Positions 1-64,000 of a DNA stretch of 64,000 nt are shown piece by piece; position 1 is the first letter of the stretch, and the number at the start of each line of letters is the position of its first letter. The DNA is from Duganella dendranthematis (lineage in GTDB: Bacteria; Pseudomonadota; Gammaproteobacteria; Burkholderiales; Burkholderiaceae_D). Below the pieces are notes generated by a model. That model was given only the letters and a program-made list of their open reading frames with translations, was not told the DNA's origin and did not search any database. The stretch is taken from the NCBI RefSeq assembly GCF_012849375.1, contig NZ_CP051684.1:2046001-2110000 (forward strand), in the 5' to 3' direction. A program made the position numbers and the translations under genes.

Positions 1-111
1 AGCTACCGCTTGGCCAAGCGCCTTCAAGTCTGATTGGGCGGAGATGACTTTGCCTCCATGAGTAGTCTTGTCTCCTAAACGAATAACCCCACATCCCTTG
101 CTGTCCTTCAT
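1..111 (-). CDS. PAAR-domain protein, N-terminal part only (T6SS spike tip)
   Basis: Reading leftward from an ATG at 109-111, 37 codons stay open to the window edge, so only the N-terminus is present. It begins MKDSKGCGVIRLGDKTTHGG and continues KVISAQSD. The RLGDKTTHGGKVI stretch is the opening of a PAAR domain, whose members cap the VgrG trimer and sharpen the T6SS spike. An AAGGA Shine-Dalgarno lies six bases before the ATG. The gene follows a Tle1-like lipase, its putative immunity protein, a DUF4123 adaptor and vgrG on the same strand, so it probably supplies the tip for that VgrG. Whether a C-terminal toxin domain follows cannot be seen. The PAAR call is good; the full length is unknown. 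Confidence 0.75.
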   Translation of the reverse strand, partial: MKDSKGCGVIRLGDKTTHGGKVISAQSDLKALGQAVA

Positions 112-126
112 AGCATGTCCTTGTGT

Positions 127-1743
127 TTATCCGACATAAGGCGTATCTGAACCCCGGAATACCCGGCGATAACGCCAGTGCCCAGAGGCTTCTACGAATT
201 TCTTTCGAAAACCTGCCACAGAGTCGTGTACAAATTTGTCAAAAAATAGTGCTAGCGTAGGGGAAATTTTAGGTTGTTGTACGATACGAAATCGTAATGC
301 AGGGGCTTCCATCTCAAGATGTAACAATCCGCTCTGGGCACCGCTTCGATCAAAAAGACTAGTTCGCGCTCCCGAGACAGCTGCATAGGCTTTGGAGCCT
401 TTAATTTGTTCATCGGACTCACAGAAATACGCGTTAGCCGCTAATAAAAGAGCGCGATCCTCAGCATTCGCTTTTTGGAACTGCGCTAAATTTTTATAAT
501 TCTGTCGCTCCTGCCAAAGCCAAACAAGATAAGGAAATTCCCAGTCACCTAGCGATCTAGGAGCTTCCATTGACTCAATGAGAAATTGATCAAAAGCATT
601 TTGCAACTCACTATCAACCGCAAAAATGGCCCGATCGACTTCTGGCAATAGCCCTTTTGACAAGGGAACACCTGCACTAACCGCGCAATCAAACATATGA
701 TTTAAAGGTATTTGTGAAAGCTTCAGGGAATCACGACTGGATACACCAAGCTCGCCAGCGGCATAACCACCGCCGACATCACTGTGTGATCCAGGATAAG
801 CAAACTCTATGCAGTTGGGAGGAAGTACATTATCAATTAACACAGTATCGAGTGGGAATGCTTTTCTCAACTCATGCATGGCAATAAAGTGAACACAGTT
901 TTCAACACTAGGTAAGACTCGAAGGGTAGCGGCCGTCGCCCAGCAGGAATGGCCTCCAGTTGTTTTTCTGTTCGTTACGCCATCCATCTTCCCGACCGAG
1001 GCTACGGTATCCATCACGCCCAAAAAACGAAAGCGGACAGGTATTCCTGCCAACGATGACTTAGTCATCAAGTCGTTCATCCAGTGGCAAAAGACCCTGG
1101 CCTCGGTGGCCCCACGAGAAAATCCAAATACATCCAAAAAACACGTGCAAATCTTGGGGACCTTATTGGCTTTCATCCTTATCTGCATGTCGCGCAGACA
1201 GGTAGTTAAGAATTTTACTCGTCTAGCACCATCGTCATCGTCATCGACTAAATTTCCAAATAATCCGAATTGCTTTACCATATTTTTTTGGGCTTCAGTT
1301 GGCTCAGCGCTACATAAGGCTTTAATCCTATCTGATCCGAACATTTCTGTACCAAAGAAACTGCGGTGTATCGCATCAATGACCCGCAAAATCGCATAAA
1401 TAATCCGACCGTCTCCGCCAGTAGCGAAAGCACCTCCGTAAGCCGTCTCTTTGTACTCTCCGATTAGAGGAAAAGGAGTACCAAGGCCGGGGACATATAT
1501 CCTATAATTTCCTGTCGGCTGGTGCTCTGGGTAGGTTTGATGAAGTCTCAAAACGTTGGAGCGAGCGGATATCCCTCCGCCAGGGTTCAGGCAGTTACCA
1601 GTCCCATCAAAGAAAATACCTATCTGCACTGTCATTTCGCAGACGGAGGCAGTAGCGAGCGGCGCAGGCTGCGACGGCTTTATGGATTTAGTTGGCGCAG
1701 TTCTCGTCACACGAAATTTCACTCCAACATCTTTCATTTCCAT
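127..1743 (-). CDS. Tle1-like DUF2235 phospholipase, probable T6SS effector
   Basis: 538 aa. An N-terminal FFDGTGN motif (residues 44-50) is the hallmark of DUF2235 alpha/beta hydrolases. GFSRGA (207-212) supplies the nucleophile Ser209 in the variant elbow used by Tle1 lipases. GVMDTVAS (Asp245) and GSHSDVGGGY (His320) are good candidates for the other triad members. Known Tle1 proteins are antibacterial phospholipases delivered by VgrG or PAAR. There is no signal peptide, as expected for a T6SS cargo. It overlaps the upstream DUF3304 gene by 10 bases and lies 15 bases before the PAAR gene. The first codons read MEMKD, so Met3 is an alternative start. Base composition is noticeably AT-richer than the T6SS core genes, which suggests transferred cargo. 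Confidence 0.85.
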   Translation of the reverse strand: MEMKDVGVKFRVTRTAPTKSIKPSQPAPLATASVCEMTVQIGIFFDGTGNCLNPGGGISARSNVLRLHQTYPEHQPTGNYRIYVPGLGTPFPLIGEYKETAYGGAFATGGDGRIIYAILRVIDAIHRSFFGTEMFGSDRIKALCSAEPTEAQKNMVKQFGLFGNLVDDDDDGARRVKFLTTCLRDMQIRMKANKVPKICTCFLDVFGFSRGATEARVFCHWMNDLMTKSSLAGIPVRFRFLGVMDTVASVGKMDGVTNRKTTGGHSCWATAATLRVLPSVENCVHFIAMHELRKAFPLDTVLIDNVLPPNCIEFAYPGSHSDVGGGYAAGELGVSSRDSLKLSQIPLNHMFDCAVSAGVPLSKGLLPEVDRAIFAVDSELQNAFDQFLIESMEAPRSLGDWEFPYLVWLWQERQNYKNLAQFQKANAEDRALLLAANAYFCESDEQIKGSKAYAAVSGARTSLFDRSGAQSGLLHLEMEAPALRFRIVQQPKISPTLALFFDKFVHDSVAGFRKKFVEASGHWRYRRVFRGSDTPYVG

Positions 1744-2330
1744 GGATTGCTCCTTTTGCTTATTTCCGCTAACTCGGACGGAGAAAATATTGCCCTAATA
1801 GGCAAGCCTGCGGTCGCTAAAAGTCCGCCTTCCCTCTGGCCAAAAAGGACAGGGTGTACGGGACTACTAACTGAATACTTTGTTGACAACACGCGTACCC
1901 TACCTCGAGGAAAAAAGTGGACGTACAAATCATGTGGCTCATCGTATTGTTCAATCGGGACCTTGGCGATGTACACTCCTTTTTCTGTCACGCTTTGATA
2001 GTTTCCGGCATCTATCTCTGCACGATTTTCGCGGGTCCAATCCTCCACTCTCCATCGAACTTCCACAGCCAATCCTGGCCGCCACTTCAATGGGAGCATG
2101 GCGCAACAGACGATCGAACCACCACCGCCATCTCTACCAACGCTATCACCACCATACTTATCTACGTAAAAACTCGAAATAAGATAGCCATTCCCAAGAT
2201 GTTGCACCCCAGTGATGCCGGCTGGAGTAAAGTCAGTGCTTCTGGAGTGGTGCAGAAACTCGGTGTATCCAAACCAAAGTACGATAGCGGCGGCAGTAAC
2301 CAAGAGGACGCGAGTCAGATAGCTTTTCAT
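1734..2330 (-). CDS. DUF3304 lipase-associated protein, probable immunity protein
   Basis: 198 aa with an N-terminal hydrophobic segment (residues 5-20, TRVLLVTAAAIVLWFGY), so it is a membrane-anchored or exported protein with its bulk in the periplasm. The central GGGGSIVCCAMLPLKW and the following EVRWRVEDW match the pattern I associate with the DUF3304 family, commonly encoded beside DUF2235 lipases. The 10-base overlap with the lipase gene implies coupled translation, and placing it before the effector would protect the producer. Periplasmic localisation suits immunity against a phospholipase acting on membranes. The family assignment is fairly firm; the immunity role is inferred from context. 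Confidence 0.7.
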   Translation of the reverse strand: MKSYLTRVLLVTAAAIVLWFGYTEFLHHSRSTDFTPAGITGVQHLGNGYLISSFYVDKYGGDSVGRDGGGGSIVCCAMLPLKWRPGLAVEVRWRVEDWTRENRAEIDAGNYQSVTEKGVYIAKVPIEQYDEPHDLYVHFFPRGRVRVLSTKYSVSSPVHPVLFGQREGGLLATAGLPIRAIFSPSELAEISKRSNPWK

Positions 2331-2333
2331 GAC

Positions 2334-3143
2334 TCAGCTACCACTTAGATGGGGCATAGCTATGCGGTGCAACTGCTTACGACGCTGGGCAGGATCTTGT
2401 TGCGCAAGCACCTCATCCAGCGCAACATGCTTTAGAAGCAATCCATCTGTATCGAACACGTCGCGAGCGAATAGCAGCAAATCCGTATCCTCTTTATGTC
2501 CCGCAGAGAGCCATTTCTGAAGTGCGTGATTAGCTTGTTCGTAGGCTGTTAAACTTAAATACTCAGACGGCCTTCCCGGCCGCATCTTTCGCAAGTTCGA
2601 GAGCAGCTGATCCGTCCTCATGGCATTCTCTAAGGCCGCGATTTGATCGTTACGCAGAATTAGAGGGTGCCTATATTCAGCATCTTTTTTAGAGACTGAC
2701 AGCGACATCAGTTTTCCATCGCGGCCATGAATCTGCCAGCGCTTGAATGGGCCTACAATCGATGACCATTGCTCCGCTGTCATGGTGACAAATAATGAGG
2801 GCAATACTGCGCAGTCAGCAAATCGTAAAGTCAGTTCGATGCCATTCTCAGTTTTCACGTAAATAAATTCTCTAAGATGGCTATGAAGCTCGGCTAAACT
2901 TAGGTCTGTCTCGATAAATGAAACGCCCAACTGCGGGCGCTGCGCATTGACCAAATCCATGACTACATCGAGACGATCACATACTAACGCGCGCTCAATA
3001 TCGATCAAGATCGGGCTAACTGCTATTGCCTCGCGCTCATACAACACGGCAACCCAGCTAAGTTTGCGCCGCTTCCTGGTCCAAGGTTTGTCGGCTGGAT
3101 AACCAATCAATGTCGTATCGATCAAGATATAAGTCGAGGCCAT
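2334..3143 (-). CDS. DUF4123 T6SS effector adaptor/chaperone
   Basis: 269 aa. Features typical of DUF4123 are an N-terminal YILIDTTLI strand, a central LRFADCAVLPSLFVTMTAEQW segment (about residues 106-126; usual form LRFxDPRVLPxLLxxLxxEQ) and GPFKRWQIHGRDG. DUF4123 proteins (Tap/TEC) bind an effector and load it on its cognate VgrG. It sits two bases after vgrG and three bases before the immunity-lipase pair, exactly the usual order. The DP of the family motif is DC here. Composition is AT-rich like the cargo genes. Confidence 0.8.
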   Translation of the reverse strand: MASTYILIDTTLIGYPADKPWTRKRRKLSWVAVLYEREAIAVSPILIDIERALVCDRLDVVMDLVNAQRPQLGVSFIETDLSLAELHSHLREFIYVKTENGIELTLRFADCAVLPSLFVTMTAEQWSSIVGPFKRWQIHGRDGKLMSLSVSKKDAEYRHPLILRNDQIAALENAMRTDQLLSNLRKMRPGRPSEYLSLTAYEQANHALQKWLSAGHKEDTDLLLFARDVFDTDGLLLKHVALDEVLAQQDPAQRRKQLHRIAMPHLSGS

Positions 3144-3145
3144 GA

Positions 3146-5779
3146 TCAGCTCCCAGATTTAGCTAATGCGCTATGAGCATCGGCGGCAATTAACAAGCAT
3201 GGCACGCAGACTTTGTGTGGCGACTTGTCGCCATCAAATGTGATGTTGCGGCTTTGACCGGGGAAGGTCTGATGATCTGCGGCGTACATTTCATGTTTCC
3301 CTGCGGTGTAGCCCTTGATGCCGCTAGCGCTAAGCTCTAATTCAGTACCACCGCCATTGATGCGTACTCCCTTCTTCGCTTTGATGGTAATCCAGTCGGT
3401 GTTACTGATGATCTCTACCACTTTTTTTGCCAGCACCTGTAATTGATCGTCCTGAGCGTTCAATGCTATCTTGCCACTGGCTGCAGTCAATCTGATACCG
3501 CCCTCATTCGCAAACAGGCTCATCTCCTGCACCGAGCGTATTGACGCTGTTTCGCCTGATGCAATAGATGTGGTGGTAACGCTAGCTATGTCTACCGTTG
3601 TCGCGGCTCCGATGGCGATACTACGGGCACTCGTGCAAATTAAACCCGCAGGACCACTAAGCGCAACAATGGGAGCGCCACTATCATCGAGGTTTTTAAG
3701 CTTTTCAATCAGCTCAAAAAGATCTTTGCTCGGGGCCTTGTCGCCGGCATGTTGCTCCGCCCGCTCGCCTAGTTGCCTGACTAAATTTTGTAGGCCTTCT
3801 GCAATGCGAATCAGCTCAGACCGTTCCAGATGTTTTCCTTTCTCGGCATCACCAGACTCTGCGGTGATCAAGACGCCCTGCTGCCCGCGCACAGCGACAC
3901 TCATGTCACTGCGCAGTTCAGCGCCTGCTCCTCGCTGCTCACCGTGCCCGTCTGCCCTAGGCTGGGGCAACCAGCCCAGGTTAAGTTGACTGGCTCCATG
4001 GTCACTCGCCAGTTGCGCGCTGATTTGACCTTCAGTGTCATCCAGCCTTAATTGGTTTGCTCGACCACCGTTAATTTCGCGACTCTTGATTCCAGAGAGG
4101 TAGCGGTTCCCCGGTAAGTCGCCTGCACTACTCAGTGCAGCTGGGGCACCACCTTGGTTGTAGAGTTGGGCGACGATCACCGGCTTGTCCGGGTCACCGC
4201 CGAGGAAGGTAACTAACACTTCTGAACCAACGCGGGGCAAGCCGATCGTGCCGCATTGTTGCTGCGCGCCGGGACCGTTGCCTGCCCAGTTAGAGGCGAC
4301 ACGCACCCAAGCGGAGTCGGTGGTGGTATCTGATGCGCCGGCACCGGCGGCTTCTTCGTGGTCTTCTGGGCGGGTGCCGGGGAAGCGGATTTTTACGCGG
4401 CCTAGTTGGTCGCAGTGGACCTCCTCACCTTTCGGACCGACCACGATGGCACTTTGCATTTGCGCTTGTGGCACGTCCACGCGGGTGTCGAATGCAGGGA
4501 CGATGGTCACGCCTCGGCGCACAGCGGTGAACTGGATGTGCATGCGCAGAGGGCCGCTGGCCACCTTGTCCGCCGCATCGCGCTGCATTTGCACATCGCT
4601 GGCGCCGTGCATCCAGCGGCTACGGGCGAACAGGCGTTCCACACGCGTGGCTAATGCTTTCGGCAGGTTGTTCTGCGCCGTCACCTGTAAATCGGTGACG
4701 ATGAAGTCGCGTTCCGCAGGGTCGTGTTGGTCCACTTCCGGATGCTCGGCCAGCGTGAAGTATTCACCAGCGCACAGATCCCGCACGCTGCCTTCGCCGT
4801 GGAAGCATTTGGATTCGTAGTCATGCCGTTTCATGCGCAGCTGACCGAGGTTGAACAAGTCTTCGTTGTCGTCGCCTGCGTGTGGCGGCAGGATCTGATA
4901 GTCGTCCAGCGTGGCGGCCAGCTCGTTGCCGTTGACGCCTTGGTTGTTGCTGCTGTTAGTCGACACCAGCATGAAGTCCCTGCCCTGCGGATTCATGTAA
5001 TCCCAGCTATGCCGCGTGACCGTGCCGGGCTGCAGGCTGCGCACCGCGCTCCAGGCGGTGATGGTGTCGCGTTCTTCGGTAGCGGCGTCGCGGTGGTAGC
5101 GAATGGTGCCGGCGGCGTTCTGACGCAGGCTGTCGGCATTGTTGAACAACACCAGCGTGTGCATCATCTCGCCGGCCCGGATGTACCAGCCGATGCCGCG
5201 CCGTTTGAGCAGGCGGCGGATAAAGGCCGCATCCGACTCGTTGTGCTGCATGGTGAATTCGCGCTTGGGATAGGTACGCAGGTCGAAGGCCTCATCCTTC
5301 TCGTGGTTGAAGCAGATACCGAGCACTGGGCTTTTCTGCCGCCATTCATCGAGGATGCGCTGGACGATCTCTACTTCGTCCATATTGCGGAACACGCGGG
5401 TGTTGGTGCGCTTTTCCAGTATCGCCAGCGCATCGCGCAGCACCAGCTGGTAGCTGGCCAGGCCGCCATCGCTGTCGCCCGAACTGGCTTCGGTGACGAT
5501 GCCGCACACGCTGCGCAAGTCGCCGCGATCGGTGACGAAATCCAGTTGGGCCGCCACAGCGATCATCTTCTTCAGCGGTAGTTGCGCATTGGCCGATACG
5601 CACAGCACGCGGTATTCAATCCCGCCGCAGATGCTCTCCGACCCAAACACGCGCTGCGGCAGCAGCATGTCGTCATTGAATCCGCCGGGTAGGTCTAACC
5701 GCAGCCGCAACGGCCGGTTATCGGTGACCAGCTCCTTGGCCGCCGTCATGAAGCTGAAAAAATCGCTGTCGCTTTCCAC
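3146..5779 (-). CDS. vgrG: type VI secretion tip protein VgrG (TssI)
   Basis: 877 aa. The N-terminal half is the gp27-like base (residues 1-380, including the FTMQHNESDAAFIRRLLKRRG segment). It is followed by a gp5-like OB fold (HCDQLGRVKIRFPG, then SDTTTDSAWVRVASNWAGNG and GLPRVGSEVLVTFLGGDPDKP) and a C-terminal DUF2345-type beta-helix extension (about 640-840). VgrG trimers form the puncturing spike loaded with effectors. The last part (ITFDGDKSPHKVCVPCLLIAAD) is a variable tail that may serve the adjacent cargo. DNA is GC-rich over the core and turns clearly AT-richer toward the 3' end, left of about 4,080, suggesting a recombined tail. Eleven-residue-scale overlaps are absent: the stop of tssG lies nine bases upstream. 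Confidence 0.95.
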   Translation of the reverse strand: MESDSDFFSFMTAAKELVTDNRPLRLRLDLPGGFNDDMLLPQRVFGSESICGGIEYRVLCVSANAQLPLKKMIAVAAQLDFVTDRGDLRSVCGIVTEASSGDSDGGLASYQLVLRDALAILEKRTNTRVFRNMDEVEIVQRILDEWRQKSPVLGICFNHEKDEAFDLRTYPKREFTMQHNESDAAFIRRLLKRRGIGWYIRAGEMMHTLVLFNNADSLRQNAAGTIRYHRDAATEERDTITAWSAVRSLQPGTVTRHSWDYMNPQGRDFMLVSTNSSNNQGVNGNELAATLDDYQILPPHAGDDNEDLFNLGQLRMKRHDYESKCFHGEGSVRDLCAGEYFTLAEHPEVDQHDPAERDFIVTDLQVTAQNNLPKALATRVERLFARSRWMHGASDVQMQRDAADKVASGPLRMHIQFTAVRRGVTIVPAFDTRVDVPQAQMQSAIVVGPKGEEVHCDQLGRVKIRFPGTRPEDHEEAAGAGASDTTTDSAWVRVASNWAGNGPGAQQQCGTIGLPRVGSEVLVTFLGGDPDKPVIVAQLYNQGGAPAALSSAGDLPGNRYLSGIKSREINGGRANQLRLDDTEGQISAQLASDHGASQLNLGWLPQPRADGHGEQRGAGAELRSDMSVAVRGQQGVLITAESGDAEKGKHLERSELIRIAEGLQNLVRQLGERAEQHAGDKAPSKDLFELIEKLKNLDDSGAPIVALSGPAGLICTSARSIAIGAATTVDIASVTTTSIASGETASIRSVQEMSLFANEGGIRLTAASGKIALNAQDDQLQVLAKKVVEIISNTDWITIKAKKGVRINGGGTELELSASGIKGYTAGKHEMYAADHQTFPGQSRNITFDGDKSPHKVCVPCLLIAADAHSALAKSGS

Positions 5780-5788
5780 AGTCGCTCC

Positions 5789-6727
5789 TTAGGTATGCAG
5801 CAGATACATCAACTCATCGTGATCCTGCGTGGCGGGTCGGCTCAGCAGCCTGGCGTTCACGCCCAAGCGGCTATTGGCGTCAAGCCGCACGCCGCGCATG
5901 TCCTGTGCATGCTGGATCAGATGCACTTCCCACGTCATGCCCACGCCGCAGTGCAGTTCCAGCATCGCTTGCAGGTGCCGCGCGCTGGTGTGACCGGGCA
6001 GGAAGCGCTCGTAGCGGGTCTTGTCCAGCGGCCCGATATGCAGACGGACGCGCGCATCGCAGTTATAGATGCGGCCACCGAGCATCACGCCACCGCCCAG
6101 ATCCACATTCGCGCGCCCCAACTGCGCCTGGTCGCCGGCCGGCAGCGCGCTCCATCGGCCGACCAGCTGCTCCACCGCGACCGGCACGCCGAAGTATTCC
6201 GTGTACATCCCGGCCAGCAGCGGGGCAGACAGCGCGCGGCTGCGTATCTGCATCGCGTAGAAGGCCAGCGTTTCGCGGTCGACGATTTCGTCGCTGATCT
6301 GTTTTCCGGCTAGCGCATTCAGCATGTCGAGGAATTCATCTTCCATGCATTCCGGCCGCCGCCGCGTCCACGCCTGATACAGCATCTGCACCGGCCGATG
6401 CAACAGCAGATCCAGAAACGCCCGTGGCCCGCCGTCGTTGTGATCCTTCTCGTGCCGCGCGATGCGCTCCGAGTAGTGCAGCGGCAGCACGCCCTGGTTG
6501 CCCAGTATGCCGATGAAGGCCTGCGTAATCCGCACACCATCGTCATCGGCGCTGATGTTCTCGATATCGCTCGGCGCGAAGCGCATCGCCAGCCGGTTGC
6601 GGAAGCGCGCGCTGCCCGGCCGCCATTGCTCCACCAGCCGCACCGCCTGGAAGAAGGCGTAGCACTGCGGCGTAGCCAGCAGCTGGCCGATCACGCCAGC
6701 GTCAATGCGCCGTTGCGAGGTGGGCAT
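5789..6727 (-). CDS. tssG: type VI secretion baseplate subunit TssG
   Basis: 312 aa of the TssG/ImpH/VasB family: a helical N-terminus (YAFFQAVRLVEQW), IENISADDDGVRITQAFIGILGNQGVLPLHYSERI, and a C-terminal LGGRIYNCDARVRLHIGPL region. With TssF it builds the wedge of the T6SS baseplate around the VgrG hub. Length is normal for the family. The start overlaps the end of tssF by 37 bases in another frame, so the pair is probably co-translated. It is followed nine bases later by vgrG. Confidence 0.93.
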   Translation of the reverse strand: MPTSQRRIDAGVIGQLLATPQCYAFFQAVRLVEQWRPGSARFRNRLAMRFAPSDIENISADDDGVRITQAFIGILGNQGVLPLHYSERIARHEKDHNDGGPRAFLDLLLHRPVQMLYQAWTRRRPECMEDEFLDMLNALAGKQISDEIVDRETLAFYAMQIRSRALSAPLLAGMYTEYFGVPVAVEQLVGRWSALPAGDQAQLGRANVDLGGGVMLGGRIYNCDARVRLHIGPLDKTRYERFLPGHTSARHLQAMLELHCGVGMTWEVHLIQHAQDMRGVRLDANSRLGVNARLLSRPATQDHDELMYLLHT

Positions 6728-8535
6728 CGCAGCAACTCCTTTCCGCTCACGTGCGACAGCACCACCAGTCGCGTAAAGCTGTTCAGATGCACATGCAGCG
6801 CAAACAGCTGGTCCAGAATCTGCGCGAAGGCGTGAATGCCCACGCCCGCATACGCTTCTTCATCCAGCGACACATGCACTTCGATCCCGCGCAGGTACGC
6901 ATTGCCCTGCGCCTGCCGTATCCACGCCGTGGCGGGATGATGCGATAGCGCCGTCACGCCATCGATCAGCCGATGCGATACGCTGCTGTCCTGCTGCGCG
7001 TAAAGTCGCAGCATGGCGGTCAGCGCCGGCAGACCTTCCTGCGTCAGCGATCGGTGGTTCAGCGCCAGATGCGCGATCAGTCCCCATTGACGGCGCGCGT
7101 CATTCGCCAGGCGATACGACAAAGTCGGCCGCTGCAGCAGGCGGATGGGGAGGTTGCCGATGGCGCTTTCGGTATTCAGGTCTCCGCTGGCGCGGCCGTA
7201 TTGCAGGCCATGCGGCAGATCGCGGTTGGTGCAGGTGAGGCGCACGGAGGCCGTGCCGTCGTCCGCCTGCACGGGCGAGAAGTCGCGGTCAACGAGTGTG
7301 AGCGAATATTCGTGGCCCGCCGCCATCAGCTCTTCGCGCTGCGCCAGCCAGTAGTGGCCCTTGCGGCTTTCCGCCTCGCCGTGGCGCAGCGAGTAGTAGG
7401 GAAAGAAGTCGGTCACCGCGTTGCCATCTTCGGTCTTGCGCACCACCTGCACGCTGTCGATGCTGTAGATGTCGCAAGCGCTGCCCGTTATGCCATCCAC
7501 CATCAGCGGATAGCTGCTAGCCGTGTGGGTGATGCGGATCGGCGTGGCAGGCTGGGAGAACAGGTTGATGACAGGTGTGCAGCTCAGTAGCAGGTTGTCC
7601 GCGCTTAGTGTGCGGAGGATGCGGGCGGATGGCGTGTCCGGACGCACGTCGCGCAGCAGCAGGCGCAATGTCAGCTCGGTGCAGCCTTCCGGTGCGGCGG
7701 AGGTCAGCGCAGCAAGGTCGATGTCGACGAAGTCGAACTTTTCGGGGAAGGCAAAGTATTCGCTCAGCAGCCGGTAGGCAGCATGTTCGGATGGAGCGGC
7801 CGGCAGCAGTGCTTCTTCGGCGGCCAGGCCGACGGGAGTGAGGGGCACGCGGTTCAACATGCGCCAATGGCCGTCCGCTGCCACGCAGGCGCAGGCGGTA
7901 TGCATGAACATGGCGTCACGCAGGCTGGCGCGCAGCGAGGCTTCACCGTCGAGGTACACGCGCAACGTGGCGACGTCCAGCGCCGCCAGTGCGCGCCCGG
8001 CGGCAGTGCTGGCGATGCGGATGCTGATGGCGCAGCCGGCGCCCGGAGGTAGCGGCAAGCTGGCAGGAATCTGCGGATATGGTTCAAAGCCCGCCGCGCT
8101 GATGGTGACCGGCGCCAGCGTCACATCGTAGACGGTGCGGAAGCGGCACAGCAACGCGCCCTGCCCCAGCGATTTCATCGCCGCGCCGCGCGGCAGTACG
8201 CTGGTGGTGCTGACTTCATTGGCCCTGGCGCCGCTGTAGTCGATGCGAGCGATGGAACAGGAAGGAATCGGCCGCAGATAGTGCGGATACAGCATGCCAA
8301 GCAGCGCATCGGTGAAGAAAGAGTAGCCGTCATCCAGCAGCTTCCCCACGCGCGCGTTGAGGAAGGCGGAGGCCTGGATCAGCCGTTCCACATGGGGATC
8401 GGCGCAGCTTTCGCCGCGCACCTGCAGGCTGCCCGCCAGCTTGGGATAGCGCCCCGCAAACTCGGCGCCGGCGCGCCGCAGCATGCTTAATTCGCGTTCG
8501 TAGTAGGGCAGCAGTTTTTCCATCGTGACGTCCAT
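6691..8535 (-). CDS. tssF: type VI secretion baseplate subunit TssF
   Basis: 614 aa TssF/ImpG/VasA. The start MEKLLPYYERELSMLRRAGAEFAGRYPKLAGSL is very characteristic, as are VERLIQASAFLNARVGKLLDDGY and the SRKGHYWLAQRE segment. It is a structural baseplate wedge protein in the cytoplasm. MDVT precedes MEKLL, so Met1 or Met5 could initiate. In most T6SS loci tssE lies directly upstream of tssF; here an unrelated SNF2 helicase lies upstream, so tssF begins the transcription unit and the rest of the T6SS core must be elsewhere. Confidence 0.95.
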   Translation of the reverse strand: MDVTMEKLLPYYERELSMLRRAGAEFAGRYPKLAGSLQVRGESCADPHVERLIQASAFLNARVGKLLDDGYSFFTDALLGMLYPHYLRPIPSCSIARIDYSGARANEVSTTSVLPRGAAMKSLGQGALLCRFRTVYDVTLAPVTISAAGFEPYPQIPASLPLPPGAGCAISIRIASTAAGRALAALDVATLRVYLDGEASLRASLRDAMFMHTACACVAADGHWRMLNRVPLTPVGLAAEEALLPAAPSEHAAYRLLSEYFAFPEKFDFVDIDLAALTSAAPEGCTELTLRLLLRDVRPDTPSARILRTLSADNLLLSCTPVINLFSQPATPIRITHTASSYPLMVDGITGSACDIYSIDSVQVVRKTEDGNAVTDFFPYYSLRHGEAESRKGHYWLAQREELMAAGHEYSLTLVDRDFSPVQADDGTASVRLTCTNRDLPHGLQYGRASGDLNTESAIGNLPIRLLQRPTLSYRLANDARRQWGLIAHLALNHRSLTQEGLPALTAMLRLYAQQDSSVSHRLIDGVTALSHHPATAWIRQAQGNAYLRGIEVHVSLDEEAYAGVGIHAFAQILDQLFALHVHLNSFTRLVVLSHVSGKELLRCPPRNGALTLA

Positions 8536-8623
8536 CGCAAGATGGGCGCCCGACCATCCGGACTGCCCAGGTTGCCGATCATGTCACGGGGCGAATCCGT
8601 TCTCCTTGAGAAAACACAAGCCG

Positions 8624-11600
8624 CTAGGTAATCCCGGTCGACAACACGCTGAGCAGGTCTTCTGGCGTGATCTGCAAGCCTTGCGCGTCGCCACCGGCCA
8701 GCACGGCGTCGGCCAGGCCGGCCTTGGCGCGTTGCAGTTGCTGGATTTTTTCCTCCAGCGTGCCGGCCGCGATCAGGCGGTAGACAAACACCGGCTTGTC
8801 CTGGCCGATGCGCCAGGCGCGGTCGGTGGCCTGGTTTTCCACCGCCGGATTCCACCACGGGTCGTAGTGGATCACGGTGTCGGCCGCCGTCAGGTTCAGG
8901 CCAACGCCGCCCGCCTTCAGGCTGACCAGGAACACCGGCACTTGCCCATCCTGAAACGCCGCCACCGGCGCCGCGCGGTCGGTGGTGTCGCCGGTCAGCA
9001 GCGCATACGGCACGCCGCGTTCGCGCAGCGCCTCCTCGATCAGCGCCAGCATGCTGGTGAACTGCGAGAACACCAGCAGCTTGCGGCCTTCGGAAAGCAA
9101 CTCCTCGATCAGTTCCAGCAGCACGTGCAGCTTGGCCGACGAGGCCTCAGCCTTGCGTCCGGTGGCGGTTTTCAGCAGACGTGGATCGCAGCACACCTGG
9201 CGCAGCTTGAGCAGCGCGTCGAGGATGACGATCTGGCTGCGCGCCACGCCTTTGCGGGCGATTTCGTCGCGCACTTTCTTGTCCATCGCCAGCCGTACCG
9301 TTTCGTACAGGTCGCGCTGTGCGCCGGCCAGTTCCACCATGCGCACCATTTCGGTTTTCGGCGGCAGTTCCTTGGCCACATGGTCCTTGGTCCGCCGCAG
9401 CAGAAAGGGCTTGATGCGGCGGATTAGGAAGGCGTTGCGGGCGTTGTCGCCCTGCTTTTCAATCGGCTTGCGGAACTGGGTATTGAAGGTTTTTTCCTCG
9501 CCCAACAGGCCTGGCATGAGGAAGTGAAATTGCGCCCACAGTTCGCCCAGGTGATTTTGCATCGGCGTACCGGTCAGGCACAAACGATGGCTAGCTTTCA
9601 GCAGACCGGCCGTCTGCGCCGCCTTGGAGCGGTGGTTCTTGATGTACTGCGATTCGTCCAGGATCAGCAGGTGGAAGCGCTGCTGCCGCAACACGTCCTC
9701 GTCGCGCGGCAGCAGCGCGTAGGAGGTCAGCACCAGGTCGGCCTGGGCCATCTCGCTGAAGCGTTGCAGGCGGTCCTTCCCGGTCAGCGCCAGCACCCGC
9801 AGGCCGGGCGTGAAGCGGGCGGCTTCCGCCTGCCAGTTGACCATCAGGCTGGTCGGCGCCACCACCAGCGCCGGCGTGGTCAGGCGGCCGGACTCTTTTT
9901 CGACCAGGATGTGGCTCAAGGTCTGGATGGTTTTGCCCAGGCCCATATCGTCGGCCAGGATGCCGGCCAGGCCGTATTCGCGCAGGAACTGCATCCATGC
10001 CAGCCCGTCGGCCTGGTACGGCCGCAGACTGGCTTGCAGTCCGGCCGGACTGGCCACCGGCTGCACCTGCTCAAATGCGGCCAGCTTGCGGCCGAGCGAA
10101 CGCAGGCGGTCGCCGCCCATCCAGCGCAGTTGCGCGCCGGTTTCCAGTTCGGCCAGACGGGCGGCGTCGAGCTGCGTCATGCGCAGCGTGTCGCCGACGC
10201 GGTCGGTGAAGTACAGCTCGCCCAGCGTGCGCAGGATAGGTTTGACGCGCCCCCATGGCAGCGCCACACGCCGGCCGTCGGGCAAGGCGGCCAGCAGCGC
10301 TTCGTCGTCGCCGTGGATGTCCAGCGCCGCCGGAGCGAAATCGCGCGGCGCCTGGCGGATCAGTTGCAGCAGCACCGGCAGCAGCGGCACCGGCGCGCCG
10401 TTGACCACGATGCCCAGTTCCAGTTCCAGCCAGTTATTGGCGGAACCTTCGCCGCCATCGTTGACGTTGGCGTACCAGTCGTCAATGCCGGCCAGGTCGA
10501 AGCGGAAGCCGGGCAGCAGGTCGATCCGCCAGCCTTGCTGGCGCAGCGCGGGCACGGTGTTGTTGACGAAGTCCAGCCAGGCGCGGTCGGACGGCAGATA
10601 CAGCGTGCCGGGTGTCGCGCCGGCCGGCGCTGCCATAAAGCCGGCCGCAGCCAGCGCCGCCGATACCGCCAGCTCGTCCTGTACATTGCGCTCAATGGTG
10701 TCGATGCCGCTATTGCTGATGCGCACCAGTTGCAGGCGCGGATCGGCGCCGACGCGCTGGCCTTCGTAGTCGAATCCCAGCAAAGCCACGTCGCGGCCGG
10801 TGCCTGGATTGGTTTGCAAGGTCAACACCGGCGTTGGCTTCAACCCGGTCAGCAGGGTGCTGGTTGTCTGCGGCAGGGGCAGCAGGCTTTCCAGGCCGGC
10901 GGCCAGCAATTCCTCGGCCAGCGATGCGGCCTGGGCGGTGGGGAGTTCCGGCGCCTGCTCGACCAGCGTCAGCCATTGCGTCAATGGCAGTACGGTCAGG
11001 TCGGTAGGCAAGTCTAGCTGGCCGATGAATTCGCCGGCGACGTAGGCCGGTGGCGTGCTCGGCAGCAGATAGTCGATTGCCGTGCCGTCTTCAAACGCCC
11101 AGCCCAGATGCAGGCGCTGGTGCTCGGCGCGCCAGGCCAGGCGACCAGCGCGGGTCGGACCAGCGTGCAATTGCCGCAGACGGCCGCGCAGCGCGTCGTT
11201 GTCGGTCGCCAGGTACAGCACGCCGGACTCGGTGGCCGATTGCAGGAAGGCGGCCACGCCGTCAGCGGCCACGTCCAATGTGCCGCCGCCCCACAAACCG
11301 TTCATCAGGCCGCTAAACATGGCGGCGATGGGACGGTCTTCCGGACGCAGATAGGCCGGCGGCTTGTGCTGGAAGTTTTCCAGGTCGGGAATCGCGGTGG
11401 CCGAGCGGATCTCGCCGTCGGCGGTCATCTTGCCCTTGTACAGGTTGACACGCATGCGGCCGGTATCGGCTTGCGGTTTCAACACGTAAATGGCGCGACT
11501 ATCGTTCTTGCGCAGGTTCTTGCCCACGCTATGCTGGCGGCGCGCCGAGTCGGCCAAATAGGAAACATTGGCCAGCCATTGCGACATGGCGAACGGCAGC

Positions 11601-11920
11601 GCGGCGGGGGAGGCGTCCTCTTCCGCATCGGCCTCCGCATTCAAGCCGGCCTTGTCGGCGGCCAGCAGCACGGCCACCACATGTTTGCAGTTGTAGTCCA
11701 TCGGGCAGGTGCAGTCGCCCTTGAAGCGCACTTGGCGTTCGCGCTGCACCAGCGTAATCGACTGCTGATAGAAATCGCTGGAGCTGCCCGCAACTTTGCC
11801 CTTGAGCACGTCACCATCCAGCGCCACGGATTGCACCATGCCGCTGTCGAAATAGCTCGCGCCACGGCTGAAGGTGGCGCGATCAAAACCATGGCGAACG
11901 TCGTCTACGGTGTAATGCAT
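8624..11920 (-). CDS. SNF2-family DEAD/DEAH helicase with SWIM zinc finger
   Basis: 1098 aa. An N-terminal SWIM zinc finger is formed by Cys70, Cys72, Cys78 and His80 (CTCPMDYNCKH). The C-terminal half is a SNF2/RapA-type ATPase: Walker A DDMGLGKTIQT (about 656), a DESQ box in LILDESQYIKNH (about 755), SLRRTKDHV-like motif III-IV region (LLRRTKDHVAKELPPK) and the final NPAVENQATDRAWRIGQ with the arginine finger. Such bacterial proteins are presumed ATP-dependent nucleic-acid translocases acting in transcription or repair; the exact role is unknown. It is monocistronic in appearance, with 67 bases to the next upstream stop. Confidence 0.92.
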   Translation of the reverse strand: MHYTVDDVRHGFDRATFSRGASYFDSGMVQSVALDGDVLKGKVAGSSSDFYQQSITLVQRERQVRFKGDCTCPMDYNCKHVVAVLLAADKAGLNAEADAEEDASPAALPFAMSQWLANVSYLADSARRQHSVGKNLRKNDSRAIYVLKPQADTGRMRVNLYKGKMTADGEIRSATAIPDLENFQHKPPAYLRPEDRPIAAMFSGLMNGLWGGGTLDVAADGVAAFLQSATESGVLYLATDNDALRGRLRQLHAGPTRAGRLAWRAEHQRLHLGWAFEDGTAIDYLLPSTPPAYVAGEFIGQLDLPTDLTVLPLTQWLTLVEQAPELPTAQAASLAEELLAAGLESLLPLPQTTSTLLTGLKPTPVLTLQTNPGTGRDVALLGFDYEGQRVGADPRLQLVRISNSGIDTIERNVQDELAVSAALAAAGFMAAPAGATPGTLYLPSDRAWLDFVNNTVPALRQQGWRIDLLPGFRFDLAGIDDWYANVNDGGEGSANNWLELELGIVVNGAPVPLLPVLLQLIRQAPRDFAPAALDIHGDDEALLAALPDGRRVALPWGRVKPILRTLGELYFTDRVGDTLRMTQLDAARLAELETGAQLRWMGGDRLRSLGRKLAAFEQVQPVASPAGLQASLRPYQADGLAWMQFLREYGLAGILADDMGLGKTIQTLSHILVEKESGRLTTPALVVAPTSLMVNWQAEAARFTPGLRVLALTGKDRLQRFSEMAQADLVLTSYALLPRDEDVLRQQRFHLLILDESQYIKNHRSKAAQTAGLLKASHRLCLTGTPMQNHLGELWAQFHFLMPGLLGEEKTFNTQFRKPIEKQGDNARNAFLIRRIKPFLLRRTKDHVAKELPPKTEMVRMVELAGAQRDLYETVRLAMDKKVRDEIARKGVARSQIVILDALLKLRQVCCDPRLLKTATGRKAEASSAKLHVLLELIEELLSEGRKLLVFSQFTSMLALIEEALRERGVPYALLTGDTTDRAAPVAAFQDGQVPVFLVSLKAGGVGLNLTAADTVIHYDPWWNPAVENQATDRAWRIGQDKPVFVYRLIAAGTLEEKIQQLQRAKAGLADAVLAGGDAQGLQITPEDLLSVLSTGIT

Positions 11921-11988
11921 GAAGAAAGGCGAGGCTGCCCAAAGGTTATACAGCAGCCATTATCGCCGATCCTGTCACATCTCCGGGT

Positions 11989-12897
11989 TTAACCGGTGAT
12001 GCGCTCCCAGCCGTGCTTCACCGCGTCCTTGAACTTATCCCAGCTGGACTGCGGCTGCTTGCTCTCCCACGTGGCGCGCAGCTCCGGTTCGACGTCGTTC
12101 CATTCCTTGTCGCGGTAGCCCGGGTTGCCTTTCATCGATTCGCCATAGCGGTAGGCCGGGTCGAATTCCTGGAACGTGCCGCCGGTGTAGGTTTTCTCCC
12201 AGTGCGAGCGGAAGTAATCGTCTTCATCCTGCTCGTTGCCGGTCAGGATGTTCAGCGTGTCCTGGTTGGGCTCATTGCGCGGGTAGATGCGCATGCCGCT
12301 GCGCTGCACGGTGTTCTGGATGTCGGCCACCGCCGCTTCCGACGCCGCCGGCACAGTGCCACTGCCCACGTCGCCGCGCTGCATCGCACCCGGCGCCAGC
12401 GTCACCTGTTCGGAACGGGCAAACACCACCGCGTCCTCGCGTGGACGGATGCCATGTTGCTCCGGCGCCGCCTGCTGCATGCCGACGCTGGTTTGCAGCG
12501 GGCCGGTGCCGCTGCGCAGCACGTCCGCGCCCCAGCCGCTGGCGCGCCACATGGTTTCGTGTTCGTCGATGTCGATCGGGTTGAAGTCCTCGATGATGTC
12601 GGCGGCGCGTTCGGCCGATTCCAGCGAGTGGGTGTCGAGCGACAGCACGGTGTGGCCGCGGTTCAGCGCTTCGGCATACACGTGGCGGTCGGCGTGCTCG
12701 CGTCCTACCAGGCCGCTGAACATCTGCTTGACCTGACCGAGGATGGACTCGTTGTCGTCAATGCGGGCGGTGCCGGCCACGCTGCCGGAATCGTGGATCT
12801 GGATGCCGTTGGCGTCGTAGCCATTGTGGACCAGTTCGTCCTTGGCCAGATTGGCCTCGGCGCGGGTTTCAAATACAGCTGCCAGAGTGTGGTTCAT
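11989..12897 (-). CDS. general stress protein 17M-like domain protein, function unknown
   Basis: 302 aa, acidic and polar, with no signal peptide or membrane segment. The N-terminal 100 residues (AAVFETRAEANLAKDELVHNGYD, then VLSLDTHSLESAERAADIIED) resemble the YflT/GSP17M-type ferredoxin-like domain found in stress-associated proteins. The C-terminal half is low-complexity and Trp/Glu/Pro-rich (DYFRSHWEKTYTGGTFQEFDPAYRYGES) and looks like proteins from desiccation or osmotic-stress sets. It is preceded by a GGAGACC Shine-Dalgarno. No operon partner. The function is unassigned. Confidence 0.7.
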   Translation of the reverse strand: MNHTLAAVFETRAEANLAKDELVHNGYDANGIQIHDSGSVAGTARIDDNESILGQVKQMFSGLVGREHADRHVYAEALNRGHTVLSLDTHSLESAERAADIIEDFNPIDIDEHETMWRASGWGADVLRSGTGPLQTSVGMQQAAPEQHGIRPREDAVVFARSEQVTLAPGAMQRGDVGSGTVPAASEAAVADIQNTVQRSGMRIYPRNEPNQDTLNILTGNEQDEDDYFRSHWEKTYTGGTFQEFDPAYRYGESMKGNPGYRDKEWNDVEPELRATWESKQPQSSWDKFKDAVKHGWERITG

Positions 12898-12992
12898 GAT
12901 GGTCTCCTGAGTTTAGGCGCATGAGCTCGATGTTCAAGCTAAGTCTACGACGAGCGGACGCCAATGAGCGCCCGTTTGCCGCGCAGAAATTG

Positions 12993-13538
12993 TTAGGCGG
13001 TCAGCGCCTGCTGGATGGCCTGGTTGAAGGCTGGAATGTCGTCCGGCTTGCGGCTGGTGATCAATTTGCCGTCAACCACCACCTGTTCGTCACGCCAGTC
13101 GGCGCCGGCGTTTTGCAGGTCGCGTTGCAGCGACGGCCAGCTGGTGATCTGCTTGCCCTTCACCAACTCGGCGTCGATCAGCGTCCATGGCCCGTGGCAG
13201 ATGGCGGCGATCAGCTTGTCTTCACGGCCGAAGTTGCGGATAAAGTCGATGGCGTCCTTCTCCAGGCGCAGCGCGTCCGGATTGGACACGCCGCCCGGCA
13301 GCACCAGCGCGTCGAAGTCGCCTGGACGGGCCTCGCTCACGGTCAGCTCGACGGTAAATTTGTCGGCCGGATCGGCGTGGTTAAAGCCCTGTACCTGCTC
13401 ACCCTTGGCCTTGGGCGAAATCAGCGTTACCTTGGCGCCCTGCTGCTCCAGGAATTCGCGCGGACCGGTGTATTCCACCTGCTCCACGCCGTCGGTCATC
13501 AGGACTGCGATGCGTTTGTCTTGCAATGCCTTGGTCAT
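12993..13538 (-). CDS. DJ-1/PfpI family protein (type 1 glutamine amidotransferase-like)
   Basis: 181 aa single-domain protein. It opens RIAVLMTDGVEQVEYTGPRE (acid-handling Glu typical of PfpI). The nucleophile elbow is AAICHGPWTLIDA (Cys about 115 followed by His), and GGVSNPDALR and VDGKLITSRKPDDIPAF close the family pattern. Members act as glyoxalase, deglycase-like or protease-like stress proteins in the cytoplasm; the substrate cannot be told. It lies 95 bases upstream of the stress-protein-like gene on the same strand. Confidence 0.9.
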   Translation of the reverse strand: MTKALQDKRIAVLMTDGVEQVEYTGPREFLEQQGAKVTLISPKAKGEQVQGFNHADPADKFTVELTVSEARPGDFDALVLPGGVSNPDALRLEKDAIDFIRNFGREDKLIAAICHGPWTLIDAELVKGKQITSWPSLQRDLQNAGADWRDEQVVVDGKLITSRKPDDIPAFNQAIQQALTA

Positions 13539-13623
13539 GAGTATGCTCCATGCTTGTCATCGGGGAGTCACAGCGTGACACAGGCGCGCGCGCTTGCATG
13601 TGCGGGGTCCAACATACAGCCGC

Positions 13624-13629
13624 TATAAT
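13624..13629 (+). promoter_or_regulatory. perfect TATAAT -10 element just before the binding-protein gene
   Basis: TATAAT lies only six bases before the chosen ATG, so transcription would begin at or next to the start codon. No convincing -35 is seen at the usual spacing (TTGCAT at 13594-13599 is 24 bases away). No Shine-Dalgarno fits between. The message may be leaderless, or the motif may be chance. Confidence 0.45.
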
Positions 13630-13635
13630 GGGTTC

Positions 13636-14361
13636 ATGCGCTTACCATCCCGCCTCCTCCCTCCCGCCTTGTGGGCCCTGTGCACCGGCGCGCATGCGGG
13701 TCCGGGTGAGCTAGTGATGCTGGCGCCTACCGATCAGGCCATGCCGATCGCGCGTTTCCAGAACGGCGCGGTGGCCGGCGGCATCGTCAAGGATTTCGGC
13801 GACGTGCTGGCGCAGCGTCTCGGCCGCCGCGCCGTCTACCTCAGCGCCGACAGCCCCGAAGTCAGGCCGGCGCTCAGCAGCGGCCGCGCGGACGGCATGT
13901 GCTATGTAACGCCGTTCTGGATCGATGGCGACTACCACTGGAGCGTGGCGCTGTTCCCGGATGCGGAAATGATCGCGGCCCGCGTCGACATGCCGCACCT
14001 GCGCTCCCTCAAGGATTTGCGGGACAAGCCGGTCGGCACGGTGGTCGACTACCGCTACCAGCGCGTGGAGCAGGTGCTGGGCCAGCGTTTCCGCCGCGTT
14101 GATGTGGCGAATATGGAAGCCAACATCCAGCAAATGATCGCCGGTAAAGTGCCGTACACGATGATCAGCGAGGCCACGCTGAACTACCAGAGCCGCATCC
14201 ACCCCGGCATGAAGGTGCGCGGCGATCTGGTGTTTTCGGCCTACAAGGCGCAGTGCGCGTTCTCGCAAAAGTCGCAGGTGCCGTTCAACGAGATTTCACG
14301 CGTGATCGACACGCTCATCAAGGATGGCAGCGTCGAACAGATCCTGGCGCGCTACCGCTAA
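13636..14361 (+). CDS. periplasmic substrate-binding protein (SBP_bac_3-like), orphan
   Basis: 241 aa. I chose the ATG at 13636 because it gives a signal peptide, MRLPSRLLPPALWALCTGAHA cleaved before GPGE; the frame is open further upstream but would bury it. The mature part has the two-lobe periplasmic binding-protein pattern (GIVKDFGDVLAQRLGRRA, DLRDKPVGTVVDYRYQRVEQVLG, ending FNEISRVIDTLIKDGSVEQILARYR). No permease or ATPase gene adjoins it, so it may serve a distant transporter or a sensor. The stop is three bases from the convergent emrB stop. Confidence 0.8.
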   Translation: MRLPSRLLPPALWALCTGAHAGPGELVMLAPTDQAMPIARFQNGAVAGGIVKDFGDVLAQRLGRRAVYLSADSPEVRPALSSGRADGMCYVTPFWIDGDYHWSVALFPDAEMIAARVDMPHLRSLKDLRDKPVGTVVDYRYQRVEQVLGQRFRRVDVANMEANIQQMIAGKVPYTMISEATLNYQSRIHPGMKVRGDLVFSAYKAQCAFSQKSQVPFNEISRVIDTLIKDGSVEQILARYR

Positions 14362-14364
14362 GCC

Positions 14365-15957
14365 TTAGTGCGCATCGGCTGACGGTGCTTTCGGCGGCGC
14401 GATCTTGCGCATCAGCGGCACCATCGCAAACGCCAGCACAAAGCACACCATCACGCATAGGAAGACGTCGCCGAAGGTTTGCGTTTGCGCCTCGCGCAGC
14501 GTCAGCGTCCATAGCTGCCGCAAGGCGCCGGCTTGCGCATTGCCGTTGTCCAGCCCCCACGCCAGCAGATTGCTGCCGGCGCCGGACAACATCTGCCCCA
14601 TCGCGTCGTTGCTGGCATTCAGATGCTCGGCCAGCCGCTGGAAATGCAGGTTGGTGCGGTCGTTGATGATGGTGGCGCAGGCGGCGATGCCGATTGCGCC
14701 GCCCAGGTTGCGCATCAGGTTAAACAGGCCCGAGGCAAGCTTCAAACGGTCCGGCGCCAGCCCGCCCAGCGTCAGCGTGACGGTCGGCGCGACGGCGAAC
14801 TGCTGGCCCATGCCGCGTAAGGCTTGCGGCAGCATCAGCTGGTCCGCGCCCCAGTCATGGGTGATCGGCGCGAAGTTCCACATCGAGACGGCGAACATGG
14901 CCAGCCCCACCATCATCAGCCAGCGCAGATCTACGCGGTTGGCCAGCCACGAATACAGCGGGATCGACATGATCTGGAATACGCCGGTGGAGAACACGGC
15001 CAGGCCGATTTCCAGCGCGCTGAAACCCCGCACGCGGCCTAGGAACAGCGGCGTCAGATAAATCGTGGCAAAGATGCCGATGCCGGTGATGAAGGAAAAG
15101 AAGCAGCCCAGCGCGAAGTTGCGGTCCTTGAGTGCGCGCAGGTCGACGATGGGATGCGCATAGGTCAGCGTGCGCCAGATGAAGCCAACGCCGGCCAGGC
15201 CGGAAATCCACGCGGTGGTGAGGATCACATGGTCACCGAACCAGTCCAGGCGCGGGCCTTCTTCCAGCGTGTATTCCAGGCAGCCGAGGAACAGCGACAT
15301 CAGCACGATGCCGAAGTAGTCGGCGTCCTTGATCAGGTTCAGGTTGGGCCGGTCGATCTTGACCAGCATCGGCACTACCACGGCCACAAATATCCCCGGC
15401 CCCAGATTGATGAAGAACAGCCAGTGCCAGCTGAAATGGTCGGTGATCCAGCCGCCCACGGTGGGACCGAGCGTAGGCGCCAGCGAGGCCAGTGCGCCGA
15501 CGGTGGCGGCGGCGATGACACGCTGTTTGCCGGCGAAGAAGTAGAACGCGGTGGTGAACACCATCGGGATCATAGAACCGCCGATAAAGCCTTGCAGCGC
15601 GCGGAAGGCGATCATGCTGTTGATGTCCCACGCCATGCCGCACAACATGCTGGCGACGGTGAAGCCGGCCGCCGATCCGGCAAACAGCCAGCGCGTGGAG
15701 AACACCCGTGACAGCCAGCCGGACATCGGGATGACGATGATTTCTGCGATCAGGTAGCTGGTTTGTACCCACACCGTGTCATCGGCGCCGGCCGACAGCC
15801 CGCCGCCGATGTCGCGCAGCGAGGCGGAGACGATCTGGATGTCCAGCAGCGCGATGAACATGCCGACGCACATGGTGGCGAAAGCCAGCACCTTCTGGTT
15901 CATGGTCAGTTGCGGCGGCGCCCAGGGCGCAGCGGCGGCAGGCATGGTGACACTCAT
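14365..15957 (-). CDS. emrB: DHA2-family drug efflux MFS transporter EmrB
   Basis: 530 aa with about 14 hydrophobic helices as in the DHA2 family. Motif C/D features are the N-terminal FIALLDIQIVSASLRDIGG, TVWVQTSYLIAEIIVIPMSGWLSR, and RALQGFIGGSMIPMVF. It is an inner-membrane proton antiporter that works with EmrA and an outer-membrane channel. The start overlaps the end of emrA by four bases (ATGA). The substrate is not predictable. Confidence 0.93.
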   Translation of the reverse strand: MSVTMPAAAAPWAPPQLTMNQKVLAFATMCVGMFIALLDIQIVSASLRDIGGGLSAGADDTVWVQTSYLIAEIIVIPMSGWLSRVFSTRWLFAGSAAGFTVASMLCGMAWDINSMIAFRALQGFIGGSMIPMVFTTAFYFFAGKQRVIAAATVGALASLAPTLGPTVGGWITDHFSWHWLFFINLGPGIFVAVVVPMLVKIDRPNLNLIKDADYFGIVLMSLFLGCLEYTLEEGPRLDWFGDHVILTTAWISGLAGVGFIWRTLTYAHPIVDLRALKDRNFALGCFFSFITGIGIFATIYLTPLFLGRVRGFSALEIGLAVFSTGVFQIMSIPLYSWLANRVDLRWLMMVGLAMFAVSMWNFAPITHDWGADQLMLPQALRGMGQQFAVAPTVTLTLGGLAPDRLKLASGLFNLMRNLGGAIGIAACATIINDRTNLHFQRLAEHLNASNDAMGQMLSGAGSNLLAWGLDNGNAQAGALRQLWTLTLREAQTQTFGDVFLCVMVCFVLAFAMVPLMRKIAPPKAPSADAH

Positions 15958-17009
15958 GGCTGGCCACCGGCGACGCGCACATCGATCTCCGCGTTGACCG
16001 ACAGGCCGGGACGCAGCACGCCCAGTCGGCCATCCACCTCATCGAGCACAATCCGCACCGGCACGCGCTGGACGATCTTGGTGAAGTTGCCGGTGGCGTT
16101 TTCCGGTGGCAGCACGCTGAACTGCGCGCCGGTGGCAGGCGCCAGGCTGGCCACCGTGCCGTGGAATACGTGACCCGGCATCACATCCGCCACCACCGTC
16201 GCGCGCAGGCCAGGCTTGAAGCGCGCCAGTTGGCCCTCCTTGAAGTTGGCATCCACCCACAAGCCCTGCGACGGTACGATGGCCAGCAGCTGGCTGCCCA
16301 CCGTGGCGTACGCCCCTTCACGCGCGCGGCGATTGCCGACTACGCCATCGATCGGCGCGCGCAGCACCGTGTATTCCAGATTCAGCCTGGCCAGGTCGCG
16401 CTCCGCGATGGCCTGTTCCAGCGCGGCCTGCGCCTGCTGCTTGCGGGTGCCAATCACGTCCAGCTCACGCTGCGCGGCGACCAACTGCGCCTGTGCTTTC
16501 TGGTCGCCGGCCAGCGCCTGCTTGTATTCCGCATCGGCCTTCTGCGAACTTTGCAGCGACACGGCGGCCTTGGCGGACAGGTTCTGGTAGCGCGTCTGGT
16601 CATCGCGCGCGCGCGATGTTTCGGCACTGCTGGCGGAGACGCCGGCGCGGGCCTGGCCGATCACCGCATCCTGCAGCTGGCGGGTGGCGTCCAGATTGGC
16701 CAGCGAAGCCTGCGCCGCCGCCACCACGCCTTCCGCCTTGGCCAGTGCCGCGCGATAGTCGCGGTCATCCAGACGCGCGATGACGTCGCCAGCGTGCACC
16801 TGCTGGTTGTCGCTGACTTCCAGCCGCGTGATATAGCCGGCCACCTTGGGCGCGACCACCGTCACGTTGCCGCCGATGTAGGCGTCGTCGGTCTCCTCCA
16901 CGAAGCGGCCGTTGTGCCACCAGCCATAACCGAAAAAGGCCGCACCGATGGCGACGACGGCAATCACGACGCGCGTAATCAGGCGTTTGCGGTTTGGTGC
17001 GGTGCTCAT
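15954..17009 (-). CDS. emrA: EmrA/HlyD-family membrane fusion protein
   Basis: 351 aa. One N-terminal membrane segment (residues 9-28, ITRVVIAVVAIGAAFFGYGWW), a lipoyl half-motif (DDAYIGGNVTVVAPKVAGYI), an alpha-helical hairpin rich in Ala/Gln (80-200) and the beta-barrel segment (LRAPIDGVVGNRRAREGAYATVG). It bridges EmrB to an outer-membrane factor. Overlaps of four bases with hxlR upstream and emrB downstream show a single operon. The outer-membrane partner is probably the divergent gene at 17622. Confidence 0.93.
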   Translation of the reverse strand: MSTAPNRKRLITRVVIAVVAIGAAFFGYGWWHNGRFVEETDDAYIGGNVTVVAPKVAGYITRLEVSDNQQVHAGDVIARLDDRDYRAALAKAEGVVAAAQASLANLDATRQLQDAVIGQARAGVSASSAETSRARDDQTRYQNLSAKAAVSLQSSQKADAEYKQALAGDQKAQAQLVAAQRELDVIGTRKQQAQAALEQAIAERDLARLNLEYTVLRAPIDGVVGNRRAREGAYATVGSQLLAIVPSQGLWVDANFKEGQLARFKPGLRATVVADVMPGHVFHGTVASLAPATGAQFSVLPPENATGNFTKIVQRVPVRIVLDEVDGRLGVLRPGLSVNAEIDVRVAGGQP

Positions 17010-17524
17010 GCTGGCTCTCCGGAAGTGGCGGCGGCGCGGCGTGCGGCGGCGCGCTGCATGCGCAGATGGGTGGATTCGGTGGCGGCCGGACCGGCGGCTG
17101 CGAAGTGGCGCGCAAGGCTGATAGGAATGCCGGTGTTGGCGTCCACCAGTACTGGATCGGCTTCCGCGCCGGTCACGCTATCGCGCAGGATGACGGTCTT
17201 GCCTTCCGGTGCGAAGTGCTTGTTGCCCCAGGCAAGCATGGCCAGCATCACTGGACGGAAATCGCGGCCGGATTCGGTCAGCAGATATTCGTCGCGCGGC
17301 GGCTTGTCGGAATAGCGGCGGCGCTCCAGCAAGCCGGATTCCACCAGGTCGTTGAGACGGCGGGTCAGCATATTGGGCGCAATGCCCAGGCTTTTCTTAA
17401 AGCCGTCAAAGCGCGTCTCGCCGTAGAAGCATTCGCGCAGGATCATGATGCTCCACCACTCGCCCACCCGGTCCAGGCTGCGCGCGATTGGACATGGCAT
17501 GGCGCTCAGATTCGTCTTCAGCAT
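17006..17524 (-). CDS. HxlR-family winged-helix transcriptional regulator
   Basis: 172 aa. The core CPIARSLDRVGEWWSIMILRECFYG, GIAPNMLTRRLNDLVESGLLERR and EYLLTESGRDFRPVMLAM is the HxlR winged helix. A C-terminal Ala-rich tail (about 130-172) is extra. It is the first gene of the efflux operon and divergent from the outer-membrane factor, the usual layout of a local regulator binding the shared promoter region, where an 18-base inverted repeat is present. Confidence 0.92.
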   Translation of the reverse strand: MLKTNLSAMPCPIARSLDRVGEWWSIMILRECFYGETRFDGFKKSLGIAPNMLTRRLNDLVESGLLERRRYSDKPPRDEYLLTESGRDFRPVMLAMLAWGNKHFAPEGKTVILRDSVTGAEADPVLVDANTGIPISLARHFAAAGPAATESTHLRMQRAAARRAAATSGEPA

Positions 17525-17566
17525 GATTTTGGTCCTTTAAAATTTATTGATTGCGATCATCATGAA

Positions 17567-17584
17567 AACAAGCATATACTTGTT
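17567..17584. promoter_or_regulatory. inverted repeat, candidate HxlR operator
   Basis: AACAAG-CATATA-CTTGTT: perfect 6-base arms, and the inner ATAT is also symmetric. It lies in the 97-base gap between hxlR and the outer-membrane-factor gene, 38 bases before the latter's ATG and 43 bases from the hxlR start, where a repressor could control both directions. Confidence 0.55.
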
Positions 17585-17621
17585 AGTATCAACTTGCAAC
17601 AGACTTTTTGAGGAGTGCAAA

Positions 17622-19127
17622 ATGGACAAGACAATTCTGCTGGCCAGCGCCGGCCTGCTGGCCTTGAGCGCGCTGACGGGATGCGCGACCGCACCGGCTT
17701 ACCGGCAGCCGGAGGCGCCGCTGGCGGCGGCCTATCATGCGGCCGGTGCGCTCGAGGCGCGCAAGGCGGTGCTGCCGGCGCCAGCGCTGGATGTGTGGTG
17801 GAATGGCTTCGACGATCCGGCCTTGCAGCGCATCGTGCCGCGGGTGCTGGCGCAGAATCTGGACCTGGCGGCCGCGATGGCGCGGGTCGATCAGGCGCGG
17901 GCGGCGGCGCGCATGGCCGACGCGCGGCTGCTGCCGGAAGGTTCGCTCACGGCCAACGCGGCGCATCAGCGACAGTCGTTGAATAGCCCGATTGGCAAGA
18001 TCGCCAGCAGCTTCCCTGGTTACAACCGTGAACAGTCCCTGTACGACGCGGGACTTGGCGCCAGCTGGGAGCTGGATGTGGCGGGCGGCTTGCAGCATGG
18101 CGCGCAGGCCGCCAGTGCGGAGGCCCAGGCGGCTGAGGCGGATCGTCTCGGCGTGCGGGTGTCGGTAACGGCGGAAGCGGCGGACGCCTACTTCCGCGTG
18201 CGTGGCGCGCAGCGGCGCATCGCGCTGGCGCAGGAGCAGATCGCCACCAATGGGCATTTGCTGGAACTGGTGCGACTGCGATTGGCGGATGGCCTGGCGT
18301 CCAGCCGTGAGGCGGCGCAAGCCGAGGCGCTGGTGGCACAAGCCCGCGCCACCGTGCCGCCACTGCGCATCGAGCTGGAAGTACAACTGAACCGACTGGA
18401 TGTGCTGATGGGCGCCGCGCCGGGCACCTACGCGGCGGAGTTGGCAATGCCCGCTGCGCCAGCGGCGATTGGCGCACCTGCCAGGCGGTCGGCATCGGGC
18501 GGCGCCGGGATGGTAGCCGGACTCGTGCCGGAAATGCGCGTGCCGGCCATCGCGCTATCACAGGGGCCGGCGGATCTGCTGCGCCGGCGGCCGGACGTGA
18601 TTGCGGCGGAGCGCCGTCTGGCGGCATCCAACGCGCAGATCGGCGCGGCGATGGCGGAATACTATCCCAAGGTGACGCTGTCCGCCCTGCTGGGCCTCAG
18701 CAGTCTTGGCACCAGCGGCCTGCTGACCGCCGCCTCGCTGCAACCGCAAGCCGCCGCCGGCCTGCGCTGGCGGCTATTTGACTTCGGTCGCATCGACGCC
18801 GACGTCGCTCGTGCCAAAGGCGCCAACGCCGAAGCACTGGCCGCCTACCGTAAAGCCGTGCTACACGCCGCCGAAGATGTGGAAAATGCCGTCGTCACAC
18901 TGACGCAACTGGAAGACCAGCACGCGGAACTGGCGCAGGAAGTGGACGCCCATGCACGGGCGCGCGATGCCTCGGAATTGGCTTATAAAGGCGGCGCCGT
19001 CAGCCTGTACGAGGTGCTGGAAGAACAGCGCCAGCTGCTGACCTCACGCGACCAGATGGCGCGGGTTAACGCCGACAATGCGCGCGCCGCCGTCGCCACC
19101 TTCCGCGCGGCAGGCGGTGGTTGGTAG
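17622..19127 (+). CDS. NodT/OprM-family outer-membrane efflux lipoprotein
   Basis: 501 aa from the ATG at 17622, which has GAGGAG six bases upstream and yields a lipoprotein signal (LLALSALTGC, Cys about 22); the longer open frame upstream is not needed. It carries two OEP repeats (DNA encoding WWNGFDDPALQRIV, then LRRRPDVIAAERRLAASNAQIG and RWRLFDFGRIDADVARAKG). TolC-like trimers form the exit duct of tripartite pumps. It is divergent from hxlR-emrA-emrB and most likely completes that pump. Confidence 0.92.
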   Translation: MDKTILLASAGLLALSALTGCATAPAYRQPEAPLAAAYHAAGALEARKAVLPAPALDVWWNGFDDPALQRIVPRVLAQNLDLAAAMARVDQARAAARMADARLLPEGSLTANAAHQRQSLNSPIGKIASSFPGYNREQSLYDAGLGASWELDVAGGLQHGAQAASAEAQAAEADRLGVRVSVTAEAADAYFRVRGAQRRIALAQEQIATNGHLLELVRLRLADGLASSREAAQAEALVAQARATVPPLRIELEVQLNRLDVLMGAAPGTYAAELAMPAAPAAIGAPARRSASGGAGMVAGLVPEMRVPAIALSQGPADLLRRRPDVIAAERRLAASNAQIGAAMAEYYPKVTLSALLGLSSLGTSGLLTAASLQPQAAAGLRWRLFDFGRIDADVARAKGANAEALAAYRKAVLHAAEDVENAVVTLTQLEDQHAELAQEVDAHARARDASELAYKGGAVSLYEVLEEQRQLLTSRDQMARVNADNARAAVATFRAAGGGW

Positions 19128-19128
19128 C

Positions 19129-20397
19129 TCAGGCGCCTAATGTATCGGCCCAGATATTCCTGGCCCAGTTCATTGCATAGTCGCCTTCCAGCGCGCTCGG
19201 AGCGGATGACACGCCGCCCGAGCCGGACACCACCAGCAGCGTTTTCCTCTCCGCGTTGTAGGCGTGGACCGAGGCCACATGAATCACCTCCACGTCGGAA
19301 ACAAAGCTGTAGCAGGTATTGGTCAGCATCGGATGTTGATCTGGCGCGCGGGCGCTGAGCAGGTCCACCACAGCCGCCGCACAGACCTTGGCGTGCTGGT
19401 TGGCCATGTGCGCGGACTTGGGCATCAATGGCGCCACGGCGATGGCGTCGCCTAGCACGTGGATGTTTTTGCTTTGCGTCGACTCGAAGCTGAGGAAGTC
19501 GACGCCGCACCAGCGCGCGTTGACGTTGGCCAGGCCGCTCTGCACGGCGATGCTGCCGGCGCGTTGCGGCGGGATCACGTTCAGCACGTCGGCCTGCACC
19601 TGGTCGCCCAGTTCGGAGATGGCGGTGCGGCTGGCGGCGTCAATGTCGGCGGTGCGGAACGATGGACGATACTCGATGATGCCGTTGTAGCGGTCCTTCC
19701 ATACTTTTTTGAACAGCGGACCTTTGGAGACCACGTCGTCGTTCGCATCGAGGATCAGGACTTTGGATTTCGGCTTGTGGCGGCTGAAGTAAAAGGCGAT
19801 TTGCGAGGCGCGTTCGTAGGGACCGGGCGGGCAGCGGTATGGCGCAGGCGGGATGGTCATGGCGTAGACGCCGCCGTCCGGCATCGCTTCCAGCTGCGCG
19901 CGCAGGGCGACGGTTTGCGCGCCGGCTTTCCACGCGTGCAGGATGGCGTCCTGCGCGTCTGGTTTCAGCATACCGGGCAACTGGTCCCACATGAAGTCGA
20001 CGCCGGGCGAGACGATCAGGCGGTCGTAGTTCAGTGTCTGTCCGCCGGCTAGCGCCAGCGTGCGTTTGTCGGCATTGATACTGGTGACGAAGTCGCGGAG
20101 GATACGCACGCCGTGCTTGTCGGCCAGCGCATTGATGGACATGGTCAGGTCGCCGATCTGCTTTGAGCCGCCCAGCACGAGGTTGGACAGCGGACAGGAG
20201 ATGAACCGCGCGTTCGGCTCGATCAGCGTGACGTCGATGCTATTGTCGCTCCACAGGCGAATGTAGCGAGCTGCCGTGGCGCCGCCGTAGCCGCCGCCGA
20301 TGACCACTACTTGCGGCTTGGCCTGGCCGGTGATGGTGGTGCAGCCAGCGAGGAAGGCGCTGGCGCCGGCGGCGTGCAGAAATTGGCGACGCTTCAT
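19129..20397 (-). CDS. fccB: flavocytochrome c / sulfide dehydrogenase flavoprotein subunit (FccB/SoxF-like)
   Basis: 422 aa. Twin-arginine-like or lipoprotein leader (MKRRQFLHAAGASAFLAGC), then a Rossmann FAD site VVVIGGGYGGATAARYIR, and the FCSD-specific C-terminal flavin-binding domain. Redox cysteines typical of the family are present in FISCPLSN and ARWCGVDF. Members oxidise sulfide or sulfane sulfur in the periplasm and pass electrons to a cytochrome c partner, here the gene immediately upstream (ATGA overlap of four bases). It is the last gene of the sox run; its stop faces the efflux gene's stop with one base between. Confidence 0.9.
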   Translation of the reverse strand: MKRRQFLHAAGASAFLAGCTTITGQAKPQVVVIGGGYGGATAARYIRLWSDNSIDVTLIEPNARFISCPLSNLVLGGSKQIGDLTMSINALADKHGVRILRDFVTSINADKRTLALAGGQTLNYDRLIVSPGVDFMWDQLPGMLKPDAQDAILHAWKAGAQTVALRAQLEAMPDGGVYAMTIPPAPYRCPPGPYERASQIAFYFSRHKPKSKVLILDANDDVVSKGPLFKKVWKDRYNGIIEYRPSFRTADIDAASRTAISELGDQVQADVLNVIPPQRAGSIAVQSGLANVNARWCGVDFLSFESTQSKNIHVLGDAIAVAPLMPKSAHMANQHAKVCAAAVVDLLSARAPDQHPMLTNTCYSFVSDVEVIHVASVHAYNAERKTLLVVSGSGGVSSAPSALEGDYAMNWARNIWADTLGA

Positions 20398-20732
20398 TTG
20401 ACGCCTCCCGGCTTTTGCGCGGCGAAGTAGGCGGCCAGCAGATCGAGTTGTTCGTCAGTGTAGCCCTTGGCGATCTGCGTCATGATGGTGGAGGTGCGCT
20501 GGCCGGTCTTGAAGGCATGCAGGCTGGTCGACAGCGCTTGCTGCGGCTGGCCGGCGAGGCGCGGCAGCGTGCTGCCGTGGGTGTCGCCGTTGGTGCCATG
20601 GCAGGCAGCGCAGGTGGCGGCGAGGCGCGCGCTGGCGGAGATGGCTGGTGCAGCCGCCGCCGTTGCAGCAGTCGTTGCAACCATTAAGCTGGCGGCGGCC
20701 AACAAGGCGATACGTATCAGCTTCAATGTCAT
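20394..20732 (-). CDS. small class I cytochrome c (FccA/SoxE-like partner)
   Basis: 112 aa from the ATG at 20732, which overlaps the soxA stop by four bases and gives a clear signal peptide (MTLKLIRIALLAAASLMVATTAATAAAA). The longer reading frame upstream lies inside soxA and is discarded. One heme site CAACH (about residue 43) and a later Met within the RTSTIMTQIAKGYTDEQLDLLAAYFA helix. It would accept electrons from the flavoprotein encoded next, together forming a flavocytochrome c-like enzyme. Canonical FccA and SoxE are diheme; this one has a single motif. Confidence 0.85.
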   Translation of the reverse strand: MTLKLIRIALLAAASLMVATTAATAAAAPAISASARLAATCAACHGTNGDTHGSTLPRLAGQPQQALSTSLHAFKTGQRTSTIMTQIAKGYTDEQLDLLAAYFAAQKPGGVK

Positions 20733-21454
20733 GGTCTTACTCCCGGCGATTCCATCTTCATGCCCTGGTCGCGCACCGCGAGCCAGGCTTCCAGTTCCGT
20801 CAACTCCTGCGCGCCAAACGGCGGCACTTCGGCGCGCACGCCGCTCATGCAGTTGCGCAGCCGGCGCTGTAGCGATCCCATGGCCTGCCACTCCAGTCGA
20901 TAGATCGGATACACCGCCGCATGCGCCTGCGGAATCGTGCTGGCCGCGAGGCGCTTGCCCCACTGCTGGTCGTGACACTGCGCGCACGACAAATTCAACT
21001 GCCCGATACGCTGGTTGTACAGCTGCTGTCCGCGCGCGGCGGCGGCTCGGGTATTGGCATCCTGCGGCGGCGTCACCGGCATGCCGCGCGACTGCATCGC
21101 CAGATAGGCCTCCAGCGCCAGCAGCTCCTCGCTTTCCAGCCGCAGCGGCGCGGCATGCAGCTTACGTTCGCGGCACAGGTTAATGCGCTGGCTCAGGTTG
21201 ACCACCTTGCCACTCTCCGCATCAAACGCCGGAAAGCGCGCTGCCACGCCGCGCATGCTGCTGCGCGCGTCGCCGTGGCACTTGACGCACGACTTGTTCC
21301 ACTCCGCTTCGCCGTTGGCGACCCACAGCAGGGCGGGATTCTGCGCATCGTCGCGCTGCATGGCCTGGGTGGCGGCGCTCATGAATTCCGCGCCGGAGCG
21401 GCGGTCGTCCGCAGCCAGCGCCGATGCCGCCACCAGCGCCAGGCCAGCAGCCAA
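20729..21454 (-). CDS. soxA: diheme cytochrome SoxA
   Basis: About 241 aa. Two heme sites (SCVKCHGD and SCAQCHDQ) and the active-site cysteine in LRNCMSGVRAE match diheme SoxA, which with SoxX joins thiosulfate to the SoxY cysteine in the periplasm. The reading frame begins with TTG at 21454, one base after the soxZ stop, giving a short leader AAGLALVAASALAADD without basic residues. The nearest ATG (21459) is in another frame. Either a TTG start or a small frameshift near the 5' end must be considered. It overlaps the next cytochrome gene by four bases. Confidence 0.85.
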   Translation of the reverse strand: MAAGLALVAASALAADDRRSGAEFMSAATQAMQRDDAQNPALLWVANGEAEWNKSCVKCHGDARSSMRGVAARFPAFDAESGKVVNLSQRINLCRERKLHAAPLRLESEELLALEAYLAMQSRGMPVTPPQDANTRAAAARGQQLYNQRIGQLNLSCAQCHDQQWGKRLAASTIPQAHAAVYPIYRLEWQAMGSLQRRLRNCMSGVRAEVPPFGAQELTELEAWLAVRDQGMKMESPGVRP

Positions 21455-21455
21455 T

Positions 21456-21782
21456 TCATGATGCGCTCACAGTCAGGTTCATTTTCTCCGTGTGGGCAAA
21501 ACCGTTATCGCCTTCCCATGTGAATTCCAGCGTGCCGCTGTCCGTCGCCACGGTGAAGAAGGCAATGTAGGGATTGGCAGATATGGCCTGATGCAGCTCC
21601 GCTCCGAACACCTGTTCACCGTTGTAGCGGCACGCGAATTTACGGATAATGTCCCGCGCCAGCAGCCTGCCGTCCGCGCCGACGCGGTAACCGGTTTCCA
21701 TCGAATGGCCGATCAGCGCGCGGATTTCGATAATCTCACCACGCTTTGCGCTGGCCGACATGTGGATCAGGGCGCGGGCCAT
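21456..21782 (-). CDS. soxZ: sulfur-oxidation carrier subunit SoxZ
   Basis: 108 aa from the ATG at 21782, which shares its A with the soxY stop (TGATG). The longer upstream frame lies inside soxY. RALIHMSASAKRGEIIEIRALIGHSMETGYR and ACRYNGEQVFGAELHQAISANPYIAFF are typical SoxZ. It forms the Ig-like heterodimer with SoxY that carries sulfur intermediates in the periplasm; it has no leader and is exported with SoxY. Confidence 0.93.
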   Translation of the reverse strand: MARALIHMSASAKRGEIIEIRALIGHSMETGYRVGADGRLLARDIIRKFACRYNGEQVFGAELHQAISANPYIAFFTVATDSGTLEFTWEGDNGFAHTEKMNLTVSAS

Positions 21783-22231
21783 CAGGGCTCCTCGCCTTCC
21801 ACACACGCCGCCAGTGCGACGATGACTTCCACGCCCTGCGACCAATAGCTGCTATCGCTCATGCGCACCACGGCCATAAGGCGCTGCGAGGTGGCGAGGC
21901 GGATGCGGGTGGAGACTTCGGCCTTGCCGGCGCGTGGGCCTAGCGTGAATATCGCTACTTCCGTTTGCGGATTGCGCTCGGTGAAGATACCGATGGCGCT
22001 GACATGGTCTGCAGCGCTCATTGGGCTGTCCACCGAGATGGTGACTGGGACGGCGTTGCCGTTGTCGATCAGTTGGGCGATGTCGAACTTCACCTTGCCC
22101 GTTTGCGGTTTGGCGCCGCCGGTGAAGCTGTTAATGGCGGCGGCCATCTCCACCGGCGTGGCGGATGCAGGGCGGACCAGCGCCAGCATGGTGAGGCCGG
22201 CGCCGGCGGCCAGCAGGTCGCGGCGCTTCAT
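21782..22231 (-). CDS. soxY: sulfur carrier protein SoxY with atypical C-terminus
   Basis: 149 aa. A Tat-type leader (MKRRDLLAAGAGLTMLALV) and the SoxY fold (VKFDIAQLIDNGNAVPVTISVDSP, AIGIFTERNPQTEVAIFTLGPRAGKAEVSTRIRL). SoxY normally ends in a GGCGG arm whose Cys carries the substrate. Here the end reads VALAACVEGEEP: a cysteine is retained near the terminus but the glycines are replaced and an acidic tail follows. It overlaps soxX by four bases. Confidence 0.88.
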   Translation of the reverse strand: MKRRDLLAAGAGLTMLALVRPASATPVEMAAAINSFTGGAKPQTGKVKFDIAQLIDNGNAVPVTISVDSPMSAADHVSAIGIFTERNPQTEVAIFTLGPRAGKAEVSTRIRLATSQRLMAVVRMSDSSYWSQGVEVIVALAACVEGEEP

Positions 22232-22677
22232 GATGCGGGTTCCTTGAGTGTTTGCAGCCAGGCCACCACGTCTTCGATCTGCTGCGCGGTCAGGATGGTT
22301 TTGTCTTTGTAGCTTGCGGCCACGCGGGTCAGACCTCCGGTCTTGTAGTAGGCAGGCATGATGGTGGCGGGATTGACCTGGCTGGCGTCCACGATGCGCA
22401 GGCGCAGTTGCGCTGCAGTCCAGCGTTGGCCGGCACCTTGCAGGTCGGGAGCGAGGTTACCTTGGAAGCGTTCCTCAGGAATGGGGCCGGTGTGACACAG
22501 CAGGCATAGCCCCAACTGACGGTTGGCGACGATGGCGCGGCCGCGTGCAGCGTCGCCCGCGACGGCGCCGGGCAGCGGGGATGCGATGCCGTCGTCTGCA
22601 AAGGCGGCGCAAGGCAGCAGCGCAAGCAGGGCCAGCGCGCTCGCCACCTTGCCGCTCCTGCTGCCGCGCGCTGTCAT
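22228..22677 (-). CDS. soxX: monoheme cytochrome SoxX
   Basis: 149 aa. Signal peptide (ALALLALLPCAAFA), one heme site CLLCHTGP (about residue 58), GNLAPDLQGAG and the C-terminal ASQVNPATIMPAYYKTGGL with the distal Met, all typical of SoxX. It pairs with SoxA in the periplasm. It starts one base after the stop of the molybdenum hydroxylase large subunit, so it belongs to the same operon. Confidence 0.92.
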   Translation of the reverse strand: MTARGSRSGKVASALALLALLPCAAFADDGIASPLPGAVAGDAARGRAIVANRQLGLCLLCHTGPIPEERFQGNLAPDLQGAGQRWTAAQLRLRIVDASQVNPATIMPAYYKTGGLTRVAASYKDKTILTAQQIEDVVAWLQTLKEPAS

Positions 22678-22678
22678 G

Positions 22679-24877
22679 CTAAGCCTTCTTCACGAGGCTG
22701 TGGTTCTTTAAAGGCAGATCGCGCACGCGCTTGCCGGTGGCGGCGAAGATGGCGTTCAGCACCGCCGGCGCGGCCACCGCAATCGTCGGCTCGCCCACGC
22801 CGCCCCAGAAGCCGCCGGACGGCATGATGATCGACTCCACCTTCGGCATCTCGTCCAGCTTCATCACCTGATAGGTATCGAAGTTAGACTGCTCCATCTG
22901 CCCATCCTTCAGCGTGCATTCGCCGTACAAGGCGGCGGACAACCCATAAACAAACGAGCCCTCTACCTGCGCCTCGATCTGCTGCGGATTGACCGCGTAT
23001 CCCGGATCGGTCGCCGCGACGATGCGCAGAATCTTCACCTTGCCGGTCTTGCGGTCCACCGACACCTCGGCGCAGGCGGCGACGTAGCTGCCGAAGCCCA
23101 TGGTCTGCGCCAGCCCGCGATACACGCCCTTCGGCGCCGGCTTGTTCCAGCCGATCTTCTCGGCCACCGCGTTCAGCACCGCCAGATGCTTCGGATGCTC
23201 CGCCATCAGCTTGCGGCGGAAGGCCAGCGGGTCCTGCTTGGTCGCGTGGGCCAGTTCGTCCATGAAGCATTCGAGGTAAATCGTATTCTGGTTCAGGTTC
23301 ACGCCGCGCCAGAAGCCCGCCGGCACCGGCGGATTGCGCATCGCATGGTCCACCAGCAGATGCGGGAAGCTGTAACCGATCGACGCTTCCGGTCCCGGCG
23401 CGTTCAAGCCCTGGAACACCACCGGGTCTTTACCATCCTTCAGCGTGGAGCCCAGCGACGCCAGGATCGACTGCCCGGCAATGCGCATATGCAGCGCCGT
23501 CACATTGCCCTTGTCATCCAGCCCCGCCGTCAGCTTGCACTGCGTGATCGGGTGATAACGGCCGTGCAGCATGTCCTCCTCGCGCGTCCAGATCAACTTG
23601 ATCGGCGTGCCGGGGAACTCCTTGGCGATCTTCACCGTCTGCGTCACCCAGTCATGCGTGGCGCCGCGACGGCCAAAACCGCCGCCCAGATGCATCTTGT
23701 AGATGTCGCACTTGGCGGCGGGCAGGCCGGCCGCTTCGGCGGTGGCGGCCAGCGCCGCCTCGCCGTTTTGCGTCGGCGTCCAGACTTCGCAGCGCTCCGG
23801 CGTCCAGATCGCGGTGGCGTTCATGGTCTCCATCGTCGCGTGGTTCAGCCATGGGAAGGAATACACCGCCTCGATCTTGCGCTTGGAGGAAGCGATGGCC
23901 GCCTTGGCGTCGCCATTCGCATTGCCGACCACCGCCTCCGGCGCATCCAGCGCGGCCTTCAGCGTGGCGGCGATGTCCTTGCTGGACAGCTTGGCGTTCG
24001 GTCCCTTGTCCCACTCGATGGTGACTGCATCCAGCGCGGACTTGGCCCGCCACCACGTATCGGCCACCACCACCACGGCGGTGTCGCCCAGCTTGAAGAT
24101 CTTCTTCACACCCGGACGCTTCTCGGCAGCGGCAGCGTCAAAGCTCTTCACCGTGCCGCCGAATACCGGGCAGTCCTTGATGGCCGCGTTCAGCATACCT
24201 GGCAGCTTGATGTCCATGCCGTAGATTTGCGCACCGGTGGTCTTGTCGACCGTATCGAGACGCGCCAGGCGCTTGCCGGCCAGCTTCCAGTCCTTCGGAT
24301 CTTTCAGCGCCACTTCCGCCGGCGGCGTCAGTTTGGCGGCGGCATCGGCCACCTTGCCGTAGCTGACGGTGCGGCCGGTCGGCTTATGCGTGATCACACT
24401 GGCGGCGGCCACGCAGTCGGACGCCGGGACCTTCCACGCATCGGCTGCGGCTTGTACCAGCATGGTGCGGGCGATGGCGCCGCCCTTGCGCACATAGTCG
24501 TGCGACTCGCGCACGCCGCGACTGCCGCCGGTTGAGAAGCTGCCCCACACGCGCTTGCGCGCCAGGTTTTGTCCAGGCGACGGATACTCGGTGGTGACCT
24601 TGCTCCAGTCGGCGTCCAGTTCTTCCGCCACCAACTGCGCAAGGCCGGTCAACGTGCCCTGCCCCATCTCGGAACGGGCGATGCGGATCACGATGCTGTC
24701 ATCCGGCTTGATCACCACCCAGGCGTTGACTTCTGGCGTAGCGTCGGCGGCGCCCTTGGCGATCGGTGGCTGCTCCGCCGCCATCGCATCGAACGGAATG
24801 TGGAAGGCGACCACCAGGCCGCCGGCCATCTTCATGAAGCCACGGCGCGAGGCGCCAGGAAAACGCGGCGCGTTCAT
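22679..24877 (-). CDS. molybdenum hydroxylase large subunit (IorB/xanthine dehydrogenase family)
   Basis: 732 aa. A Tat leader ([18 protein letters not shown]) indicates periplasmic export, as in isoquinoline 1-oxidoreductase-type enzymes. Two tandem molybdopterin-binding halves are seen: [24 protein letters not shown], then [23 protein letters not shown] and [23 protein letters not shown] with the active-site Glu (GVGEP). It oxidises an aldehyde or N-heterocycle, substrate unknown. It overlaps the small subunit by four bases and leads directly into soxX. Confidence 0.88.
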
Positions 24878-25377
24878 GCCTTGCTCCCTGCGATGCGTTC
24901 AATCGACAGGCCGGCGCTGGCCGGATCGCCGCCGCGCACCGCCACGTGGATCGCCTTGCGCACGCGGTTGTAGGTGCCACATCGGCAGATATTGGTCATC
25001 GCCGCATCGATATCGGCGTCGGTACATTTGGGCTTGTCGCGCACCAGCGCGGCGGCGGCCATGATCATGCCGGACTGGCAGAAACCGCATTGCGGCACAT
25101 CCAGCGCCGCCCATGCTTTCTGAATCGGATGCGAGCCGTCTGGCGACAGGCCTTCGATGGTAGTGATCTTCTGCGCGGCGGTGACCGCCGATGCCGGATA
25201 GACGCAGCTGCGCACTGCCTGGCCATCGATATGCACGGTGCAGGCGCCACACTGGGCGACACCGCAGCCGTACTTGGTGCCGGTCAGTCCCAGCTGTTCG
25301 CGGATCACCCACAGCAGCGGCGTATCGTCCTCCGCTTCGTATTGCATGACTGCGCCGTTGACGTTGAGCTTTGCCAT
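24874..25377 (-). CDS. molybdenum hydroxylase 2Fe-2S small subunit (IorA-like)
   Basis: 167 aa from the ATG at 25377, which has GGAG six bases upstream; a longer open frame adds nine residues without a ribosome site. Two [2Fe-2S] clusters: the plant-type [17 protein letters not shown] with a later Cys (RSCVYP), and the helical CGFCQSGM plus [13 protein letters not shown]. It passes electrons from the molybdenum centre. First gene of the operon that continues into the sox genes. Confidence 0.92.
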
Positions 25378-25449
25378 CCAAGTCTCCTGTTTGTAGGTTG
25401 CCAAAATCGGTCGCTGGTCATACTACCACTGTTTCACAGTAGGAAAATT

Positions 25450-25463
25450 TTGACTTGGATCAA
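25450..25463. promoter_or_regulatory. FNR/ANR-like box TTGAC-N4-ATCAA
   Basis: TTGACTTGGATCAA matches the FNR consensus TTGAT-N4-ATCAA at nine of ten bases. Its centre is about 73 bases before the ompW ATG. With a start near 25498 it would sit at -41.5, the activator position, and AATAGA (25484-25489) would be the -10. ompW is oxygen-regulated through FNR in enteric bacteria. The box could also affect the divergent hydroxylase-sox operon. Confidence 0.65.
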
Positions 25464-25529
25464 TGTTTTTACTGCACCGCATCAATAGACTTTCTCACGT
25501 TACTCAACGACGATAAAGAGGGAAGTAAA

Positions 25530-26147
25530 ATGAGCAAGTCCGTAGCAGCAGTAGCCGCAGTAGCCGCAACCCTGACCCTGATGACCGCCAACGTGATGGC
25601 CCAAGAAAGCCCTTGGCTGGTGCGCGTGCGCGCCGTGCACATCGACACCGCCGACAAATCGGATCCCGTGGGCGGCGTTGGTGCCTCCGACCGCATCCAC
25701 GTCAGCAACAAGACCATTCCGGAATTCGACGTCTCCTATTTCTTCACCAAGAACATCGCCACCGAGCTGATTCTGACCTACCCGCAAAAGCACGACGTCT
25801 CGCTGGACGGCGCCAAGATCGGCACCCTCAAGCACCTGCCGCCGACGCTGACGGTGCAGTACCACTTCCTGCCGGACGCCAGCTTCCGTCCCTATGTCGG
25901 TGCGGGCGTGAACTACACCACCTTCTCCGGCGTGAACCTGCTGGGCGGCGCAGGCAGCCTGGAACATGACAGCTTCGGCCTGGCGCTGCAAGCGGGCGCC
26001 GATGTGGCGATCGACAAGAACTGGTCGATCAACTTCGACATCAAGAAAGTGCAGATCCGCAGCGATGTGATGATCAGCGGTGCCAAGGCCAGCCGCGTAA
26101 AAGTGGACCCGGTACTGTTGGGCGTAGGTATCGGCTACCGCTTCTGA
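25530..26147 (+). CDS. ompW: OmpW-family outer-membrane beta-barrel protein
   Basis: 205 aa from the ATG at 25530, preceded by an AGAGGGA ribosome site; it yields the signal peptide MSKSVAAVAAVAATLTLMTANVMA cleaved before QES. The LVRVRAVHIDTADKSD start, FTKNIATELILTYPQKHDV, LPPTLTVQYHFLP and terminal VDPVLLGVGIGYRF (final Phe) mark an eight-strand OmpW barrel, a channel for small hydrophobic molecules. Upstream regulation by an FNR-like box is likely. Confidence 0.94.
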   Translation: MSKSVAAVAAVAATLTLMTANVMAQESPWLVRVRAVHIDTADKSDPVGGVGASDRIHVSNKTIPEFDVSYFFTKNIATELILTYPQKHDVSLDGAKIGTLKHLPPTLTVQYHFLPDASFRPYVGAGVNYTTFSGVNLLGGAGSLEHDSFGLALQAGADVAIDKNWSINFDIKKVQIRSDVMISGAKASRVKVDPVLLGVGIGYRF

Positions 26148-26169
26148 TCGGGTCGTCGGGTGGGGCGGC

Positions 26170-26175
26170 TATAAT
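26170..26175 (+). promoter_or_regulatory. TATAAT -10 element for the lipoprotein gene
   Basis: A perfect TATAAT places the transcript start near 26182, giving a leader of about 26 bases before the ATG at 26208. The -35 region overlaps the end of ompW and is poor, so an activator or an extended context may be needed. Confidence 0.5.
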
Positions 26176-26207
26176 GCGGTAAATCGATAGCCACCCACGG
26201 AAAGCCC

Positions 26208-26633
26208 ATGCGCAAGATCCTGTTCTTCCTGATGCCGCTGCTGCTGGCGGCATGCGTTGACGACAGTGCCTCGTACTACGCGGACGGCCCGGTCGGCAAC
26301 CATGCGCTGACGATACACCGGGCGCAGAAGCACTTCTGGAGCAAGGACAGCCGGGTGGAGTTGATCATGCAGCGTCTGCCCGACTGCCTGCGTCGCATCG
26401 AATTGACCGACATGCCGGCCGATGAAGTGGAAATCGAACTGCTGTCCGGCGGCGACAACGTCTGGACGCTGCGCGCCGGGCAAGAAATGTGGCAGGTAGA
26501 AACGCAGACCTGCACCTTGTACGCCGACGTCAAAGGCGACGGCGGCGAATTGATGGGTGTATTCCGCGACGACGGCGGCAAATTCGTCTACGAAGCCGCG
26601 GTCGTAGAAACCGTCCCCGCCGATACCAAATAA
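26208..26633 (+). CDS. small predicted lipoprotein, function unknown
   Basis: 141 aa with a clear lipoprotein signal (MRKILFFLMPLLLAAC, Cys16 followed by Val-Asp-Asp). The mature part is acidic with two further cysteines (DCLRRIELTD and TQTCTLYADV) that could pair in the periplasm. I do not recognise a family. Its promoter-like TATAAT is 33 bases upstream, and a 30-base perfect palindrome follows the stop. Confidence 0.75.
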   Translation: MRKILFFLMPLLLAACVDDSASYYADGPVGNHALTIHRAQKHFWSKDSRVELIMQRLPDCLRRIELTDMPADEVEIELLSGGDNVWTLRAGQEMWQVETQTCTLYADVKGDGGELMGVFRDDGGKFVYEAAVVETVPADTK

Positions 26634-26644
26634 CCCCAAACAAA

Positions 26645-26674
26645 AGGGTCTGACCCCGTACGGGGTCAGACCCT
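26645..26674. repeat. 30-base perfect palindrome (GGGTCTGACCCC type), REP-like / bidirectional terminator
   Basis: Left arm AGGGTCTGACCCCGT is followed directly by its exact reverse complement ACGGGGTCAGACCCT. It sits between the convergent lipoprotein and chemoreceptor genes, where it can form a stem on either transcript. From memory, GGGTCTGACCCC elements are dispersed in many copies in Massilia-like genomes; copy number cannot be tested here. Confidence 0.75.
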
Positions 26675-26714
26675 GGCCGCAGTGGTGTGCGGGTTGCGGC
26701 AGTGCCGCGAGCGC

Positions 26715-28352
26715 TTAGCGCACCAGCGCCATCTGGCGTTTTGCCGGCCGTGACGCCGGACGCGCCACCGGCTTGCTGGCGACCGGCGCCGAATACGGCG
26801 CATCCCCATTCAACTTGAAGCGCGCCACCAGCGTGGCCAGCATCGCCGCCTGCTCCTGCATGCTACCGGCCGCTGCTGCCGCCTGCTCCACCAGCGCGGC
26901 ATTCTGCTGCGTCACCGAATCCATCTCCGTAATCGCCATGTTGACGTGGCCAATGCCCGTGCTCTGCTCGCTCGACGCGTCGGTAATCGCCGACATGATC
27001 TGCGTTACCCGCGACACGCTGGTCACCACCTGATCCATCGTGGTGCCCGCCTCCGCCACCAGCGCGCTGCCGGCGCCGATGCTGTCCACGGACGCATTGA
27101 TCAACTCCTTGATTTCCTTGGCCGCCGCCGCCGACCGCTGCGCCAGGTTGCGCACTTCGGACGCCACCACCGCAAAGCCACGGCCCTGCTCACCCGCGCG
27201 CGCCGCTTCCACCGCCGCATTCAAGGCCAGGATATTGGTCTGGAAGGCGATCCCGTCAATCACGCTGATGATGTCGACAATCCGGCGCGATGAGTCATTG
27301 ATGGTATCCATGGTCTGCACCACCTGCGACACCACCCTGCCGCCACGCTCGGCCACTTCGGAGGCCGACTGCACCAGCTTGTTGGCCTGCACGGCGTTGT
27401 CGGCATTCTGGGTGACGGTCGAGGTCAGCTCTTCCATCGACGCCGCCGTCTCTTCCAGCGAGCTGGCCTGCGATTCGGTGCGCGCCGACAGATCCATATT
27501 GCCGGACGCGATTTCGCTGGAGGCGGTGGCGATGGTGTCGGCACTGCGGCGGATTTCGCCGATGGTTTCGGCCAGGCGCTGCTGCATCACCTTGACGGAA
27601 TACAGGATGCTGCTGCGATCGGCCTCATGCACCTTGACCACCACACTCAGATCGCCATCGGCAATCTGCTGCGTCACCTCGCCGACATACTCCGGCGCAC
27701 CGCCGATGGTGTGGCGCAAACTCTTGTTGACCAGGCTGACAATCAGCCACAGCACGGCGCACACCGCCAGCAGCCAGCCGGCTGATTTCAGCAGCGAGGC
27801 TTGGAAGGCGGCGTCGATATCATCCATGTACACGCCGGTGGTCAGGTCCCAGTTCCACGGCCCGTAATGCACCACGCGGCTCATTTTCGGCACCGGCTCG
27901 GCCGAGCCCGGACGCGACCAGTAGTAATTGACGAAGCCGCCACCTTCCGGCTGCCCGCCCGCTGCCGCGATGGCGCGATACACGTAGGTGCCTTTCGGAT
28001 CTTTCAGATCGACCAGGTCCTTGTTATTGTTTTCGGGCTTGATGGGATGCATCAGCGACATGGTGCCGCTGCTGATGGTGAAGTAGCCATCCTTGGCGTA
28101 GCGCAGGTTTTTGATGGTGTCCATCGCCTGCTTCTGCGCGTCTTCCTTGCTGAGCGTGCCGGCTGCGGCCTTGTCGCCAAACTGCTTGACGATATTCAGC
28201 GCCATGTCGTCGACATTGCGCAGGTCGCTGCTGCGTTCCTCGATCCGCACGTTGCGGGTCTGAATGGTTTCAAACAGGAAGATCGCAGTGATGCACAGCA
28301 GGCTGCAGATCAGCGGTACCCACAGTTTCTGCTGAAAGGACAACTTGTTCAT
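26715..28352 (-). CDS. methyl-accepting chemotaxis protein with Cache sensor
   Basis: 545 aa. Membrane segment 1 (residues 10-28), a periplasmic single-Cache domain ([56 protein letters not shown]), segment 2 (about 190-208), a HAMP linker, and the conserved signalling hairpin ([20 protein letters not shown], then [19 protein letters not shown]). Cache ligands in this class are small carboxylates or similar, not determined here. The C-terminus ends ALVR without a CheR-binding NWETF tail. It is monocistronic. Confidence 0.95.
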
Positions 28353-28453
28353 GGGTTGAGTCTCCTATTGTCTTATGGAAACGAGAATACCCCCAAAGCT
28401 CCTTGCAGCGTGCAACAAATTTCATTCTTGTGGTTTATCCGCAAATACAACCG

Positions 28454-28476
28454 GGCTCGGCTTTGAGTGCCGAGCC
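28454..28476. terminator. hairpin after the DUF4148 gene
   Basis: GGCTCGGC and GCCGAGCC form an 8-base stem with a 7-base loop, ten bases past the DUF4148 stop on the minus strand. No clean T-run follows, so termination is probable rather than certain. Confidence 0.4.
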
Positions 28477-28486
28477 GGCCCATTGC

Positions 28487-28774
28487 TTAGTGTGCAGTAT
28501 TGCCTGCTGCAACGGTTTTCGCGGCGAGTTGCGCCTTCACCTCGGCGCTTTTGGCGCGCGGCGCCATGTAGGCGACGTCCTGATAAGCTTCATTGGTATC
28601 GAGCAGACCAGCCTTGCGGGCGGCCAGGGTCTCGGCTTTGACCTGGGCGCGGGTCAGCGTGCTGTTGCCGCCATTGAGGAAGGTCTGGTCGAAGCTGGCT
28701 TCGTTGGTGTCGGCGGCGAAGCTGCTGCCGGCGGCCAGCAGGGCAACGGCGGCGAAGAGGGCTTTGGTGTTCAT
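28487..28774 (-). CDS. DUF4148 small exported protein
   Basis: 95 aa. A signal peptide (MNTKALFAAVALLAAGSSFA cleaved before ADT) and LTRAQVKAETLAARKAGLL followed by YMAPRAKSAEVKAQL, the DUF4148 pattern common in Burkholderiales. Function unknown; presumably periplasmic. A good sigma-70 promoter lies 40 bases upstream and an AGGAG site six to nine bases before the ATG, consistent with strong expression. Confidence 0.88.
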   Translation of the reverse strand: MNTKALFAAVALLAAGSSFAADTNEASFDQTFLNGGNSTLTRAQVKAETLAARKAGLLDTNEAYQDVAYMAPRAKSAEVKAQLAAKTVAAGNTAH

Positions 28775-28813
28775 GGTGATGCTCCTGAAAGGAAGGTCGA
28801 TGGAGCCATCTTA

Positions 28814-28842
28814 GTATTAAAAATTCCGATAAAAAAGCGCAA
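28814..28842 (-). promoter_or_regulatory. sigma-70 promoter of the DUF4148 gene
   Basis: On the minus strand TTGCGC (28842-28837), a 17-base spacer, and TAATAC (28819-28814). A start near 28807 would give a leader of about 33 bases with a good ribosome site. Confidence 0.6.
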
Positions 28843-28889
28843 TTATCTGCTCGGAATGATTCGTTTATCCAATCTATCCCTGCCAGTAG

Positions 28890-28919
28890 AAATGTGTCCA
28901 CAAGCAACAAAAATGTGTC
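28890..28919 (+). promoter_or_regulatory. direct repeat AAATGTGTC x2, possible activator site
   Basis: AAATGTGTC occurs at 28890-28898 and 28911-28919, exactly 21 bases (two helical turns) apart, in the divergent gap between the DUF4148 and M28 peptidase genes and about 40-60 bases before the peptidase start. This spacing is typical of tandem regulator binding. The regulator is unknown. Confidence 0.35.
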
Positions 28920-28955
28920 AAAATGGTGGCTTAATATTAACAATCGTTCATCCAT

Positions 28956-30563
28956 ATGAAATCGCTCCTGTCGACAACGCTTTTGGCCCTGTGTGCGTGC
29001 CAGGTCCACGCAGCAGCGTTGCCGAAAATCGACGGCGCGGAGCTGCTGGAACAGATCACCACGCTCGCTTCGGATGAATTCGAAGGCCGCGCGCCCGGCA
29101 CCAAGGGCGAAACCCTGACCATCGACTATCTGCAGCAGCAATTCAAGAAACTCGGCCTGGAGCCGGGCAACGCGGACGGCACCTACCTGCAAAAAGTGCC
29201 GCTGCTCGGCATTTCCAGCCACCCGACGCTCAGCTACACCGGCAAGGACGGCAAACCGACCCAGCTGCGCTTCGGCGACGACTACATCGCCTGGACCGCG
29301 CGCGCCGACAAGCAGCTCGACGTGGCCAATTCCGAGCTGGTGTTTGTCGGCTACGGCATCCAGGCGCCGGAATTCAAATGGGACGACTACAAGGGCGCGG
29401 ACCTGAAGGGCAAGACGCTGGTCATGCTGATCAACGACCCGCCGATCCCCGATCCCAAGCATCCCAAACTGCTCGACCCGGCCATGTTCGGCGGCAATTC
29501 GCTGACCTGGTATGGCCGCTGGAACTACAAGTTCGAGATGGCGGCCAGGCAGGGCGCGGCGGCGGCGCTGATCGTGCATGACAACAAAACCGCCGGCTAC
29601 CCGTATGAATTCGTCGTCAACAGCTGGGGCCGCGAAAACTTCGCGCTGAAAAGCAAGACGCCGGATGCCGGCTACCCCGGCATTCCGGGCTGGCTGCAGC
29701 AGGAGCGCGCCGGCGACCTGTTCAAGGCGGCCGGACTGGACTTCCAGCAGCTCAAGGAGCAGGCGCAGACGCGCGGCTTCAAGCCGGTGCCGCTGGGGAT
29801 CAAGATCAACCTGTCGACGCTGAACGCCACGCGCGAGGTCACCTCGCACAACGTGGTGGCGCGCATTACCGGTTCCGATCCGCTGCTGAAGAATGAAGTG
29901 GTGATCTACAGCGCGCACTGGGACCATTTCGGCATCGACGAAAGCCTGCCCGGACCGCGCAGCCAGCAAATCTTCCACGGCGCGGTGGACAACGCCAGCG
30001 GCGTGGCGGCGCTGCTGCAAATCGCCCGCGCCTACAAAGCGCTGCCGACGGCACCCAAGCGCACCATCCTGTTCGTGGCGACCACGGCGCAAGAGCGCGG
30101 ACTGCTGGGCGCGCAATACTATGTGCGTCATCCGCTGGTCCCGATCGGCAAGACCATCCTCAACATCAACATCGACGGCCTGAACATGTGGGGCCGCACC
30201 CGCGATGTTGAGCTGAGCGGCATGGGCAAATCGACGGCGGACGATCTGGTGGTGGCGGTGGCGGCCAAGCAGGGCCGCGTGGTCAAGCCCGACAGCAACA
30301 TCAGCTACGGCAGCTACTACCGTGGCGACCAACTGGAATTCGCCCGCGCCGGCGTGCCGACCATCTACCTGCGCAGCAGCGCCAGCAAGCTGCTGAACTA
30401 CACCGCGCACCAGTTCCACACCGTGCACGACACCGTGCAGCCGAACTGGAACATCAGTGGCGCGGTGGACGACATCGCCCTGCTATTCCAGGCCGGCTAC
30501 CAGGCCGCGCAAGGCAAAGAGCAGCCCAAGTGGAAAGACGGCGCCGAGTTCCAGCGCCATTAA
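28956..30563 (+). CDS. M28-family zinc aminopeptidase with PA domain
   Basis: 535 aa. A signal peptide (MKSLLSTTLLALCACQVHA) precedes a mature exported peptidase. A PA-type insert (about residues 130-230; LVFVGYGIQAPEFKWDDYKGADLKGKTLVMLINDPP) sits inside the N-terminal region. The zinc site is formed by SAHWDHFG, VDNASGVAALL and TTAQERGLLGA, the latter with the catalytic and ligand glutamates, plus a C-terminal HQFHTVHDT His. It trims amino acids or peptides in the periplasm or outside the cell. Its TAA stop overlaps the convergent thioredoxin-gene stop (TTAA). Confidence 0.92.
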   Translation: MKSLLSTTLLALCACQVHAAALPKIDGAELLEQITTLASDEFEGRAPGTKGETLTIDYLQQQFKKLGLEPGNADGTYLQKVPLLGISSHPTLSYTGKDGKPTQLRFGDDYIAWTARADKQLDVANSELVFVGYGIQAPEFKWDDYKGADLKGKTLVMLINDPPIPDPKHPKLLDPAMFGGNSLTWYGRWNYKFEMAARQGAAAALIVHDNKTAGYPYEFVVNSWGRENFALKSKTPDAGYPGIPGWLQQERAGDLFKAAGLDFQQLKEQAQTRGFKPVPLGIKINLSTLNATREVTSHNVVARITGSDPLLKNEVVIYSAHWDHFGIDESLPGPRSQQIFHGAVDNASGVAALLQIARAYKALPTAPKRTILFVATTAQERGLLGAQYYVRHPLVPIGKTILNINIDGLNMWGRTRDVELSGMGKSTADDLVVAVAAKQGRVVKPDSNISYGSYYRGDQLEFARAGVPTIYLRSSASKLLNYTAHQFHTVHDTVQPNWNISGAVDDIALLFQAGYQAAQGKEQPKWKDGAEFQRH

Positions 30564-31900
30564 TTCGGAGTCAGGGCGACGGCGAGGGTGGCGGTGTGGG
30601 GACCGGCGGGGATGCTGGCCAGTTTCGGCGCCAGCTTTTGTAGTTGGCTGAGGTTGCGCTGCTGGTGGGCGTCGGCGCCGGCCGCGTGGATATCGGCCAG
30701 CAGGCCTTGCGCGGCTTGTTCGATGCGGGCGCTGTCTTGCGGCGCCAGGTCGATCAGGCTGTTCAGATAGGTCACGCCCCATTGCAGCCGCGTCGCGACG
30801 CCTACCGAGGCTTGCCACGCTTTGCCATACCAGTCCAGCACGCCCGAGACGTCGTTGCGACGCTTGGCGCTGGCCGCCAGACTCAGCATGAAGTAGTACG
30901 GTGAATGCGAACGCGGCAGTTCCGCCAGCAGCACTTGCTCCGCCTGCGCCGGCAAGCCGGCGTCGTTCAGCGCACTCACTGCGGTGTTGACCAGCGTGTG
31001 ACGTTCGTACGGGTCGGTCGATTCGGCCAGCGCTTCGTCGACACGTTCGCGGATCTGCTTCTGCAAGCCCTGCGTCGGCGCCAGCAGGCGCGCCAGCCGC
31101 ATTTGCAGGCGTACCGCCATCAGTCGGTCCGGCGCGCTGAGCCAGAAGTCGTCGGCCCATTGCGCCGCCACGCTGCCCAACGCGGCCGCCAGTTCTTCGC
31201 GCCGGCTGGCGCGCTTGATCAGGTTCAGGCCGCTGTTGTTGAAGATGTCCATATTGGAACGCGCCAACCGTGCATCGGCCAGCACCGTCAGCAAGAAGGC
31301 GGCGTCAACGCTGCCGGCCGCCAGTTGCGCGTGCAGTTGCAATCGCACCGCCGCATCCGGATTGGTGCTGGCCGCAGCCAGCGCGGCCAGGGTCGGCGCC
31401 AGTGTGCGCGTGCCCAGCAGCTTGCCTTCGTCGGTGTCCCACGAATAGTGGCTCAGCAGCGACCACTCGTCGGCGCTCAGCGGACGCGATGCGCTCAACG
31501 CCGCCTCCAGCGCCGCCGCTGCCGACGAGCCGGCAGCATGCACGGCCAGCGCGGCGTCGAAGGCGGCCACGAACAGTTCGCCATCGAGTTCGCACGGCAG
31601 GCGCGTGATTTCGCCGCCGTCCGGCGCATACAGCACCAGCGTCGGATAGCTGCGCAGCTGATAGCGCGCGGCCAGCGCCTGCGCGCCGGCGCTGTCGCCA
31701 TCGAGGTGATAGCACAGCACGCCGGCGGTGCGGGCGGCGAATTCATCCCGCGCAAAAATCTCGGACTTGACCCGGTTGCACGGCGGGCACCATGCGGCGC
31801 CCCAGTACAGGAACAACGGGCGTTGCTGCGCTTTGGCCAGCGCAAAAGCGGCGTCGAGGCCGCCGTTCAGCCACTCAATTGCCACCTTCGTCGCCGCCAT
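30560..31900 (-). CDS. thioredoxin-fold protein with long helical C-terminus
   Basis: 446 aa from the ATG at 31900, five bases after the folE stop; a longer open frame lies inside folE. The N-terminal thioredoxin domain has FLYWGAAWCPPCNRVKSE (CxxC about residues 32-35) and a cis-Pro loop RSYPTLVLY. The remaining 300 residues are Ala/Leu-rich helices with no recognised family, perhaps a TPR-like platform. There is no signal peptide, so it should act in the cytoplasm as a disulfide reductase for unknown clients. Confidence 0.82.
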   Translation of the reverse strand: MAATKVAIEWLNGGLDAAFALAKAQQRPLFLYWGAAWCPPCNRVKSEIFARDEFAARTAGVLCYHLDGDSAGAQALAARYQLRSYPTLVLYAPDGGEITRLPCELDGELFVAAFDAALAVHAAGSSAAAALEAALSASRPLSADEWSLLSHYSWDTDEGKLLGTRTLAPTLAALAAASTNPDAAVRLQLHAQLAAGSVDAAFLLTVLADARLARSNMDIFNNSGLNLIKRASRREELAAALGSVAAQWADDFWLSAPDRLMAVRLQMRLARLLAPTQGLQKQIRERVDEALAESTDPYERHTLVNTAVSALNDAGLPAQAEQVLLAELPRSHSPYYFMLSLAASAKRRNDVSGVLDWYGKAWQASVGVATRLQWGVTYLNSLIDLAPQDSARIEQAAQGLLADIHAAGADAHQQRNLSQLQKLAPKLASIPAGPHTATLAVALTPN

Positions 31901-31905
31901 CGCGC

Positions 31906-32466
31906 TCAGTCCCGCGCCAGCGCCAGGAATTCGGTGCGCATTGCCAGGTTGGGCTGCAATTCGCCCAGCATGGCCGAGGTCACCGTTTCTTCGCCCGGCG
32001 TGCGAATGCCGCGGCTTTCCATGCACAGGTGACGGCATTTGACGATCACGCCCACCGCCTTCGGCTCTAGCACTTCCAGCAGCGCGTTGGCGATTTGCAT
32101 GGTCATGCGTTCCTGCACCTGCAGGCGCTTGGCGAAGCAGTCGACCAGGCGGGTCAGCTTGGACAGACCGACGATCTTGCCGTTCGGGATGTAGCCGATG
32201 GTGGCCTTGCCGAAGAACGGTGCCAGATGGTGTTCGCAGTGGCTGTACACCGGGATGTTGCGCACGATGATGAATTCGTTGTACTGCTCGGCGCCGTCTT
32301 CAAACGCCTTCAGCAGCGTGACCGGATCCTGGCCGTAGCCGGAGGTCCAGTGTTTCCACGCCTTGGTCACGCGGGCCGGGGTTTCCAGCAGGCCAGGACG
32401 ATCAGGGTCTTCGCCAATGCTGGCAATCAGGCGGCGCCAGTCGTTTTCCGTAAATTCTTGAGACAT
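31906..32466 (-). CDS. folE: GTP cyclohydrolase I
   Basis: 186 aa. EDPDRPGLLETPARVTKAW, the zinc and catalytic site YSHCEHHLAPFFGKATIGYIP, GLSKLTRLVDCFAKRLQVQERMT and the second zinc Cys in KCRHLCMESRGI identify FolE, which converts GTP to dihydroneopterin triphosphate for folate or pterin synthesis. The length is normal. It lies 54 bases after nudC and five bases before the thioredoxin-like gene, same strand. Confidence 0.97.
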   Translation of the reverse strand: MSQEFTENDWRRLIASIGEDPDRPGLLETPARVTKAWKHWTSGYGQDPVTLLKAFEDGAEQYNEFIIVRNIPVYSHCEHHLAPFFGKATIGYIPNGKIVGLSKLTRLVDCFAKRLQVQERMTMQIANALLEVLEPKAVGVIVKCRHLCMESRGIRTPGEETVTSAMLGELQPNLAMRTEFLALARD

Positions 32467-32520
32467 GATGAAACACCTTTTTTCTAAATTGCCCGACAGT
32501 ATACAGAAATTGTCGGGGCC

Positions 32521-33336
32521 TTACCGGGGCCGGTGGGCGTCCACCAGGCGCGCGGCGATCGACACCTTGACCGGCAACTCCGGCCATTCGTCGTCCGCGC
32601 CGAACCAGCGCGCCTCGGCGATTTCGCTGTCGTCGACGCGAATCTCGCCGTCCAGGTAGTCGGCCGTGTAGGCCACCATCAGCGAATGCGGGAACGGCCA
32701 CGACTGGCTGCCGAAGTATTGCAGGTTGTGGACCTTGAGGCCGACTTCCTCGAACACTTCGCGGTGCACCGCTTCCTCGATCGACTCGCCGGCCTCGACG
32801 AAGCCGGCCAGCGCCGTGTAGCGTTTGTAGGGCGAGTTGGTGTGCATCGCCAGCAGTACCTTGTCTCCCTTGCGCACCAGCACCATCATGGCTGGCGAGA
32901 TGCGCGGATAGGCGCTGTGGCCACAGTTTGGACACTTGTAGCAGCGCTCACCCGCCAGCAGCTGCATCGGCGTCGCGCAGACGCCGCAGTACCGGTGCGT
33001 ACGGGCCCACTCCACCAGCTGGAAGGCGCGCCCGGCCACGCCGAGGAAGCCGTCGTCCAGCACGCCAAACAGCGAGCGCAGGCCGTGGTAGCCAAACTCC
33101 GCGCTCGGCAGCAGCGGCTCGTCCAGCCAGGTTACCTGGTAATACCGCCCTTCCCACAAGCCCAGTGGATGGATGCGTTCCGGCGCCAGCGGCAGCGTCG
33201 TGAGGTCGTCCAGCGTCGGCAAGCCCATGATGCTGTTGCGCAAAAGCAACTCACCACGGTGAAAAATAAATGTGACAGGCTGGTCGTGTTCTTGCGGCCG
33301 GATAACGGCCTGAAAAGTGGCGGGAGTTTGCAGCAT
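32521..33336 (-). CDS. nudC: NAD(H) pyrophosphatase NudC
   Basis: 271 aa. Zinc ribbon CGVCATPM with CYKCPNCG, then the Nudix box GFVEAGESIEEAVHREVFEE followed by VGL, and the NudC-specific SQSWPFPHSLM (usually SQPWPFP). NudC hydrolyses NADH and removes NAD caps from RNA. It is divergent from the giant repeat-protein gene, with 208 bases between the starts. Confidence 0.95.
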   Translation of the reverse strand: MLQTPATFQAVIRPQEHDQPVTFIFHRGELLLRNSIMGLPTLDDLTTLPLAPERIHPLGLWEGRYYQVTWLDEPLLPSAEFGYHGLRSLFGVLDDGFLGVAGRAFQLVEWARTHRYCGVCATPMQLLAGERCYKCPNCGHSAYPRISPAMMVLVRKGDKVLLAMHTNSPYKRYTALAGFVEAGESIEEAVHREVFEEVGLKVHNLQYFGSQSWPFPHSLMVAYTADYLDGEIRVDDSEIAEARWFGADDEWPELPVKVSIAARLVDAHRPR

Positions 33337-33544
33337 GGCAGGGAAAGTAGAGGTTTAATGCGAATCAGCATCTTACAGTGTTTCCAGATTCATTATTTTG
33401 CACGCTGAAATTTATGACCGGCGAATGACAAAATGAGCGCTAAGTCATTGTTTTCAGGCCAAGAATTGGCACTAAATTCAGTCTTTTTTCCCGGCTTAAA
33501 CGCTATTGACGGTAAGATATATTTCCCGTGGGAGATTATCAGAC

Positions 33545-36500
33545 ATGTCATTCAACTTATCCGACCTTACTACCGACCAACTCAAGGCACTGCAATCGGC
33601 ACAGATTGCTTCGCTGACGACGGCGGACGCCGCCACGCTCAGCACCTTGCAGATGACGTTGCTCAGCACGGCCCAGCTCAGCTGGTTCGGCACCGCGCAG
33701 CTGCGCGCACTGACGACGGCCACCTTGCACGCCATGGGGACGCAACAGTTGAATAGTCTGTCGACCAAGCAGGTCGCCGCCCTCTCCACGGCCCAGTTTT
33801 CCACGCTGAGCGACGACCAACTGGGCGCCGGCCTCACCACGGTCCAGTTCACGGCGCTCACCACCGCCCAGCTGGCCAGCTTGAGCCAGGCCCAGGTGGC
33901 GTTGATCGAAACCCAGGACTTGGCCGCACTGCGCACCGCGCAACTGGTCACGCTCAGCACCACCCAGCTGCGAGCACTCGGCAGCGACCAGCTGCAAGCG
34001 CTCACCACGGCGCAGACGGTTTCCCTGAAGACCCAGCAGATCGCCGCGCTGGCCAGCAACCAGGTCGCCAGCCTGACCACCCGCGAGATGGCCACGCTGA
34101 CCACGCTGCAACTGAACGCGCTGGACGCAGTTCAGCTGGGCGCCCTCGGCGACAGCCAGCTGGCCGCGCTGACCACGGCGCAAGCCGCCGGCCTGTCGAC
34201 CACGCAAATCGGCCGCCTCGGCACCGAACAGCTGGCCGCCCTGGGCAGCAACGGCCTGGCCGCGCTGAAAACCCAGCAGATCGCCGCCCTGACCACCACT
34301 CAGTTCACCGCCCTCAGCACCGACCAGATCGTCGCGCTGACCACCACGCAGATCCAGTCGCTGACCACGCAGCAACTGAGCCTGCTGTCCAGCGAGCAGT
34401 TGGGCGCGCTCAGTGCGCAAGACCTCGCCGCGCTGAGGACCCAGCAGCTGGCCGCGCTCGGCACCGGCGTCACCGCCATGCTCGGCACCAGCCAGATCGC
34501 CGCGCTCACCACCGCGCAGACCGCCGCCCTGCCAACCGCGCAACTGCGCGCTTTCAGCACCGACCAGATCGTGGCGCTGCGCACCGCGCAAGTCGCCGCG
34601 CTGACCACGCAACAAGTGCAGGCACTGAGCATCACCCAGCTGGCCGCGCTGGAAACCGTTGACCTGGCCGCCATGGGCACGGCGCAAGTCACCGCCCTCG
34701 GCACGGCCCAGGTCAGCGCGCTGACCGCGGCCCAGATTGCTGCCCTGCGCACGGTCCAGGCCAATGCGCTCAGCTCGCAACAACTGGCGGTGCTATCGAC
34801 CGAGCAGCTGGGCGCGCTAGAAACGGCCGACCTGGCCGCACTGCGCAGCAACCAGCTTGGCGGCCTCAGCACCGAACAGATCGCCGCGCTGCGCACCGAT
34901 CAGATCGCCGCCTTGGCCACGCTGCAGATCGCCGCGCTCAGCACCCGCCAGCTGGCGGCGCTGGACGACGCCCAGATCGTCAGCCTGACCACGGCGCAAG
35001 CAGCCGCACTCACCTCGGTGCAGATCGCCTCGCTGAGCACCAGCCAGCTGGCCGCGCTGGAAACGCGCGACCTGCTGGCCTTTAAAACCGCCCAGGTCGC
35101 CGCACTGACCAGCACCCAGCTGGGTGCGCTCGACGCCGCCCATTTCGGCAGCTTCAGCTCGCAGCAAATCGCCGCCCTGACCACCCTGCAAGTATCCACG
35201 CTGGGCAGCGCGCAATTGGTGGCGCTGTCATCGGCGGCGCTGGCCGGCCTGCAAACGCGGCAAGCGGTGGCGCTGTCCATTGACAACGTCCAGGCGCTCG
35301 GCACCGACCAGATCGCCGTGCTCAGCACCGCCGTCATCAACGCCTTCACCACCGCCCAGGTCGCCGCACTGTCAACCGACCAGATCGTGGCGCTGAGTAC
35401 GCAGCAAAGCATGGCGCTGGCGACGCGCCAGATCGCTGCGCTGACCGACGCCCAGCTGAACGCGCTGCAAACCCAGGACCTCGCCGCCTTCAAGACCCAG
35501 CAGATCGCCGCGCTCGGCACCAGCCAGATCGCCGCGCTGGACAGCGTGCATCTGATCGCCCTCGGCTCGCAGCAGGTGGCCGCGCTGGCCACGGCCCAGG
35601 TGGCCGCGCTCGGCAGCGACCAGGTCGCTGTCATGGAAACCCGCGACCTCGCCGCGCTCAGTTCGCGCCAGGCAGCCGCACTGAGCAACGACGCCGTGGC
35701 GGCGCTGACCACCACCCAGGTGTCGGCCCTGACTTCGACCGTGCTGAACGGCCTGTCCACGACCCAGTTCGGCGCGCTCGGCACCGACCAGATCGTCGCG
35801 CTGACCACGCAGCAAGCCACCCAACTGGCCACGCGCCAGATCGCCGCACTGTCGAGCGAACAGCTGGTGGCGCTGGAAACCCGCGACTTCGCCGCCCTCA
35901 AGACGGCGCAGATCGCCGCCCTGACGCCGGACCAGATCAGCAAACTGACGCTGGAGCAGATCGTGGCGCTGACCACCGCCCAGGCCAACGCGCTGACCGG
36001 CGTGCAGCTCAATGCGCTCACCACCGCCCAGCTGTCGGCGATGGAAACCCAGGACTTTGCCGCGCTGCGCACCAGCCAGCTGCTGGGCCTGGGCACCAAC
36101 AGTATCGCCATCCTGTCGCCGAACCAGGTGGCGGCGCTGAAGACGGAACAAGTCAGCCAGCTCACTTCGGACCAGATCCGCGTGCTCAGCAGCGACCAGA
36201 TCGGCGCCCTGACCACGCTGCAGGTGGGTGCCTTGAGCCCGCTGCAGATCAGCTACCTGCTGGCCAGCCAGTTGTCCGTGCTGAGCAATGCCGACTGGGC
36301 CGCGCTGAAGAGCCAGCAGCTCAACGCGCTCAGCACCGAACAGCTGGCCGCCGTCACCACCAGCCAGATCGTCGCGCTGACCACCGCGCAAGCCAGCCAA
36401 ATCGCCGCCAGCCAGCTGAACGCGCTGTCGTCCGAGCAGTTGAACGCGCTGGAAACCCGCGACCTGAACGCCCTCACCACGACCCAGATCGCCGCGCTTG

Positions 36501-39500
36501 GCACCGCCACCGTGGTGGCGCTGGACCTGGCCCACATGGCCGCCCTCAACAGCCGCCAGATCGCCGCGCTGACCACCGCGCAAGTGCTGGCCTTGGGCAC
36601 CGACCGCATCAGCGCCCTGAGCACCTTGCAGGCCAGCAGCCTGGGCACCGCGCAGATCGGCGTCCTGAGCAATAGCCAGTTGCAGGCGCTTGACGCCAAC
36701 GTGCTGGCGGCGCTCAAAACGCAGCAGATCGCCGCGCTGTCGACCGACCAGATCACCGTCCTGAGCAGCGACCAGATCATCGGTCTGACCACGGCCCAGG
36801 TGAGCAGCCTGAGCACACGCCAGCTGGCGGCCCTCAGCGCCGGCCAGCTGAACGACCTGGAAACCCGCGACCTGGCCGCGCTGCGCACCGCCCAGATCGC
36901 CAGCCTCGGCAGCGACAGCCTGAACGCCCTCAGCAGCACGCAGGTGCGGGCGCTGACCACCACCCAATTGCTGGCCCTGGGCAGCAATCAGCTGCAACAG
37001 CTGGCGACCGAACAGATCGCCGCACTGAGCAGCGCGCAGGTGATCAACCTCGGCACCGCCCAGATCGGCCTGCTGAGCAGCGACCAGCTGAGCGCGCTCG
37101 GTAACACCATGCTGGCGCAGTTGAAAACGCAGCAGATCGCCGCGCTGAAAACCCAGCAGATCGCCCAGCTGGATAACGCGCAACTGGTCGCGCTGACCAC
37201 GCTGCAAGTCAGCCACCTGACCAGCCAGCAACTCGCCGCCCTCGGCAGCGACCAGCTGAACGCGCTGGAAACCCAGGACCTGGCCGCGCTGCGCACCGCC
37301 CAGATCGCCGTCCTCAGCACCGCGCAAATCGCCGGTCTCGACCCGAGCCAGGCGGCCGCGCTGACCACGCTGCAAACCAGCAGCCTGAGCACTGCGCAGT
37401 TGCAGGCGCTCAGCGCCGCCCAGTTGCTCGGCTTCTCCAGCGCCGACATCGCCGCGCTGCGCACCGCGCAAGTGGTGGCGCTCACCACCGACCAGCTCGA
37501 TGCGCTATCGAGTGACCAGCTGCGCGCGCTGACTACGGCGCAACTGAGCGCGCTGACCAGCAGCCAGTTCGGCACACTGGGCAGCGACCAGATCGGCGTC
37601 CTGACCACGCTCCAGGCCGCCGGCCTGAGCACGGCGCAGCTGCAAGCGCTGAGCGCCGCGCAACTGGCGGCACTGTCCACCGCCGACCTCGCCGCGCTGC
37701 GCACCGTCCAGCTCGCCGCCCTGTCCAGCAGCCAGATCGCCTCGCTGGATCTGAACCAGATCGTTGCGCTGAGCACGCTGCAGGTGTCCAGCCTGAGCAC
37801 GCTGCAACTGAGCGCGCTCGGTTCCGACCAGGTGCGCGCCATGGAAACCCGCGACCTGGCCGCGCTGCGCACCGCGCAAGTCGTGACCCTCAGCGGCGAC
37901 CAGTTGCAAGCCCTCGGCAGCGACCAGGTGCAGGCGCTCACCGCGGCCCAGCTGGCCGCGCTGAACACCACGCAACTGCAAACGCTGCTGACCGAGCAGA
38001 TCGCCGCGCTGACCACCCGCCAGGTCGTCGCACTGGTTACCGCGCAGATCGTCAACCTGACCAACGGCCAGCTGGCCGCCCTCAGCACCGATGACGTCGC
38101 GGCGCTGCGGACCGCCCAGGTCAACGCGCTGCTCACGGCGCAGATCCAGCAACTCAGCACCGACCAGGTTGCCGCGCTGACCAGCAGCCAGGTGGCCGCC
38201 TTGTCGACCGCCCAGCTGTCGACGCTGAGCGAACAACAGATCGGCGCCTTCAGCGCAGCCGACTTCGCCGCGCTGAGTGCCGCCCAGCTGGCGGCGCTGG
38301 GCACGCTGATCAAGCTCACCACCGACCAGATCCAGTCGCTCACGCCGACGCAGATCGCCGGCCTCAGTACCGCCCAGGTCGCGGCGCTGACCACCGACCA
38401 GATCGTCGCCCTGACCACCCGCCAGATCGGTTCGCTCAGCACCGCCGCCGTGGCCGCGCTCGGCAGCGACCAGGTGCACGCGCTGGAAACTGATGACCTG
38501 GCCGCGATGAAAGCCACGCAGATCGTGGCGTTCGGCACCGACCAGCTGATGCAACTGAGCACGCTCCAGGTCCAGGCGCTGAACTCGGCCCAGGTCGGCG
38601 CCATGTCGACCCAGCAGATCGCCGTCCTCAGCAGCGACCAGATGCACGCCCTCACCAGCGCCGACATCGCCGCACTGCGCACCGCCCAGATCAGCATCCT
38701 CACCAGCGACCAGCTGCAAGCGCTGGGCGATGAGCAGGTGCAGGCCCTGAGCGTGGTGCAGATGAACGCGCTCGGCACCGACCAGGTGCAGGCGCTGCGG
38801 CCCGACCAGATCGTCGCCCTGAGCACCGCGCAATTCGCCGTGCTCGGCACCCGGCAACTGGCCGCGCTGACCTCGGACCAACTGAGCGTCATCGAAGCGG
38901 AAGACTTTGTCGCGCTGCGTCCGGCGCAGATCGCCAGCTTCAGCACCGCCCAGATCCAGGCGCTGACGCCGGACCATATCGCCATCCTGACCACCGGGCA
39001 GACCCAGGCGCTGACCAGCAGCCAGTTGCAGGCGCTGACCGACTTCCAACTGGTGGCGCTGAACAGCGATGACCTGGCCGCGCTGAAAACCGCGCAGATC
39101 GCCGCCCTCGGCACCGATCAGCTGAACATCATGCGCGACATCCAGCTGCAAGCGTTCGGCCTGACGCAACTGGCCGCGCTCAGCAGCGCGCAGCTGCAAT
39201 CGCTGGGCAGCGACCAGATCATCGCCCTGACCACGCAGCAATTCGGCCTGCTCAGCACGGCCCAAGTCGCGCTGCTGACCACCGCCCAGTTGCAAGCTAT
39301 CGAACTGGTCGACCTGGCCGCGCTGAAGACCGCGCAAGTGCAGGCGCTGGGCAGCGACCAGCTGCAGGCGCTCAGCATCGACCGCGTGGCCGCCTTGACC
39401 ACGCAACAAATCCAGGCGCTGGCCGGCGCCCAGCTGAACGTGCTGAGCAGCGACCAGTTGCAGGCACTGGGCACCGACGGCGTGCAAGCGCTGCGCAGCG

Positions 39501-42500
39501 CCCAGGTCGCCGCCCTCAGCACCGGCCTGCTGGAAGCGTTGACCACCGACCAGTGGCAACACCTGGGTACTGACCAGCTGGCCTCGTTGAGTACTGCGCA
39601 GTTTGGTGCCGTCACCAGCGACCAGATCGTCGCATTGACCAGCGCACAGTCGGCGGCCCTGGCCACGGCCCAGATCGCATCGCTGAGCAGCGTCCAGCTG
39701 GACGCCCTGGAGACCGGCGATTTCGCCGTCCTGAACAGCGCCCAGATCGCCGCCATCACCACCGCCAACATCGCCGCCCTGACCACCGACCTGGTGAGCG
39801 CACTCGGCACGGCACAGGTGAGCAGCCTGGGGACCGACCAGATCGCGGCACTCAGCAGCGACAACATTGCCGCCCTCAGCAGCGCCCAGGTCGTCACGCT
39901 GAGCGCCACCCAGATCGGCGCCCTGCGTACCGACCAGATCAGCGCGCTCAGCACCGACGATTTCGTCGCCCTGCGCAGCAACCAGCTGACCGCGCTCAAC
40001 ACGGCGCAATTTGCCGCGCTGACCAGCAGCCAGCTGAACGCGCTGTCAAGCGCCGCCTTCACCGGCCTCACCACCGCCATGATCAGCGCGCTGACCAGCG
40101 GCCAATTCGCCCACCTGAGCACCGCACAAGTGGCGGCGCTGACCTCGACCCAGGCGACCGTGCTGAACGCCGGCCAGCTGGGCGCACTGGATACCGACCA
40201 GTTCAGCGTGCTGGCCACCAGCGCCATCCGCAACCTGCAATCCGACCAGATCGGCGTGCTGTCCAGCGACCAGATCGTTGCCTTCACCACGCTGCAAATC
40301 CGCGCGCTGACCAGCACCCAGCTGGCCGGCCTGCAAAGCGGCCAGATCGCCGCGCTGGAAACCGTCGACCTGGCGGCGCTGACCACCGCCCAGTTCAACC
40401 TGTTGAGCAGCGACCAGTTGCAGGCCTTGCTGACCGAGCAATTGGTCACGCTGTCGACCGCGCAGATCAGCACCCTGTCCACCGACCAGATCAGCACTGG
40501 CCTGAGCACCGCCCAGATCATCGCGCTGACCACCGCGCAAGCAGCGTCGCTGGCCACGCGCCAGGTCGCCGCGCTGACCACCAGCCAGGTGGTGGCGCTG
40601 GAAACCGAAGACCTGGCCGTGTTCAGCACGCGCCAAGTGGTCGCTTTCACCAGCGACCAGATCAGCGCCCTCAGCAGCGACCAGCTGAACGGCCTGACCA
40701 CGGCCGAACTGGCGGCGCTGACCACCGCCCAGCTGGCCGCCGGCCTGACCACCGCGCAGTTGGCGGCACTGGACGCCGCCCACATCAGCGCCTTCGGCAC
40801 CAGCCAGCTCAATTACGGCCTCGGCACGGACGGCATCGCCGCCTTGACCACCGACCAGATCGGCGCGCTGCGCACCGCGCAAACCGCCAGCCTGGCCACG
40901 CTGCAGATCGCCGCCCTGACCAGCGCCCAGATTGTTGCGCTGAGCACCGAGCAGACCGCCACGCTGAGCACGCAACAAGTGGCGGCGCTGAGCTCCGACC
41001 AACTGGCGGCGCTGGAAATCGTCGACCTGAACGCCCTCACCACGCGTCAGCTGAACGCCCTCAGCACCGCGCAAGTGTCGACGCTGGGTACGCTGCAACT
41101 GAATGCGTTGGGCACCGCCCAATTCGCCGCGCTCAGCACGGCCCAGCTGGCTTACGGCCTCGGCACCGAACAGCTGATCGCGCTCGATAGCGACCACATC
41201 AGCGCACTGACAACCACCCAGCTGGCCTACGGCCTGACGCTGGACGGGCTGGCGGCGCTGACCAGCGACCAGATCCAGGCGCTGCGCACCGCGCAGATCG
41301 CCGCGCTGACCACGCAGCAAGCCAGTGCGCTCAGCAGCGACCAGATCGTCGCGCTGACCACCGAACAGGTCGCCGGCCTGTCCACCGCCCAGCTGCCGGC
41401 CTTGAGTTCCGACCAGCTGGCCGTGTTCAGCACCGAACAGATCGCCGCGCTGGAAACCCAGGACGTGGCTGCCTTGAGCGCCAGCCAGTTCATCGGCCTG
41501 TCCAGCAGCCAGACCATGGCGCTGACCACCGGCCAGGTGCGCGCGCTGAAGACCGCGCAAGTGGCGGCCATCGACGGCGCCCAGATCGGCGTCTTCAGCA
41601 GCGACCAGCTGCAGGCGCTGAGCACCCAGCAAGCCGCCGCGCTCAGCGTGACCGCCGTCACCGCGCTGTCGACCGCCCAGCTGAACGTGCTGACCACGGA
41701 CGACGTCGCCGCGCTGGGCACCGTGCAGATCGCCAGTCTGGCGGTCAGCCAGCTGGCCGGCCTCAACACCAACCAGGTGCAGGCGCTGACCAGCGCACAA
41801 CTGGGCGCCCTCACCGTCGACCAGTTCTTCGCCTTCAGCACCAGCCAGATCAACGCGCTGCGCACCACCCAGATCGGCTACCTCAGCACCACCCAGGTGG
41901 CCGCGCTGTCGACGCCGCAAGTGCAGGCGCTCAGCACCGACCAGATCGCCTCGATCAAGCTCAGCCAGGTCACCGCGCTGACGATCGACCAGGTCGCCGT
42001 GCTGGGTTCCGACCAGTTACGCGCGCTGACCACGACGCAGATTCAGGCCCTGAGCACCAACCAGCTGTTCGCACTGGCCAGTGAACAGGCGGCGGCGCTG
42101 ACCACCACCCAGATGGCGGCGCTGAAGAATTCGCAGATCGCCGCGCTGGATGCGACGCAACTGTACGGCTTCAGCACCGACCAGTTGGCGGCCTGGAGCA
42201 CCAGCCAGCTCGGTTCGCTGACCGCGACCCAGATCGGCTACCTGTCCACCGCGCAGATCGCCGGTCTGAGCAACACGCAGATCGCCGGCCTGAAGACCAG
42301 CCAGCTGGCGGCCTTCAGCACCAACCAGATCCGCGCGCTGGCGGCGGCGCAAATGCCGGCGCTGACCACCACGCAGCTGGGCGTGCTGAGCGTGGCGCAA
42401 GCCGACGCGCTGACTGCGACCCAGATCGCCTCGATGTCGATTGCCCAGACCATGGCGCTGAACTCGTCGTCGGTCAACTACGCCACGCCGCTGATCCTCG

Positions 42501-43261
42501 ATCTCGACGGCAACGGCGTGCAGACCCGCAGCATCACCGCCGGCGTGCAATTTGATATCCGCGGCGACGGCCAGAAAGTCAGCACCGGCTGGGTTGACGC
42601 CCACGACGGCCTGCTGGCCCTGGACCGCAACGGCGACGGCGTGATCAACGACGGCAGCGAACTGTTCGGCAGCGGCACCACGCTGGCCGACGGCAGCAAA
42701 GCCAAGGACGGCTACGCCGCCTTGGCCGCGCTCGACAGCAACGGCGACGGCCAGATCACGGCCGCCGACAGCGCGTACGGCGCACTGCGCGTGTGGGTCG
42801 ACGGCAACGGCGACGGCGTCAGCCAGGCCGACGAGCTGAAGACCCTGGCGCAGCTGGGCATTGCCACCATCAGCACCAAAGCCAACAGCGCGCTGACGCA
42901 GCAGAACGGCAATGTGATCGGCCTGACGTCGAGCTACACCAGCACCGACGGCAGCGTGCACCAGAGCGCAGACGCCTGGTTCCTGGCCGACAAAGCAACG
43001 TCCACTGCCTCGCTGCAACAGCAAGTGAGCGGTCTGACCAACGCCATGGCCAGTTATGCCGCCACTTCTGCGGCCCCGGCGCAACAGCTGACGCTGCCAA
43101 CCTCGGCAGCGACGGCGGCAGCAGCAGCGGCAACCACGCCATTGGCCGCGGCGCTGGACCACTATCGTGCCCAGCACAGCCTGCAAGGCGTCGCCACCGG
43201 CCCAGGCAAGCAAGCGTTTGAGGAGCAAGCCAGCCAATGGTTCGCCGTCCCTAAACGTTAA
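33545..43261 (+). CDS. giant octapeptide-repeat protein with type I secretion C-terminal domain (3238 aa)
   Basis: The ATG at 33545 (GGGAG about ten bases upstream) is preferred over a TTG start 13 codons earlier. From residue 8 to about 2970 it is an almost unbroken array of about 370 octads, consensus L-[ST]-[ST]-x-Q-[ILV]-x-A (LTTAQIAA, LSSDQLQA). Some units carry one extra Gly (AAGLTTAQ) and one is two residues short near 38290. Acidic variants of the type LETRDLAA recur at regular intervals. The C-terminal 260 residues hold Asp/Gly loops LDLDGNGVQT, DRNGDGVIND, DSNGDGQITA and DGNGDGVSQADE, like the calcium-binding C-terminus of many type I secreted proteins. There is no signal peptide, no nonapeptide RTX (GGxGxD) array, and no LapA-like retention module at the N-terminus. 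The T1SS genes at 54690-58186 are the obvious exporter. I do not know a named family for the octads; a surface or extracellular structural role is inferred. Confidence 0.92.
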   Translation: MSFNLSDLTTDQLKALQSAQIASLTTADAATLSTLQMTLLSTAQLSWFGTAQLRALTTATLHAMGTQQLNSLSTKQVAALSTAQFSTLSDDQLGAGLTTVQFTALTTAQLASLSQAQVALIETQDLAALRTAQLVTLSTTQLRALGSDQLQALTTAQTVSLKTQQIAALASNQVASLTTREMATLTTLQLNALDAVQLGALGDSQLAALTTAQAAGLSTTQIGRLGTEQLAALGSNGLAALKTQQIAALTTTQFTALSTDQIVALTTTQIQSLTTQQLSLLSSEQLGALSAQDLAALRTQQLAALGTGVTAMLGTSQIAALTTAQTAALPTAQLRAFSTDQIVALRTAQVAALTTQQVQALSITQLAALETVDLAAMGTAQVTALGTAQVSALTAAQIAALRTVQANALSSQQLAVLSTEQLGALETADLAALRSNQLGGLSTEQIAALRTDQIAALATLQIAALSTRQLAALDDAQIVSLTTAQAAALTSVQIASLSTSQLAALETRDLLAFKTAQVAALTSTQLGALDAAHFGSFSSQQIAALTTLQVSTLGSAQLVALSSAALAGLQTRQAVALSIDNVQALGTDQIAVLSTAVINAFTTAQVAALSTDQIVALSTQQSMALATRQIAALTDAQLNALQTQDLAAFKTQQIAALGTSQIAALDSVHLIALGSQQVAALATAQVAALGSDQVAVMETRDLAALSSRQAAALSNDAVAALTTTQVSALTSTVLNGLSTTQFGALGTDQIVALTTQQATQLATRQIAALSSEQLVALETRDFAALKTAQIAALTPDQISKLTLEQIVALTTAQANALTGVQLNALTTAQLSAMETQDFAALRTSQLLGLGTNSIAILSPNQVAALKTEQVSQLTSDQIRVLSSDQIGALTTLQVGALSPLQISYLLASQLSVLSNADWAALKSQQLNALSTEQLAAVTTSQIVALTTAQASQIAASQLNALSSEQLNALETRDLNALTTTQIAALGTATVVALDLAHMAALNSRQIAALTTAQVLALGTDRISALSTLQASSLGTAQIGVLSNSQLQALDANVLAALKTQQIAALSTDQITVLSSDQIIGLTTAQVSSLSTRQLAALSAGQLNDLETRDLAALRTAQIASLGSDSLNALSSTQVRALTTTQLLALGSNQLQQLATEQIAALSSAQVINLGTAQIGLLSSDQLSALGNTMLAQLKTQQIAALKTQQIAQLDNAQLVALTTLQVSHLTSQQLAALGSDQLNALETQDLAALRTAQIAVLSTAQIAGLDPSQAAALTTLQTSSLSTAQLQALSAAQLLGFSSADIAALRTAQVVALTTDQLDALSSDQLRALTTAQLSALTSSQFGTLGSDQIGVLTTLQAAGLSTAQLQALSAAQLAALSTADLAALRTVQLAALSSSQIASLDLNQIVALSTLQVSSLSTLQLSALGSDQVRAMETRDLAALRTAQVVTLSGDQLQALGSDQVQALTAAQLAALNTTQLQTLLTEQIAALTTRQVVALVTAQIVNLTNGQLAALSTDDVAALRTAQVNALLTAQIQQLSTDQVAALTSSQVAALSTAQLSTLSEQQIGAFSAADFAALSAAQLAALGTLIKLTTDQIQSLTPTQIAGLSTAQVAALTTDQIVALTTRQIGSLSTAAVAALGSDQVHALETDDLAAMKATQIVAFGTDQLMQLSTLQVQALNSAQVGAMSTQQIAVLSSDQMHALTSADIAALRTAQISILTSDQLQALGDEQVQALSVVQMNALGTDQVQALRPDQIVALSTAQFAVLGTRQLAALTSDQLSVIEAEDFVALRPAQIASFSTAQIQALTPDHIAILTTGQTQALTSSQLQALTDFQLVALNSDDLAALKTAQIAALGTDQLNIMRDIQLQAFGLTQLAALSSAQLQSLGSDQIIALTTQQFGLLSTAQVALLTTAQLQAIELVDLAALKTAQVQALGSDQLQALSIDRVAALTTQQIQALAGAQLNVLSSDQLQALGTDGVQALRSAQVAALSTGLLEALTTDQWQHLGTDQLASLSTAQFGAVTSDQIVALTSAQSAALATAQIASLSSVQLDALETGDFAVLNSAQIAAITTANIAALTTDLVSALGTAQVSSLGTDQIAALSSDNIAALSSAQVVTLSATQIGALRTDQISALSTDDFVALRSNQLTALNTAQFAALTSSQLNALSSAAFTGLTTAMISALTSGQFAHLSTAQVAALTSTQATVLNAGQLGALDTDQFSVLATSAIRNLQSDQIGVLSSDQIVAFTTLQIRALTSTQLAGLQSGQIAALETVDLAALTTAQFNLLSSDQLQALLTEQLVTLSTAQISTLSTDQISTGLSTAQIIALTTAQAASLATRQVAALTTSQVVALETEDLAVFSTRQVVAFTSDQISALSSDQLNGLTTAELAALTTAQLAAGLTTAQLAALDAAHISAFGTSQLNYGLGTDGIAALTTDQIGALRTAQTASLATLQIAALTSAQIVALSTEQTATLSTQQVAALSSDQLAALEIVDLNALTTRQLNALSTAQVSTLGTLQLNALGTAQFAALSTAQLAYGLGTEQLIALDSDHISALTTTQLAYGLTLDGLAALTSDQIQALRTAQIAALTTQQASALSSDQIVALTTEQVAGLSTAQLPALSSDQLAVFSTEQIAALETQDVAALSASQFIGLSSSQTMALTTGQVRALKTAQVAAIDGAQIGVFSSDQLQALSTQQAAALSVTAVTALSTAQLNVLTTDDVAALGTVQIASLAVSQLAGLNTNQVQALTSAQLGALTVDQFFAFSTSQINALRTTQIGYLSTTQVAALSTPQVQALSTDQIASIKLSQVTALTIDQVAVLGSDQLRALTTTQIQALSTNQLFALASEQAAALTTTQMAALKNSQIAALDATQLYGFSTDQLAAWSTSQLGSLTATQIGYLSTAQIAGLSNTQIAGLKTSQLAAFSTNQIRALAAAQMPALTTTQLGVLSVAQADALTATQIASMSIAQTMALNSSSVNYATPLILDLDGNGVQTRSITAGVQFDIRGDGQKVSTGWVDAHDGLLALDRNGDGVINDGSELFGSGTTLADGSKAKDGYAALAALDSNGDGQITAADSAYGALRVWVDGNGDGVSQADELKTLAQLGIATISTKANSALTQQNGNVIGLTSSYTSTDGSVHQSADAWFLADKATSTASLQQQVSGLTNAMASYAATSAAPAQQLTLPTSAATAAAAAATTPLAAALDHYRAQHSLQGVATGPGKQAFEEQASQWFAVPKR
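33566..42457 (+). repeat. 24-base (octapeptide) tandem repeat array, about 370 units
   Basis: Codon-level repeat with the pattern CTG-ACC-ACC-GCC-CAG-ATC-GCC-GCG and many variants. Superimposed is a 408-base period (17 octads) visible from acidic octads at 34651, 35059, 35467, 35875, 36283, 36691, 37099, 37675 minus one unit, and 38083; a second acidic octad series sits 240 bases after the first (35635 to 36043 to 36451 to 36859 to 37267). Units are diverged from each other, so the array is old or under selection for variation. Confidence 0.93.
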
Positions 43262-43266
43262 ATGGC

Positions 43267-43296
43267 GGCCGGGGAGGCGGCACTGCTTCCCCGGCC
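43267..43296 (+). terminator. hairpin after the giant gene
   Basis: GGCCGGGGA (43267-43275) pairs with TCCCCGGCC (43288-43296) around a 12-base loop, six bases past the stop. No T-run follows, so it may attenuate rather than end transcription into the glycosyltransferase gene. Confidence 0.45.
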
Positions 43297-43412
43297 TGCC
43301 AACGTTAGAGCAACAGGTGTTTTACAGTCTTGCTCCAGAGCCAAAAGTTGCCCCTCGCCCAGCGACAAAAAGGTATGATAGGGCTCGGACTGATTCCACT
43401 TTATGCTCTGCT

Positions 43413-46400
43413 ATGACCTCTCAAGCATCTGCCGCACCCGCTTCTACCGATAACAGCCCGCTGGGTTCCGTCATGGCCATGGCCGTCAAGGGCCAGCTGT
43501 CCATCGCCGACCTGTTTGGCGCTACCGCCGTGCTGCAGGACAGCGGCCAGGCGCCCGCCGCCATCGCCCTGTACCGCGCCTGGATCGAGCACACGCCGTC
43601 GCCACTGATCTACGCCGCCTGCTTCAACCTGGCCGTGGTGCTGTCGAACAGCGGTGACGACGCCGGCGCCGAAGCGGTGCTGCGCAAGGCCATCGCCCAG
43701 AACCCGCATTTTGTCGAAGCCCGCCTCAACCTCGGCACGCTGCTGGAGCGCACCGGCCGGCCGGTCGACGCGCTGACCATGTGGCAGTCGATCCTGACCG
43801 ATCCGATCGAGCCGGACATCAAGTCCAACCGCACGCTGTATGTGCAAACCCTGAATAACCTCGGCCGTTTGCTGGAAATCCAGAAGCGCTACCCGGAAGC
43901 CGAAGCCATGCTGGCCACCAGCCTGCGCGTCGATCCGCAACAGGCCAGTGTGATGACGCACTGGGTCCACCTGCGCCAGAAGCAGTGCGAGTGGCCGGTC
44001 TACAGCGGCCTGGAAAACGTCTCGGTCGCCACCATGATGGAAGGCACTTCGGCGCTGGCCATGCTCAGCGCCTCGGCCGATCCGGCGCATCAGCTGGCCG
44101 CCGCCAAGCGCTTCGTCAATGAGAAGATCAACGCCGCCGTGGCGCCGCTCACCGGTCAGCACGGCTATAACCACCAGCGCCTGCGCATCGGCTATCTGTC
44201 GTCCGACTTCTGCTCGCATGCGGTGTCGATCCTGACCGCCGAGCTGTACGAGCTGCACGACCGCAGCAAGTTCGAGGTCTACGCCTTCAGCTGGAGCCGT
44301 GAAGATGGTTCGCCGATCCGCGCCCGCGTGGTCAAGGCGATGGACCACTACATCCGCATCGACAAGATGACCGACGAGCAGGCCGCCCGCACCATCCGCG
44401 CCCACGAGATCGATATCCTGGTCGACCTGCACGGCCTGACCCTGGGCGCCCGTCCGCAGATCATCGCCTACCGCCCGGCCCCGGTGCAGCTGACCTACCT
44501 CGGCTTCCCCGGCAGCACCGGTCTGCCCGGTATCGATTACGTGATCTCCGACGAGTTCCTGATCACCAAGGAGATGGAGCCGTTCTTCACCGAGAAGCCG
44601 CTGCACCTGCCGGACTGCTTCCAGATCAACGACCGCCAGCGTGCCATCGCGCCGACGCCGACCCGCGCCTCGGTCAACCTGCCGGACGACGCCTTTGTTT
44701 TCTGCTCGTTCAACAACAATTTCAAGTTCACGCCCGACCTGTTCAGCGTGTGGATGAACATTCTGCGCCGCGTGCCGAACGCAGTGCTGTGGCTGGTGGC
44801 CGACCATCCGGAAGTGCGCGAGAACCTGTACCGCCACACCGAAGAAGCCGGCATCGACCGCAACCGCATCATCTTCAACGGCCGCGCGGTGCCGGCCGAG
44901 TACCTGGCGCGCTACCAGCTGGCCGACCTGTTCCTCGACACCTTCCCGTTCAACGCCGGCACCACCGCCAGCGACGCCCTGTGGGCCGGCCTGCCGCTGC
45001 TGACCTGCGCCGGCCAGACCTTCGCCTCGCGCATGGCCGGCAGCCTGCTGCGCGCGGTCGACCTGCCGCAGCTGATCACCTACAGCTTTGCCGAGTACGA
45101 AGAGAAAGCCGTCGAGCTGGCCAGCAATCCGCAGCGCATCGCCTCGATGAAACGCCAGCTGCACGCTAACCGCCTGAACTCGGCGCTGTTCGACAGCCCG
45201 CGCTTCGTGCGCAATATGGAAGCGGCGCTGCAAAAAGTCGCCAAGCCGGCCGCGCCGCGCCTGGCCGCGCCGGACCATGCGGTACGGCCGCAGGAACCGT
45301 CGGAGCAGGCGGCGCCGGTGCGCATTGACCAGATCCCGATCGTCACCGTGTCGTACAACACGCCGGACCTGATCGACGGCCTGCTGCGCACGCTGCGCCA
45401 GTTCTACACCAACCGCGTGTATGTGATCGACGGCTCCAATCCGGATGTGGCGGAAACCATCCGCGCCGTCACGGCCGGCTATGACAATGTCGAATTCATC
45501 CCGTTCGGCTACAACATCCACCACGGCCCCGGCATGGCGTGGGCGATCAACCACCTCGGCCTGTCGGGCGAAGTGCTGTTCCTCGATTCCGACGTCGAGA
45601 TCCTGAAGGCCGGCTTCCTCGAATCGATGCACGCCGAGCTGCGTCCCGGCATGTACGGCGTCGGCTGCGTGCTGACGGTCGATTTGCTGGGCAACGACCG
45701 TCCGGACGACGGCACCGTGCCGTACCTGTACCCGGCCTGCATGCTGACCAATATCGACGTGGTGCGCCAATGGCCGCTGCCGATCAAGCACGGCGCGCCG
45801 ATGATCCCGACCATGCTGGCGCTGCACGCGGCCGATTCCAGCCACCTGGTGGCCAACATCCCGTGGGTCAACGAAGACTTCGCCAAGCAGCCGAAACGCC
45901 ATTACCTCAAGCACGACTGGCAGGGCACGGTGATCCGCACCGGCGGCTATCACTACGACCTGCCGAGCGCCACCACCGCCGTCAATGCCGACATGCTGCA
46001 CTTCATGCCGCCGCAGGCGCGCAAGATCGTCGAAGTCGGCTGCCGCGACGGCGCCTTCGCCAAGGCCTACAAACAGCGCAATTCGATCTGCAACTACACC
46101 GGCATCGAAGCCGATCCGGCGCTGGCGCAGACCGCCCGCCCGCACTGCGATTTTGTCTTCAACAACGACCTGGAACACGCCGGCCCCGACTTCTGGGACC
46201 ACGTGCGCCACGCCGATACCTGGGTGTTCGACGAAACGCTGGAGCAGATGGACGATCCATGGCGCATGCTGCGCAAGATCCGCACCAATATCGCCCCCGG
46301 CGGCAAGCTGGTGCTCACCATCCGCAACTTCCAGCACTGGAGCATGCAGGCGCGCCTGAACGCCGGCGACGTCCGCTACGGCACCGATGGCCTGGAAATG

Positions 46401-46619
46401 AAGCGCAAGCGCCTGTTCACCCGCGGCGCCGCGCTGGAGATGTTGCAAGCGGCCGGCTTCCAGATCAGCGGCGGCAGCGCCCGCATTCTGCAAGAGCCGG
46501 CGCGCGAGAAATACCTGCCGGCGATCCGCCTGATGGCGGGCGCCAGCGGCATCGATCCGGTGGTCGCGGTCGAGGATGCACTGCCGTGGCAGTACCTCGT
46601 CATCGCGGTCGCCGCCTAA
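43413..46619 (+). CDS. TPR-GT41 (O-GlcNAc transferase-like) / GT2 / methyltransferase fusion
   Basis: 1068 aa from the ATG at 43413; an open frame extends upstream into the giant gene but lacks domain support. Residues 30-185 are about four TPR units. Residues 250-610 are a GT41 catalytic region: IGYLSSDFCSHAVS (catalytic-type His about 269), QLTYLGFPGSTGLPGIDY, FCSFNNNFKFTPDLFSVWMNIL with the Lys of the UDP site, and LFLDTFPFNAGTTASDALWAG. Residues 640-850 are a GT2-like domain (IPIVTVSYNTPDLIDGLL, DxD LFLDSDVEIL). Residues 868-1068 are a SAM methyltransferase (IVEVGCRDGAFAKAYK). GT41 enzymes glycosylate Ser/Thr or Asn of cytosolic proteins. It directly follows the giant Ser/Thr-rich octad gene, the natural substrate candidate. 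Extension and O-methylation of the glycan by the fused domains is inference. Confidence 0.9.
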   Translation: MTSQASAAPASTDNSPLGSVMAMAVKGQLSIADLFGATAVLQDSGQAPAAIALYRAWIEHTPSPLIYAACFNLAVVLSNSGDDAGAEAVLRKAIAQNPHFVEARLNLGTLLERTGRPVDALTMWQSILTDPIEPDIKSNRTLYVQTLNNLGRLLEIQKRYPEAEAMLATSLRVDPQQASVMTHWVHLRQKQCEWPVYSGLENVSVATMMEGTSALAMLSASADPAHQLAAAKRFVNEKINAAVAPLTGQHGYNHQRLRIGYLSSDFCSHAVSILTAELYELHDRSKFEVYAFSWSREDGSPIRARVVKAMDHYIRIDKMTDEQAARTIRAHEIDILVDLHGLTLGARPQIIAYRPAPVQLTYLGFPGSTGLPGIDYVISDEFLITKEMEPFFTEKPLHLPDCFQINDRQRAIAPTPTRASVNLPDDAFVFCSFNNNFKFTPDLFSVWMNILRRVPNAVLWLVADHPEVRENLYRHTEEAGIDRNRIIFNGRAVPAEYLARYQLADLFLDTFPFNAGTTASDALWAGLPLLTCAGQTFASRMAGSLLRAVDLPQLITYSFAEYEEKAVELASNPQRIASMKRQLHANRLNSALFDSPRFVRNMEAALQKVAKPAAPRLAAPDHAVRPQEPSEQAAPVRIDQIPIVTVSYNTPDLIDGLLRTLRQFYTNRVYVIDGSNPDVAETIRAVTAGYDNVEFIPFGYNIHHGPGMAWAINHLGLSGEVLFLDSDVEILKAGFLESMHAELRPGMYGVGCVLTVDLLGNDRPDDGTVPYLYPACMLTNIDVVRQWPLPIKHGAPMIPTMLALHAADSSHLVANIPWVNEDFAKQPKRHYLKHDWQGTVIRTGGYHYDLPSATTAVNADMLHFMPPQARKIVEVGCRDGAFAKAYKQRNSICNYTGIEADPALAQTARPHCDFVFNNDLEHAGPDFWDHVRHADTWVFDETLEQMDDPWRMLRKIRTNIAPGGKLVLTIRNFQHWSMQARLNAGDVRYGTDGLEMKRKRLFTRGAALEMLQAAGFQISGGSARILQEPAREKYLPAIRLMAGASGIDPVVAVEDALPWQYLVIAVAA

Positions 46620-46640
46620 CCTTGTCTGGAGCTTGACAGT

Positions 46641-47558
46641 ATGAGTCTTCCCTTAGTCAGCATCGTCATCCCGTCCTACAAGGCGGCCCATTTTGAAACC
46701 TGCCTGCGCTCGGCGCTGGGCCAGAGCTATCCAAATATCGAGATCCTGGTCAGCGACAACTGCCCGACCGAGGCGATCCGCGAAATCTGCGAAAAGTACG
46801 CGCCGCACGTGATCTACCAGCGCAACGTCGCCATCCGCGAGCAGAACGTGCTGTCGTCGCTGTTCGGCGCCAAGGGTGAATTCATCAAGCCGCTGTTCGA
46901 CGACGATGTGTTGCATCCGTTCTGCATCGAGCGCATGGTATCGGCGATGCAGATGGACCCGGAAGTGCAGCTGGTGTTTTCCGCCTCGCAGGTGATCAAC
47001 GTACAGAACCAGGGCACCGAGACCCGCCGTCCCTACCAGGCTTCGGGCAGCATTCCGGCGCAAGGCATGATGCGCAGCATGGTGCTGAGCATGGGTAACT
47101 TCGTCGGCGAGTTCACCACCATCCTGTTCCGCCGCGCGCGGTTGTGGGAAATCGGCACCCGGCTGTTCACCTTCCACCGTCACGACTGCTCGCTGGGACT
47201 GGCCGACATCGCCGCGTATTTCAACCTGGCCGAGGGTGGCAAGGTGTTTTATGTTGACGAGGAACTGTCGTATTTCCGTCACGACCTCCAGCTCGAATCG
47301 AACAGCAACCCGAACAGCAATCCCAACTTCGGCTATTGCTTCTCCGACTATGTGGACCTGCTGATCGAATGCGCCGACCTGGGCATCGTCACGCAGCAGG
47401 AACTGGCCGCCATGCAGCTCCAGGTGGACGCCGCCGCGCTGCGCTTCAACGGGGTATTCCCGATGTTCGCCCGCTCGCAGCAGCGCTACCACGGCGTGCT
47501 GGCGGAACTGAACAGCGGCGTCCACGTCAACCCGGCCGCAGCGGAGGTGGCGCCATGA
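46641..47558 (+). CDS. family 2 glycosyltransferase
   Basis: 305 aa. A GT-A start LVSIVIPSYKAAHFETCLRSALGQSY, IEILVSDNCPTE and FIKPLFDDDVLHP with the metal-binding Asp triplet. No membrane segments, so it works in the cytosol on a nucleotide sugar. Starts 21 bases after the GT41 fusion gene and overlaps the next cupin gene by four bases, so these are one operon. Acceptor unknown; probably the glycan started by the GT41 enzyme. Confidence 0.9.
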   Translation: MSLPLVSIVIPSYKAAHFETCLRSALGQSYPNIEILVSDNCPTEAIREICEKYAPHVIYQRNVAIREQNVLSSLFGAKGEFIKPLFDDDVLHPFCIERMVSAMQMDPEVQLVFSASQVINVQNQGTETRRPYQASGSIPAQGMMRSMVLSMGNFVGEFTTILFRRARLWEIGTRLFTFHRHDCSLGLADIAAYFNLAEGGKVFYVDEELSYFRHDLQLESNSNPNSNPNFGYCFSDYVDLLIECADLGIVTQQELAAMQLQVDAAALRFNGVFPMFARSQQRYHGVLAELNSGVHVNPAAAEVAP

Positions 47559-47986
47559 TGGACCAGTGCCGCATCATCGATCTGCCGCCGCGCCATGACC
47601 AGCGCGGCAACCTGTCGGTGGTCGAGGGCGGAATCCATATTCCGTTCGATATCCGCCGCGTGTACTACCTGTACGACGTGCCGGGCGGCTCCGCGCGCGC
47701 CGGCCACGGCCACATCGAACTGCAGCAGCTGTTCATCGCCATGTCCGGCAGTTTCGACGTGATCGTGGATGACGGCTACGAGCGCAAGAAGTTCCAGCTG
47801 AACCGCTCGTACTACGGCCTGTACGTGCCCGGCATGATGTGGCGCGAGGTCGAGAACTTCTCGTCCGGCGCCGTGTGCCTGGTGATGGCCTCGACGCTGT
47901 ACGATCCGAAGGACTATTACCACGACTACGACGAGTTCGTGGCTGCGGCCCACTCGCATCCGTCCGCGAGCCCCAAGCCACGCTAA
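47555..47986 (+). CDS. FdtA/QdtA-type nucleotide-sugar 3,4-ketoisomerase (cupin)
   Basis: 143 aa. The ATGA overlap with the GT2 stop and GGAGGTGG upstream fix the start; the longer open frame lies inside the GT2 gene. Cupin signature VYYLYDVPGGSARAGHGHIELQQLFIAMSG (catalytic-type His pair HGH) and YYGLYVPGMMWREV match the WxcM-like/FdtA family, which isomerises dTDP-4-keto-6-deoxyglucose to the 3-keto sugar before transamination. A second such domain is in the gene at 48015. RmlA/RmlB are not in the window. Confidence 0.85.
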   Translation: MMDQCRIIDLPPRHDQRGNLSVVEGGIHIPFDIRRVYYLYDVPGGSARAGHGHIELQQLFIAMSGSFDVIVDDGYERKKFQLNRSYYGLYVPGMMWREVENFSSGAVCLVMASTLYDPKDYYHDYDEFVAAAHSHPSASPKPR

Positions 47987-48014
47987 CCGGCCTGGCCGGT
48001 GAGCGGCTCGCCGA

Positions 48015-48899
48015 TCAGCCGGGCTGTTGCAGTTTCGACTGCGCCAGCACGGCGTTGAATTCGCGGTAGTCGCGGATGTAATCGGCGGCCTCGTAGAATT
48101 CCGAGGCAAACACCAGCAGCACCGCATCGGCCGAGTATTTGTATTGCACGCCCCAGGTCAGCGGCGGCAGGTAAATGCCCATATCGGCCGATTCCAGCAG
48201 CACCTCGCAGCGCGTCTCGCCGTCATCCACCATCACCGCGCAACTGCCCTTCACGCACACCAGAAACTGGTGGCAGCGGTGGTGCGCATGCTCGCCGCGC
48301 GTCTTGTCGCTCGGTACATTCATCACCAGGAAATAACGCTTCGGCTGGAACGGGATATCGTTAAGGAACTCGCCGACCGACAGGTCGCCGCGCGGGTCGT
48401 TCAGGTATTTGAAGCGGTGCAGCGTCACGCCGCCCACGCCCAGCACCATGGTCGACGGCGTGGCCGGGAAGCGCGCCTGGCGGTACCAGCCGGCGTTGTC
48501 GTCCGGCGTCAGTTTTTCCACGTAGCCGGTGATGCGCGCCGGCGTGCCGGACACGATCGCGTAGGCCGGCACGTTCTGCGCCACCGTGGCGCCCGGCTCG
48601 ACACGCGCGCCGGTGCCGATATTCACGCCCGCCAGCAGGGTGGCGCCGGCGCCGATCTCGCAGCGGTCCTCCAGCACGATGCCACAGTCGCCGCCGCCCA
48701 CCGCCGGCGCCAGCGTCACGCCGGGGCCGACAATCACGTTGGCGCCGACCTGCGCGCCCGGCCACAGCTGGGTCATGCCATGCACCACGCTGTCGTCGCC
48801 GACGCTGGCGCCCAGGTAGACTTTCACATAGTCGCCCAAGCGCGCGGTGGCGCTGACGCGCGCACCGGCTTGCACAATGGCTGTCTCTGCTAACTGCAT
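48015..48899 (-). CDS. WxcM-type fusion: left-handed beta-helix acyltransferase + 3,4-ketoisomerase
   Basis: 294 aa. Residues 1-135 are hexapeptide repeats of an acyltransferase (VHGMTQLWPGAQVGANVIVG, CEIGAGATLLAGVNIGTGA, ending VSGTPARITGYV). Residues 155-290 are an FdtA/QdtA cupin (RYFLVMNVPSDKTRGEHAHH, CHQFLVCVKGSCAVMVDDG, DMGIYLPPLTWGVQYKYS). The same fusion is known as WxcM of Xanthomonas. It would make a 3-acylamino-3,6-dideoxyhexose with the aminotransferase divergently encoded at 49092. It is transcribed alone, facing the gene at 47555. Confidence 0.9.
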   Translation of the reverse strand: MQLAETAIVQAGARVSATARLGDYVKVYLGASVGDDSVVHGMTQLWPGAQVGANVIVGPGVTLAPAVGGGDCGIVLEDRCEIGAGATLLAGVNIGTGARVEPGATVAQNVPAYAIVSGTPARITGYVEKLTPDDNAGWYRQARFPATPSTMVLGVGGVTLHRFKYLNDPRGDLSVGEFLNDIPFQPKRYFLVMNVPSDKTRGEHAHHRCHQFLVCVKGSCAVMVDDGETRCEVLLESADMGIYLPPLTWGVQYKYSADAVLLVFASEFYEAADYIRDYREFNAVLAQSKLQQPG

Positions 48900-49091
48900 A
48901 ACTTCTCTCCGTCTGTCTGGTGTGCTGGATCATCGGCAAGCTATCCTGCCGGGCAAGTTTCACAGTATCACAGCAGGACGTTGTTCGCCACTTGCGGACC
49001 CAAGCGGGGCTTGCACTATTGTGTCCGGCGCGTAAATCGGCCATCATGCTTGGCATAACCAACCTCTCTCCGCATTTCCCACAGGCCTATC

Positions 49092-50207
49092 ATGAGCGTC
49101 CCTCAAAAAGTTCCCTTTCTCGATCTCAAAGCCATCAACCTGCAACAGGAAGCGGCGCTGCAGCAAGCCTTTGCGCGCGTGCTCAATTCCGGCTGGTACA
49201 TCCTGGGCAGCGAAGTGGCGCAGTTTGAGGCCGCGTTTGCCGCCTACTGCGGCAGCAGCAACGCGATCGGCGTGGCCAACGGCCTGGACGCCATCTTCCT
49301 GCTGCTGAAGGCCTACGGCATCGGTCCCGGCGACGAGGTCATCGTGCCGAGCAATACCTACATCGCCACCTGGCTGGCGGTCAGCCATTGCGGCGCCACG
49401 CCGGTGCCGGTCGAGCCGGTCGAGTCCACCTACAACCTGGATCCGGCGCTGATCGAAGCCGCCATCACGCCGCGCACCCGCGCCATCATCGCGGTCCACC
49501 TGTATGGCCAGCCGGCCGACATGGCCGGCATCAACGCGGTAGCGCAGCGCCACGGCCTGAAAGTGATCGAGGATGCGGCCCAGGCCCACGGCGCCCGCGC
49601 CAACGGCGTACGCACCGGCCACCTGGGCGACGGCGCCGCCTTCAGCTTCTATCCCGGCAAGAACCTCGGCGCGCTGGGCGACGGTGGCGCCATCACCACC
49701 GACGACGCCGACACCGCGCACGCGTTGCGCGTGCTGCGCAACTACGGCTCGCAGCAGAAATACCGCAACGAACGCCAAGGCTACAATTCGCGCCTGGACG
49801 AACTGCAAGCAGCCTTGCTCAGCGTCAAGCTGACCACGCTCGACCAGTTCAACCAGCAACGCGGCGCCATCGCCGCGATCTACCAGAAGGAACTGGCCGA
49901 CGTGCCGGGGCTGGTGCTGCCGCAAGTGCCGGACTGGGCAGATCCGGTGTGGCATGTGTACGCCGTGCGCCACCCGCAGCGCGACCGCCTGGCCGAGCAG
50001 CTGGCTGAGCGCGGCATCGGCACCATCGTCCACTATCCGGTGGCGCCGCATTTGCAACCTGCCTATGCCGAGCTGGGCTTGAAGGAAGGCCGGTTCCCGA
50101 TCTCCGAAGCGATCCACCGCGAGGTGCTGAGCCTGCCGATGGGACCGACCATGACGGCCGACGATGCCGCCCAGGTGGTCGAAGCCGTGCATGCGATCCT
50201 GCGCTAA
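49092..50207 (+). CDS. DegT/DnrJ/EryC1/StrS (FdtB/QdtB-like) sugar aminotransferase
   Basis: 371 aa. [20 protein letters not shown] start, NPGWY-like [12 protein letters not shown], and [15 protein letters not shown]. The PLP lysine is in [19 protein letters not shown], and [27 protein letters not shown] completes the family pattern. With a 3,4-ketoisomerase it aminates the C3 keto group to give a 3-amino-3,6-dideoxyhexose. It is followed nine bases later by an acyltransferase gene. Confidence 0.93.
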
Positions 50208-50216
50208 GGAGTGGTC

Positions 50217-50693
50217 ATGAGCAATATCCATGCGCTGTCCGACGTGCAGTCGGCCAATATCGGCGCCAGCACGCGGGTGTGGCAGTTCACGGTGATCCTG
50301 CAAGGCGCGCAGATCGGCGAGGGCTGCAACATCAACGCCCATTGCTTCATCGAAAATGATGTGGTGGTCGGTGACAACGTGACCGTCAAATGCGGCAATT
50401 ATCTGTGGGATGGGTTGCGCGTCGGCGCCGGTGTGTTCATCGGCCCGAATGTGACCTTCACCAACGATAAGTTCCCACGGTCGAAGCAATATCCGGATGG
50501 CTTTCCGCAGACGGTGCTGGAGCCGGGCGCCTCGATCGGCGGTGGCGCCACCATTCTGCCGGGCCTGACCATCGGCGCCGGTGCCATGGTCGGCGCGGGG
50601 GCGGTGGTCACCCGTTCGGTGCCGCCGCGCGCGGTGGTGGCCGGCAATCCAGCGCGCATCCTGCGCTATCTGGACGCCGGCGCAGCCAGCTAA
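50217..50693 (+). CDS. left-handed beta-helix N-acyltransferase (FdtC/QdtC/WlbB-like)
   Basis: 158 aa. I use the ATG at 50217 because AAGGA overlaps the aminotransferase stop six bases upstream; a GTG two codons earlier is possible. Hexapeptide repeats ([30 protein letters not shown]-like [48 protein letters not shown]) match dTDP-3-amino sugar N-acetyltransferases. It completes a Fuc3NAc/Qui3NAc-type pathway. Confidence 0.9.
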
Positions 50694-50716
50694 GCCAACT
50701 AAGCCAACTAAGCCAG
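50691..50716. repeat. three-copy 9-base micro-repeat TAAGCCAAC
   Basis: TAAGCCAAC at 50691 and 50700 and TAAGCCAGC at 50709, spanning the stops of two convergent genes. It supplies a stop for each; slippage origin is likely. Confidence 0.7.
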
Positions 50717-52018
50717 CGTCGCCAGGTCCGCCAGGAAGGCGGGCGTGGCATGTGCGCTGAGGAACCTGTCGCGGCTGGAGGCGGCGTAGCGCGGATAGTC
50801 GGCCGCCAGCTGCGCCAGCAGCCCGCCGAGCTGGTCGGACGCGGTCCAGCGCAGGTATTGTTCCGGCAGCAGCGTCTTGTGCGCTTCGACGGTGAAGTCG
50901 TATTCGCCGTCGGTGGCCACCGCATCGTTGAACAGCACCGGCGCACCGGCGCACAACACCTCCACCAGCACCAGCACGCCGCCCACCGGGAAGCTCGGCA
51001 CGTACACGGCGTTCTGGATGGCGGCCGTGGCGGCCGACACCGACGCCACATTGCCGTGGTAGACAAAGCGCTCCCACGCCACGCCCTGCGCCCCCATGGC
51101 CGCGCGGATCAGCGCCAGTTCCGCATCGCCCAGGCTGCCGAAATGGTGGTGTTGGCCGGCGCCCTGCTTCAACAGTTGCGCCACCACATAAGGATACGAC
51201 GCCTCGGCCGGCTCGGCCGCGAACAGATACTTGGAAGCGCCGCCGGCGCTGATGGTGTTCAGCGGCAGGCCCGGCTGGTAGGCCGGCGACACCACATCGG
51301 TATTGATCAGCGTATCGTGAATATTCAGCACCACGCTCTCGTGACGCGGCGCCCGCTCGCAGCACAGACGCTGCAATTCGGTGGTGGTGTCGACGTGCGA
51401 ATACTCGCCCAGGCTGGCGCCCAGGCACGGCCGGTAATCGCAATGGTGATGGAAAATCTTCTTGCTGACCGGTGCGGCCAGCGTCGCCACCACCGGGATC
51501 GGATCAACGTGGTGGTTGAAGCACGACGTGTGGCTAGGCCGCAAATTCGTGATCAGCGCCACCAGCTGCTGCACCTTGAACGCCATGTTCCCGCGCGGCA
51601 GGAACAGCACCGGCGCCGGATGGAAAAAATCGATCATCTCCTGGCGTTGCTCGTCGTTCTGGTCGTTGAAGGTGTCGGTCACCACGACCAGGTTGTGCCG
51701 CTTGAGTTGCAGGAAATCGCGGGCGATGCGGCTATGCCCGCCGACATTCGAAAACTGCGACCCGATGATCAGGTGCAGGTCATTCTCCGCCGGGAACGGC
51801 GCCACGCCGTCATACAGCTTGCTGCCCAGTTCCTGCAGGATGGCGTCCAGCTGCGGGTAGAACAGCGCCTTCATGTGGAACATCTCATGCATGAAAGTGT
51901 TGTAGACGAAATTGCTGACCAGCCCCAGCACGTCATTGAGCGGCAGCCGCGCGGCCAGCTCCGGCGTCAATGTCTCGTCATGAAACATTACGTCCTGCTG
52001 AATTCGTTGAACAATCAT
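50708..52018 (-). CDS. GT-B-like putative glycosyltransferase, family unrecognised
   Basis: 436 aa from the ATG at 52018; the longer open frame overlaps the fkbH-like gene and is discarded. A helical start (NDVLGLVSNFVYNTFMHEMFHMKALFYPQL), IIGSQFSNVGGHSRIARDFLQL, a His-rich centre (CFNHHVDPIPVVATLAAPVSKKIFHHH) and a C-terminal nucleotide-sugar-like segment (VYVPSFPVGGVLVLVEVLCAGAPVLFND) where Glu-x4-G-P-V recalls GT4/GT41 enzymes. It is the last gene of the hlyB-hlyD-GT2-fkbH-like operon. A protein-glycan transferase is the best guess, from context and the C-terminal motif only. Confidence 0.6.
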   Translation of the reverse strand: MIVQRIQQDVMFHDETLTPELAARLPLNDVLGLVSNFVYNTFMHEMFHMKALFYPQLDAILQELGSKLYDGVAPFPAENDLHLIIGSQFSNVGGHSRIARDFLQLKRHNLVVVTDTFNDQNDEQRQEMIDFFHPAPVLFLPRGNMAFKVQQLVALITNLRPSHTSCFNHHVDPIPVVATLAAPVSKKIFHHHCDYRPCLGASLGEYSHVDTTTELQRLCCERAPRHESVVLNIHDTLINTDVVSPAYQPGLPLNTISAGGASKYLFAAEPAEASYPYVVAQLLKQGAGQHHHFGSLGDAELALIRAAMGAQGVAWERFVYHGNVASVSAATAAIQNAVYVPSFPVGGVLVLVEVLCAGAPVLFNDAVATDGEYDFTVEAHKTLLPEQYLRWTASDQLGGLLAQLAADYPRYAASSRDRFLSAHATPAFLADLATLA

Positions 52019-52040
52019 GGTTTTCTCGTGGTGAAGGTGG

Positions 52041-53849
52041 TCAGACCCACGTCGCCGGCACATGCGGCGCCAGCGGCGAGGCCGGCGCGGTGGTGCGCAG
52101 GAAGATTTGCGGGTTATCCGTGGCGACGAAGCCGGCGGCCGCAAACACCCCCTGCGACGGCGTGTTCTTGTCGGTCTTCAGTACCAGGCCGGACACCACC
52201 ATGGCCGGCTGGGCTTCCAGCAGCACGGCGATCACTTCGCGCAGCACCGCCAGCTCGATCTCCATGCCGAGCACGCGGCAGCTCATGACAAATTGCGTGA
52301 TGCAGTTACCCAGCGTGAACAACGCCCCCACCAGCCCGTATTCGGTGTAGCGGTCGCCGACCGAGAAGGCAAACACGCGCCCGCCCTGCGCCCAGTGCTG
52401 GTCGTAGTCCTCGGCCGAGCGGCGCGCGCCGACCGTGTTGAACTGGTTGGTCTTGTTGACCAGCTCCAGCACGCGGAAGAACTGCGGCGCCTCGCGGTTA
52501 TGGATCTCCACCAGCTCCAGCCGGGTATTCAGCTGGCGCAGGAATTCTTCGCGCGGCATGGCGGCGCGCTCTTCATCGCGCTTGACCTTGCCGATCAGCG
52601 AGGCTTCGCGCTGGGCCGACTCGGCGCTCAGGCGGGCGATCTGCGTCTCCGGCGCCCAGGTCAAAATACGCTTGATGGCGAACGGATCGGCGCCGATCAC
52701 CCGCATTTCCGGGTGCGCCATCTTGACCGCGTCGCGCTCGACCGGATTGTCGTCGACGAACACCACGTTCTTGGCCGTCAGCGACAACGCGTGCATGATG
52801 GTGGCGACATTTTCGGCCTTCGGCTGCCAGTTAATCTGCGGCACCAGGAAGTCGGAGAATTCAATGAACGGCAGCGGCACCACCTGGCGCCACTTGCCGG
52901 TCACCACCGCCTGGTCGTTCTTCGAGCACAGCGAAACGATGATGCCGCGCCGGCGCAGCTGGTTGATCGCGTCCCACACGCCCAACGGCCAGCCGAACAT
53001 CTGCGGCCACGCGCCCTGCGGCTCGTAATGCTCGCCGACCAGGCCGCGCCACATGGTGTTGTCGAGGTCGAAAATCACCAGCTTGACCGAATCGGTCTGG
53101 TGGATCACGCGGTGGATGGTTTCCATCTGGCGGTACACGGCGCCGTAGAATTCGCCGACCTTGCCGTCGTAACGCGCCACCTTGTCGAGATTGCCGTCCA
53201 GGCGGTTCGGCGCGTCGCCGGAAAACTCCTGTTCGGCCTCGATGAACTCATCCAGGCCCAGCGGCACGCCATGGGTGAAGAAGTACACCACGTCATCGAG
53301 GAAGTATTTCTTGCCCATCGACGCGGCAATCATATTGACGTCGGCCAGGTAAGCGTTGGGCAGCTTGCGCAGCGCGTCGGCCAGGTAGAAATTCAGTTCG
53401 GTGACGATGCGCGTGATGTCGAGCGCACTGTCCTGGTCGCTCAGGCTGGGCGCCAGCTTGCCTTGCGGGACCACAAAATTGGAGACCACGGTCAGCAGCG
53501 AGCCGCTGTAGGCCAGCGCGTACTTCAGCAGGAAATCGATGTTGGCCTTGCCCACTTCCAGCCAGTCGCTGGCGCCGCCGGCCGGCGGGCGGATCACGCC
53601 ATCCGTCAGCACATTGCGCAGCGGCAGCTGGATGTATTGCAGGTCAAACGTGGCCAGTTCTTCGCGCGACTTCTCCGGCAGCTGCATGGCGTTGCCGAAG
53701 ATGATGTTGTCGACTTCCAGCTGCGGATTGAGCTTCTTGAATTCGCTGTCGTAGGCTTCGGCCAGACAGGAGCCGATCACAATGATCTTCTTCAGCCCGG
53801 TCGGGTTGACTTCCAGGTCGCGCGGAAACAGGTAATCTGCGGTGTGCAT
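52041..53849 (-). CDS. FkbH-like HAD-IIIC protein with SGNH-like N-terminus and GNAT-like C-terminus
   Basis: 602 aa. Residues 20-250 resemble a degenerate SGNH hydrolase (IIVIGSCLAEAYDSEF, YLADVNMIAASMGKKYF). Residues 256-400 are a HAD domain with the DxDNT nucleophile motif LVIFDLDNTMWRGLVGE (Asp261, Asp263), LCSKND and FVDDNPVERDAV. The last 170 residues contain an acyltransferase-like fold (NKTNQFNTVGARRS, CRVLGMEIELAVLREV). FkbH-type enzymes load glyceryl or other acyl groups on carriers in polyketide and surface-glycan pathways. In this operon it may make or transfer an acyl substituent for the glycan. The specific reaction is not known. Confidence 0.85.
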   Translation of the reverse strand: MHTADYLFPRDLEVNPTGLKKIIVIGSCLAEAYDSEFKKLNPQLEVDNIIFGNAMQLPEKSREELATFDLQYIQLPLRNVLTDGVIRPPAGGASDWLEVGKANIDFLLKYALAYSGSLLTVVSNFVVPQGKLAPSLSDQDSALDITRIVTELNFYLADALRKLPNAYLADVNMIAASMGKKYFLDDVVYFFTHGVPLGLDEFIEAEQEFSGDAPNRLDGNLDKVARYDGKVGEFYGAVYRQMETIHRVIHQTDSVKLVIFDLDNTMWRGLVGEHYEPQGAWPQMFGWPLGVWDAINQLRRRGIIVSLCSKNDQAVVTGKWRQVVPLPFIEFSDFLVPQINWQPKAENVATIMHALSLTAKNVVFVDDNPVERDAVKMAHPEMRVIGADPFAIKRILTWAPETQIARLSAESAQREASLIGKVKRDEERAAMPREEFLRQLNTRLELVEIHNREAPQFFRVLELVNKTNQFNTVGARRSAEDYDQHWAQGGRVFAFSVGDRYTEYGLVGALFTLGNCITQFVMSCRVLGMEIELAVLREVIAVLLEAQPAMVVSGLVLKTDKNTPSQGVFAAAGFVATDNPQIFLRTTAPASPLAPHVPATWV

Positions 53850-53864
53850 GGCGTCGCCGCCCGA

Positions 53865-54656
53865 TCAGAAGTGCGACAGGTCGAAATGCAGGTTGGCGCT
53901 GGCCAGCAGCGCCTGGCGCGCCAGCCGCGTTTCCATATTGCGCGCCGGATGGCGGATGTACAGCTCCATCATCACCTTGACCACCAGCTCTTCATTCGAG
54001 TTACCGCGACGCATATTTTCCGGCGCGTCGGCGGGGGTCTTGTGGATCACCACGCCGTCGGTGGCAACGTGCGTTAGCGTGCAGCCTTTTTGCAGCACGC
54101 TCAGCAGGAAGTCCCAGTCTTCGTAGATCACCATGTCCGGATTGTTGGTGACGCCGTCCAGCACGTCACGGCGGTAGGCGATGCAGCTGTTGGGAATGCG
54201 GTTGCGGATATAGACGCTGTCGTCGGTGGCGTCGGCGATCGACACCTTGTGGGTCGGGCCTTGCGGCTCGGGCGGCGTCACCGCACGGTTCTCGAACTGC
54301 ACCTGCAGGTCGCAGAACAGCAGTTCCGGACGGTCGCCCTGGTCCAGGCGCGCCTTCAGCTTGGCCAGGTGGTCCGGCATGAAGGTGTCGTCGTCGTCGA
54401 GGAAAATGATGTAGTCGCCGGTGGCGATGGCCTGGCCCATGTCGCGGCTCGGCGCCGGACCGGGACGGCCACTGCAGCGCAGCACGTAGTCGAAACGGCC
54501 GCTGAAGTGCGCCAGATGATTGTACGGCGGGATATACGTGGCGCTGTCGGACACGATCACGATCTTGAAGTCCTGGCAGGTCTGCGCGATCAGCGATTCC
54601 AGCGTGCGCTGCAGCAGCACCGGCCGGTCATGGGTGGGGATGATGATGGTAAACAC
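53865..54656 (-). CDS. family 2 glycosyltransferase
   Basis: 263 aa GT-A enzyme: FTIIIPTHDRPVLLQRTLESL, FKIVIVSDSA, and the metal site YIIFLDDDDTFMPDHLA, then VIYEDWDFLLSVL with the catalytic-type Glu-Asp pair. Cytosolic, with no membrane segment. Lies 33 bases after hlyD and 15 bases before the FkbH-like gene, so it is co-transcribed with the secretion genes. Confidence 0.9.
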   Translation of the reverse strand: MFTIIIPTHDRPVLLQRTLESLIAQTCQDFKIVIVSDSATYIPPYNHLAHFSGRFDYVLRCSGRPGPAPSRDMGQAIATGDYIIFLDDDDTFMPDHLAKLKARLDQGDRPELLFCDLQVQFENRAVTPPEPQGPTHKVSIADATDDSVYIRNRIPNSCIAYRRDVLDGVTNNPDMVIYEDWDFLLSVLQKGCTLTHVATDGVVIHKTPADAPENMRRGNSNEELVVKVMMELYIRHPARNMETRLARQALLASANLHFDLSHF

Positions 54657-54689
54657 GTAGCCGGGCTCCGACAGGTTAATGGGTAGTAA

Positions 54690-56057
54690 TCAAGGTTCGC
54701 GGATCGATTCGTCCAGCGCGCGCGTCAGCGGATACAGCAGGTAGGACATCACGGTGCGGTGTCCCACGACGATCTCGGCCGACACGGTCATGCCGGGCAG
54801 CAGCCGCACGCCCGGCGGCAGCCGGTTCAGCTTGCCGGTGTACGGAATCCGGCTCAGGTAATAGGCGTCCAGCCCGCCGCCGCTGGTGTCCTTGGTCTCG
54901 CGCTTGAACGAATCCTGGCTGATGGTGCGCACTTTGCCTTCCAGCATGCCGTGCTTCATGAACGAGAACGCGTCGACCTTCAGGTGGACGTCGGCGCCCG
55001 GCTTGATGTAACCGATGTCGACCGAATCGATCTGCACTTCGGCTTCCAGGTCGGCGCCCAGCGGCACCAGCGTGAACAGCGGCTCGGCCTCGCGCACCAC
55101 CGACCCGACCGACAGCTTGCCGATTTCCAGCACCACACCGTCGGCCGGCGCCACCATCTGGATCAGCTTGAGGTGGCGGTCGGCCTTGGCCAGCTGCTCG
55201 GTGACGCCGGCGCGGTCGCGCGAGGCGCTCAGCAAGTCTTCCATCGCCTTCTGGCGCCAGCTCTTGCCGAAGGCGGCGCGCTCGGCTTCGGCCGAGGCCA
55301 GTTCGCTGGCCAGTTCGACCGCCTTGTTGCGTTGCATGTCCATGTCGCGCTCGACTTCGAGGCGGCGGTCGCGCGCTTCCAGCAAGTGCATCTTGGCACC
55401 GAACTGCTCGGCCATCAGCTGCTCCTGCATGGCTTCGACTTCGCGCAGCGACTTGACGCGCTCGGCCAGGATCACCTGGTCGTGCTTGTTGGTCAGCATG
55501 CTGGCCTTGAGGCGGGCGATGTTCTGGTCCATCTTGCTCTGCTGGGCCGCGAAATTGGCCTGGCGCTCGCTCGACAATTGCGACTGCAACTGGGCGTCGG
55601 CGCTGCTCTTGCCGACGTCGGCGGCGCCGCGCTGGCCGGACAGCTCGGCGCGCAGGCCGGCGGTCTGGTTGTCCAGACTTTCCAGGCGACTACGCAGCTG
55701 GCTCTCGTCGGCGGCGTTGAAGGTCGGGTCCAGCGTGGCCAGCACCTGGCCCTTGCGCACCACCTGGCCAACGCGCACGTCGATGCTCTGGATGATCGAG
55801 GTGTCCAGCGGCTGCACCACGATGTTCGGCAGCGGATTGACCAGCTTGCCATGGGCGATGACGATCTGGTCGATCGGCGACAGACTGGCCCAGACGATGA
55901 AGGCGGCAAACGCCAGCAGCAGCACATGCAGCGTGATGCGCACGAAGCGCGGCAGCGGCCCGCGCTCGATGGCGTCGGCATCCGGCAGGAATGCGACCTC
56001 GGTCTCGTCCTTGGCGCGACGCGCCCGGCTCACAGGTGACTTGTTTGCTGGTTCCAT
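54690..56057 (-). CDS. type I secretion membrane fusion protein (HlyD family)
   Basis: 455 aa. One membrane segment (about residues 40-58, ITLHVLLLAFAAFIVWASLS), lipoyl-type GKLVNPLPNIVVQPLDTSIIQSIDVRVGQVV, a long coiled coil (95-290), and the HlyD C-terminal GLDAYYLSRIPYTG with LLPGMTVSAEIVVGHRTVMSYLLYPLTRALDES, which is diagnostic of T1SS adaptors. It spans the periplasm between the ABC transporter and a TolC-like channel. Its start overlaps the transporter gene by 28 bases. No TolC gene adjoins, so the channel must be elsewhere. Confidence 0.95.
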   Translation of the reverse strand: MEPANKSPVSRARRAKDETEVAFLPDADAIERGPLPRFVRITLHVLLLAFAAFIVWASLSPIDQIVIAHGKLVNPLPNIVVQPLDTSIIQSIDVRVGQVVRKGQVLATLDPTFNAADESQLRSRLESLDNQTAGLRAELSGQRGAADVGKSSADAQLQSQLSSERQANFAAQQSKMDQNIARLKASMLTNKHDQVILAERVKSLREVEAMQEQLMAEQFGAKMHLLEARDRRLEVERDMDMQRNKAVELASELASAEAERAAFGKSWRQKAMEDLLSASRDRAGVTEQLAKADRHLKLIQMVAPADGVVLEIGKLSVGSVVREAEPLFTLVPLGADLEAEVQIDSVDIGYIKPGADVHLKVDAFSFMKHGMLEGKVRTISQDSFKRETKDTSGGGLDAYYLSRIPYTGKLNRLPPGVRLLPGMTVSAEIVVGHRTVMSYLLYPLTRALDESIREP

Positions 56058-58186
56058 AAGTGCTGGTAGGTTTCGCTGCGGGTAAGCAATTCTTCATGAC
56101 GGCCGGCATCGACCAGGCGGCCCTGCTGCATGACCATGATCTTGTCGGCGTTGACGAGAGTCGACAGGCGGTGTGAAATCATCACCACCGTGCGGCCGAC
56201 GGCGATTTTTGCCAGGTTGCTGATGAAAATCGCTTCCGATTCCGGGTCCAGCGCCGAGGCGGCTTCGTCCAGGATCAGGATGCGCGGACGGGCCACCAGC
56301 GTGCGGGCGATCGACAGCCGCTGCTTCTGGCCGCCCGACAGGTTCGAGGCGTTCTCTTCCAGCACGGTGTCGTAGCCCTGCGGCAGGCGTTCGATGAATT
56401 CGTCGGCGCCGGCCGCCTGGGCGGCGGCCACCAGTTCTTCAAAGCTGGCGTCCGGCTTGGTGACCGACAGGTTTTCGCGCACGGTGCCGCGGAACAGGAA
56501 GTTCTCCTGCAACACGACGCCGATCTGGCGGCGCAAATGCGCCAGCTCGATCTCGCGCGCATCGATGCCGTCGAAGCGGACGATGCCTTCCTGGACCGGA
56601 TACAGTCCCTGGATCAGCTTGGTCAAGGTGGTCTTGCCGGAGCCGCTGCGGCCGACGATGCCGACCACCGTGCCCTGTTCGATGGTGAAGCTGGCCTTGT
56701 CCAGCGCCAGCGCCTGCGCACCCGGATAGCGGAAAGTCACGGCGTCGAACTTGATCTCGCCTTCCAGCACCGGCCGCAGGCCGTTGGCGCCGGCGCGGCC
56801 TTCCGGCGCGCGATTCATGACCTCGCCCAGCATGCGCACCGACAGCGCGGTTTCCTGGTATTCGTTGACCAGGCCGACCAGCGAGATCAGCGGCTGGGTG
56901 ACGCGGCCCGACAGCATCTGGAAGGCGATCAGCGCGCCGACCGACAGCGTGTTGTCGAACACGTCGGCGGCGCCGACCACGATGATCAGCACCGGCAGCA
57001 GCTTGCCGAGGAAGTCGGTGACCGAGTTGCCGGCGATGGAAATCTGGCCGACGCGGAAGTGCATGGTGATCGCTTCAGCCGAGCGCTGGTCCCACACGCG
57101 GCGCTGCGACGGCTCGATCGCCAGCGCCTTGACAGTACGCATGCCGTGGATGGTTTCCACCAGCATGCCCTGGCGCTGGCCCTCGGCCGAGTACAGCGCT
57201 TGCAGGCGGCGGTTGAAGGTCGGCACCATGGCCAGCACCACGCCGGCGATCAGCGCGGCGAAGAACAGCACCAGCGAGGCCAGCTTGACAGAGTAGCTGA
57301 ACAGCACCGGAATGAACACCAGCAGCGCGATCACGTCCAGCGCCGTGAAGAACAGGCGGCCGGTCAGGAAGTTGCGGATTTTTTCCAGCTGCTGCATGTG
57401 GCGCGTGACCACGCCGGCGCTGGTGGTCTCGAAAAAATCGATCGGCAGCGACAGCAGGTGGCCGAACACGCGGCGCGTCAGCCGCATGTCGATCTTGTTA
57501 CTGGCCGCCAGCGTCAGCGTCTGGCGCAGGAAACCGAAGGTGGCGTCGAACGCCAGCGCCATGATGATGCCGACCGACAGCACCTGCAGCGTGGTCACGC
57601 TGCGGTGGGTCAGCACCTTGTCGATCACCAGCTGGAAGAAGATCGGCGAGGCCAGCGCCAGCAGCTGCATGGCAATGGCGGCGATGAAGATGTCGCGGAA
57701 GGCGGCTTTTTGTTTGAGGATTTCGGGAATGAACCAGCGCAGGCCGAACGGCTGGTTGGGGTCGCTGAGCTTGTGCTGGCGTTTGATGAACAGCACATCG
57801 CCCTGCCAGCGCTGCTCGAAGTCGCTGCGGCTGACCAGCACCACCACCGCGTTGGCGCTGGCCGGGTTGAGCACCGCCACATGGTCCTGGCCGCCGTTTT
57901 CCCCCGGCTTGACGCCGACCACGATCACCGAATTGCCGTCCACCAGGCGCGCCATCAGCGGGAACACGCCGCCTTGCGCCATCAGGCGCGACCAGGTCAG
58001 CTGGTCGGCCTTGGCTTTCAAACCGATATCCGAGGCGATGCGCAGCAAGGCGCCGACGCCGGGTTCCTCGGCGCGCAGCGCGTTTTCATCGATCAGGCGT
58101 TCCGGACTTATCTGCAGACCATGATGCTGGGCAATCGCAGTCAGGCACTGGATCGCGGTATGGGGAAATTTAGCTTGCATAGGCAT
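56030..58186 (-). CDS. type I secretion ABC transporter with degenerate C39-like domain (HlyB family)
   Basis: 718 aa. The N-terminal 130 residues are a C39-like domain (TAIQCLTAIAQHHGLQIS). At the usual catalytic Cys position there is Thr, and the Cys present is four residues later, so it should be an inactive HlyB-type substrate-binding domain. The membrane domain (about 150-440) has six helices. The ATPase holds Walker A GRSGSGKTT (about 512), signature NLSGGQKQRLSIA and Walker B ILILDEAASALD. It exports unfolded proteins by an uncleaved C-terminal signal. First gene of the operon with hlyD, GT2, fkbH-like and a GT, set between the two giant repeat proteins that are its likely cargo. Confidence 0.95.
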   Translation of the reverse strand: MPMQAKFPHTAIQCLTAIAQHHGLQISPERLIDENALRAEEPGVGALLRIASDIGLKAKADQLTWSRLMAQGGVFPLMARLVDGNSVIVVGVKPGENGGQDHVAVLNPASANAVVVLVSRSDFEQRWQGDVLFIKRQHKLSDPNQPFGLRWFIPEILKQKAAFRDIFIAAIAMQLLALASPIFFQLVIDKVLTHRSVTTLQVLSVGIIMALAFDATFGFLRQTLTLAASNKIDMRLTRRVFGHLLSLPIDFFETTSAGVVTRHMQQLEKIRNFLTGRLFFTALDVIALLVFIPVLFSYSVKLASLVLFFAALIAGVVLAMVPTFNRRLQALYSAEGQRQGMLVETIHGMRTVKALAIEPSQRRVWDQRSAEAITMHFRVGQISIAGNSVTDFLGKLLPVLIIVVGAADVFDNTLSVGALIAFQMLSGRVTQPLISLVGLVNEYQETALSVRMLGEVMNRAPEGRAGANGLRPVLEGEIKFDAVTFRYPGAQALALDKASFTIEQGTVVGIVGRSGSGKTTLTKLIQGLYPVQEGIVRFDGIDAREIELAHLRRQIGVVLQENFLFRGTVRENLSVTKPDASFEELVAAAQAAGADEFIERLPQGYDTVLEENASNLSGGQKQRLSIARTLVARPRILILDEAASALDPESEAIFISNLAKIAVGRTVVMISHRLSTLVNADKIMVMQQGRLVDAGRHEELLTRSETYQHLWNQQTSHL

Positions 58187-58349
58187 CGATGTGGGTAAAA
58201 AGCGGGAACCAAGCCGACACGCGCACGCGCTCGTTCCAGCTGTGGGATTTTAACCTAGTGCACGCCTTCCTCGGGCGAATTTGTTGTTTGGAAGCACAAC
58301 CCGGTTTACCCCGCTGTTCCGGCGATGGCGGGCGCGAAAATGGCCGGGC

Positions 58350-58385
58350 AAAAAAAAACGGCAAGGCCCGCAGGCCTTGCCGTTT
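58350..58385 (-). terminator. intrinsic terminator of the second giant gene
   Basis: A perfect 13-base stem, AAACGGCAAGGCC and its complement around a 4-base loop (58356-58385). On the minus strand it is followed by a run of nine T (58358-58350). It lies 20 bases past the stop of the second giant gene and insulates the hlyB operon from it. Confidence 0.9.
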
Positions 58386-58404
58386 CTGTTACCGCGCTGT
58401 CAGA

Positions 58405-61400
58405 TTACTTGGCTGCCAGCAGGCCGTGTTGCGCGCCGTTTTGCAGTGCTTTCAGACGCAGCGTCTCTTCCGTCGAAGCCGAGTGGCTGGCCGCGGTCAG
58501 CTTGTTCTCGTAGCTGCCGATGGCGCTGGCCAGGGCGGCCACCGAACCGTTGCTGCTGGTTGGGACTTCCAGCTTGGTGCTGCCGCTGGTAGCCGGCTGG
58601 CTGGTGTAGCTCGACATCGCCGACGACAGGTTGCTGACCGAGCTGGTCAGGCTGCTGCTGGTGGCGCCGGCGCTGAACCAGACGTCCGCTGCGGTGTGGC
58701 TGGCGCCGTCGGCGGTCTCGTAGGTCGAAGTCAGACCGACGATGTTGCCGTTGTTCAGCGACGGGTTGTGCTTGGCATCCAGGTTCAGCTTGGTGATGTT
58801 CAGATCGGCCAGCGATTTGAGTTCATCAGCCTGGCTGACACCGTCGCCGTTGGCATCGACCCACACTTGCAGTTTCGAGAACTGGCTGTCTTTGGCATCG
58901 ACCACGCCGTCGCCGTTGGTATCCAGTTCCGCCAGGGCGGCGTAGCCGTTCGAGGCTTTGCTGCCGTTGGCCAGCGTGGTGCCCGAGCCGAACAGTTCGC
59001 CACCATTGTTGATGGTGCCGTCACCGTTGCGGTCCAGGACCAGCAGGCCGTCGCCACCGCCAACCCAGCCGGTGCTGACTTTGCTGCCGTTGGCCAGCAT
59101 GTCGAACTGCACACCTGCCGTCGAGCTGATGGTGTCGATGCCGTTGCCGTTCAGGTCCAGCACCAGCGGCGTGAAGGTCGGCAGCGCGGAGATCTGGTCG
59201 GTGCTCATCGCCTGGACTTGCGACGAGGTCAGCGCATGGATCTGCGAGGTGGTGAACGAATGCACCTGGTTCGTGCTCAGGCCGGCGATCTGTTCGGTCG
59301 TCAGGCGCGAGAACTGGGCGGTGCTCAGGGCTGCGATGGAGCTGGTGTTCATCAGACCCAGATCAGCCACTTCGATCGCCTGCACGCCGGCGGTGGACAG
59401 CGCGCGGACTTGCGCGGTGGTCAGCGAATTCAGCTGCTCACTCGACAGGGCCACGATCTGCGCGGTGGTGATACCGGACGCCATCACGGCGGTGCTGAGT
59501 GCTGCCAGCTGGCCGTTGGTGAAGCCGATGATCTGCTCGGTGCTCAGGGCAGCCACTTGCGAGGTCTTCAGTGCGGCAACCGACGCGGTTTTCAGCACGG
59601 CCAGGTCTTCGGTTTCCAGCACGGCGACGCTGGCGGTGCTCAGGGCAGCCACTTGCGACGAGCTCAGGACCGCAGCCTGGTTGGTGCTCAGCGCCACTGC
59701 CTGTTCGGTGCTCAGGCTGTTGACCTGGGCCGTGGTCAGCACTTGCACGCTGCTGGTGTTCAGCACGTTGAACTGATTGGTGGTCAGGGCGCGAACCTGG
59801 GCGGTGCTCAGGGAAGCGACCGACGCCGTGGTCAGCGCGTTGAGGTCTTCGGTTTCCAGCGCGGCGATCGCTTCGGTGGTCAACGACACCACTTGACGGC
59901 TGCTCAGCGCGGCTGCCTGGTTGGTGGTCAGCGCCACCACCTGCTCGGTGGTCAGGGCCTTGATGGCGGCGGTGCTGATCGCAGCAGCCTGACTCGAGGT
60001 CAGCTGGCCGATCTGCTCGGTGGTCAGGCCGGTGATCTGGGTCGATTTCAGGGCTGCGATGCCGGCAGTGGTGATGCTGCTGACGTCCGCCGCGTCGATC
60101 GCCGCCACGTTGGTCGACGACAGCGCGCTGATTTGCGCGGTGGTCAGGCCAGCGAACTGGTTCGAGGTCATCGCCACGATCTGGTTGGTGGTCAGGCCCG
60201 ATGCGACGTCGAGGGTGCTCATCGCGGCGAACTGGCCGGTGGTCAGACCCTGGACCTGCTCGGTGGTCAGTGCAGCAACCTGGGCGGTGCTCAGGGCGCT
60301 GAACGACGCGGTTTTCAGCGCGACCAGATCTTCGGTTTGCAGCGCAGCGATCGACTCGGTGGTCAGCGAGCGGACTTGAGCGCTGCTCAGTGCGCTAGCC
60401 TGGCCGGTGGTCAGGGCAACGATTTGCTCGGTGGTCAGGGCGACGATCTGGGCGCTGCTCAGACCAGCGATGGTCGAGGACTTCAGTGCGGCGAAGTCTT
60501 CGGTTTCCAGCGCGGTGATCGCGGCGGCGGTCAGCGAATTGACCTGTGCGCTGCTCAGTGCGGCTGCCTGGTTGGTGGTCAGCGCGACGACTTGCTCGGT
60601 GGTCAGCGCCTTGATGGCGGCGGTGCTGATGGCGGCAGCCTGGCTCGAGGTCAGCTGGCCGATCTGCTCGGTGGTCAGACCGGTGATCTGGGTCGATTTC
60701 AGGGCTGCGATGCCGGCAGTGGTGATGCTGCTGACGTCGCCGGCTTCAATCGCGGCCAGGTTGGCGGACGACAGTGCGCCAACTTGCACGGTGGTCAGGC
60801 CGGCGAACTGGTTCGAGGTCATCGCCACGATCTGGTTGGTGGTCAGGCCCGAGGCGACGTCGAGGGTGCTCATTGCGGCGAACTGGGCGCTGGTCAGGCC
60901 CTGGATCTGTTCGGTGGTCAGGGCAGCGACTTGACCGGTGCTCAGCGAAGCGAAGGCGGCGGTTTTCAGTGCAGCCAGGTCTTCGGTTTGCAGGGCGGCG
61001 ATCGACTCGGTGGTCAGCGAGCGGACTTGAGCGCTGCTCAGTGCGCTAGCCTGGCCGGTGGTCAGGGCAACGATTTGCTCGGTGGTCAGGGCGACGATCT
61101 GGGCGCTGCTCAGACCAGCGATGGTCGAGGACTTCAGTGCGGCGAAATCTTCGGTTTCCAGCGCGGTGATCGACGCGGCGGTCAGGGCGTTGACTTGAGC
61201 GCTGCTCAGTGCGGCTGCCTGGTTGGTGGTCAGCGCGACGACTTGCTCGGTGGTCAGCGCCTTGATGGCGGCGGTGCTGATGGCGGCAGCCTGGCTCGAG
61301 GTCAGCTGGCCGATCTGCTCGGTGGTCAGACCGGTGATCTGGGTCGATTTCAGGGCTGCGATGCCGGCAGTGGTGATGCTGCTGACGTCGCCGGCTTCAA

Positions 61401-64000
61401 TCGCGGCCAGGTTGGCGGACGACAGTGCGCCAACTTGCACGGTGGTCAGGCCGGCGAACTGGTTCGAGGTCATCGCCACGATCTGGTTGGTGGTCAGGCC
61501 CGAGGCGACGTCGAGGGTGCTCATTGCGGCGAACTGGGCGCTGGTCAGGCCCTGGATCTGTTCGGTGGTCAGGGCAGCGACTTGACCGGTGCTCAGCGAA
61601 GCGAAGGCGGCGGTTTTCAGTGCAGCCAGGTCTTCGGTTTGCAGGGCGGCGATCGACTCGGTGGTCAGCGAGCGGACTTGAGCGCTGCTCAGTGCGCTAG
61701 CCTGGCCGGTGGTCAGGGCAACGATTTGCTCGGTGGTCAGGGCGACGATCTGGGCGCTGCTCAGACCAGCGATGGTCGAGGACTTCAGTGCGGCGAAATC
61801 TTCGGTTTCCAGCGCGGTGATCGACGCGGCGGTCAGCGAATTGACCTGTGCGCTGCTCAGTGCGGCTGCCTGGTTGGTGGTCAGCGCGACGACTTGCTCG
61901 GTGGTCAGCGCCTTGATGGCGGCGGTGCTGATGGCGGCAGCCTGGCTCGAGGTCAGCTGGCCGATCTGCTCGGTAGTCAGACCGGTGATCTGGGTCGATT
62001 TCAGGGCTGCGATGCCGGCAGTGGTGATGCTGCTGACGTCGCCGGCTTCAATCGCGGCCAGGTTGGCGCTCGACAGCGAAGCAACTTGCACGGTGGTCAA
62101 ACCAGCGAACTGGTTCGAGGTCATGGCCACGATCTGGTTGGTGGTCAGGCCCGAGGCGACGTCGAGGGTGCTCATCGCGGCGAACTGGGCGCTGGTCAGA
62201 CCCTGGATCTGTTCGGTGGTCAGGGCAGCGACTTGACTGGTGCTCAGCGAAGCGAAGGCGGCGGTTTTCAGTGCAGCCAGGTCTTCGGTTTGCAGGGCGG
62301 CGATCGACTCGGTGGTCAGCGCGCGGACTTGAGCGCTGCTCAGTGCGCTAGCCTGGCCGGTGGTCAGGGCAACGATTTGCTCGGTGGTCAGGGCGACGAT
62401 CTGGGCGCTGCTCAGACCAGCGATGGTCGAGGACTTCAGTGCGGCGAAGTCTTCGGTTTCCAGCGCGGTGATCGCGGCGGCGGTCAGCGAATTGACCTGT
62501 GCGCTGCTCAGTGCGGCTGCCTGGTTGGTGGTCAGCGCAACCACTTGTTCTGTGGTCAGCGCTTTGATGGCGGCGGTGCTGATCGCAGCAGCCTGGTTCG
62601 AGGTCAGCTGGCCGATCTGCTCGGTGGTCAGGCCCGTGATCTGGGTCGATTTCAGGGCAGCGATGCCGGCGGTGGTGATGCTGCTGACGTCAGCGGCTTC
62701 AATCGCGGCCAGGTTGGCGCTCGACAGCGAAGCAACTTGCACGGTGGTCAAACCAGCGAACTGGTTCGAGGTCATGGCCACGATCTGGTTGGTGGTCAGG
62801 CCCGAGGCGACGTCGAGGGTGCTCATCGCGGCGAACTGGGCGCTGGTCAGACCCTGGATCTGTTCGGTGGTCAGGGCAGCAACCTGGCCGGTGCTCAGCG
62901 ACGAGAACACGGCGGTCTTCAGTGCGGCCAGGTCTTCGGTTTGCAGGGCGGCGATCGACTCGGTGGTCAGCGCGCGCACCTGGGCGCTGCTCAGTGCGCT
63001 AGCCTGGCCGGTGGTCAGGGCGACGACTTGTTCCGTGGTCAGGGCGACGATCTGGGCGCTGCTCAGACCGGCGATGGTCGCAGTTTTCAGCGCGGCGAAG
63101 TCTTCGGTTTCCAGCGCGGTGATCGACGCGGCGGTCAGCGCGTTGACCTGTGCGCTGCTCAGGGCGGCTGCCTGGTTGGTGGTCAGCGCCACGACTTGCT
63201 CGGTGGTCAGGGCCTTGATGGCGGCGGTGCTGATCGCAGCAGCCTGGCTCGAGGTCAGCTGGCCGATCTGTTCGGTGGTCAGGCCCGTGATCTGGGTCGA
63301 TTTCAGGGCTGCGATGCCGGCGGTGGTGATGCTGCTGACGTCAGCGGCTTCAATCGCGGCCAGGTTGGCGCTCGACAGCGAAGCAACTTGCACGGTGGTC
63401 AAACCAGCGAACTGGTTCGAGGTCATGGCCACGATCTGGTTGGTGGTCAGGCCCGAGGCGACGTCGAGGGTGCTCATCGCAGCGAACTGGGCGCTGGTCA
63501 GACCCTGGATCTGTTCGGTGGTCAGCGCGGCAACCTGGCCGGTGCTCAGCGACGAGAACACGGCGGTCTTCAGTGCAGCCAGGTCTTCGGTTTGCAGGGC
63601 GGCGATCGATTCGGTGGTCAGCGAGCGCACTTGGGCGCTGGTCAGCGAGTTAGCCTGGGCGGTGGTCAGTGCAACGGCTTGTTCGGTGGTCAGGGCGGCG
63701 ATCTGGGTGCTGCTCAGGCCGGCCAGGGTGGCGGTCTTCAGTGCGGCGAAGTCTTCGGTTTCCAGCGCGGCAAACGAGGCGGTGCTCAGTGCGCTCAACT
63801 GGCGGCTGTTCAGTGCGCCAGCCTGGTTGGTGGTCAGCGCGACGATTTGTTCGGTGGTCAGGATTTTGACTTGGCCGGTGGTCAGGCCTTGGAGACCGGT
63901 GGTGCTCAAAGCGGCAAAATTGGTCGCACTCAGCAATGGCACATTGGCGCTCGAAATGGCGCCAACTTGGGTCGAGGTCAGTACTTGGAACTGATTGGTG
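58405..64000 (-). CDS. second giant octapeptide-repeat protein with type I secretion C-terminus (5' end outside window)
   Basis: The frame stays open from the stop at 58405 to the right edge (at least 1865 codons). A GTG at 63942 is not a real start, since octads continue on both sides of it. The repeat part (59185 to edge, about 200 octads, LTTEQIVA, LSSAQVNA) ends LPTFTP, followed by a C-terminal domain of about 255 residues with LDLNGNGIDT, DRNGDGTINN, DTNGDGVVDA and DANGDGVSQADE, clearly homologous to that of the first giant protein, then a different Ser/Thr-rich tail ending HGLLAAK. Likely exported by the T1SS encoded next to it. Function inferred as for the first protein; a paralogue made by duplication. 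Confidence 0.92.
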   Translation of the reverse strand, partial: TNQFQVLTSTQVGAISSANVPLLSATNFAALSTTGLQGLTTGQVKILTTEQIVALTTNQAGALNSRQLSALSTASFAALETEDFAALKTATLAGLSSTQIAALTTEQAVALTTAQANSLTSAQVRSLTTESIAALQTEDLAALKTAVFSSLSTGQVAALTTEQIQGLTSAQFAAMSTLDVASGLTTNQIVAMTSNQFAGLTTVQVASLSSANLAAIEAADVSSITTAGIAALKSTQITGLTTEQIGQLTSSQAAAISTAAIKALTTEQVVALTTNQAAALSSAQVNALTAASITALETEDFAALKTATIAGLSSAQIVALTTEQVVALTTGQASALSSAQVRALTTESIAALQTEDLAALKTAVFSSLSTGQVAALTTEQIQGLTSAQFAAMSTLDVASGLTTNQIVAMTSNQFAGLTTVQVASLSSANLAAIEAADVSSITTAGIAALKSTQITGLTTEQIGQLTSNQAAAISTAAIKALTTEQVVALTTNQAAALSSAQVNSLTAAAITALETEDFAALKSSTIAGLSSAQIVALTTEQIVALTTGQASALSSAQVRALTTESIAALQTEDLAALKTAAFASLSTSQVAALTTEQIQGLTSAQFAAMSTLDVASGLTTNQIVAMTSNQFAGLTTVQVASLSSANLAAIEAGDVSSITTAGIAALKSTQITGLTTEQIGQLTSSQAAAISTAAIKALTTEQVVALTTNQAAALSSAQVNSLTAASITALETEDFAALKSSTIAGLSSAQIVALTTEQIVALTTGQASALSSAQVRSLTTESIAALQTEDLAALKTAAFASLSTGQVAALTTEQIQGLTSAQFAAMSTLDVASGLTTNQIVAMTSNQFAGLTTVQVGALSSANLAAIEAGDVSSITTAGIAALKSTQITGLTTEQIGQLTSSQAAAISTAAIKALTTEQVVALTTNQAAALSSAQVNALTAASITALETEDFAALKSSTIAGLSSAQIVALTTEQIVALTTGQASALSSAQVRSLTTESIAALQTEDLAALKTAAFASLSTGQVAALTTEQIQGLTSAQFAAMSTLDVASGLTTNQIVAMTSNQFAGLTTVQVGALSSANLAAIEAGDVSSITTAGIAALKSTQITGLTTEQIGQLTSSQAAAISTAAIKALTTEQVVALTTNQAAALSSAQVNSLTAAAITALETEDFAALKSSTIAGLSSAQIVALTTEQIVALTTGQASALSSAQVRSLTTESIAALQTEDLVALKTASFSALSTAQVAALTTEQVQGLTTGQFAAMSTLDVASGLTTNQIVAMTSNQFAGLTTAQISALSSTNVAAIDAADVSSITTAGIAALKSTQITGLTTEQIGQLTSSQAAAISTAAIKALTTEQVVALTTNQAAALSSRQVVSLTTEAIAALETEDLNALTTASVASLSTAQVRALTTNQFNVLNTSSVQVLTTAQVNSLSTEQAVALSTNQAAVLSSSQVAALSTASVAVLETEDLAVLKTASVAALKTSQVAALSTEQIIGFTNGQLAALSTAVMASGITTAQIVALSSEQLNSLTTAQVRALSTAGVQAIEVADLGLMNTSSIAALSTAQFSRLTTEQIAGLSTNQVHSFTTSQIHALTSSQVQAMSTDQISALPTFTPLVLDLNGNGIDTISSTAGVQFDMLANGSKVSTGWVGGGDGLLVLDRNGDGTINNGGELFGSGTTLANGSKASNGYAALAELDTNGDGVVDAKDSQFSKLQVWVDANGDGVSQADELKSLADLNITKLNLDAKHNPSLNNGNIVGLTSTYETADGASHTAADVWFSAGATSSSLTSSVSNLSSAMSSYTSQPATSGSTKLEVPTSSNGSVAALASAIGSYENKLTAASHSASTEETLRLKALQNGAQHGLLAAK
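59185..64000 (-). repeat. 24-base (octapeptide) repeat array of the second giant gene
   Basis: About 200 octads in view, consensus as in the first giant gene but with more Glu at position 4 (LTTEQ). Acidic octads occur as LETEDFAA, LQTEDLAA, MSTLDVAS(G) and IEAADVSS, spaced 7, 5, 5 (plus one Gly) and 10 octads apart in a repeating pattern. Confidence 0.92.
59850..63755 (-). repeat. 651-base higher-order tandem repeat, six periods
   Basis: The CGGTTTCC marker of the LETED octad falls at 59850, 60501, 61152 and then every 651 bases to 63756. The GCGACGTCGAGG marker falls at 60203, 60854, 61505, 62156, 62807 and 63458. Each unit is 27 octads plus one Gly (217 aa). The units covering about 60550-61183 and 61201-61834 are identical over about 630 bases; outer units are more diverged. 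Confidence 0.95.

Follow-up and report, generated by a model that had tools for sequence, protein, structure and literature searches.

ALTTAQ octad giants and a partner GT41 enzyme in Duganella dendranthematis: a probable bacterial protein-glycosylation and type I export system

GT41 glycosyltransferases of one OGT-like clade track giant proteins built from ALTTAQ octads across bacterial genomes, and this gene partnership is well supported. It is probable that both genes belong to a single scheme, in which the Ser/Thr residues of the octads would be O-glycosylated in the cytosol by the GT41 enzyme, and the product would then leave the cell by type I export as a sugar-coated surface fibre or coat. 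The window, that is, the whole stretch of 64,000 nucleotides analysed here, corresponds to positions 2046001-2110000 of a 6.53-Mb single-contig genome and contains the following features (coordinates within the window):

33545..43261, plus strand: mega1, ALTTAQ octad protein of 3,238 aa, with about 369 octads, then an SPM-like domain, then a low-confidence tail of about 80 aa
42488..42997, plus strand: domain at the C-terminus of mega1, homologous to the self-processing module of FrpC, with Thr-Pro where FrpC has Asp-Pro
43413..46619, plus strand: fusion of TPR, GT41 (OGT-like), a weak GT2-like part and a methyltransferase; sole GT41 found in the genome
46641..47558, plus strand: GT2 glycosyltransferase (PF00535)
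47555..47986 (start approximate), plus strand: FdtA-type dTDP-sugar ketoisomerase (PF05523)
48015..48899, minus strand: hexapeptide acyltransferase and FdtA fusion (PF00132, PF05523)
49092..50207, plus strand: DegT/DnrJ/EryC1 sugar aminotransferase (PF01041)
50211..50693, plus strand: hexapeptide acyltransferase (PF00132)
50708..52021 (start uncertain), minus strand: protein without a matched family, with a 31% homologue in genome G034 (tblastn)
52041..53849, minus strand: FkbH-domain protein (TIGR01686, 172.4 bits, cut-off 146.65)
53865..54656, minus strand: GT2 glycosyltransferase (PF00535)
54690..56057, minus strand: HlyD-type membrane fusion protein (PF13437)
56030..58186, minus strand: HlyB-type type I secretion ATPase (Pfam ABC domains; TIGR01846 at 640.7 bits, below the curated cut-off of 725.55)
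58405..64000, running off the window, minus strand: mega2, ALTTAQ octad protein; ORF of 1,923 aa with its start outside the window, residue 20 being the likely start
58672..59169 (limits approximate), minus strand: SPM-like domain of mega2, aligned with the mega1 domain
60000..63700 (limits approximate), minus strand: higher-order repeat in mega2, of 651 bp (217 aa), most 600-bp windows being 92-99% identical at this lag

The initial annotation, whose interpretation is partly supported, had placed two giant octad genes on either side of an HlyBD pair and glycosylation genes. This arrangement is real: both giants are uninterrupted frames and belong to the Pfam family PF20080 (ALTTAQ_rpt), scoring 1,825 bits for mega1 and 1,133 bits for mega2 against a gathering cut-off of 26.4 bits. 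HlyB, HlyD, the TPR-GT41 fusion, the two GT2s, the FkbH-like protein, the DegT aminotransferase, the two hexapeptide proteins and the two FdtA domains were all confirmed as true family matches, and the protein at about 50708-52021, which had been called another GT-like protein, matched no family in a Pfam and NCBIfam scan. The octad is already known as a Pfam sequence family and hence is not a new repeat, and a search of the literature for a published function retrieved no paper naming ALTTAQ or PF20080. Two hydroxyl residues had been claimed for most units, which is loosely correct, an octad having on average 1.84 Ser/Thr in mega1 and 2.28 in mega2.

In mega1 there are 369 octads, with only 23 of the first 2,975 residues lying outside them, and the 1,864 aa of mega2 within the window comprise 199; octads account for 84-91% of the two proteins. 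No shuffled ORF scored above 25 bits with an octad HMM built here, thus the pattern is not due to chance. The 217-aa repeat of mega2 covers most of about 3.5 kb and is a sign of recent amplification, while mega1 shows none at the 651-bp lag (0.32). RTX-type Gly/Asp-rich Ca2+ nonapeptides were not noticed by eye in the translations.

Five ALTTAQ ORFs were read in this genome: mega1, mega2, one at 902 kb (3,187 aa), one at 2197 kb (809 aa) and one at 2199 kb (2,241 aa). The 3,187-aa gene (L031/L032, genome positions 902275-911838) is located between fliR and flgL, inside a flagellar gene cluster, and an ALTTAQ gene has the same placement in a genome of the same genus (G079:C11). At its other end, the window carries type VI secretion genes (127-6727, minus strand), namely VgrG (3146-5779), TssG (5789-6727), a DUF4123 protein and a candidate Tle1-like phospholipase effector; the GC content of its first 4 kb is 0.47-0.51 vs 0.59-0.70 elsewhere in the window.

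AlphaFold2 predicts approximately one short helix per octad. Among PDB entries, the octads match HeliScrew4 (9zem), a designed protein with octads of the LTPEQIAA kind, with an E value of 1.3e-18 over 112 residues. This likeness is by sequence, and HeliScrew4 differs from mega1 and mega2 in being designed, in having 120 aa and in carrying mostly one Ser/Thr followed by Pro per octad; no paper on HeliScrew4 was found in a literature search. The C-terminal domain is homologous in fold and sequence to the self-processing module (SPM) of FrpC from Neisseria meningitidis (PDB 6sjw). However, the FrpC module has a scissile Asp-Pro at its N-terminus, whereas the residue before the conserved Pro was Thr in 42 and Ser in 12 of the 54 ALTTAQ copies matching the motif searched, a count that leaves out copies lacking the conserved Pro or the motif. 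With Asp in 0 of the 54, self-cleavage at this domain by the FrpC mechanism is ruled out. Several ALTTAQ proteins (in G758, G849 and G520) have no SPM-like domain.

Residues 1-620 of the fusion comprise the TPR and GT41 parts, the latter matching profile PF13844 with 285.9 bits. Its closest solved relatives are XcOGT (5.7e-90) and human OGT, with NGT far behind, which places it in the OGT-like branch, and the His and Lys that we take to be catalytic in GT41 align with those of XcOGT (alignment judged by eye). The combination of TPR and GT-B is also the FlmG-type architecture. Duganella levis (strain CY42W) has the nearest named GT41 among the matches listed (97%), and the identity comparison of GT41 loci from the family draw took in 29 besides the window's own. 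The NGT model NF049992 scored only 29.6 bits against a cut-off of 1000, and the two repeat regions contain just 4 and 2 N-x-S/T sequons. Their near-absence implies that any octad modification should be O-linked, and the few sequons and low NGT score together rule out N-glycosylation of the HMW1C type.

The partnership was approached from the GT41 side through 78 named loci, 50-97% identical (genome scan, at least 50% identity), which are the best 78 of at least 484 confirmed relatives and are weighted to Oxalobacteraceae; L224 and L239 share one genome, and many contigs end inside the flank. With the flank call set at more than 40 bits for an HMM derived in this work from the two giants, an ALTTAQ ORF was present in the flank of 45 of these best 78 of at least 484, and in 34 of the 78 the ALTTAQ gene is directly upstream of GT41 on the same strand, with a gap of less than 600 bp. 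For 31 of the remaining 33 loci, ALTTAQ is found elsewhere in the genome, so that ALTTAQ-bearing genomes hold 76 of the 78; it was not found in the genomes of L267 and L284, both of them MAGs. Pseudomonadota, Thermodesulfobacteriota and Acidobacteriota are the phyla spanned by the GT41-ALTTAQ loci. In a GT41 tree of 110 rows, a set of 91 with 99% support contains 88 rows from ALTTAQ-bearing genomes and three without (L267, L284 and G095); nine rows had been added as members of ALTTAQ loci, seven of which fall within this set. All 110 rows required 7 label changes vs 17.0 after shuffling, none of 500 shuffles being as low, in a tree from a quick search, with long branches and with 7 duplicate rows dropped before counting. 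Pseudomonas, Propionivibrio, Comamonadaceae, Methylococcaceae, Geobacteraceae/Desulfuromonadaceae and Holophagaceae are represented in the 91-row set, with possible misbinning of the rows that come from MAGs. Although G073 and two genomes of family f200 (G520, G567) have ALTTAQ, their GT41s lie outside this set, which indicates that the partner enzyme is not of one lineage only.

From the ALTTAQ side, the family draw gave ALTTAQ in 14 of 116 genomes, and GT41 was present in all 14 vs 47 of the 102 others (Fisher 5.6e-5). The two genes are at most 25 kb apart in 10 of the 14; in the other four they are about 38 kb apart (G024), 0.5 Mb apart (G001) or on separate contigs (G017 and G108). ALTTAQ was found in 8 of 370 genomes of the class draw, one being the window's own, and GT41 in six of the seven others, G167 being the one in which no GT41 was found. 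The phylum draw yielded ALTTAQ in 24 of 397 genomes, with GT41 in 15 of the 24 vs 113 of 373 others (p 0.0016), 11 of the 15 coming from the single family f200. When f200 is removed the figures are 4 of 13 vs 113 of 373 (p 0.59), thus presence alone is not significant at this level and it is physical linkage that carries the argument: GT41 lies about 85 bp downstream of a 5,432-aa ALTTAQ ORF in G779, the gap is about 105 bp in G758, and in G849 GT41 is about 2 kb upstream of ALTTAQ. Among 14 control genomes, Caulobacter vibrioides is the only carrier of PF20080 and one of the two with GT41.

There are exceptions in both directions. G095, of the same genus and in one contig, has GT41 and no ALTTAQ was found in it, and GT41 was not found in nine of the 24 ALTTAQ genomes of the phylum draw, namely G635, G637, G687 and G799, from one family, and G658, G676, G529, G596 and G836, with one to five weak matches each. 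The 4,039-aa ORF of G635 (L216/L217) has 33 LTPEQ-type octads and otherwise consists largely of non-octad sequence; fliP/fliR-like genes are located some 8 kb away from it, and no GT41 was found in that genome. In the G799 protein, with 170 octads, Ser/Thr occupies position 3 in 26% and position 4 in 25%, and Pro amounts to 3.7%. The octad proteins parsed from GT41-bearing genomes have Ser/Thr at position 3 in 60-93%, except for the two of G758 (22-36% at position 3 and 56-77% at position 4, one having 3.8% Pro). Octad Ser/Thr thus appears to be retained in GT41-bearing lineages, which is suggestive only, the contrasting GT41-less set being two proteins of one family. As to f200, genomes G517, G557, G564 and G567 show up to 57 GT41 matches, some within ORFs of 2,300-3,800 aa, and the octad proteins of G520 and G567 have the highest Ser/Thr per octad among those parsed (3.14 and 2.56).

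Export of the ALTTAQ protein by a type I system is likely. Pfam matches identify both an HlyB-type ABC exporter and HlyD next to mega2, the TIGR01846 score being under its cut-off as listed above. An HlyB 74-90% identical to that of the window lies about 2 kb or less from ALTTAQ in G079, G037, G053, G034, G001, G101, G108 and G024, and one of 50-60% identity is placed likewise in G320, G214 and G520; the parts of G758, G849, G567 and G110 that were read gave no HlyB. A minimal set, ALTTAQ-GT41 with OEP-HlyD-HlyB, occurs in G779 and in Pseudomonas L296 with a different type of T1SS from the window's, and counts as one case, since the two GT41s are sisters in the tree. HlyD and HlyB likewise adjoin ALTTAQ-GT41 in P. 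viridiflava L276, and the HlyB next to ALTTAQ belongs to different HlyB clades in different lineages. The OEP that adjoins HlyD-HlyB in G779 and L296 is a TolC-type pore, and none was seen among the window genes scanned. In the parts of this genome that were read, HlyBD of the window type is beside mega2 only and a single GT41 was found; the five ALTTAQ ORFs may therefore share one enzyme and one exporter.

We read the association with flagellin as real but secondary. In G110, G001, G024, G053 and G042 the distance between flagellin and an ALTTAQ gene is about 0.5-1 kb, in G017 flagellin adjoins GT41, and it is a possible second substrate. Sigma-28-like sites were scored upstream, the share of background at least as good being 0.025 for mega2, 0.24 for mega1, 0.098 for the 902-kb gene and 0.035 for the fliC control. 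FlmG of Caulobacter crescentus (PMC7591256) is soluble, combines a substrate-binding TPR N-terminus with a GT-B domain, and acts on flagellin by O-linkage. Given the layout common to FlmG and the GT41 fusion (PMC7591256), the GT41 could itself be a flagellin O-glycosyltransferase, ALTTAQ being near it through shared flagellar or surface regulation and not as a substrate. The five genomes with flagellin near ALTTAQ, the case of G017, the location between fliR and flgL here and in G079, and the presence of flagellin in all 22 genomes searched (chosen, not drawn) would be consistent with this reading, which we nevertheless regard as unlikely. Flagellin occurs in only 4 GT41 flanks vs 45 for ALTTAQ among the best 78 of at least 484, and nine other flagellar proteins searched were found in none of the same 78. 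Moreover, the minimal sets of G779 and L296 have a T1SS and zero matches to those nine proteins, no flagellin match is near GT41 in this genome, and the flagellins of G095 (1.26 Mb) are next to GT41s with lower profile scores and not near its clade GT41. The substrate of FlmG passes through the flagellar apparatus, whereas the tight partner of GT41 here is ALTTAQ with a T1SS. That a single GT41 modifies both proteins, which together would form a glycosylated motility or surface-spreading coat, is likewise doubtful, even though both recur as neighbours and this genome has several flagellin matches and no fewer than five ALTTAQ genes for the one GT41 found.

Glycosylation of the octads by the GT41 of the clade is the reading that we prefer and is likely. 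Around it, in the flanks of the best 78 of at least 484 GT41 loci, DegT aminotransferase-like genes were counted in 39, GT2a-like genes in 31 and FdtA in 23. Since FdtA is in just 23 of the 78, the sugar pathway is a variable add-on, and a fixed role for the FdtA pathway is ruled out. GT41, which was the query, is the constant part and the rest is a variable glycan cassette. Loci for surface polysaccharides often contain FdtA, FkbH and GT2 genes, and ALTTAQ occurs without GT41 in the nine phylum-draw genomes, the matches being strong or repeated in four of these; still, it is very improbable that the ALTTAQ proteins are unmodified exported adhesins and that GT41 and the sugar genes work for LPS, capsule or some other glycan sharing the locus, because the GT41-ALTTAQ pair is kept while the sugar genes vary, even alone with a T1SS, and because all GT41 enzymes of known function, to our knowledge, act on proteins. 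The initial annotation had asked whether the octad genes are always accompanied by GT41, HlyBD and fdtA. The company of GT41 largely stands within one GT41 clade (76 of the best 78 of at least 484 loci, and 14 of 14 in the family draw) and breaks down in G095 and in nine of the 24 phylum-draw genomes; that of HlyB is seen in many of the genomes read, not in all; and that of fdtA does not stand, given its presence in no more than 23 of the 78 flanks.

According to the scheme proposed, each octad would form one short helix of a giant exported solenoid, with one or two Ser/Thr exposed at the turn between helices. The cognate clade of cytosolic OGT-like TPR-GT41 enzymes would O-glycosylate these residues, the TPR part probably reading the repeat, and strain-specific GT2, FdtA and aminotransferase genes would then supply or extend the glycan. 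HlyB/HlyD with a TolC-type pore would export the protein as a type I system, and the Ca2+-binding SPM-like domain, devoid of the scissile Asp, would fold outside and hold or nucleate the fibre. The product may plausibly be a surface fibre or coat of large size and covered with sugars, which could have a part in motility or surface contact where flagellin genes adjoin.

HMW1C is a GT41-type enzyme, and HMW1 is secreted by two-partner secretion. In Haemophilus influenzae, HMW1C modifies the large secreted adhesin HMW1 at many sites (PMC3012730). That system is N-linking and uses two-partner secretion, whereas the present locus has an OGT-like GT41, hardly any sequons in the repeats, octads predicted to form a helical solenoid and an exporter of type I. 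The repeats of SiiE and LapA are beta or Ig-like. SiiE is a very long repetitive adhesin served by a type I system (PMC6272769). Both are giant T1SS adhesins, and they differ from the proteins described here in their beta or Ig-like repeats as opposed to predicted helical octads with a partner GT41. Compared with secreted surface proteins already known to be modified in the cytosol by GT41 enzymes, the present case would bring a new type of substrate, an O-linking enzyme clade and a type I exporter. ALTTAQ-GT41-T1SS could be a separate and widely spread bacterial system of protein glycosylation and export, an assessment we hold with balanced confidence, producing a mucin-like glycoprotein with a helical-screw rod, hundreds of Ser/Thr sites, a dedicated cytosolic OGT clade and a C-terminal non-cleaving SPM-like domain.

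A type I exporter is thought to carry unfolded chains. If the scheme is correct, giant genes known to date just as a Pfam repeat would be given a partner enzyme and a mechanism as well as a predicted fold, and a cytosolic OGT-like enzyme would have before it hundreds of near-identical candidate sites in regular succession. The system would then lend itself to studying the recognition of repetitive substrates by a TPR-OGT and the passage of bulky glycoproteins through a type I exporter.
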